A stretch of DNA of 41,113 nt, from the NCBI RefSeq assembly GCF_000003605.2, contig NW_003144930.1, positions 1 to 41,113 on the forward strand, given 5' to 3'. Both the position numbers and the translations under genes were made by a program. Shown here in pieces: positions 1-41,113 of the stretch. Positions within the stretch are counted from its first letter, which is position 1. Every line of letters begins with the position of its first letter. The notes below the pieces were generated by a model. That model was not told the DNA's origin, searched no databases, and saw only the letters and a program-made list of their open reading frames with translations. The stretch comes from Saccoglossus kowalevskii (lineage: Eukaryota; Hemichordata; Enteropneusta; Harrimaniidae).

Positions 1-131
1 ACTATGATGTCAATCATTATAGTGAAAATCGTGGCATTTTGAAGTTTTTTATTTATTGGAATGTTTAAAATTCCTTTCCAAATTTCGAGAACAAGCTGTT
101 GATGCTGTCGGCACGTAGTGTGTTGTAAGAT
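1..131 (+). repeat. Partial satellite monomer at the left window edge
   Basis: This is the tail of a monomer cut by the window start. It begins just after the 5S-derived segment and T-run, at the part that reads ACTATGATGTCAATCATTATAG, and runs into the first landmark. It carries the left-subfamily variant TATTTATTGG (most later copies have TATTTAATGG). No array boundary is visible, so the satellite continues to the left. Confidence 0.95.
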
Positions 132-2975
132 GTTAACGCACAGCGCAAAGTTGTTCAAAGTGAGTGCAAAGTTGTGCAAAGTCATTGAAAAGTCAATAGA
201 TGTATTTGTATATATGTCCCATGTTGTTGGCATATAGAAACGCGCAGTGTAAGTCGACAAATTTAATAAAAGCCAGTTGAAAGCAGTCAATAAATGTTCA
301 CATGAGCTGATTGTAAAATGGCAGAAAACAGCGTCCAAAGTTGTAAAAAACGAAGGAAATGTTGGCGGAGTTGCTTGTATATTTAACCTCATTCATTATC
401 ATGACAACCCCGCAGTGAAATTTCGAAAATATTAAGTAAATGTTGCGTGAATGCCTCATATATAAGCAGATTATCACAACAGTCAAGCGGAAAATCGACA
501 ACAAACTGGTTACAAAGTTGTGAAAAGCGTTTGCAAAGTTGGTAGTTTCATTCGCGATTGTTACCTGTTATATCATAATAACATGTCCCATAGTTAAAAG
601 TTCGAAAATGTGAATACATATTTCGTACATTGGTGTTAAATTACCGTAGTGTTACTCCAAGTATGTAGAGGTTATAGGTCAATCCTAGAATGTATTTGTG
701 CAAGCAATATCGATTTTAAGACATCCAAAAACATGAAATAGTCGCCAATTCGGTTTAATTTCAAATAAGTCTTGCAGCTGAGTGGTTGGGTAACTGACAT
801 ATGTATTAAGTAAAGCACGATCGGGTGTGGTTAGTACTTGCATGGGAGACTCCCTGAATACACGAGCTGTTGCATTTACTTTTTTTTTTCATCACACACA
901 TGGAAATGATATAATATAAGGCAACGTTACTGCCTTTTTCCTTACTATGATGTCAATCATTTATAGTTGAAAATCGTGGCATTTTTGTAAGTTTTTTTAT
1001 TTATTGGAATGTTTTAAAATTCCTTCCAAATTTCGAGAACAAGCTGTTGATGCTGTCGGCACGTAGTGGGTTGTAAGATGTTAACGCACAGCGCAAAGTT
1101 GTTCAAAGTGAGTGCAAAGTTGTGCAAATTCATTGAAAAGACAATAGATGTATTTGTATATATGTCCCATGTGGCTGGCATATAGAAACGCGCAGTGTAA
1201 CGTCGACAAATTTAATAAAAGCCAGTTGAAAGCAGTCAATAAATGTTCACATGAGCTGACTGTAAAATGGCAGAAAACAGCGTCCAAAGTTGTAAAAAAC
1301 GAAGGAAATGTTGGCGGAGTTGCTTGTATATTTAACCTAAGTCATTATCATGACAACCCCGCAGTGAAATTTCGAAAATATTAAGTAAATGTTGCGTGAA
1401 TGCCTCATATATAAGCAGATTATCACAACAGTCAAGCGGAAAATCGACAACAAACTGGTTACAAAGTTGTGAAAAGCGTTTGCAAAGTTGGTAGTTTCAT
1501 TCGCGATTGTTACCTGTTATATCATAATAACATGTCCCATAGTTAAAAGTTTGAAAATGTGAATACATATTTCGTACATTGATGTTAAATTACCGTAGTG
1601 TTACTCCAAGTATGTAGAGGTTATAGGTCAATCCTAGAATGTATTTGTGCAAGCAATATCGATTTTAAGACATCCAAAAACATGAAATAGTCGCCAATTC
1701 GGTTTAATTTCAAATAAGTCTTGCAGCTGAGTGGTTGGGTAACTGACATATGTATTAAGTAAAGCACGATCGGGTGTGGTTAGTACTTGCATGGGAGACT
1801 CCCTGAATACATGAGCTGTTGCATTTACTTTTTTTTTTCATCACACACATGGAAATGATATAATATAAGGCAACGTTACTGCCTTTTTCCTTACTATGAT
1901 GTCAATCATTTATAGTTGAAAATCGTGGCATTTTTGTAAGTTTTTTTATTTATTGGAATGTTTTAAAATTCCTTCCAAATTTCGAGAACAAGCTGTTGAT
2001 GCTGTCGGCACGTAGTGGGTTGTAAGATGTTAACGCACAGCGCAAAGTTGTTCAAAGTGAGTGCAAAGTTGTGCAAAGTCATTGAAAAGTCAATAGATAT
2101 ATTTGTATATATGTCCCATGTTGTTGGCATATAGAAACGCGCAGTGTAACGTCGACAAATTTAATAAAAGCCAGTTGAAAGCAGTCAATAAATGTTCACA
2201 TGAGCTGACTGTAAAATGGCAGAAAACAGCGTCCAAAGTTGTAAAAAACGAAGGAAATGTTGGCGGAGTTGCTTGTATATTTAACCTAAGTCATTATCAT
2301 GACAACCCCGCAGTGAAATTTCGAAAATATTAAGTAAATGTTGCGTGAATGCCTCATATATAAGCAGATTATCACAACAGTCAAGCGGAAAATCGACAAC
2401 AAACTGGTTACAAAGTTGTGAAAAGCGTTTGCAAAGTTGGTAGTTTCATTCGCGATTGTTACCTGTTATATCATAATAACATGTCCCATAGTTAAAAGTT
2501 CGAAAATGTGAATACATATTTCGTACATTGATGTTAAATTACCGTAGTGTTACTCCAAGTATGTAGAGGTTATAGGTCAATCCTAGAATGTATTTGTGCA
2601 AGCAATATCGATTTTAAGACATCCAAAAACATGAAATAGTCGCCAATTCGGTTTAATTTCAAATAAGTCTTGCAGCTGAGTGGTTGGGTGACTGACATAT
2701 GTATTAAGTAAAGCACGATTGGGTGTGGTTAGAACTTGCTTGGGAGACCCCCTGAATACACGAGCTGTTGCATTTACTTTTTTTTTCATCACACACATGG
2801 AAATGATATAATATAAGGCAACGTTACTGCCTTTTTCCTTACTATGATGTCAATCATTTATAGTTGAAAATCGTGGCATTTTTGAAGTTTTTTTATTTAT
2901 TGGAATGTTTTAAAATTCCTTCCAAATTTCGAGAACAAGCTGTTGATGCTGTCGGCACGTAGTGTGTTGTAAGAT
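132..2975 (+). repeat. Satellite units 1-3: left-end subfamily
   Basis: Three consecutive units share variants absent or rare elsewhere: GCGTCCAAAG instead of GCGTGCAAAG, GCAGTGAAATTT instead of GCAGTTAAATTT, CTGTTATATCAT instead of CTGTGATATCAT, GAATACATATTT instead of GAATAAATATTT, GTATTAAGTAAAG instead of GTTTTAAGTAAAG, and CGTTACTGCC instead of CGTTCCTGCC. Unit 2 has a private CATGTGGCTGGC. Unit 1 lacks the C of TAACGTCGAC. Spacing here is 948-949 bases, slightly above the array mean. The pattern says this end exchanges little with the rest of the array. Confidence 0.93.
813..871 (+). repeat. 5S rRNA-derived segment (first of 42, one per monomer)
   Basis: The segment resembles the 3' half of eukaryotic 5S rRNA, where AAGC, TCGGGCCTGGTTAGTACTTG, then G, ATGGGAGACC, CCTGGGAATAC and GTGCTGT follow in order. 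Here the order is AAGC, ATCGGG, TGGTTAGTACTTG, C, ATGGGAGACT, CCCTGAATAC and GAGCTGTT. This covers the region of the 5S internal control region's intermediate element and box C. The 5S 5' half is not found upstream. Segments start at 813, 1762, 2711, 3665, 4606, 5550, 6498, 7441, 8382, 9323, 10267, 11211, 12156, 13101, 14046, 14992, 15938, 16880, 17822, 18767, 19709, 20654, 21590, 22534, 23469, 24413, 25357, 26301, 27244, 28188, 29133, 30078, 31019, 31963, 32907, 33849, 34794, 35737, 36684, 37630, 38574 and 39518. Similarity was judged by eye against the well-known 5S consensus. Confidence 0.85.
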
Positions 2976-3926
2976 GTTAACGCACAGCGCAAAGTTGTTC
3001 AAAGTGAGTGCAAAGTTGTGCAAAGTCATTGAAAAGTCAATAGATGTATTTGTATATATGTCCCATGTTGTTGGCATATAGAAACGCGCAGTGTAAGTCG
3101 ACAAATTTAATAAAAGCCAGTTGAAAGCAGTCAATAAATGTTCACATGAGCTGATTGTAAAATGGCAGAAAACAGCGTCCAAAGTTGTAAAAAACGAGGG
3201 AAATGTTGGCGGAGTTGCTTGTATATTAAACCGAAGTCATTATCATGACAACCCCGCAGTTAAATTTCGAAAATATTAAGTAAATGTTGCGTGAATGCCT
3301 CATATATAAGCAGATTATCACAACAGTCAATTGAAAAATCGACAACAAACTGGTTACAAAGTAGTGTAAAGCGATTGCAAAGTTGGTAGTTTCATTCGGG
3401 ATTGTTACCTGTGATATCATAATAACATGTCCCATAGTTAAAAGTTCGAAAATGTGAATAAATATTTCGTACATTGATGTTAAATTACCGTAGTGTTACT
3501 CCAAGTATGTAGAGGTCATATGTCAATCCAAGAAGGTATTTGTGCAAGCAATATCGATTTTAAGACATCCAAAAACATGAAATAGTCGCCAATTCGGTTT
3601 AATTTCAAATAAGTCATTAAGTCTTGCAGCTGAGTGGTTGGGTGACTGACATATGTTTTAAGTAAAGCACGATCGGGCGTGGTTAGTACTTGCATGGGAG
3701 ACTCCCTGAATACACGAGCTGTTGAATTTACTTTGTTTTTTTCATCACACACATGGAAATGATATAAGGCAACGTTCCTTCCTTTTTCCTTACTGTGATG
3801 TCAATCATTTATAGTTGAAAATCGTGGCATTTTTGTAAGTTTTTTATTTAATGGAATGTTTTAAAATTCCTTCCAAATTTCGAGAACAAGCTGTTGATGC
3901 TGTCGGCACGTAGTGGGTTGTAAGAT
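2976..3926 (+). repeat. Satellite unit 4: hybrid between the left subfamily and the main array
   Basis: The first part has the left-subfamily states (CATGTTGTTGG near 3063, GCGTCCAAAG near 3175, and the same missing C as unit 1 near 3097). From about 3258 on it has main-array states (GCAGTTAAATTT, CTGTGATATCAT, GAATAAATATTT, GTTTTAAGTAAAG). The switch lies between about 3181 and 3258. An 8-base insertion near 3613-3620 makes an imperfect direct repeat (AAGTCATTAAGTC), found in no other unit, and accounts for most of the extra length (951). Confidence 0.88.
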
Positions 3927-6900
3927 ATTAACGCACAGCGCAAAGTTGTTCAAGTGAGTGCAAAGTTGTGCAAACTCATTGAAAAGTCTATAGATGTATT
4001 TGTATATATGTCCCAAGTTGTTGGCATATAGAAACGCGCAGTGTAACGTCGACAATTTAATAAAAGCCAGTTGAAAGCAGTCAATAAATGTCACATGAGC
4101 TGACTGTAAAATTGCAGAAAACAGCGTGCAAAGTTGTAAAAAACGAAGGAAATTTTGGCGGAGTTGCTTGTATATTTAACCTAAGTCATTATCATAACAA
4201 CCCCGCAGTTAAATTTCGAAAATATTAAGTAAATATTGCGTGAATGCCTAATATATAAGCAGATTATCACAACAGTCAAGCGTAAAATCGACAACAAACT
4301 GGTTACAAAGTTGTGAAAAGCGATTGCAAAGTTGGTAGTTTCATTCGGGATTGTTACCTGTGATATCATAATACCATGTCCCATAGTTAAAAGTTCGAAA
4401 ATGTGAATAAATATTTCGTACATTGATGTTAAATTGCCGTAGTGTTACTCCAAGTATGTAGAGGTCATAGGTCAATCCTAGAAGGTATTTGTGCAAGCAA
4501 TATCGATTTTAAGACATCCAAAAACATGAAATAGTCGCAAATTCGGTTTAATTTCAAATACGTCTTGCAGCTGAGTGGTTGGGTGACTGACATATGTTTT
4601 AAGTAAAGCTCGATCGGACGTGGTTAGTACTTGCATGGGTGACTCCCTGAATACACGAGCTGTTGAATTTACTTTTTGTTTTTCATCACACACATGGAAA
4701 TGATATAAGGCAACGTTCCTGTCTTTTTCCTTACTGTGATGTCAATCATTTATAGTTGAAAATCGTGGCATTTTTGTAAGTTTTTTTATTTAATGGAATG
4801 TTTTAAAATTCCTTCCAAATTTCGAGAACAAGCTGTTGATGCTGTCGGCACGTAGTGGGTTGTAAAATGTTAACGCACAGCGCAAAGTTGTTCAAAGTGG
4901 GTGCAAAGTTGTGCAAAGTCATTGAAAAGTCTATCGATGTATTTGTATGTATGTCCCAAGTAGTTGGCATATAGAAACGCGCAGTGTAACGTCGACAAAT
5001 TTAATAAAAGCCAGTTGAAAGCAGTCAATAAATGTTCACATGAGCTGACTGTAAAATTGCAGAAAACAGCGTGCAAAGTGGTAAAAAACGAAGAAAATGT
5101 TGGTGGAGTTGCTTGTATATTTACCCTATGTCATTTTCATGACAAACCCGCAGTTAAATTTCGAAAATATTAAGTAAATGTTGCGTGAATGCCTCATATA
5201 TCAGCAGATTATCACAACAGTCAAGCGACAAATCGACAACAACTGGTTACAAAGTTGTGAAAAGCGATTGCAAAGTTGGTAGTTTCATTCGGGATTGTTA
5301 CCTGTGATATCAGAGTAACGTTTTCCATAGTTAAAAGTTCGAAAATGTGAATAAATATTTCGTACATTGATGTTAAATTACCGTAGTGTTACTCCAAGTA
5401 TGTAGAGGCCATAGGTCAATCCTAGAATGTATTTGTGCAAGCAATATCGATTTTAAGACATCCAAAAACATGAAATAGTCGCCAATTCGGTTTAATTTCA
5501 AATAAGTCTTGCAGCTGAGTGGTTAGGTGACTGACATATGTTTAACGTAAAGCACGATCGGGCGTGGTTAGTACTTGCATAGGAGACTCCCTGAAAAAAA
5601 CGAGCTGTTGAATTTACTTTTTTTTGTTTCATCACACACATGGAAATGATATAAGACAACGTTCCTGCCTCTTTGCTTACTGTGATGTCAATCATTTATA
5701 GTGGAAAATCGTGGCATTTTTGTAAGTTTTTTTATTTAATGGAATGTTTTAAAATTCCTTCTAAATTTCGAGAACAAGCTGTTGATGCTGTCGGCACGTA
5801 GTGGGTTGTAAGATGCTAACGCACAGCGCAAAGTTGTTTAAAGTGAGTGCAAAGTTGTGCAAAGTCATTGAAAAGTCTATAGATGTATTTGTATATATGT
5901 CCCAAGTTGTTGGCATATAGAAACGCGCTGTGTAACGTCGACAAATTTAATAAAAGCCAGTTGAAAGCAGTCAAGAAATGTTCACATGAGCTGACTGTAA
6001 AATGGTGGAAAACTGCGTGCAAAGTTGTAAAAAACGAAAGGAAATGTTGGCGGAGTTGCTTGTATATTTAACCTAAGTCATTATCATGACAACCCCGCAG
6101 TTAAATTTCGAAAATATTAAGTAAATGTTGCGTGAATGCCTCATATATAAGCAGATTATCACAGCAGTCAAGCGGAAAATCGACAACAAACTGGTTACAA
6201 AGTTGTGAAAAGCGTTTGCAAAGTTGGTAGTTTCATTCGGGATTGTTACCTGTGATATCATAATAACATGTCCCATAGTTAAAAGTTCGAAAATGTGAAT
6301 AAATATTTTGTACATTGATGTTAAATTACCGTAGTATTACTCCAAGTATGTAGAGGTCATAGGTCAATGCTAGAAGGTATTTGTGCAAGCAATATCGATT
6401 TTAAGACATCCAAAAACATGAAATAGTCGCCAATTCGGTTTAATTTCAAATAAGTCTTGCAGCTGAGTGGTTGGGTGACTGACAAATGTTTTAAGTAATG
6501 CACGATCGGGTGTGGTTAGTACTTGCATGGGAGACTCCCTGAATACACGAGCTGTTGCATTTACTTTTTTTTTCATCACACACATGGAAATGATATTAAG
6601 CAACGTTCCTGCCTTTTTCCTTGCAGTGATGTCAATCATTTATAGTTGAAAATCGTGGCATTTTTGTAAGTTGTTTTATTTAATGGAATGTTTTAAAATT
6701 CCTTCTAAATTTCGAGAACAAGCTGTTGATGCTGTCGGCACGTAGTGGGTTGTAAGATGTTAACGCACAGCGCAAAGTTGTTCAAAGTGAGTGCAAAGTT
6801 GTGCAAAGTCATTGAAAAGTCTATAGATGTATTTGTATATATGTCCCAAGTTGTTGGCATATAGAAACGCGCAGTTAAACGTCGACAAATTTAATAAAAG

Positions 6901-7702
6901 CCAGTTGAAAGCAGTCAATAAATGTTCACATGAGCTGACTGTAAAATGGCAGAAAACAGCGTGCAAAGTTGTAAAAAACGAAGGAAATGTTGGCGAAGTT
7001 GCTTGTATATTTAACCTAAGTCATTATCATGACAACCCCGCAGTTAAATTTCGAAAATATTAAGTAAATGTTGCGTGAATGCCTCATATATAAGCAGATT
7101 ATCACAACATTCAAGCGAAAAATCGACAACAAACTGGTTACAAAGTTGTGAAAAGCGATTGCAAAGTTGGTAGTTTCATTCGGGATTGTTAACTGTGATA
7201 TCATAATAACATGTCCCATAGTTAAAAGTTCGAAAATGTGAATAAATATTTCGTACATTGATGTTAAATTACCGTAGTGTTACTCCAAGTATGTAGAGGT
7301 CATAGGTCAATCCTAGAATGTATTTGTGCAAGCACTATCGATTTTAAGACATCCAAAAACATGAAATAGTCGCCAATTCGGTTTAATTTCAAATAAGTCT
7401 TGCAGCAGAGTCGTTGGGTGACTGACAAATGTTTTAAGTAAAGCACGATCGGGCGTGGTTAGTACTTGCATGGGAGACTCCCTGAATACACGAGCTGTTG
7501 CATTTACTTTGTTTTTTCATCACACACATGGAAATGATATAATGCAACGTTCCTGCCTTTTTCCTTACTGTGATGTCAATCATTTATAGTTCAAAATCGT
7601 GGCATTTTTGTAAGTTTTTTTTGTTTAATGGAATGTTTTAAAATTCCTTCCAAATTTCGAAACAAGCTGTTGATGCTGTCGGCACGTAGTGGGTTGTAAG
7701 AT
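3927..7702 (+). repeat. Satellite units 5-8
   Basis: These are main-array units with several private lesions. Unit 5 has single-base losses in the CAAAG block and near the GTCGAC site, and reads AAAGCTCGATCGGACG in its 5S-derived part. Unit 6 has a rare variant block at about 5074-5142 (GAAGAAAATGTTGGTGG, CCCTATGTCATTTTC), shared with unit 36, and ends with the CCTCTTTGC and TAGTGGAAAATC states also seen at the ends of units 21 and 31. Unit 7 reads AATGGTGGAAAACTGCG and carries a one-base insertion near 6030. Unit 8 has GCAGTTAAACGTC. Confidence 0.92.
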
Positions 7703-8640
7703 GTTAACGCACAGCGCAAAGTTGCTCAAAGTGAGTGCAAGTTGTGTAAAGTCATTGAAAAGTCTATAGATGTATTTGTACATATGTCCCAAGTTGTTGC
7801 CATATAGAACCGCGCAGTGTAAAGTCGACAAATTTAATAAAAGCCAGTTGAAAGCATTCAATAAATGTTCACATGAGCTGACTGTAAAATTGCAGAAAAC
7901 AGCGTGCAAAGTTGTAAAACACGAAGGAAATGTTGGCGGAGTTGCTTGTATATTTAACCTAAGTCATTATCATGACAACCCCGCAGTTAAATTTCGAAAA
8001 TATTAAGTAAATGTTGCGTGAATGCCTCATATATAAGCAGATTATCACAACAGTCAAGTGAAAAATCGACAACAAACTGGTTACATAGTTGTGTAAAGCG
8101 ATTGCAAAGTTGGTAGTTTCATTCGGGATTGTTACCTGTGATATCATAATAACATGTCCCATAGTTAAAAGTTCGAAAATGTGAATAAATATTTCGTACA
8201 TTGATGTTAAATTACCGTAGTGTTACTCCAAGTATGTAGAGGTCATAGGTCAATCCTAGAAGGTATTTGTGCAAGCAATATCGATTTTAAGACATCCAAA
8301 ACATGAAATAGTCGTCAATTCGGTTTAATTTCAATAAGTCTTGCAGCTGAGTGGTTGGGTGACTGACAAATGTTTTAAGTAAAGCACGATCGGGCGTTGT
8401 TAGTACTTGCATGGGAGACTCCCTGAATACACGAGCTGTTGAATTTACTTTTTTTTCATCACACACATGGAAATGATATAAGGCAACGTCCTGCCTTTTT
8501 CCTTACTGTGATGTCAATCATTTATAGTTGAAAATCGTGGCATTTTCGTAAGTTTTTTTATTTAATGGAATGTTTTAAAATTCCTTCCAAATTTCGAGAC
8601 CAAGCTGTTGATGCTGTCGGCACGTAGTGGGTTGTAAGAT
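7703..8640 (+). repeat. Satellite unit 9, near-twin of unit 34
   Basis: This unit shares with unit 34 (31281) a set of rare states: GTTGTTGCCATATAGAACCG, AAAGCATTCAATAAATG, GTAAAACACGAAGG and TGGTTACATAGTTGTG. Its second half (GTCGTCAATTCGG near 8313, GGGCGTTGTTAG near 8392) instead matches the second half of unit 35. Its start carries the GTTGCTCAAAG, GTGTAAAG and GTACATATG states of the CT subfamily. It is shorter than average (938) because of several one-base losses. Confidence 0.9.
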
Positions 8641-10528
8641 GTTAACGCACAGCGCAAAGTTGTTTAAAGTGAGTGCAAAGTTGTGTAAAGTCATTGAAAA
8701 GTCTATAGATGTATTTGTATATATGTCCCAAGTTGTTGGCATATAGAAACGCGCAGTGTAACGTCGACAAATTTAATAAAAGCTAGTTGAAAGCAGTCAA
8801 TAAATGTTCACATGAGCTGACTGTAAAATGGCAGAAAACAGCGTGCAAAGTTGTAAAAAACGAAGGAAATGTTGGCGGAGTTGCTTGTATAATTAACCTA
8901 AGTCATTATCATGACAACCCCGCAGTTAAATTTCGAAAATATTAAGTACATGTTGCGTGAATGCCTCATATATAAGCAGATTATCACAACAGTCAAGCGA
9001 AAAATCGACAACAAACTGGTTACAAAGTTGTGAAAAGCGATTGCAAAGTTGGTAGTTTCATTCGGGATTGTTAACTGTGATAGCATAATAACATGTCCCA
9101 TAGTTAAAAGTTCGAAAATGTGAATAAATATTTCGTACATTGATGTTAAATTACCGTAGTGTTACTCCAAGTATGTAGAGGTCATAGGTCAATCCTAGAA
9201 TGTATTTGTGCAAGCAATATCGATTTTAAGACATCCAAAAACATGAAATAGTCGCCAATTCGGTTTAATTTCAAATAAGCCTTGCAGCTGAGTGGTTGGG
9301 TGACTGACAAATATTTTAAGTAAAGCACGATCGGGCGTGGTTAGTACTTGCATGGGAGACTCCCTGAATACACGAGCTGTTGCATTTACTTTGTTTTTTC
9401 ATCACACACATGGAAATGATATAAGGCAACGTTCCTGCCTTTTTCCTTACTGTGATGTCAATCATTTATAGTTGAAAATCGTGGCATTTTTGTAAGTTTT
9501 TTTATTTAATGGAATGTTTTAAAATTCCTTCCAAATTTCGAGAACAAGCTGTTGATGCTGTCGGCACGTAGTGGGTTGTAAGATGTTAACGCACAGCGCA
9601 AAGTTGTTTAAAGTGAGTGCAAAGTTGTGTAAAGTCATTGAAAAGTCTATAGATGTATTTGTATATATGTCCCAAGTTGTTGGCATATAGAAACGCGCAG
9701 TGTAACGTCGACAAATTTAATAAAAGCTAGTTGAAAGCAGTCAATAAATGTTCACATGAGCTGACTGTAAAATGGCAGAAAACAGCGTGCAAAGTAGTAA
9801 AAAACGAAGAAAATGTTGGCGGAGTTGCTTGTATAATTAACCTAAGTCATTATCATGACAACCCCGCAGTTAAATTTCGAAAATATTAAGTACATGTTGC
9901 GTGAATGCCTCATATATAAGCAGATTATCACAACAGTCAAGCGAAAAATCGACAACAAACTGGTTACAAAGTTGTGAAAAGCGAATGCAAAGTTGGTAGT
10001 TTCATTCGGGATTGTTAACGGTGATAGCATAATAACATGTCCCATAGTTAAAAGTTCGAAAATGTGAATAAATATTTCGTACATTGATGTTAAATTACCG
10101 TAGTGTTACTCCAAGTATGTAGAGGTCATAGGTCAATCCTAGAAGGTATTTGTGCAAGCAATATCGATTTTAAGACATCCAAAAACATGAAATAGTTGCC
10201 AATTCGGTTTAATTTCAAATAAGTCTTGCAGCTGAGTGGTTGGGTGACTGACAAATATTTTAAGTAAAGCACGATCGGGCGTGGTTAGTACTTGCATGGG
10301 AGACTCCCTGAATACACGAGCTGTTGCATTTACTTTGTTTTTTCATCACACACATGGAAATGATATAATGCAACGTTCCTGCCTTTTTCCTTACTGTGAT
10401 GTCAATCATTTATAGTTGAAAATCGTGGCATTTTCGTAAGTTTTTTTATTTAATGGAATGTTTTAAAATTCCTTCCAAATTTCGAAAACAAGCTGTTGAT
10501 GATGTCGGCACGTAGTGGGTTGTAAGAT
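8641..10528 (+). repeat. Satellite units 10-11: adjacent duplicated pair
   Basis: The two neighbouring units share private states: GTTGTTTAAAGTG, AAAGCTAGTTGAAAG, TATAATTAACC in place of TATATTTAACC, AAGTACATGTTGCG, and GATAGCATAATAAC in place of the GATATC form. They are exactly 944 bases apart, which fits a recent one-unit tandem duplication. Confidence 0.92.
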
Positions 10529-13361
10529 GTTAACGCACAGCGCAAAGTTACTCAAAGTGAGTGCAAAGTTGTGTAAAGTCATTGAAAAGTCTATAGATGT
10601 ATTTGTACATATGTCCCAAGTTGTTGGCGTATAGAAACGCGCAGTGTAACGTCGACAAATTTAATAAAAGCCAGTTGAAAGCAGTCAATAAATGTTCACA
10701 TGAGCTGACTGTAAAATTGCAGAAAACAGCGTGCAAAGTTGTAAAAAACGAAGGAAATGTTGGCGGAGTTGCTTGTATATTTAACCTAAGTCATTATCAT
10801 GACAACCCCGCAGTTACATTTCGAAAATATTAAGTAAATGTTGCGTGAATGCCTCATATATAAGCAGATTATCACAACAGTCAAGTGAAAAATCGACAAC
10901 AAACTGGTTACAAAGTTGTGTAAAGCGATTGCAAAGTTGGTAGTTTCATTCGGGATTGTTACCTGTGATATCATAATAACATGTCCAATAGTTAAAAGTT
11001 CGAAAATGTGAATAAATATTTCGTACATTGATGTTAAATTACTGTAGTGTTACTCCAAGTATGTAGAGGTCATAGGTCAATCCTAGAAGGTATTTGTGCA
11101 AGCAATATCGATTTTAAGACATCCAAAAACATGAAATAGTCGCCAATTCGGTTTAATTTCAAATAAGTCTTGCAGCTGAGTGGTTGGGTGACTGACAAAT
11201 GTTTTAAGTAAAGCACGATCGGGCGAGGTTAGTACTTGCATGGGAGACTCCCTGAATACACGAGCTGTTGCATTTACTTTGTTTTTTCATCACACACATG
11301 GAAATGATATAATGCAAAGTTCCTGCCTTTTTCCTTACTGTGATGTCAATCATTTATAGTTGAAAATCGTGGCATTTTTGTAAGTTTTTTTTATTTAATG
11401 CAATGTTTTAAAATTCCTTCCAAATTTCGAGAACAAGCTGTTGATGCTGTCGGCACGTAGTGGGTTGTAAGATATTAACGCACAGCGCAAAGTTGGTCAA
11501 AGTGAGTGCAAAGTTGTGCAAAGTCATTGAAAAGTCTATAGATGTATTTGTATATATGTCCCAAGTTTTTGGCATATAGAAACGCGCAGTGTAACGTCGA
11601 CAAATTTAATAAAAGCCAGTTGAAAGAAGTCAATAAATGTTCACATGAGCTGACTGTAAAATGGCAGAAAACAGCGTGCAAAGTTGTAAAAAACGAAGGA
11701 CATGTTGGCGGAGTTGCTTGTATATTTAACCTAAGTCATTATCATGACAACCCCGCAGTTAAATTTCGAAAATATTAAGTAAATGTTGCGTGAATGCCTC
11801 ATATATAAGCAGATTATCACAACAGTCAAGCGAAAAATCGACAACAAACTAGTTACAAAGTTGTGAAAAGCGATTGCAAAGTTGGTAGTTTCATTCGGGA
11901 TTGTTAACTGTGATATCATAATAACATGTCCCATAGTTAAAAGTTCGAAAATGTGAATAAATATTTCGTACATTGATGTTAAATTACCGTAGTGTTACTC
12001 CAAGTATGTAGAGGTCATAGGTCAATCCTAGAAGGTAATTGTACAAGCAATATCGAATTTAAGGCATCCAAAAACATGGAATAGTCGCCAATTAGGTTTA
12101 ATTTCAAATAAGTCTTGCAGCTGAGTGGCTGGGTGACTGACAAATGTTTTAAGTAAAGCACGATCGGGCGTGGTTAGTACTTGCATGGGAGACTCCCTGA
12201 ATACACGGGCTGTTGCATTGACTCTTTTTTTTCATCACACACATGGAAATGATATAAGGCAACGTTCCTGCCTTTTTCCTTACTGTGATGTCAATCATTT
12301 ATAGTTGAAAATCGTGGCATTTTTGTAAGTTTTTTTTAATGGAATGTTTTAAAATTCCTTCCAAATTTCGAGAACAAACTGTTGATGTTGTCGGCACGTA
12401 GTGGGATATAAGATGTTAACACACAGCGCAAAGTTGTTCAAAGTGAGTGCAAAGTTGTGCAAAGTCATTGAAAAGTCTATAGATGTATTTGTATATTTGT
12501 CCCAAGTTGTTGGCATATAGAAACGCGCATTGTAACGTCGACAAATTTAATAAAAGCCAGTTGAAAGCAGTCAATAAATGTTCACATGAGCTGACTGTAA
12601 AATGGCAGAAAACAGCGTGCAAAGTTGTAAAAAACGAAGGAAATGTTGGCGGAGTTGCTTGTATATTTAACCTAAGTCATTATCATGACAACCCCGCAGT
12701 TAAATTTCGAAAATACTAAGTAAATGTTGCGTGAATGCCTCATATATAAGCAGATTATCACAACAGTCAAGCGAAAAATCGACAAACAAACTGGTTACAA
12801 CGTTGTGAAAAGCGATTTGCAAAGTTGGTAGTTTCATTCGGGATTGTTACCTGTGATATCATAATAACATGTCCCATAGTTAAAAGTTCGAAATTGTGAA
12901 TAAATATTTCGTACATTTGATTTTAAATTACCGTAGTGTTACTTCCAAGTATGTGGAGGTCATAGGTCAATCCTAGAAGGTATTTGTGCAAGAAATATCG
13001 ATTTTAAGACATCATAAAACATGAAATAGTCGGCAATTCGGTTTATTTTCAAATAAGTCTTGCAGCTGAGTGGTTGGGTGACTGACATATGTTTTAAGTA
13101 AAGCACGATCGGGCGTGGTTAGTACTTGCATGGGAGACTCCCTGAATACACGAGCTGTTTAATTTACTTATTTTTTCATCACACACATGGAAATGATATT
13201 AGGCAATGTTCCTGCCTTTTTCCTTACTGTGATGTCAATCATTTATAGTTGAAAATCGTGGCATTTTTGTAAGTTTTTTTATTTAATGGAATGTTTTAAA
13301 ATTCCTTCTAAATTTCGAGAACAAGCTGTTGATGCTGTCGGCACGTAGTGGGTTGTAAGAT
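10529..13361 (+). repeat. Satellite units 12-14
   Basis: Unit 12 is a CT-subfamily relative (GTTACTCAAAG, GTGTAAAG, GTACATATG). Unit 13 has GTTGGTCAAAG and the rare AACTAGTTACAAAG near 11847, shared with unit 38. Unit 14 starts after GTGGGATATAAG near 12403, a form repeated only before unit 38, and has several private indels (ACAAACAAACTGG, CATTTGATTTTAAATT, ACTTCCAAG), making it one of the more degraded copies. Confidence 0.9.
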
Positions 13362-15253
13362 GTTAACGCACAACGCAAAATTGTTCAAAGTGAGTGCAAG
13401 GTTGTGCAAAGTCATTGAAAAGTCTATAGATGTATTTGTATATATGTCCCAAGTTGTTGGCATATAGAAACGCGCAGTGTAACGTCGGCAAATTTAACAA
13501 AAGCCAGTTGAAAGCAGTCAATAAATGTGCACATGAGCTGACTGTAAAATTGCAGAAAACAGCGTGCAAAGTTGTAAAAAACGAAGGAAATGTTGGCGAA
13601 GTTGCTTGTATATTTAACCTAAGTCATTATTATGACAACCCCGCAGTAGGAATTTCGAAAATATTAAGTAAATGTTGCGTGAATGCCTCATATATAAGCA
13701 GATTATCACAACAGTCAAGCGGAAAATCGACAACAAACTGGTTACAAAGTTGTGAAAAGCGATTGCAAAGTTGGTAGTTTCATTCGGGATTGTTACCTGT
13801 GATATCATAATAACATGTTCCATAGTTAAAAGTTCGAAAATGTGAATAAATATTTCGTACATTGATGTTAAATTACCGTAGTATTACTCCAAGTATGTAG
13901 AGGTCATAGGTCAATGCTAGAAGGTATTTGTGCAAGCAATATCGATTTTATGACATCCAAACACATGAAATAGTCGCCAATTCGATTTTAATTTCAAATA
14001 AGTCTTGCAGCTGAGTGGTTGGGTGACGGACATATGTTTTAAGTAAAGCACGATCGGGCGTGGTTAGTACTTGCATGGGAGACTCCCTGAATACACGATC
14101 TGTTGAATTTACTTTTTTATTGTTCCATCACACACATGGAAATGATATAAGGCAACGTTCCTGCCTTTTTCCTTACTGTGATGTCAATCATTTATAGTTG
14201 AACATCGTGGCATTTTTGTAAGTTTTTTTATTTAATGGAATGTTTTAAAATTCCTTCCAAATTTCGAGAACAAGTTGTTGATGCTATCGGCACGTAGTGG
14301 CTTGAAAGATGTTAACGCACAGCGCAAAGTTGTTCAAAGTGAGTGCAAAGTTGTGCAAAGTCATTGAAAAGTCTATAGATGTATTTGTATATATGTCCCA
14401 AGTTGTTGGCATATAGAAACGCGCAGTGTAACGTCGACAAATTTAATAAAAGCCAGTTGAAAGCAGTCAATAAATGTTCACATGAGCTGACTGTAAAATT
14501 GCAGAAAACAGCGTGCAAAGTTGTAAAAAACGAAGGACATGTTGGCGGAGTTGCTTGTATATTTACCTAAGTCATTATCATGACAACCCCGCAGTTAAAT
14601 TTCGAAAATATTAAGTAAATGTTGCGTGAATGCCTCATATATAAGCAAATTATCACAACAGTCAAGCGAAAAATCGACAACAAACTGGTTACAAAGTTGT
14701 GTAAAGCGATTACAAAGTTGGTAGTTTCATTTGGGATTGTTACCTGTGATATCATAATAACATGTCCCATAGTTAAAAGTTCGAAAATGTGAATAAATAT
14801 TTCTTACATTGATGTTAAATTACCGTAGTGTTACTCCAAGTATGTAGAGGTCATAGGTCAATCCTAGAAGGTATTTGTGCAAGCAATATCGATTTTAAGA
14901 CATCCAAAAACATGAAATAGTCGCCAATTCGGTTTAATTTCAAATAAGTCTTGCAGCTGAGTGGTTGGGTGACTGACAAATGTTTTAAGTAAAGCACGAT
15001 CGGGCGTGGTTAGTACTTGCATGGGAGACTCCCTGAATTCACGAGCTGTTGCATTTACTTTGTTTTTTCATCACACACATGGAAATGATATAATGCAACG
15101 TTCCTGCCTTTTTCCTTACTGTGATGTCAATCATTTATAGTTGAAAATCGGGGCATTTTCGTAAGTTTTTTAATTTAATGGAATGTTTTAAAATTCATTC
15201 CAAATTTCGAAAACAAGCTGTTGATGCTCTCGGCACGTAGTGGGTTGTAAGAT
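13362..15253 (+). repeat. Satellite units 15-16
   Basis: Unit 15 has GTCGGCAAATTTAAC, AAATGTGCACATG and CCCGCAGTAGGAATTTC. Its distal part (TTCGATTTTAATTTC near 13980, GGTGACGGACATATG, GAACATCGTGG) recurs in the distal parts of units 17 and 30. Unit 16 begins with TGGCTTGAAAGATG, shared only with unit 31, and carries GAAGGACATGTTGG. Confidence 0.9.
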
Positions 15254-16198
15254 GTTAACGCACAGCGCAAAGTTGCTCAAAGTGAGTGCAAAGTTGTGTA
15301 AAGTCATTGAAAAGTCTATAGATGTATTTTTACATATGTCCCAAGTTGTTGGCATATAGAAACGCGCAGTGTAACGTCGACAAATTTAATAAAATCCAGT
15401 TGAAAGCAGTCAATAAATGTTCACATGAGCTGACTGTAAAATGGCAGAAAACAGCGTGCAAAGTTGCAAAAAACGAAGGAAATGTTGGCGGAGTTGCTTG
15501 TATATTTAACCTAAGTCATTATCATGACAACCCCGCAGTTAAATTTCGAAAATATTAAGTAAATGTTTCGTGAATGTCTCATATATAAGCAGATTATCAC
15601 ACAGTCAAGTGAAAAAAATCGACACAAACTGGTTACAAAGTTGTGAAAAGCGATTGCAAAGTTGGTAGTCTTCATTCGGGATTGTTACCTGTGATATCAT
15701 AATAACATGTTCCATAGTTAAAAGTTCGAAAATGTGAATAAATATTTCGTACATTGATGTTAAATTACCGTAGTATTACTCCAAGTATGTAGAGGTCATA
15801 GGTCAATGCTAGAAGGTATTTGTGCAAGCAATATCGATTTCATGACATCCAAAAACATGAAATAGTCGCCAATTCGATTTTAATTTCAAATAAGTCTTGC
15901 AGCTGAGTGGTTGGGTGACGGACATATGTTTTAAGTAAAGCACGATCGGGCGTGGTTAGTACTTGCATGGGAGACTCCCTGAATACACGAGCTGTTGAAT
16001 TTACTTTTTTTTTCATCACACACATGGAAATGATATACGGCAACGTTCCTGCCTTTTTCCTTACTGTGATGTCAATCATTTATAGTTGAACATCGTGGCA
16101 TTTTTGTAAGTTTTTTTATTTAATGGAATGTTTTAAAATTCCTTCCAAATTTCGAGAACAAGTTGTTGATGCTATCGGCACGTAGTGGGTTGTAAGAT
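15254..16198 (+). repeat. Satellite unit 17, near-twin of unit 39
   Basis: The first half shares rare states with unit 39 (35999): ATGCTCTCGGCACG just before the landmark, ATGTATTTTTACATATG, AAAATCCAGTTG, GTTGCAAAAAACG and AAATGTTTCGTGAATGTCTC. The second half does not follow unit 39. It matches the unit 15 and unit 30 type (ATTCGATTTTAAT, GACGGACATATG). The unit is therefore a mosaic. Confidence 0.9.
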
Positions 16199-19026
16199 GT
16201 TAACGCACAGCGCAAAGTTGTTCAAAGTGAGTGCAAAGTTGTGCAAAGTCATTGAAAAGTCTATAGATGTATTTGTATATATGTCCCAAGTTGTTGGCAT
16301 ATAGAAACGCGCAGTGTAACGTCGACAAATTTAATAAAAGCCAGTTGAAAGCAGTCAATAAATGTTCACATGAGCTGACTGTAAAATTGCAGAAAACAGC
16401 GTGCAAAGTTGTAAAAAACGAAGAAAATGTTGGCGAAGTTGCTTGTATATTTAACCTAAGTCATTATCATGACAACCCCGCAGTTAAATTTCGAAAATAT
16501 TAAGTAAATGTTGCGTGAATGCCTCATATATCAGCAGATTATCACAACAGTCAAGCGAAAAATCGACAACAAACTGGTTACAAAGTTGTGAAAAGCGATT
16601 GCAAAGTTGGTAGTTTCATTCGGGATTGTTACCTGTGATATCATAATAACATGTCCCATAGATAAAAGTTCGAAAATGTGAATAAATATTTCGTACATTG
16701 ATGTTAAATTACCGTAGTGTTACTCCAAGTATGTAGAGGTCATAGGTCAATGCTAGAAGGTATTTTGTGCAAGCAATATCGATTTTAGACATCCGAAAAC
16801 ATGAAATAGTCGGCAATTCGGTTTAATTTCAAATAAGTCTGCAGCTGAGTGGTTGGGTGACGGACATATGTTTTAAGTAAAGCACGATCGGGCGTGGTTA
16901 GTACTTGCATGGGAGACTCCTGAATACACGAGCTGTTGAATTTACTTTTTTTTTCATCACACACATGGAAATGATATACGGCAACGTTCCTGCCTTTTTC
17001 CTTACTGTGATGTAAATCATTTATAGTTGAACATCGTGGCATTTTTGTAAGTTTTTTTATTTAATGGAATGTTTTAAAATTCCTTCCAAATTTCGAGAAC
17101 AAGTTGTTGATGATATCGGCACGTAGTGGGTTGTAAGATGTTAACGCACAGCGCAAAGTTGTTCAAAGTGAGTGCAAAGTTGTGCAAAGTCATTGAAAAG
17201 TCTATAGATGTATTTGTATATATGTCCCAAGTTGTTGGCATATAGAAACGCGCAGTGTAACGTCGACAAATTTAATAAATGCCAGTTGAAAGCAGTCAAT
17301 AAATGTTCACATGAGCTGACTGTAAAATGGCAGAAAACAGCGTGCAAAGTTGTAAAAAACGAAGGAAATGTTGGCGGAGTTGCTTGTATATTTAACCTAA
17401 GTCATTATCATGACAACCCCGCAGTTAAATTTCGAAAATATTAAGTAAATGTTGCGTGAATGCCTCATATATAAGCAGATTATCACAACAGTCAAGTGAA
17501 AAATCGACAACAAACTGGTTACAAAGTTGTGTAAAGCGATTACAAAGTTGGAAGTTTCATTCGAGATTGTTACCTATGATATCATAATAACATGTCCCAT
17601 AGCTAAAAGTTCGAAAATGTGAATAAATATTTCGTACATTGATGTTAAATTACGGTAGTGTTACTCCAAGTATGTAGAGGTCATAGGTCAATCCTAGAAG
17701 GTATTTGTGCAAGCAATATCGATTTTAAGACATCCAAAAACTTGAAATAGTCGCCAATTCGGTTTAATTTCAAATAAGTCTTGCAGCTGAGTGGTTGGGT
17801 GACTGACATATGTTTTAAGTAAAGCACGATCGGGCGTGGTTAGTACTTGCATGGGAGACTCCCTGAATACACGAGCTGTTGAATTTACTTTTATTTTTCA
17901 TCACACACATGGAAATGATATAAGGCAACGTTCCTGCCTTTTTCCTTACTGTGATGTCAATCATTTATAGTTGAAAATCGTGGCATTTTTGTAAGTTTTT
18001 TTTATTTAATGGAATGTTTTAAAATTCCTTCCAAATTTCGAGAACAAGCTGTTGATGCTGTCGGCACGTAGTGGGTTGTAAGATGTTAACGCACAGCGCA
18101 AAGTTGTTCAAAGTGAGTGCAAAGTTGTGCAAAGTCATTGAAAAGTCTATAGATGTATTTGTATATATGTCCCAAGTTGTTGGCATATAGAAACGCGCAG
18201 CGTAACGTCGACAAATTTAATAAAAACCAGTTGAAAGCAGTCAATAAATGTTCACATGAGCTGACTGTAAAATGGCAGAAAACAGCGTGCAAAGTTGTAA
18301 AAAACGAAGGAAATGTTGGCGGAGTTGCTTGTATATTTAACCTAAGTCATTATCATGACAACCCCGCAGTTAAATTTCGAAAATATTAAGTAAATGTTGC
18401 GTGAATGCCTCATATATAAGAAGATTATCACAACAGTCAAGCGAAAAATCGACAACAAACTGGTTACAAAGTTGTGTAAAGCGATTACAAAGTTGGTAGT
18501 TAAATTTGGGATTGTTACCTGTGATATCATAATAACATGTCCCATAGTTAAAAGTTCGAAAATGGAAATAAATATTTCGTACATTGATGTTAAATTACCG
18601 TTGTGTTACTCCAAGTATGTAGAGGTCATAGGTCAATCCTAGAAGGTATTTGTGCAAGCAATATCGATTTTAAGACATCCAAAAACATGAAATAGTCGCC
18701 AATTCGGTTTAATTTCAAATAAGTCTTGCAGCTGAGTGGTTGGGTGACTGACATATGTTTTAAGTAAAGCACGATCGGGCGTGGTTAGTACTTGCATGGG
18801 AGACTCCCTGAATACACGAGCTGTTGAATTTACTTTGTTTTTTCATCACACACATGGAAATGATATAAGGCAACGTTCCTGCCTTTTTCCTTACTGTGAT
18901 GTCAATCATTTATAGTTGAAAATCGTGGCATTTTTGTAAGTTTTTTTTTAATGGAATGTTTTAAAATTCCTTCCAAATTTCGAGAACAAGCTGTTGATGC
19001 TGTCGGCACGTAGTGGGTTGTAAGAT
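16199..19026 (+). repeat. Satellite units 18-20
   Basis: Units 18 and 19 share the upstream GAACATCGTGG and ACAAGTTGTTGATG states. Unit 18 has several one-base losses in its distal half (GATTTTAGACATCCG, AAGTCTGCAGC, GACTCCTGAATAC). Unit 20 has GTAGTTAAATTTGGG near 18497; a nearly identical state (GTAGCTAAATTTGGG) is in unit 27, and it also reads CATATATAAGAAGATT and GAAAATGGAAATAAATA. Confidence 0.9.
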
Positions 19027-20914
19027 GTTAACGCACAGCGCAAAGTTGTTCAAAGTGAGTGCAAAGTTGTGCAAAGTCATTGAAAAGTCTATAGATGTAT
19101 TTGTATATATGTCCCAAGTTGTTGGCATATAGAAACGCGCAGTGTAACGTCGACAAATTTAATAAAAGCCAGTTGAAAGCAGTCAAGAAATGTTCACATG
19201 AGCTGACTGTAAAATTGCAGAAAACAGCGTGCAAAGTTGTAAAAAACGAAGGAAATGTTGGCGGAGTTGCTTGTATATTTAACCTAAGTCATTACCATGA
19301 CAACCCCGCATTTAAATTTTGAAAATATTAAGTAAATGTTGCGTGAATGCCTCATATATAAGCAGATTATCACAACAGTCAAGCGAAAAATCGACAACAA
19401 ACTGGTTACAAAGTTGTGAAAAGCGTTTGCAAAGTTGGTAGTTTCATTCGGGATTGTTACCTGTGATATCATAGTAACGTTTCCCATAGTTAAAGGTTCG
19501 AAAATGTGAATAAATATTTCGTACATTGATGTTAAACCACCGTAGTGTTACTCCAAGTATGTAGAGGTCGTAGGTCAATCCTAGAATGTATTTGTGTAAG
19601 CAATATCGATTTTAAGACATCCAAAAACATGAAATAGTCGCCAATTCGGTTTAACTTCAAATAAGTCTTGCAGCTGAGTGGTTAGGTGACTGACATATGT
19701 TTAAAGTAAAGCACGATCGGGCGTGGTTAGTACTTGCATGGGAGACTCCCTGAATAAACGTGCTGTTGAATTTACTTTTTTTTGTTTCATTACACACATG
19801 GAAATGATATAAGGCAACGTTCCTGCCTCTTTGCTTACTGTGATGTCAATCATTTATAGTGGAAAATCGTGGCATTTTGTAAGTTTTTTTATTTAATGGA
19901 ATGTTTTAAAATTCGTTCCAAATTTCGAGAACAAGCTGTTGATGCTGTCGGCACGTAGTGGGTTGTAAGATGTTAACGCACAGCGCAAAGTTGTTCAAAG
20001 TGAGTGCAAAGTTGTGCAAAGTCATTGAAAAGTCTATAGATGTATTTGTATATATGTCCCAAGTTGTTGGCATATAGAAACGCGCAGTGTAACGTCGACA
20101 AATTTAATAAAAGCCAGTTGAAAGCAGTCAAGAAATGTTCACATGAGCTGACTGTAAAATGGCAGAAAACAGCGTGCAAAGTTGTAAAAAACGAAGGAAA
20201 TGTTGGCGGAGTTGCTTGTATATTTAACCTAAGTCATTACCATGACAACCCCGCATTTAAATTTTGAAAATATTAAGTAAATGTTGCGTGAATGCCTCAT
20301 TTATAAGCAGATTATCACAACAGTCAAGCGAAAAATCGACAACAAACTGGTTACAAAGTTGTGAAAAGCGTTTGCAAAGTTGGTAGTTTCATTCGGGATT
20401 GTTACCTGTGATATCATAGTAACGTTTCCCATAGTTAAAGGTTCGAAAATGTGAATAAATATTTCGTACATTGATGTTAAACTACCGTAGAGTTACTCCA
20501 AGTATGTAGAGGTCATAGGTCAATCCTAGAATGTATTTGTGTAAGCAATATCGATTTTAAGACATCCAAAAACATGAAATAGTCGCCAATTCGGTTTAAC
20601 TTCAAATAAGTCTTGCAGCTGAGTGGTTAGGTGACTGACATATGTTTAAAGAAAAGCACGATCGGGCGTGGTTAGTACTTGCATAGGAGACTCCCTGAAT
20701 AAACGAGCTGTTGCATTTACTTTTTTTTTCATCACACACATGGAAATGATATAAGGCAACGTTCCTGACTTTTTCCTTACTGTGATGTCAATCATTTATA
20801 GTTGAAAATCGTGGCATTTTTGTAAGTTTTTTTATTTAATGGAATGTTTTAAAATTCCTTCCAAATTTCGAGAACAAGCTGTTGATGCTGTCGGCACGTA
20901 GTGGGTTGTAAGAT
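19027..20914 (+). repeat. Satellite units 21-22: adjacent duplicated pair
   Basis: Both units share AGTCAAGAAATGTTCAC, GTCATTACCATGAC, CCGCATTTAAATTTTGAAA, CATAGTAACGTTTCCC and TTAAAGGTTCG, 945 bases apart. The end of unit 21 (CCTCTTTGC, TAGTGGAAAATC) is the form also found at the ends of units 6 and 31. Confidence 0.92.
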
Positions 20915-23730
20915 GTTAACGCACAGCGCAAAGTTGTTCAAAGTGAGTGCAAAGTTGTGCAAAGTCATTGAAAAGTCTATAGATGTATTTGTATATATGT
21001 CCCAAGTTGTTGGCATATAGAAACGCGCAGTGTAAAGTCGACACATTTAATAAAAGCCAGTTGCAAGCAGTCAATAAATGTTCACATGAGCTGACTGTAA
21101 AATTGCAGAAAACAGCGTGCAAAGTTGTAAAAAACGAAGGAAATGTTGGCGGAGTTGCTTGTATATTTAACCTAAGTCATTATCATGACAACCCTGCAGT
21201 TAAATTTCGAAAATATTAAGTAAATGTTGCGTGAATGCCTCATATATAAGCAGATTATCACAACAGTCATGCGGAAAATCGACAACAAACTGGTTACAAA
21301 GTTGTGAAAAGCGTTTGCAAAGTTTGTAGTTTTATTCGGGATTGTTACCTGTGATATCATAATAACATGTCACATAGTTAAAAGTTCGAAAATGTGAATA
21401 AATATTTCGTACATTGATGTTAAATTACCGTAGTGTTACTCCAAGTATGTATAGGTCATTCCTAGAATGTATTTGTGCAAGCAATAAAGATTTTAAGACA
21501 TCCAAAAACATGAAATAGTCGCCAATTCGGTTTAATTTCAAATAAGTCTTGCAGCTGAGTGGTTGGGTGACTGACATATGTTTTAAGTAAAGCACGATCG
21601 GGCGTGGTTAGTACTTACATGGGAGACTCCCTGAATACACGAGCTGTTGCATTTACTTTTTTTTTTCATCACACACATGGAAATGATATAAGGCAACGTT
21701 CCTGCCTTTTTCCTTACTGTGATGTCAATCATTTATAGTTGAAAATCGTGGCATTTTTGTAAGTTTTTTTATTTAATGGAATGTTTTAAAATTCCTTCTA
21801 AATTTCGAGAACAAGCTGTTGATGCTGTCGGCACGTAGTGGGTTGTAAGATGTTAACGCATAGCGCAAAGTTGTTCAAAGTGAGTGCAAAGTTGTGCAAA
21901 GTCATTGAAAAGTCTATAGATGTATTTGTATATATGTCCCAAGTTGTTGGCATATAGAAACGCGCAGTGTAACGTCGACAAATTTAATAAAAGCCAGTTG
22001 AAAGCAGTCAATAAATGTTCACATGAGCTGACTGTAAAATGGCAGAAAACAGCGTGCAAAGTTGTAAAAAACGAAGGAAATGTTGGCGGAGTTGCTTGTA
22101 TATTTAACCTAAGTCATTATTATGACAACCCTGCAGTTAAATTTCGAAAATATTAAGTAAATGTTGCGTGAATGCCTCATATATAATCAGATTATCACAA
22201 CAGTCAAGCGGGAAATCGACAACAAACTGGTGACAAAGTTGTGAAAAGCGTTTGCAAAGTTTGTAGTTTTATTCGGGATTGTTACCTGTGATATCATAAT
22301 AACATGTCCCATAGTTAAAAGTTCGAAAATGTGAATAAATATTTCGTACATTGATGTTAAATTACCGTAGTGTTACTCCAAGTATGTAGAGGTCATAGGT
22401 CATTCCTAGAATGTATTTGTGCAAGCAATATCGATTTTAAGACATCCAAAAACATGAAATAGTCGCCAATTCGGTTTAATTTCAAATAAGTCTTGCAGCT
22501 GAGTGGTTAGGTGACTGACATATGTTTAAAGAAAAGCACGATCGGGCGTGGTTAGTACTTGCATAGGAGACTCCCTGAATAAACGAGCTGTTGCATTTAC
22601 TTTTTTTTTCATCACACACATGGAAATGATATAAGGCAACGTTCCTGACTTTTCCTTACTGTGATGGCAATCATTTATAGTTGAAAATCGTGGCATTTTT
22701 GTAAGTTTTTTTATTTAATGGAATGTTTTAAAATTCCTTCCAAATTTCGAGAACAAGCTGTTGATGCTGTCGGCACGTAGTGGGTTGTAAGATGTTAACG
22801 CACAGCGCAAAGTTGTTCAAAGTGAGTGCAAAGTTGTGCAAAGTCATTGAAAAGTCTATAGATGTATTTGTATATATGTCCCAAGTTGTTGGCATATAGA
22901 AACGCGCAGTGTAAAGTCGACACATTTAATAAAAGCCAGTTGCAAGCAGTCAATAAATGTTCACATGAGCTGACTGTAAAATTGCAGAAAACAGCGTGCA
23001 AAGTTGTAAAAAACGAAGGAAATGTTGGCGGAGTTGCTTGTATATTTAACCTAAGTCATTATCATGACAACCCTGCAGTTAAATTTCGAAAATATTAAGT
23101 AAATGTTGCGTGAATGCTTCATATATAAGCAGATTATCACAACAGTCATGCGGAAAATCGACAACAAACTGGTTACAAAGTTGTGAAAAGCGTTTGCAAA
23201 GTTTGTAGTTTTATTCGGGATTGTTACCTGTGATATCATAATAACATGTCACATAGTTAAAAGTTCGAAAATGTGAATAAATATTTCGTACATTGATGTT
23301 AAATTACCGTAGTGTTACTCCAAGTATGTATAGGTCATTCCTAGAATGTATTTGTGCAAGCAATATCGATTTTAAGACATCCAAAAACAAGAAATAGTCG
23401 CCAATTCGGTTTAATTTCAAATAAGTCTTGCAGCTGAGTGGTTGGGTGACTGACATATGTTTTAAGTAAAGCACGATCGGGCGTGGTTAGTACTTGCATG
23501 GGAGACTCCCTGAATACACGAGCTGTTGAATTTACTTTGTTTTTTCATCACACAAATGGAAATGATATAAGGCAACGTTCCTGCCTTTTTCCTTACTGTG
23601 ATGTCAATCATTTATAGTTGAAAATCGTGGCATTTTTGTAAGTTTTTTTATTTAATGGAATGTTTTAAAATTCCTTCCAAATTTCGAGAACAAGCTGTTG
23701 ATGCTGTCGGCACGTAGTGGGTTGTAAGAT
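20915..23730 (+). repeat. Satellite units 23-25: alternating two-unit repeat
   Basis: Units 23 and 25 are nearly identical (GTCGACACATTTAAT, AGTTGCAAGCAG, AGTCATGCGG, CACATAGTTAAAAG, and a shared 7-base deletion giving GTATAGGTCATTCCTAG), while unit 24 between them differs. The distal parts of units 22 and 24 are also matched (TGTTTAAAGAAAAGCACG at about 20644 and 22524). The repeat distance is about 1880 bases, so this stretch behaves as a dimer higher-order repeat. Confidence 0.9.
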
Positions 23731-26561
23731 GTTAACGCACAGCGCAAAGTTGTTCAAAGTGAGTGCAAAGTTGTGCAAAGTCATTGAAAAGTCTATAGAT
23801 GTATTTGTATATATGTCCCAAGTTGTTGGCATATAGAAACGCGCAATGTAACGTCGACAAATTTAATAAAAGCCAGTTGAAAGCAGTCAATAAATGTTCA
23901 CATGAGCTGACTGTAAAATTGCAGAAAACAGCGTGCAAAGTTGTAAAAAACGAAGGAAATGTTGGCGGAGTTGCTTGTATATTTAACCTAAGTCATTATC
24001 ATAACAACCCCGCAGTTAAATTTCGAAAATATTAAGTAAATGTTGCGTGAATGCCTCATATATAAGCAGATTATCACAACAGTCAAGCGAAAAATCGACA
24101 ACAAACTGGTTACAAAGTTGTGTAAAGCGATTGCAAAGTTGGTAGTTTCATTCGGGATTGTTACCTGTGATATCATAATAACATGTCCCATAGTTAAAAG
24201 TTCGAAAATGTGAATAAATATTTCGTACATTGATGTTAAATTACCGTAGTGTTACTCCAAGTATGTAGAGGTCATAGGTCAATCCTAGAAGGTATTTGTG
24301 CAAGCAATATCGATTTTAAGACATCCAAAAACATGAAATAGTCGCCAATTCGGTTTAATTTCAAATAAGTCTTGCAGCTGAGTGGTTGGGTGACTGACAA
24401 ATATTTTAAGTAAAGCACGATCGGGCGTGGTTAGTACTTGCATGTGAGACTCCCTGAATACATGAGCTGTTGCATTTACTTTGTTTTTTCATCACACACA
24501 TGGAAATGATATAATGCAACGTTCCTGCCTTTTTCCTTACTGTGATGTCAATCATTTATAGTTGAAAATCGTGGCATTTTCGTAAGTTTTTTTATTTAAT
24601 GGAATGTTTTAAAATTCCTTCCAAATTTTGAAAACAAGCTGTTGATGCTGTCGGCACGTAGTGGGTTGTAAGATGTTAACGCACAGCGCAAAGTTGCTCA
24701 AAGTGAGTGCAAAGTTGTGTAAAGTCATTGAAAAGTCTATAGATGTATTTGTACATATGTCCGAAGTTGTTGGCATATAGAAACGCGCAGTGTAACGTCG
24801 ACAAATTTAATAAAAGCCAGTTGAAAGCAGTCAATAAATGTTCACATGAGCTGACTGTAAAATGGCAGAAAACAGCGTGCAAAGTTGTAAAAAACGAAGG
24901 AAATGTTGGCGGAGTTGCTTGTATATTTAACTTAAGTCATTATCATGACAACCCCGCAGTTAAATTTCGAAAATAGTAAGTAAATGTTGCGTGAATGCCT
25001 CATATATAAGCAGATTATCACAACAGTCAAGTGAAAAATCGACAACAAACTGGTTACAAAGTTGTGTAAAGCGATTACAAAGTTGGTAGCTAAATTTGGG
25101 ATTGTTACCTGTGATATCATAATAGTATGTCCCATAGTTAAAAGTTCGAAAATGTGAATAAATATTTCGTACATTGATGTTAAATTACCGTAGTGTTACT
25201 CCAAGTATGTAGAGGTCATAGGTCAATCCTAGAAGGTATTTGTGCAAGCAATATCGATTTTAAGACATCCAAAATCATGAAATAGTCGCCAATTCGGTTT
25301 AATTTCAAATAAGTCTTGCAGCTGAGTGGTTGGGTGACTGACAAATATTTTAAGTAAAGCACGATCGGGCGTGGTTAGTACTTGCATGTGAGACTCCCTG
25401 AATACATGAGCTGTTGCATTTACTTTGTTTTTTCATCACACACATGGAAATGATATAATGCAACGTTCCTGCCTTTTTCCTTACTGTGATGTCAATCATT
25501 TATAGTTGAAAATCGTGGCATTTTCGTAAGTTTTTTTATTTAATGGAATGTTTTAAAATTCCTTCCAAATTTCGAAAACAAGCTGTTGATGCTGTCGGCA
25601 CGTAGTGGGTTGTAAGATGTTAACGCACAGCGCAAAGTTGCTCAAAGTGAGTGCAAAGTTGTGTAAAGTCATTGAAAAGTCTATAGATGTATTTGTACAT
25701 ATGTCCGAAGTTGTTGGCATATAGAAACGCGCAGTGTAACGTCGACAAATTTAATAAAAGCCAGTTGAAAGCAGTCAATAAATGTTCACATGAGCTGACT
25801 GTAAAATGGCAGAAAACAGCGTGCAAAGTTGTAAAAAACGAAGGAAATGTTGGCGGAGTTGCTTGTATATTTAACCTAAGTCATTATCATGACAACCCCG
25901 CAGTTAAATTTCGAAAATATTAAGTAAATGTTGCGTGAATGCCTCATATATAAGCAGATTATCACAACAGTCAAGCGAAAAATCGACAACAAACTGGTTA
26001 CAAAGTTGTGAAAAGCGATTGCAAAGTTGGTAGTTTCATTCGGGATTGTTAACTGTGATATCATAATAACATGTCCCATAGTTAAAAGTTCGAAAATGTG
26101 AATAAATATTTCGTACATTGATGTTAAATTACCGTAGTCTTACTCCAAGTATGTGGAGGTCATAGGTCAATCCTAGAAGGTATTTGTGCAAGCAATATCG
26201 ATTTTAAGACATCCTAAAACATGAAATAGTCGGCAATTCGGTTTAATTTCAAATAAGTCTTGCAGCTGAGTGGTTGGGTGAATGACATATGTTTTAAGTA
26301 AAGCACGATCGGGCGTGGTTAGTACTTGCATGGGAGACTCCCTGAATACACGAGCTGTTGAATTTACTTTTTTTTTCATCACACACATGGAAATGATATT
26401 AGGCAACGTTCCTGCCTTTTTCCTTACTGTGATGTCAATCATTTATAGTTGAAAATCGTGGCATTTTTGTAAGTTTTATTATTTAATGGAATGTTTTAAA
26501 ATTCCTTCCAAATTTCGAGAACAAGCTGTTGATGCTGTCGGCACGTAGTGGGTTGTAAGAT
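23731..26561 (+). repeat. Satellite units 26-28, with 27-28 an adjacent duplicated pair
   Basis: Units 27 and 28 share GTCCGAAGTTG, and are preceded by CATGTGAGACTCCCTG and ACATGAGCTGTTGC, exactly 944 bases apart. Both have the CT-subfamily states (CATTTTCGTAAG, GAAAACAAGC, GTTGCTCAAAG, GTGTAAAG, GTACATATG). Unit 27 also has GTAGCTAAATTTGGG, close to the form in unit 20. Confidence 0.91.
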
Positions 26562-29396
26562 GTTAACGCACAGCGCAAAGTTGATCAAAGTGAGTGCAAA
26601 GTTGTGCAAAGTCATTGAAAAGTCTATAGATCTATTTGTATATATGTCCCAAGTTGTTGGCATATAGAAACGCGCAGTGTAACGTCGACAAATTTAATAA
26701 AAGCCAGTTGAAAACAGTCAATAAATGTTCACATGAGCTGACTGTAAAATGGCAGAAAACAGCGTGCAAAGTTGTAAAAAACGAAGGAAATGTTGGCGGA
26801 GTTGCTTGTATATTTTTCCTAAGTCATTATCATGACAACCCCGCAGTTAAATTTCGAACATATTAAGTAAATGTTGCGTGAATGCCTCATATATAAGCAG
26901 ATTATCACAACAGTCAAGCGAAAAATCGACAACAAACTGGTTACAAAGTTGTGAAAAGCAATTGCAAAGTTGGTAGTTTCATTCGGGATTGTTAACTGTG
27001 ATATCATAATAACATGTCCCATAGTTAAAAGTTCGAAAATGTGAATAAATATTTCGTACATTGATGTTAAATTACCGTAGTGTTACTCCAAGTATGTAGA
27101 GGTCATAGGTCAATCCTAGAAAGTATTTGTGCAAGCGATATCGATTTTAAGACATCCAAAAACATGAAATTGTCGCCAATTCGGTTTAATTTCAAATAAG
27201 TCTTGCAGCTGAGTGGTTAGGTGACTGACATATGTTTTAAGTAAAGCACGATCGGGCGTGGTTAGTACTTGCATGGGAGACTCCCTGAATACACGAGCTG
27301 TTGAATTTACTTTTTTTTTCATCACAAACATGGAAATGATATAAGGCAACGTTCCTGCCTTTTTCCTTACTGTGATGTCAATCATTTATAGTTGAAAATC
27401 GAGGCGTTTTTGTAAGTTTTTTTATTTAATGGAATGTTTTAAAATTCCTTCTAAATTTCGAGAACAAGCTGTTGATGCTGTCGGCTCGTAGTTGGTTGTA
27501 AGATGTTAACGAACAGCGCAAAGTTGTTCAAAGTGAGTGCAAAGTTGTGCAAAGTCATTGAAAAGTCTATAGATGTATTTGTATATATGTCCCAAGTTGT
27601 TGGCATATAGAAACGCGCAGTGTAACGTCGACAAATTTAATAAAAGCTAGTTGAAAGCAGTCAATAAATGTTCACATGAGCTGACTGTAAAATTGCAGAA
27701 AACAGCGTGCAAAGTTGTAAAAAACGAAGGAAATGTTGGCGGAGTTGCTTGTATATTTAACCTAAGTCATTATCATGACAACCCCGCAGTTAAATATCGA
27801 AAATATTAAGTAAATGTTGCGTGAATGCCTCATATATAAGCAGATTATCACAACAGTCAAGCGAAAAATCGACAACAAACTGGTTACAAAGTTGTGAAAA
27901 GCGATTGCAAAGTTGGTAGTTTCATTCGGGATTGTTATCTGTGATATCATAATAACATGTCCCATAGTTAAATGTTCGAAAATGTGAATAAATATTTCGT
28001 ACATTGATGTCAAATTACCGTAGTGTTACTCCAAGTATGTAGAGGTCATAGGTCAATGCTAGAAGGTGTTTGTGCAAGCAATATCGATTTTAAGACATCC
28101 AAAAACATGAAATATTCGCTAATTCGATTTTAATTTCAAATAAGTCTTGCAGCTGAGTGGTTGGGTGACGGACATATGTTTTAAGTAAAGCACGATCGGG
28201 CGTGGTTAGTACTTGCATGGGAGACTCCCTGAATACACGATCTGTTGAATTTACTTTTTGTTGTTCCATCACACACATGGAAATGATATAAGGCAACGTT
28301 CCTGCCTTTTTCCTTACTGTGATGTCAATCATTTATAGTTGAACATCGTGGCATTTTTGTAAGTTTTTTTATTTAATGGAATGTTTTAAAATTCCTTCCA
28401 AATTTCGAGAACAAGTTGTTGATGCTATCGGCACGTAGTGGCTTGAAAGATGTTAACGCACTGCGCAAAGTTGTTCAAAGTGAGTGCAAAGTTGTGCAAA
28501 GTCATTGAAAAGTCTATAGATGTATTTGTATATATGTCCCAAGTTGTTGGCATATAGAAACGCGCAGTGTAACGTCGACAAATTTAATAAAAGCCAGTTG
28601 AAAGCAGTCAATAAATGTTCACATGAGCTGACTGTAAAATTGCAGAAAACAGCGTGCAAAGTTGTAAAAAACGAAGGAAATGTTGGCGGAGTTGCTTGTA
28701 TATTTACCCTAAGTCATTATCATGACAACCCCGCAGTTAAATTTCGAAAATATTAAGTAAATGTTGCGTGAATGCCTCATATATCAGCAGATTATCACAA
28801 CAGTCAGCGAAAAATCGACAACAAACTGGTTACAAAGTTGTGAAAAGCGATTGCAAAGTTGGTAGTTTCATTCGGGATTGTTACCTGTGATATCATAATA
28901 ACATGTCCCATAGTTAAAAGTTCGAAAATGTGAATAAATATTTCGTACATTGATGTTAAATTACCGTAATGTTACTCCAAGTATGTAGAGGTCATAGTTC
29001 AATCCTAGAAGGTATTTGTGCAAGCAATATCGAATTTAAGACATCCAAAAACAAGAAATAGTCGCCAATTCGGTTCAATTTCATATACGTCTTGCAGCTG
29101 AGTGGTTGGGTGACTGACATATGTTTTAAGTAAAGCACGATCGGGCGTGGTTAGTACATGCATGGGAGACTACCTCAATAAACGAGCTGTTGAATTTACT
29201 TTTTTTTGTTCCATCACACACATGGAAATGATATAAGGCAACGTTCCTGCCTCTTTGCTTACTGCGATGTCAATAATTTATAGTGGAAAATCGTGGCATT
29301 TTTGTAAGTTTTTTTATTTAATGGAATGTTTTAAAATTCCTTCCAAATTTCGAGAACAAGCTGTTGATGCTGTCGGCACGTAGTGGGTTTTAAGAT
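26562..29396 (+). repeat. Satellite units 29-31
   Basis: Unit 29 has GTTGATCAAAG, ATAGATCTATTTG, TATATTTTTCCTAAG and CGAACATATTAAG, all shared with unit 32 three units later. Unit 30 has CGAGGCGTTTTTG, TCGGCTCGTAGTTGG and AAAGCTAGTTG. Unit 31 begins with TGGCTTGAAAGATG as in unit 16 and ends with TTTTTGTTCCATC, CCTCTTTGC and TAGTGGAAAATC. Confidence 0.9.
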
Positions 29397-31280
29397 GTTA
29401 ACGCACAGCGCAAAGTTGATCAAAGTGAGTGCAAAGTTGTGCAATGTCATTGAAAAGTCTATAGATCTATTTGTATATATGTCCCAAGTTGTTGGCATAT
29501 AGAAACGCGCAGTGTAACGTCGACAAATTTAATAAAAGCCAGTTGAAAGCAGTCAATAAATGTTCACATGAGCTGACTGTAAAATGGCAGAAAACGCGTG
29601 CAAAGTTGTAAAAAACGAAGGATATGTTGGCGGAGTTGCTTGTATATTTTTCCTAAGTCATTTTCATGACAACCCCGCAGTTAAATTTCGAACATATTAA
29701 GTAAATGTTGCGTGAATGCCTCATATATAAGCAGATTATCACAACAGTCAAGCGAAAAATCGACAACAAACTGGTTACAAAGTTGTGAAAAGCGATTGCA
29801 AAGTTGGTAGTTTCATTCGGGATTGTTAACTGTGATATCATAATAACATGTCCCATAGTTAAAAGTTCGATAATGTGAATAAATATTTCGTACATTGATG
29901 TTAAATTACCGTAGTGTTACTCCAAGTATGTGGAGGTCATAGGTCAATCCTAGAAGGTATTTGTGCAAGCAATATCGATTTTAAGACATCCTAAAACATG
30001 AAATAGTCGGCAATTTGGTTTAATTTCAAATAAGTCTTGCAGCTGAGTGGTTGGGTGACTGACATATGTTTTAAGTAAAGCACGATCGGGCGTGGTTAGT
30101 ACTTGCATGGGAGACTCCCTGAATACACGAGCTGTTGAATTTACTTTTTTTTTCATCACACACATGGAAATGATATTAGGCAACGTTCCTGCCTTTTTCC
30201 TTACTGTGATGTCAATCATTTATAGTTGAAAATCGTGGCATTTTTGTAAGTTTTTTTATTTAATGGAATGTTTTAAAATTCCTTCCAAATTTCGAGAACA
30301 AGCTGTTGATGCTGTCGGCACGTAGTGGCTTGTAAGATGTTAACGCACAGCGCAAAGTTGTTCAAAGTGGGTACAAAGTTGTGCAAAATCATTGAAAAGT
30401 CTATAGATGTATTTGTATATATGTCCCAAGTTGTTGGCATATAGAAACGCACAGTGTAACGTCGACAAATTTAATAAAAGCCAGTTGAAAGCAGTCAATA
30501 AATGTTCACATGAGCTGACTGTAAAACTGCAGAAAACAGCGTGCAAAGTTGTAAAAAACGAAGGAAATGTTGGCGGAGTTGCTTGTATATTTAACCAAAG
30601 TCATTATCTTGACAACCCCGCAGTTAAATTTCGAAAATATTAAGTAAATGTTGCGTGAATGCCTCATATATAAGCAGATTATCACAACAGTCAAGCGAAA
30701 AATCGACAACAAACTGGTTACAAAGTTGTGAAAAGCGATTGCAAAGTTGGTAGTTTTATTCGGGATTGTTAACTGTGATATCATAATAACATGTCCCATA
30801 GTTAAAATTCGAAAATGTGAATAAATATTCGTACATTGATGTTATATTACCGTAGTGTTACTCCAAGTATGTAGAGGTCATAGGTCAATCCTAGAAGGTA
30901 TTTGTGCAAGCAATATCGATTTTAAGACATCCAAAAACATGAAATAGTCGCCAATTCGGTTTAATTTCAAATAAGTCTTGCAGCTGAGTGGTTGGGTGAC
31001 TGACAAATGTTTTAAGTAAAGCACGATCAGGCGTGGTTAGTACTTGCATGGGAGACTCCCTGAATACACGAGCTGTTGCATTTACTTTGTGTTTTCATCA
31101 CACACATGGAAATGATATAATGCAACGTTCCTGCCTTTTTCCTTACTGTGATGTCAATCATTTATAGTTGAAAATCGTGGCATTTTCGTAAGTTTTTTTA
31201 TTTAATGGAATGTTTTAAAATTCCTTCCAAATTTCGAAAACAAGCTGTTGATGCTGTCGGCACGTAGTGGGTTGTAAGAT
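29397..31280 (+). repeat. Satellite units 32-33
   Basis: Unit 32 is the twin of unit 29 (see above) but has a one-base loss in GAAAACGCGTGC and reads GTGGGTTTTAAGATG before its landmark. Unit 33 has GTGGGTACAAAG, AAAACTGCAG, TTAACCAAAG and TTATCTTGAC, with several one-base losses in its distal half (TAAAATTCG, AAATATTCGTAC). Confidence 0.9.
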
Positions 31281-33166
31281 GTTAACGCACAGCGCAAAGT
31301 TGCTCAAAGTGAGTGCAAAGTTGTGTAAAGTCATTGAAAAGTCTATAGATGTATTTGTACATATGTCCCAAGTTGTTGCCATATAGAACCGCGCAGTGTA
31401 AAGTCGACAAATTTAATAAAAGCCAGTTGAAAGCATTCAATAAATGTTCACATGAGCTGACTGTAAAATTGCAGAAAACAGCGTGCAAAGTTGTAAAACA
31501 CGAAGGAAATGTTGGCGGAGTTGCTTGTATATTTAACCTAAGTCATTATCATGACAACCCCGCAGTTAAATTTCGAAAATATTAAGTAAATGTTGCGTGA
31601 ATGCCTCATATATAAGCAGATTATCACAACAGTCAAGTGAAAAATCGACAACAAACTGGTTACATAGTTGTGTAAAGCGATTGCAAAGTTGGTAGTTTCA
31701 TTCGGGATTGTTACCTGTGATATCATAATAACATGTCCCATAGTTAAAAGTTCGAAAATGTGAATAAATATTTCGTACATTGATGTTAAATTACCGTAGT
31801 GTTACTCCAAGTATGTAGAGGTCATAGGTCAATCCTAGAAGGTATTTGTGCAAGCAATATCGATTATAAGACATCCAAAAACATGAAATAGTCGCCAATT
31901 CGGTTTAATTTCAAATAAGTCTTGCAGCTGAGTGGTTGGGTGACTGACATATGTTTTAAGTAAAGCACGATCGGGCGTGGTTAGTACTTGCATGGGAGAC
32001 TCCCTGAATTCACGAGCTGTTGAATTTACATTTTTTTTTCATCACACACATGGAAATGATATAAGGCAACGTTCCTGCCTTTTTCCTTACTGTGATGTCA
32101 ATCATTTATAGTTGAAAATCGTGGCATTTTTGTAAGTTTTTTTATTTAATGGAATGTTTTAAAATTCCTTCCAAATTTCGAGAACAAGCTGTTGTTGCTG
32201 TCGGCATGTAGTGGGTTGTAAGATGTTAACGCATAGCGCAAAGTTGTTCAAAGTGAGTGCAAAGTTGTGCAAAGTCATTGAAAAGTCTATAGATGTATTT
32301 GTATATATGTCCCAAGTTGTTGGCATATAGAAACGCGCAGTGTAACGTCGACAAATTTAATAAAAGCCAGTTGAAAGCAGTCAATAAATGTTCACATGAG
32401 CTGACTGTAAAATTGCAGAAAACAGCGTGCAAAGTTGTAAAACTCGAAGGAAATGTTGGCGGAGTTGCTTGTATATTTAACCTAAGTCATTATCATGACA
32501 ACCCCGCAGTTAAATTTCGAAAATATTAAGTAAATGTTGCGTGAATGCCTCATATATAAGCAGATTATCACAACAGTCAAGTGAAAAATCGACAACAAAC
32601 TGGTTACATAGTTGTGTAAAGCGATTGCAAAGTTGGTAGTTTCATTCGGGATTGTTACCTGTGATATCATAATAACATGTCCCATAGTTAAAAGTTCGAG
32701 AATGTGAATAAATATTTCGTACATTGATGTTAAATTACCGTAGTGTTACTCCAAGTATGTAGAGGTCATAGGTCAATCCTAGAAGGTATTTGTGCAAGCA
32801 ATATCGATTTTAAGACATCCAAAAACATGAAATAGTCGTCAATTCGGTTTAATTTCAAATAAGTCTTGCAGCTGAGTGGTTGGGTGACTGACATATGTTT
32901 TAAGTAAAGAACGATCGGGCGTTGTTAGTACTTGCATGGGAGACTCCCTGATACACGAGCTGTTGAATTTACTTTTTGTTTTTCATCACACACATGGAAA
33001 TGATATAAGGCAACGTTCTGCCTTTTCCTTACTGTGATGTCAATCATTTATAGTTGAAAATCGTGGCATTTTTGTCAGTTTTTTTATTTAATGGAATGTT
33101 TTAAAATTCCTTCCAAATTTCGAGAACAAGCTGTTGATGCTGTCGGCACGTAGTGGGTTGTAAGAT
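31281..33166 (+). repeat. Satellite units 34-35
   Basis: Unit 34 is the twin of unit 9 (CCATATAGAACCG, AAAGCATTC, AAACACGAAGG). Units 34 and 35 both carry GGTTACATAGTTGTGTAAAG. Unit 35 has AAAACTCGAAGG, and its 5S-derived segment begins AAAGAACGATCGGGCGTTG, a substitution in the otherwise constant AAGCACG. Confidence 0.91.
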
Positions 33167-35054
33167 GTTAACGCACAGCGCAAAGTTGTTCAAAGTGAGT
33201 GCAAAGTTGTGAAAACTCATTGAAAAGTCTATAGATGTATTTGTATATATGTCCCAAGTTGTTGGCATATAGAAACGCGCAGTGTAACGTCGACAAATTT
33301 AATAAAAGCCAGTTGAAAGCAGTCAATAAATGTTCACATGAGCTGACTGTAAAATTGCAGAAAACAGCGTGCAAAGTGGTAAAAAACGAAGAAAATGTTG
33401 GTGGAGTTGCTTGTATATTTACCCTATGTCATTTTCATGACAACCCCGCAGTTAAATTTCGAAAATATTAAGTAAATGTTGCGTGAATGCCTCATATATC
33501 AGCAGATTATCACAACAGTCAAGCGAAAAATCGACAACAAACTGGTTACAAAGTTGTGAAAAGCGATTGCAAAGTTGGTAGTTTCATTCGGGATTGTTAC
33601 CTGTGATATCATACTAACGTTTCCCATAGTTAAAAGTTTGAAAATGTGAATAAATATTTCGTACAATGATGTTAAATTACCATAGTGTTACCCCCAGTAT
33701 GTAGAGGACATAGGTCAATCCTAGAAGCTATTTGTGCAAGCAATATCGATTTTAAGACATCCAAAAACATGAAATAGTCGCCAATTCGGTTTAATTTCAA
33801 ATAAGTCTTGCAGCTGAATGGTTGGGTGTCTGACATATATTTTAAGTAAAGCACGATTGGGCGTGGTTAGTACTTGCATGGGAGACTCCCTGAATACACG
33901 AGCTGTTGAATTTACTTTTTTTGTTCCATCACACACATGGAAATGATATAAGGCAACGTTCCTGCCTTTTTCCTTACTGTGATGTCAATCATTTATAGTT
34001 GAAAATCGTGGCATTTTTGTCAGTTTTTTTATTTAATGGAATGTTTTAAAATTCCTTCCAAATTTCGAGAACAAGCTGTTGATGCTGTCGGCACGTAGTG
34101 GGTTGTAAGATGTTAACGCACAGCGCAAAGTTGTTCAAAGTGAGTGCAAAGTTGTGAAAACTCATTGAAAAGTCTATAGATGTATTTGTATATATGTCCC
34201 AAGTTGTTGGCATATAGAAACGCGCAGTGTAACGTCGACAAATTTAATAAAAGCCAGTTGAAAGCAGTCAATAAATGTTCACATGAGCTGACTGTAAAAT
34301 TGCAGAAAACAGCGTGCAAAGTTGTAAAAAACGAAGGAAATGTTGGCGGAGTTGCTTGTATATTTAACCTAAGTAATTATTATGACAACCTCGCAGTTAA
34401 ATTTCGAAAATATTAAGTAAATGTTGCGTGAATGCCTCATATATAAGCAGATTATCACAACAGTCAAGCGAAAAATCGACAACAAACTGGTTACAAAGTT
34501 GTGAAAAGCGATTGCAAAGTTGGTAGTTTCATTCGGGATTGTTACCTGTGATATCATAATAACATGTCCCATAGTTAAAAGTTCGAAAATGTGAATAAAT
34601 ATTTCGTACATTGATGTTAAATTACCGTAGTGTTACTCCAAGTATGTAGAGGTCATGGGTAAATCCTAGAAGGTATTTGTACAAGCAATATCGATTTCAA
34701 GGCATCCAAAAACCTGAAATAGTCGCCAATTTGGTTAAATTTCCAATAAGTCTTGCAGCTGAGTGGTTGGGTGACTGACATATGTTTTAAGTAAAGCACG
34801 ATCGGGCGTGGTTAGTACTTGCATGGGAGATTCCCTGAATACACGAGCTGTTGAATTTACTTTTTTTTTCATCACACACATGGAAATGATATAAGGCAAC
34901 GTTCCTGCCTTTTTCCTTACTGTGATGTCAATCATTTATAGTTGAAAATCGTGGCATTTTTGAAAGTTTTTTTATTTAATGGAATGTTTTAAAATTCCTT
35001 CCAAATTTCGAGAACAAGCTGTTGATGCTGTCGGCACGTAGTGGGATATAAGAT
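33167..35054 (+). repeat. Satellite units 36-37: adjacent duplicated pair at the start
   Basis: Both units are preceded by TTTTTGTCAGTTTTT and share GTTGTGAAAACTCATTG, 945 bases apart. Unit 36 (about 33376-33440) carries the rare block GAAGAAAATGTTGGTGG and ACCCTATGTCATTTTC of unit 6, so only its proximal part pairs with unit 37. Confidence 0.91.
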
Positions 35055-36946
35055 GTTAACGCACAGCGCAAAGTTGTTCAAAGTGAGTGCAAAGTTGTGC
35101 AAAGTCATTGAAAAGTCTATAGATGTATTTGTATATATGTCCCAAGTTGTTGGCATATAGAAACGCGCAGTTTAACGTCCACAAATTTAATAAAAGCCAG
35201 TTGAAAGCAGTCAATAAATGTTCACATGAGCTGACTGTAAAATGGCAGAAAACAGCGTGCAAAGTTGTAAAAAACGAAGGAAATGTTGGCGAAGTTGCTT
35301 GTATATTTAACCTAAGTCATTATCATGACAACCCCGCAGTTAAATTTCGAAAATATTAAGTAAATGTTGCGTGAATGCCTCATATATAAGCAGATTATCA
35401 CAACAGTCAAGCGAAAAATCGACAACAAACTAGTTACAAAGTTGTGAAAAGCGATTGCAAAGTTGGTAGTTTCATTCGGGATTGTTAACTGTGATATCAT
35501 AATAACATGTCCCATAGTTAAAAGTTCGAAAATGTGAATAAATATTTCGTACATTGATGTTATATTACCGTAGTGTTACTCCAAGTATGTAGAGGTCATA
35601 GGTCAATCCTAGAAGGTATTTGTGCAAGCAATATCGATTTTAAGACATCCAAAAACATGAAATAGTCGCCAATTCGGTTTAATTTCAAATAAGTCTTGCA
35701 GCTGAGTGGTTGGGTGACTGACAAATGCTTTAAGTAAAGCACGATCGGGCGTGGTTAGTACTTGCATGGGAGACTCCCTGAATTCACGAGCTGTTGCATT
35801 TACTTTGTTTTTTCATCACACACATGGAAATGATATAATGCAACGTTCCTGCCTTTTTCCTTACTGTGATGTCAATCATTTATAGTTGAAAATCGGGGCA
35901 TTTTCGTAAGTTTTTTTATTTAATGGAATGTTTTAAAATTCATTCCAAATTTCGAAAACAAGCTGTTGATGCTCTCGGCACGTAGTGGGTTGTAAGATGT
36001 TAACGCACAGCGCAAAGTTGCTCAAAGTGAGTGCAAAGTTGTGTAAAGTCATTGAAAAGTCTATAGATGTATTTTTACATATGTCCCAAGTTGTTGGCAT
36101 ATAGAAACGCGCAGTGTAACGTCGACAAATTTAATAAAATCCAGTTGAAAGCAGTCAATAAATGTTCACATGAGCTGACTGTAAAATGGCAGAAAACAGC
36201 GTGCAAAGTTGCAAAAAACGAAGGAAATGTTGGCGGAGTTGCTTGTATATTTAACCTAAGTCATTATCATGACAACCCCGCAGTTAAATTTCGAAAATAT
36301 TAAGTAAATGTTTCGTGAATGTCTCATATATAAGCAGATTATCACAACAGTCAAGTGAAAAAAAATCGACAACAAACTGGTTACAAAGTTGTGTAAAGCG
36401 ATTGCAAAGTTGGTAGTTTCATTCGGGATTGTTACCTGTGATATCATAGTAACATGTCCCATAGTTAAAAGTTCGAAAATGTGAATAAATATTTCGTAAA
36501 TTGATGTTAAATTGCCGTAGTGTTACTCCAAGTATGTAGAGGTCATAGGTCAATCCTAGAAGGTATTTGTGCAAGCAATATCGATTTTAAGACATCCAAA
36601 AACATGAAATAGTCGCCAATTCGGTTTAATTTCAAATACGTCTTGCAGCTGAGTGGTTTGGTGACTGACATATGTTTTAAGTAAAGCACGATCGGGCGTG
36701 GTTAGTACTTGCATGGATGACTCCCTGAATACACGAGCTGTTGAATTTACTTTTTGTTTTTCATCACACACATGGAAATGATATAAGGCAACGTTCCTGC
36801 CTTTTTCCTTACTGTGATGTCAATCATTTATAGTTGAAAATCGTGGCATTTTTGTAAGTTTTTTTATTTAATGGAATGTTTTAAAATTCCTTCCAAATTT
36901 CGAGAACAAGCTGTTGATGCTGTCGGCACGTAGTGGGTTGTAAGAT
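35055..36946 (+). repeat. Satellite units 38-39
   Basis: Unit 38 follows GTGGGATATAAG (as unit 14) and has AACTAGTTACAAAG (as unit 13) and GTCCACAAATTTAAT. Unit 39 is the twin of unit 17 in its first half (ATGTATTTTTACATATG, AAAATCCAGTTG, GTTGCAAAAAACG, AAATGTTTCGTG). The two successive twins keep the same order as their partners in the left half of the array. Confidence 0.9.
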
Positions 36947-38761
36947 GTTAACACACAGCGCAAAGTTGTTCAAAGTGAGTGCAAAGTTGTGCAAAGTCAT
37001 TGAAAAGTCTATAGATGTATTTGTATATATGTCCCAAGTTGTTGTCATATAGAACCGCGCAGTGTAAAGTCGACAAATTTAATAAAAGCCAGTTGAAAGC
37101 AGTCAATAAATGTTCACATGAGCTGACTGTAAAATTGCAGAAAACAGCGTGCAAAGTTGTAAAAAATCAAACGAAATGTTGGCGGAGTTGCTTGTATATT
37201 TAACCTAAGTCATTATCATAACAACCCCGCAGTTAAATTTCGAAAATATTAAGTAAATATTGCGTGAATGCCTCATATATAAGCAGATTATCACAACAGT
37301 CAAGCGAAAAATCGACAACAAACTGGTTACAAAGTTGTGAAAAGCGATTGCAAAGTTGGTAGTTTCATTCGGGATTGTTACCTGTGATATCATAATAACA
37401 TGTCCCATAGTTAAAAGTTCGAAAATGTGAATAAATATTTCGTACATTGATGTTAAATTACCGTAGTGTTACTCCAAGTATGTAGAGGTCATAGGTCAAT
37501 CCTAGAAGGTATTTGTGCAAGCAATATCGATTTTAAGACATCCAAAAACATGAAATAGTCGCCAATTCGGTTTAATTTCAAATAAGTCTTGCAGCTGAGT
37601 GGTTGGGTGACTGACAAATGTTTTAAGTAAAGCACGATCGGGCGTGGTTAGTACTTGCATGGGAGACTCCCTGAATACACGAGCTGTTGCATTTACTTTC
37701 TTTTTTCATCACACACATGGAAATGATATAATGCAACGTTCCTGCCTTTTTCCTTACTGTGATGTCAATCATTTATAGTTGAAAATCGTGGCATTTTCGT
37801 AAGTTTTTTTATTTAATGGAATGTTTTAAAATTCATTCCAAATTTCGAAAACAAGCTGTTGATGCTGTCGGCACGTAGTGGGTTGTAAGATGTTAACGCA
37901 CAGCGCAAAGTTGCTCAAAGTGAGTGCAAATTTGTGTAAAGTCATTGAAAAGTCTATAGATGTATTTGTACATATGTCCCAAGTTGTTGGCATATAGAAA
38001 CGCGCAGTGCAACGTCGACAAATTTAATAAAAGCCAGTTGAAAGCAGTCAATAAATGTTCACATGAGCTGACTGTAAAATGGCAGAAAACAGCGTGCAAA
38101 GTTGCAAAAAACGAAGGAAATGTTGGCGGAGTTGCTTGTATATTTAACCTAAGTCATTATCATAACAACCCCGCAGTTAAATTTCGAAAATATTAAGTAA
38201 ATATTGCGTGAATGCCTCATATATAAGCAGATTATCACAACAGTCAAGCGAAAAATCGACAACAAACTGGTTACAAAGTTGTGAAAAGCGATTGCAAAGT
38301 TGGTAGTTTCATTCGGGATTGTTACCTGTGATATCATAATAACATGTCCCATAGTTAAAAGTTCGAAAATGTGAATAAATATTTCGTACATTGATGTTAA
38401 ATTACCGTAGTGTTACTCCAAGTATGTAGAGGTCATAGGTCAATCCTAGAAGGTATTTGTGCAAGCAATATCGATTTTAAGACATCCAAAAACATGAAAT
38501 AGTCGCCAATTCGGTTTAATTTCAAATAAGCCTTGCAGCTGAGTGGTTGGGTGACTGACAAATGTTTTAAGTAAAGGACGATCGGGCGTGGTTAGTACTT
38601 GCATGGGAGACTCCCTGAATACACGAGCTGTTGCATTTACTTTGTTTTTTCATCACACACATGAAAATGATATAATGCTACGTTCCTGCATTTTTCCTTA
38701 CTGTGATGTCAATCATTTATAGTTGAAAATCGTGGCATTTTCGTAAGTTTTTTTATTTAAT

Positions 38762-38779
38762 GGAATGTTTTAAAATTCC
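38762..38779 (+). repeat. Imperfect palindrome GGAATGTTTTAAAATTCC (representative)
   Basis: The arms GGAAT and ATTCC are perfect inverted copies around an 8-base AT-rich centre. It occurs about 75 bases before each landmark in almost every unit, with rare changes in the right arm (ATTCA, ATTCG, TTTCT). It is a candidate dimer-protein site or hairpin. Function is unknown. Confidence 0.5.
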
Positions 38780-39163
38780 TTCCAAATTTCGAAAACAAGC
38801 TGTTGATGCTGTCGGCACGTAGTGGGTTGTAAGATGTTAACGCACAGCGCAAAGTTGCTCAAAGTGAGTGCAAAGTTGTGTAAAGTCATTGAAAAGTCTA
38901 TAGATGTATTTGTACATATGTCCCAAGTTGTTGGCATATAGAAACGCGCAGTGTAACGTCGACAAATTTAATAAAAGCCAGTTGAAAGCAGTCAATAAAT
39001 GTTCACATGAGCTGACTGTAAAATGGCAGAAAACAGCGTGCAAAGTTGTAAAAAACGAAGGAAATGTTGGCGGAGTTGCTTGTATATTTAACCTAAGTCA
39101 TTATCATGACAACCCCGCAGTTAAATTTCGAAAATATTAAGTAAATGTTGCGTGAATGTCTCA

Positions 39164-39171
39164 TATATAAG
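39164..39171 (+). promoter_or_regulatory. TATA-box-like TATATAAG within the monomer (representative)
   Basis: TATATAAG occurs at about +328 in nearly all units, in the context CCTCATATATAAGCAGATT. A minority of units (6, 18, 31, 36) have TATATCAG instead. It precedes the 5S-derived segment by about 350 bases. In AT-rich sequence a TATA match is weak evidence on its own. Confidence 0.25.
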
Positions 39172-39479
39172 CAGATTATCACAACAGTCAAGTGAAAATT
39201 CGACAACAAACTGGTTACAAAGTTGTGTAAAGCGATTGCAAAGTTGGTAGTTTCATTCGGGATTGTTACCTGTGATATCATAATAACATGTCCCATAGTT
39301 AAAAGTTCGAAAATGTGAATAAATATTTCGTACATTGATGTTAAATTACCGTAGTGTTACTCCAAGTATGTAGAGGTCATAGGTCAATCCTAGAAGGTAT
39401 TTGTGCAAGCAATATCGATTTTAAGACATCCAAAAACATGAAATAGTCGCCAATTCGGTTTAATTTCAAATAAGTCTTG

Positions 39480-39490
39480 CAGCTGAGTGG
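39480..39490 (+). promoter_or_regulatory. tRNA A-box-like site upstream of the 5S-derived segment (representative)
   Basis: CAGCTGAGTGG fits the Pol III A-box consensus TRGYNNARNGG at every position except the first. It lies about 38 bases before the 5S-like AAGC in nearly all copies, and the GGTTAGTAC of the 5S part sits at a distance usual for an A-box to B-box pair. Whether it acts as a promoter is inference. Conservation here is expected from satellite homogeneity alone. Confidence 0.3.
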
Positions 39491-39517
39491 CTGGGTGACT
39501 GACAAATATTTTAAGTA

Positions 39518-39576
39518 AAGCACGATCGGGCGTGGTTAGTACTTGCATGTGAGACTCCCTGAATACACGAGCTGTT
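39518..39576 (+). repeat. 5S rRNA-derived segment (last of 42)
   Basis: This is the last complete copy before the array ends. It keeps GGTTAGTACTTGCATG but reads GTGAGAC where most copies have GGGAGAC. That substitution is also in the copies at 24413 and 25357, so it marks a branch of the CT subfamily. The main-array form ATCGGGCGTGG is one base closer to canonical 5S (TCGGGCCTGG) than the left-subfamily ATCGGGTGTGG. The lack of the 5' half means it cannot make a functional 5S rRNA. Confidence 0.85.
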
Positions 39577-39584
39577 GCATTTAC

Positions 39585-39594
39585 TTTGTTTTTT
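39585..39594 (+). terminator. T-run after the 5S-derived segment (representative), possible Pol III stop
   Basis: A T-rich run (TTTGTTTTTT here, up to nine or ten uninterrupted T in other copies, such as near 880) follows the 5S-like GAGCTGTTGCATTTAC about 9 bases downstream. Real 5S genes also end in a T-run just after the mature 3' end. The run varies in length and is sometimes broken by one G, A or C, as expected for a homopolymer. Confidence 0.4.
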
Positions 39595-39793
39595 CATCAC
39601 ACACATGAAAATGATATAATGCAACGTTCCTGCATTTTTCCTTACTGTGATGTCAATCATTTATAGTTGAAAATCGTGGCATTTTCGTAAGTTTTTTTAT
39701 TTAATGGAATGTTTTAAAATTTCTTCCAAATTTCGAAAACAAGCTGTTGATGCTGTCGGCACGTAGTGGGTTGTAAGATGTTAACGCACAGCG

Positions 39794-39830
39794 CAAAGTT
39801 GCTCAAAGTGAGTGCAAAGTTGTGTAAAGT
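39794..39830 (+). repeat. CAAAG box cluster at the monomer landmark (representative)
   Basis: Within about 40 bases CAAAG occurs three times (four in most copies), in two roughly 20-base sub-repeats of the form GCAAAGTTGYTCAAAGTGA and GCAAAGTTGTGCAAAGTCA. Three more CAAAGTTG occurrences lie farther along each unit, near offsets +180, +385 and +405. The core resembles HMG-box (TCF/Sox) sites of the type WWCAAAG. Binding is unproven and the cluster may be the trace of an older, shorter repeat. Confidence 0.5.
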
Positions 39831-40080
39831 CATTGAAAAGTCTATAGATGTATTTGTAGATATGTCCCAAGTTGTTGGCATATAGAAACGCGCAGTGTAA
39901 CGTCGACAAATTTAATAAAAGCCAGTTGAAAGCAGTCAATAAATGTTCACATGAGCTGACTGTAAAATAGCAGAAAACAGCGTGCAAAGTTGTAAAAAAC
40001 GAAGGAAATGTTGGCGGAGTTGCTTGTATATTTAACCTAAGTCATTATCATGACAACCCCGCAGTTAAATTTCGAAAATA

Positions 40081-40084
40081 TTAA
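40081..40084. other. TTAA at the satellite/flank junction, possible transposon target site
   Basis: Homology to the satellite runs through this TTAA and stops at the next base. The other monomers have the same TTAA followed by GTAAATG. Here it is followed by AGTGCCTGTG. The position and sequence fit one side of a TTAA target-site duplication. The second side would lie beyond 41113, so this is not confirmed. Confidence 0.45.
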
Positions 40085-40097
40085 AGTGCCTGTGCAA

Positions 40098-40148
40098 TGC
40101 CCACTCTCACGTTAACTATTTTAGATCCGTGTCCTACTGAAGTGGGCA
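40098..40148. repeat. Short inverted repeat TGCCCACT / AGTGGGCA near the flank start
   Basis: Perfect 8-base arms at 40098-40105 and 40141-40148 are separated by 35 bases. They start 14 bases into the flank, where a subterminal inverted repeat of a DNA transposon would be expected. Arms this short could also arise by chance. Confidence 0.4.
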
Positions 40149-40327
40149 GTTATTGATTTTTTTTGTCAAAATGGTTACTCCTATCCAAGTAAATTTAAGA
40201 TATATCTCGTTCTGTAGCCACGCCCACCTATCCTGAAACGGTCGACTGTTTCCGGATTTCCGACTCTCGCCGAAAGTGCGCCACCAAATGCCAAAATATG
40301 AGAGGAAGCCATACTCCTGAGCCGTAC

Positions 40328-40335
40328 TTATATAA
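40328..40335 (+). promoter_or_regulatory. TATA box upstream of the THAP exon
   Basis: TTATATAA lies 128 bases before the THAP start codon, so a transcript starting about 30 bases downstream would have a 5' leader near 100 bases. A GC-box-like CACGCCCACC lies about 100 bases farther upstream. The arrangement fits a simple Pol II promoter but is sequence-level inference only. Confidence 0.4.
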
Positions 40336-40462
40336 CACTGCGTGATTCAACATACTTTTAAACGATATACATTTTTCGGTCGGCATTTCTTTTTTTTGTC
40401 ATTTTTTTTTTTTTTATGAGATAGAGAGTTTTTAGAAGTTGTTTTCAGAACAAACGTTTGTG

Positions 40463-40808
40463 ATGGTTAAACGTTGTGTTGTGGGCGGTTGCAGTAATAC
40501 GTATAGTCATAGTGTAAGTATTCACACTTTTCCAAACGATCCGAAGGTGCGACGTCAGTAAACGAAAGCCGTGAAAACAACGAGAAAAGGTTGGGGTGGA
40601 CCTTCTCCTTACAGCGTCATATGTAGTGTCCACTTCACCTCAGATTCTTTTTTTCGAAAAACTGTCTTCGGCCGTGAAAAAACAACTAGGTTTTAAAGAG
40701 AAGCGCCGACAACTTAAACCTGGCGCAATACCAACAATTTTGAAAGAAATAGATTCCGAACCAGCCCATGATCACCGAGGCGGATTTCAGAAGAGAGAGA
40801 GACGTCGG
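40463..40808 (+). pseudogene. THAP-domain (C2CH zinc finger) first exon, with a stop codon and a frameshift
   Basis: From ATG 40463 the frame opens with MVKRCVVGGC, then THTFP-like spacing (HTFPNDPKVRRQ). The THAP zinc signature is C5-x4-C10-x43-C54-x2-H57, with the conserved Pro at residue 24 and the terminal motif PGAIPTIL at 40719-40742 (family form AVPTI). THAP domains bind DNA and occur in animal transcription regulators and in transposases of P-element and Kolobok type. Two lesions are visible. Codon 33 (40559-40561) is TAA exactly where the family has its invariant Trp. A seven-T run at 40648-40654 then shifts the frame after SDSF; the continuation FFEKL to PTIL is read one frame over. 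The exon would end at CGG|GTAAGT. A pseudogene or fossil transposon is most likely; assembly errors could explain the frameshift, less easily the stop. Which THAP family it belongs to cannot be told from this exon. Confidence 0.8.
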
Positions 40809-40986
40809 GTAAGTGTTTCAAATCATTTGACTTGTTTTGCCATCCTGATTATCGCTTTATAGAGACAATTAAGTTTGCGTTATGTAAAGGTATCAATAAT
40901 TTTTGATAGTAACACGAAAACGACGCGTCGGACAAACAGGAAATTACGCAGTCCTTACACACTGCTAATTGTTTTCATTTTCGCAG
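40809..40986 (+). other. Possible intron after the THAP exon
   Basis: A strong donor (GTAAGT at 40809) follows the end of THAP similarity. A pyrimidine-rich stretch ending TTTTCGCAG at 40986 is a good acceptor, with a branch-point-like CTAAT about 20 bases upstream. Reading on in phase 0 gives a stop within two codons (CTATAA), so either the true acceptor is elsewhere or the gene is broken here too. A second acceptor-like CCTTCTAG lies near 41060. Confidence 0.35.
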
Positions 40987-41113
40987 CTATAAGTTTCTGA
41001 ATTTGTTCGGTGATTGGTGTTGAATATCGAATTCACACCTCTGTTACTTTCCTTCTAGCTTGATCTGCGAATAATTTTATGGGGGTACTGACATATCGAC
41101 CCAAAAATCCCGA
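40987..41113. other. Right window edge with no recognisable feature
   Basis: No ORF, repeat or satellite homology is recognised. Stops are present in all three forward frames. The sequence could be a continuation of the THAP gene's intron or of a transposon body. Confidence 0.5.

What the first reader, a model, noticed from the sequence alone, without database searches (positions are those of the whole stretch)
813..39576. Satellite monomers each carry the 3' half of a 5S rRNA gene
All 42 complete monomers contain AAGC, TCGGG, TGGTTAGTACTTG, ATGGGAGAC and GAATAC in the order and spacing of eukaryotic 5S rRNA, plus a T-run at the right place, but no 5S 5' half. The match is too long and too ordered to be chance. 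5S-derived satellites are known (5SHindIII in the fish Hoplias, PcP190 in frogs), and 5S-derived SINEs (SINE3) exist. A 944-base monomer with only the 3' half of 5S would be a distinct example.
Basis: partly seen in the sequence, partly recalled or inferred. Interest (0 to 1): 0.82.

Follow-up and report, generated by a model that had tools for sequence, protein, structure and literature searches.

The report
Satellite DNA built around half 5S
Every copy of this roughly 944-base tandem repeat carries a worn piece of a 5S ribosomal RNA gene, the half that holds the gene's internal promoter; such 5S-derived satellites are already known, and this one belongs to a large family in its genome with no sign yet that the piece still works.

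Summary
The window is a ~944-bp satellite array with 42 5S-bearing units. Each has a block matching 5S positions ~49-115: score 61 against human 5S, best of 1,000 shuffles 26. It fits the genome's own 5S-type gene better: 69 against 28. The 5S 5' half is at chance. Two details need correcting: all five quoted motifs are exact in only 19 of 42 units, and Rfam 5S gives 13.4 bits, under its threshold of 38.

New here: the 572-Mb genome holds 1,016 exact copies of this satellite's 18-base core; a 728-bp relative; and a separate 216-bp satellite with full-length 5S-like genes, up to 91.7 bits, whose core occurs 1,247 times.

Most likely this is a 5S-gene-derived satellite spread by unequal exchange. 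Against a working Pol III gene: within the array the block is no less variable than the rest, named helices show no compensatory change, and TTTT precedes box A in 34 of 42 units. SINE3 or Ajax membership is not supported. PcP190, 5SHindIII and hagfish EEEb3 are precedents.

The parts
1..40084 (+). satellite array, ~944-bp monomers (935-954 bp), cut by the window start on the left and ending inside a monomer near 40084
   Evidence: 41 whole intervals, mean pairwise identity 95.5%
808..870 (+). first of 42 5S-derived blocks (5S positions ~49-115: box A, IE, box C and 3' part)
   Evidence: box names and limits recalled
880..889 (+). T-run after the first 5S block, terminator-like; T4 or longer follows all 42 blocks
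17817..17879 (+). a mid-array 5S block; Rfam RF00001 aligns over 17779-17884 at 13.4 bits (below threshold)
39513..39575 (+). last of 42 5S-derived blocks
18088..18508 (+). sub-repeat part of one monomer ('GCAAAGTTG' units); the consensus holds three sub-repeats of 175-183 bp beside a 409-bp 5S-bearing segment
40463..40808 (+). right flank outside the array: broken THAP-like coding sequence (in-frame stop and frame change); each of three pieces matches Pfam THAP weakly, below its cut-off
   Evidence: 20.9, 15.1 and 13.9 bits against 23.9

Best explanation
It is a satellite DNA whose monomer includes a fossil of a 5S rRNA gene. A 5S-type gene of this genome, or its promoter-bearing 3' half, became part of a tandem unit with three diverged sub-repeats of ~178 bp. 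That unit was amplified and kept alike by unequal exchange and conversion, giving the 944-bp and 728-bp arrays and scattered old copies. The 5S block is passenger sequence: its 5' half has decayed or been replaced, while box A, IE and box C are still recognisable. Shown: the 5S homology, the array, the related arrays, and variation spread over the whole monomer. Inferred: the order of events, the exchange mechanism and the lack of function.
For: 5S match far above shuffles. Genome-wide family: 1,016 exact copies of the 944-type core; the 728-bp array matches much of the monomer at 67-76%; diverged dispersed copies on C6 and C203. The 5S block is not less variable than the rest of the monomer: pi 0.044 against a window median of 0.037, with 80% of windows lower; box A to GAATAC 0.040, with 62.5% lower; 17 singletons against a median of 13. 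The RNA fold is ordinary (z -0.14), and named 5S-like helices show no change on both sides. TTTT stands before box A in 34 of 42.
Against: Homogenisation can hide selection inside an array. Among eight family members the 55-base promoter block is nearly the best kept window: 0.82 against 0.63 upstream and 0.60 downstream, rank 2 of 355; but apart from the window the loci had been fetched by exact matches to part of that block. In 57 copies placed by flanks (14 of 22 loci given; the 728-bp loci gave none) the means are block 0.889, upstream 0.864, downstream 0.831. In 39 of these from older arrays the block exceeds the upstream flank in 23 and the mean of both flanks in 35. Of six strongly diverged copies five keep the block better than the mean of their flanks, but these hold the core used for fetching; the one without it does not (0.58 against 0.57 and 0.67). 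The T-run in 42 of 42 is where a terminator would be. Ten helix I bases are 9 of 10 invariant, as at 6.7% of like-spaced places.
Confidence: 0.75

Rival explanations
1. The block is a working type 1 Pol III promoter: it binds TFIIIA and gives a ~115-base RNA, or loads factors on the arrays, and is kept for that.
For: Box A, IE and box C are recognisable, with a T-run after 42 of 42. Nearly the best-kept window among eight family members, and a small excess in flank-placed copies. RNAalifold found one pair of 26 with a change on both sides.
Against: No excess conservation within the array; TTTT before box A in 34 of 42; no compensatory change in named helices; the between-family signal is tied to how copies were found.
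Confidence: 0.12
2. The monomer is a tandem form of a retroelement that carries the 5S promoter, a SINE3 or an Ajax-like TRIM.
For: Ajax keeps only box A, IE and box C, and SINE3 families are best conserved there and diverge upstream. Scattered copies exist.
Against: A T-run right after the block in 42 of 42 should end a Pol III transcript (inference). No primer-binding site better than chance for 23 recalled tRNAs (best 4 of 15 mismatches; 38 of 60 shuffles did as well). The dispersed copies examined on C6 and C203 have satellite sequence around the block. Ajax is 421 or 434 bp.
Confidence: 0.07
3. The 5S match is chance or convergence.
For: Rfam RF00001 is below threshold.
Against: Scores of 61 and 69 against shuffle maxima of 26 and 28; the GGGCGTGG and TTGCATGGG letters are shared with the genome's own 5S-type genes.
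Confidence: 0.01

Closest known systems
PcP190 satellite DNA of frogs
   Same: satellite with a conserved part derived from 5S rDNA, found on other contigs than 5S rDNA (PMC11675491, PMC4877019, abstract and passages)
   Different: ~190-bp unit with a ~120-bp 5S-like part over the transcribed region; here ~944 bp with only the 3' half. The 216-bp satellite of this genome is the closer analogue of PcP190.
EEEb3 of the hagfish Eptatretus burgeri
   Same: tandem repeat containing a partial 5S rDNA (PMC9734144, abstract and passages)
   Different: 379-438 bp, joined to a SINE2 and GTA repeats, tandem form in the germline genome; here three sub-repeats; no SINE search was made
5SHindIII satellite of Hoplias malabaricus
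   Same: 5S-derived centromeric tandem repeat (title seen in a reference list; the name is from the finding and recall)
   Different: length and content not compared here
Ajax TRIM and lepidopteran SINE3
   Same: Ajax keeps only the 5S promoter part (box A, IE, box C); SINE3 is best conserved there and diverges upstream (PMC10886601, sections 17, 19, 29 read)
   Different: mobile elements with LTR, PBS and PPT, or SINE bodies; no PBS found here, and a T-run follows the block

Membership tests
5S rDNA-derived satellite DNA | tandem array of non-genic monomers | tested here: met
5S rDNA-derived satellite DNA | part of the monomer homologous to the 5S gene | tested here: met
   3' half only
5S rDNA-derived satellite DNA | distinct from the host's full-length 5S arrays | tested here: met
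   none of the 36 loci then held had both the 216-bp spacer and the 944 flanks
functional 5S rDNA | full-length 5S gene at Rfam threshold | tested here: not met
   for the window; met by units of the 216-bp family
SINE3 | 5S head at the element's 5' end | tested here: inconclusive
   5S 5' half at chance, but some SINE3 also diverge there and no element ends were defined
SINE3 | no Pol III terminator between 5S head and body (recalled requirement) | tested here: not met
   T4 or longer after 42 of 42
SINE3 | target-site duplications and a LINE-like tail | not tested
   no single-element ends were defined
Ajax / Cassandra (TRIM with Pol III promoter) | primer-binding site after the LTR | tested here: not met
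   23 recalled tRNAs, best 4 of 15 mismatches, as in shuffles
Ajax / Cassandra (TRIM with Pol III promoter) | two LTRs and PPT | not tested
   no separate test made
type 1 Pol III gene | transcription of the block | not testable with these tools
   no RNA data

The most novel reading that the evidence does not exclude
The 5S internal promoter is the selected core of a satellite superfamily: thousands of TFIIIA/Pol III docking sites, spaced every 0.2 to 0.9 kb on arrays with different bodies, that mark or transcribe satellite chromatin after the 5S coding function was lost.
Probability: 0.1. Interest if true: 0.75.

Novelty: new member of a known kind. Interest (0 to 1): 0.42.

Why it matters
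It adds a large satellite family to the known satellites born from 5S genes. It also shows two 5S-derived satellites in one genome, one with the full gene and one with only the promoter-bearing half, plus a series from recent arrays to decayed copies. That series could be used to ask whether a Pol III internal promoter in a satellite is kept by selection or simply decays.

Tried and rejected
tRNA-like 5' half (the upstream part looks like a tRNA A box): p 0.16 on the 944 consensus and p 0.26 on the family consensus, with 23 recalled tRNAs; rejected. A 5S fold with helix I: a matching 5-bp stem arises in 37% of shuffles, and the helix counts show no change on both sides. Higher-order repeats: identity by lag is nearly flat, 0.959 at lag 1 and 0.952-0.957 at lags 2-20. 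Exact core patterns in IMG/VR and GTDB genomes, and one monomer against plasmids: no match. Promoter block conserved between families: treated as inconclusive because of how copies were found (one search replaces 125, which counted C6 twice and one C761 unit twice). A canonical TTGGATGGG 5S core in the genome: 6 places, all 216-family variants; a looser pattern gave 7 places, six in 216-type and one in 728-type units. Two anchored tests of the 5' half began a few bases off box A; one search repeats the test from box A: joint p 0.114 for the whole 5' half, p 0.007 for its last 15 bases, chosen after looking.

Full report
CHECK. The window is a tandem array of ~944-bp monomers: 41 intervals of 935-954 bp, mean pairwise identity 95.5%, range 92.3-99.2%. 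It ends inside a monomer near 40084; beyond lies a broken THAP-like coding sequence, whose three pieces each match Pfam THAP below its cut-off. Forty-two units carry a block that aligns with eukaryotic 5S rRNA from position 49. One thousand dinucleotide-preserving shuffles gave a maximum of 26, and reversed human 5S scored 17. Four other recalled, unchecked 5S sequences scored 53 (mollusc-like), 44 (fly), 34 (worm) and 31 (plant), each above every shuffle. Identity to human 5S 49-114 averages 81% over 42 copies. The 5S 5' half is at chance in all five comparisons. If the whole gene had diverged evenly by 19%, a 5' half as unlike as this would appear in 0.15% of 2,000 simulations; at 25% divergence in 1.1%, at 30% in 6%.

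CORRECTIONS. The five motifs are together exact in 19 of 42 units, singly in 32 to 39. Infernal is not significant by itself: no window hit at Rfam thresholds; one unit gives RF00001 13.4 bits against 38. The case rests on the nucleotide alignments and on the genome's own 5S-type gene, not on the covariance model.

THE GENOME. The window is contig C3593 of an unnamed 572-Mb assembly in 4,830 contigs. The 23-base core TGGTTAGTACTTGNATGGGAGAC occurs 3,418 times and its reversed control 0 times. At least three kinds of array carry it: 944 bp (C324, C389, the window, diverged units on C124); 728 bp (C115), matching much of the 944 monomer at 67-76%; and 216 bp (C111, C242, C404). Eighteen-base cores of the 944 and 216 types occur 1,016 and 1,247 times exactly. 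The 216-bp unit has a full-length 5S-like gene: of seven loci searched (43.5 kb), the three that are 216-bp arrays gave 77 matches at the Rfam threshold, the best 91.7 bits with no broken pair shown; the four 944- or 728-type loci gave none. Its 162 units differ by pi 0.100 in the gene and 0.130 in the spacer, so these fetched arrays look like a satellite more than a uniform rDNA array. A canonical TTGGATGGG core is almost absent: 6 places, all 216-family variants; a looser pattern found 7 places, six 216-type and one 728-type. The 216-type gene is thus the nearest thing to a host 5S found here; whether it is the working 5S is not known. The Rfam search of the whole genome did not complete.

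ORIGIN. The 944 block fits the 216-type gene better than human 5S: score 69 against a shuffle maximum of 28, 5S positions 50-115, sharing the GGGCGTGG and TTGCATGGG letters. Outside it BLAST found no similarity between the two consensus units at E 0.01, and none of the 36 loci held had both kinds of flank. The monomer is composite: three sub-repeats of 175-183 bp, 63-71% alike (z 5.5 to 15.2 against shuffles), and a 409-bp segment with the 5S block. The 5' half stays at chance against the 216 gene (p 0.46 and 0.57; joint p 0.114 for 12 family members). In those 12 members the 15 bases before box A match more than expected (79 of 180, p 0.007), but I chose that stretch after seeing it. An eroded 5' half is possible, not shown.

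FUNCTION. For a live Pol III unit: box A, IE and box C (names and limits recalled) are recognisable, and T4 or longer follows 42 of 42 blocks. Against: within the array the block varies as much as the rest (pi 0.044 against a median of 0.037; 17 singletons against a median of 13); TTTT lies just before box A in 34 of 42; the fold is ordinary (z -0.14); the named helices show no change on both sides, and RNAalifold found one such pair of 26. Among eight family members the block ranks second of 355 windows (0.82 against ~0.6), but apart from the window the loci were fetched through an exact match to part of it. A repeat with copies placed by flanks only, and double counts removed, gave 57 copies from 14 of 22 loci: block 0.889, upstream 0.864, downstream 0.831, 5' half 0.760. 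In the 39 from older arrays the block exceeds the upstream flank in 23 and the mean of both flanks in 35. These copies still lie in loci fetched for the core, and array neighbours are not independent. Of six strongly diverged copies, the only one without the core shows no excess (0.58 against 0.57 and 0.67). I therefore take the block as a decaying fossil and keep the promoter reading as a minority view.

KNOWN RELATIVES. 5S-derived satellites are established: PcP190 (abstract and passages), the Hoplias satellite and a Plantago B-chromosome satellite (titles in a reference list), and hagfish EEEb3 with a partial 5S (abstract and passages). Ajax TRIMs keep only the promoter part, and SINE3 families diverge upstream of it (PMC10886601, sections 17, 19 and 29 read), a striking parallel, but a primer-binding site is missing here and a T-run follows the block.

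VERDICT. A real, well-supported 5S-derived satellite of a known kind, with a useful genomic context and no clear evidence yet of function.

Noticed in passing
L009, L011, L015 (contigs C111, C242, C404): A separate 216-bp satellite carrying a full-length 5S-like gene (up to 91.7 Rfam bits), with some units at 118-bp spacing that leave out the spacer; units about 85-87% alike in C111 and C242.
   Followed up: partly
window 40463-40808: Broken THAP-like coding sequence beside the array, with an in-frame stop and a frame change; pieces below the Pfam cut-off.
   Followed up: partly
L010 (contig C115): A 728-bp satellite homologous to much of the 944-bp monomer, with the same 5S block.
   Followed up: partly
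L012 (contig C6): Two old, diverged 5S units 503 bp apart with satellite flanks; their box A starts AAGTTAAGCT like the 216-type gene, unlike the 944 array.
   Followed up: partly
window, ~39 bases before each box A: The stretch in place of the 5S 5' half is the fastest-changing part among flank-placed copies (0.76 against 0.83-0.89); cause unknown.
   Followed up: partly
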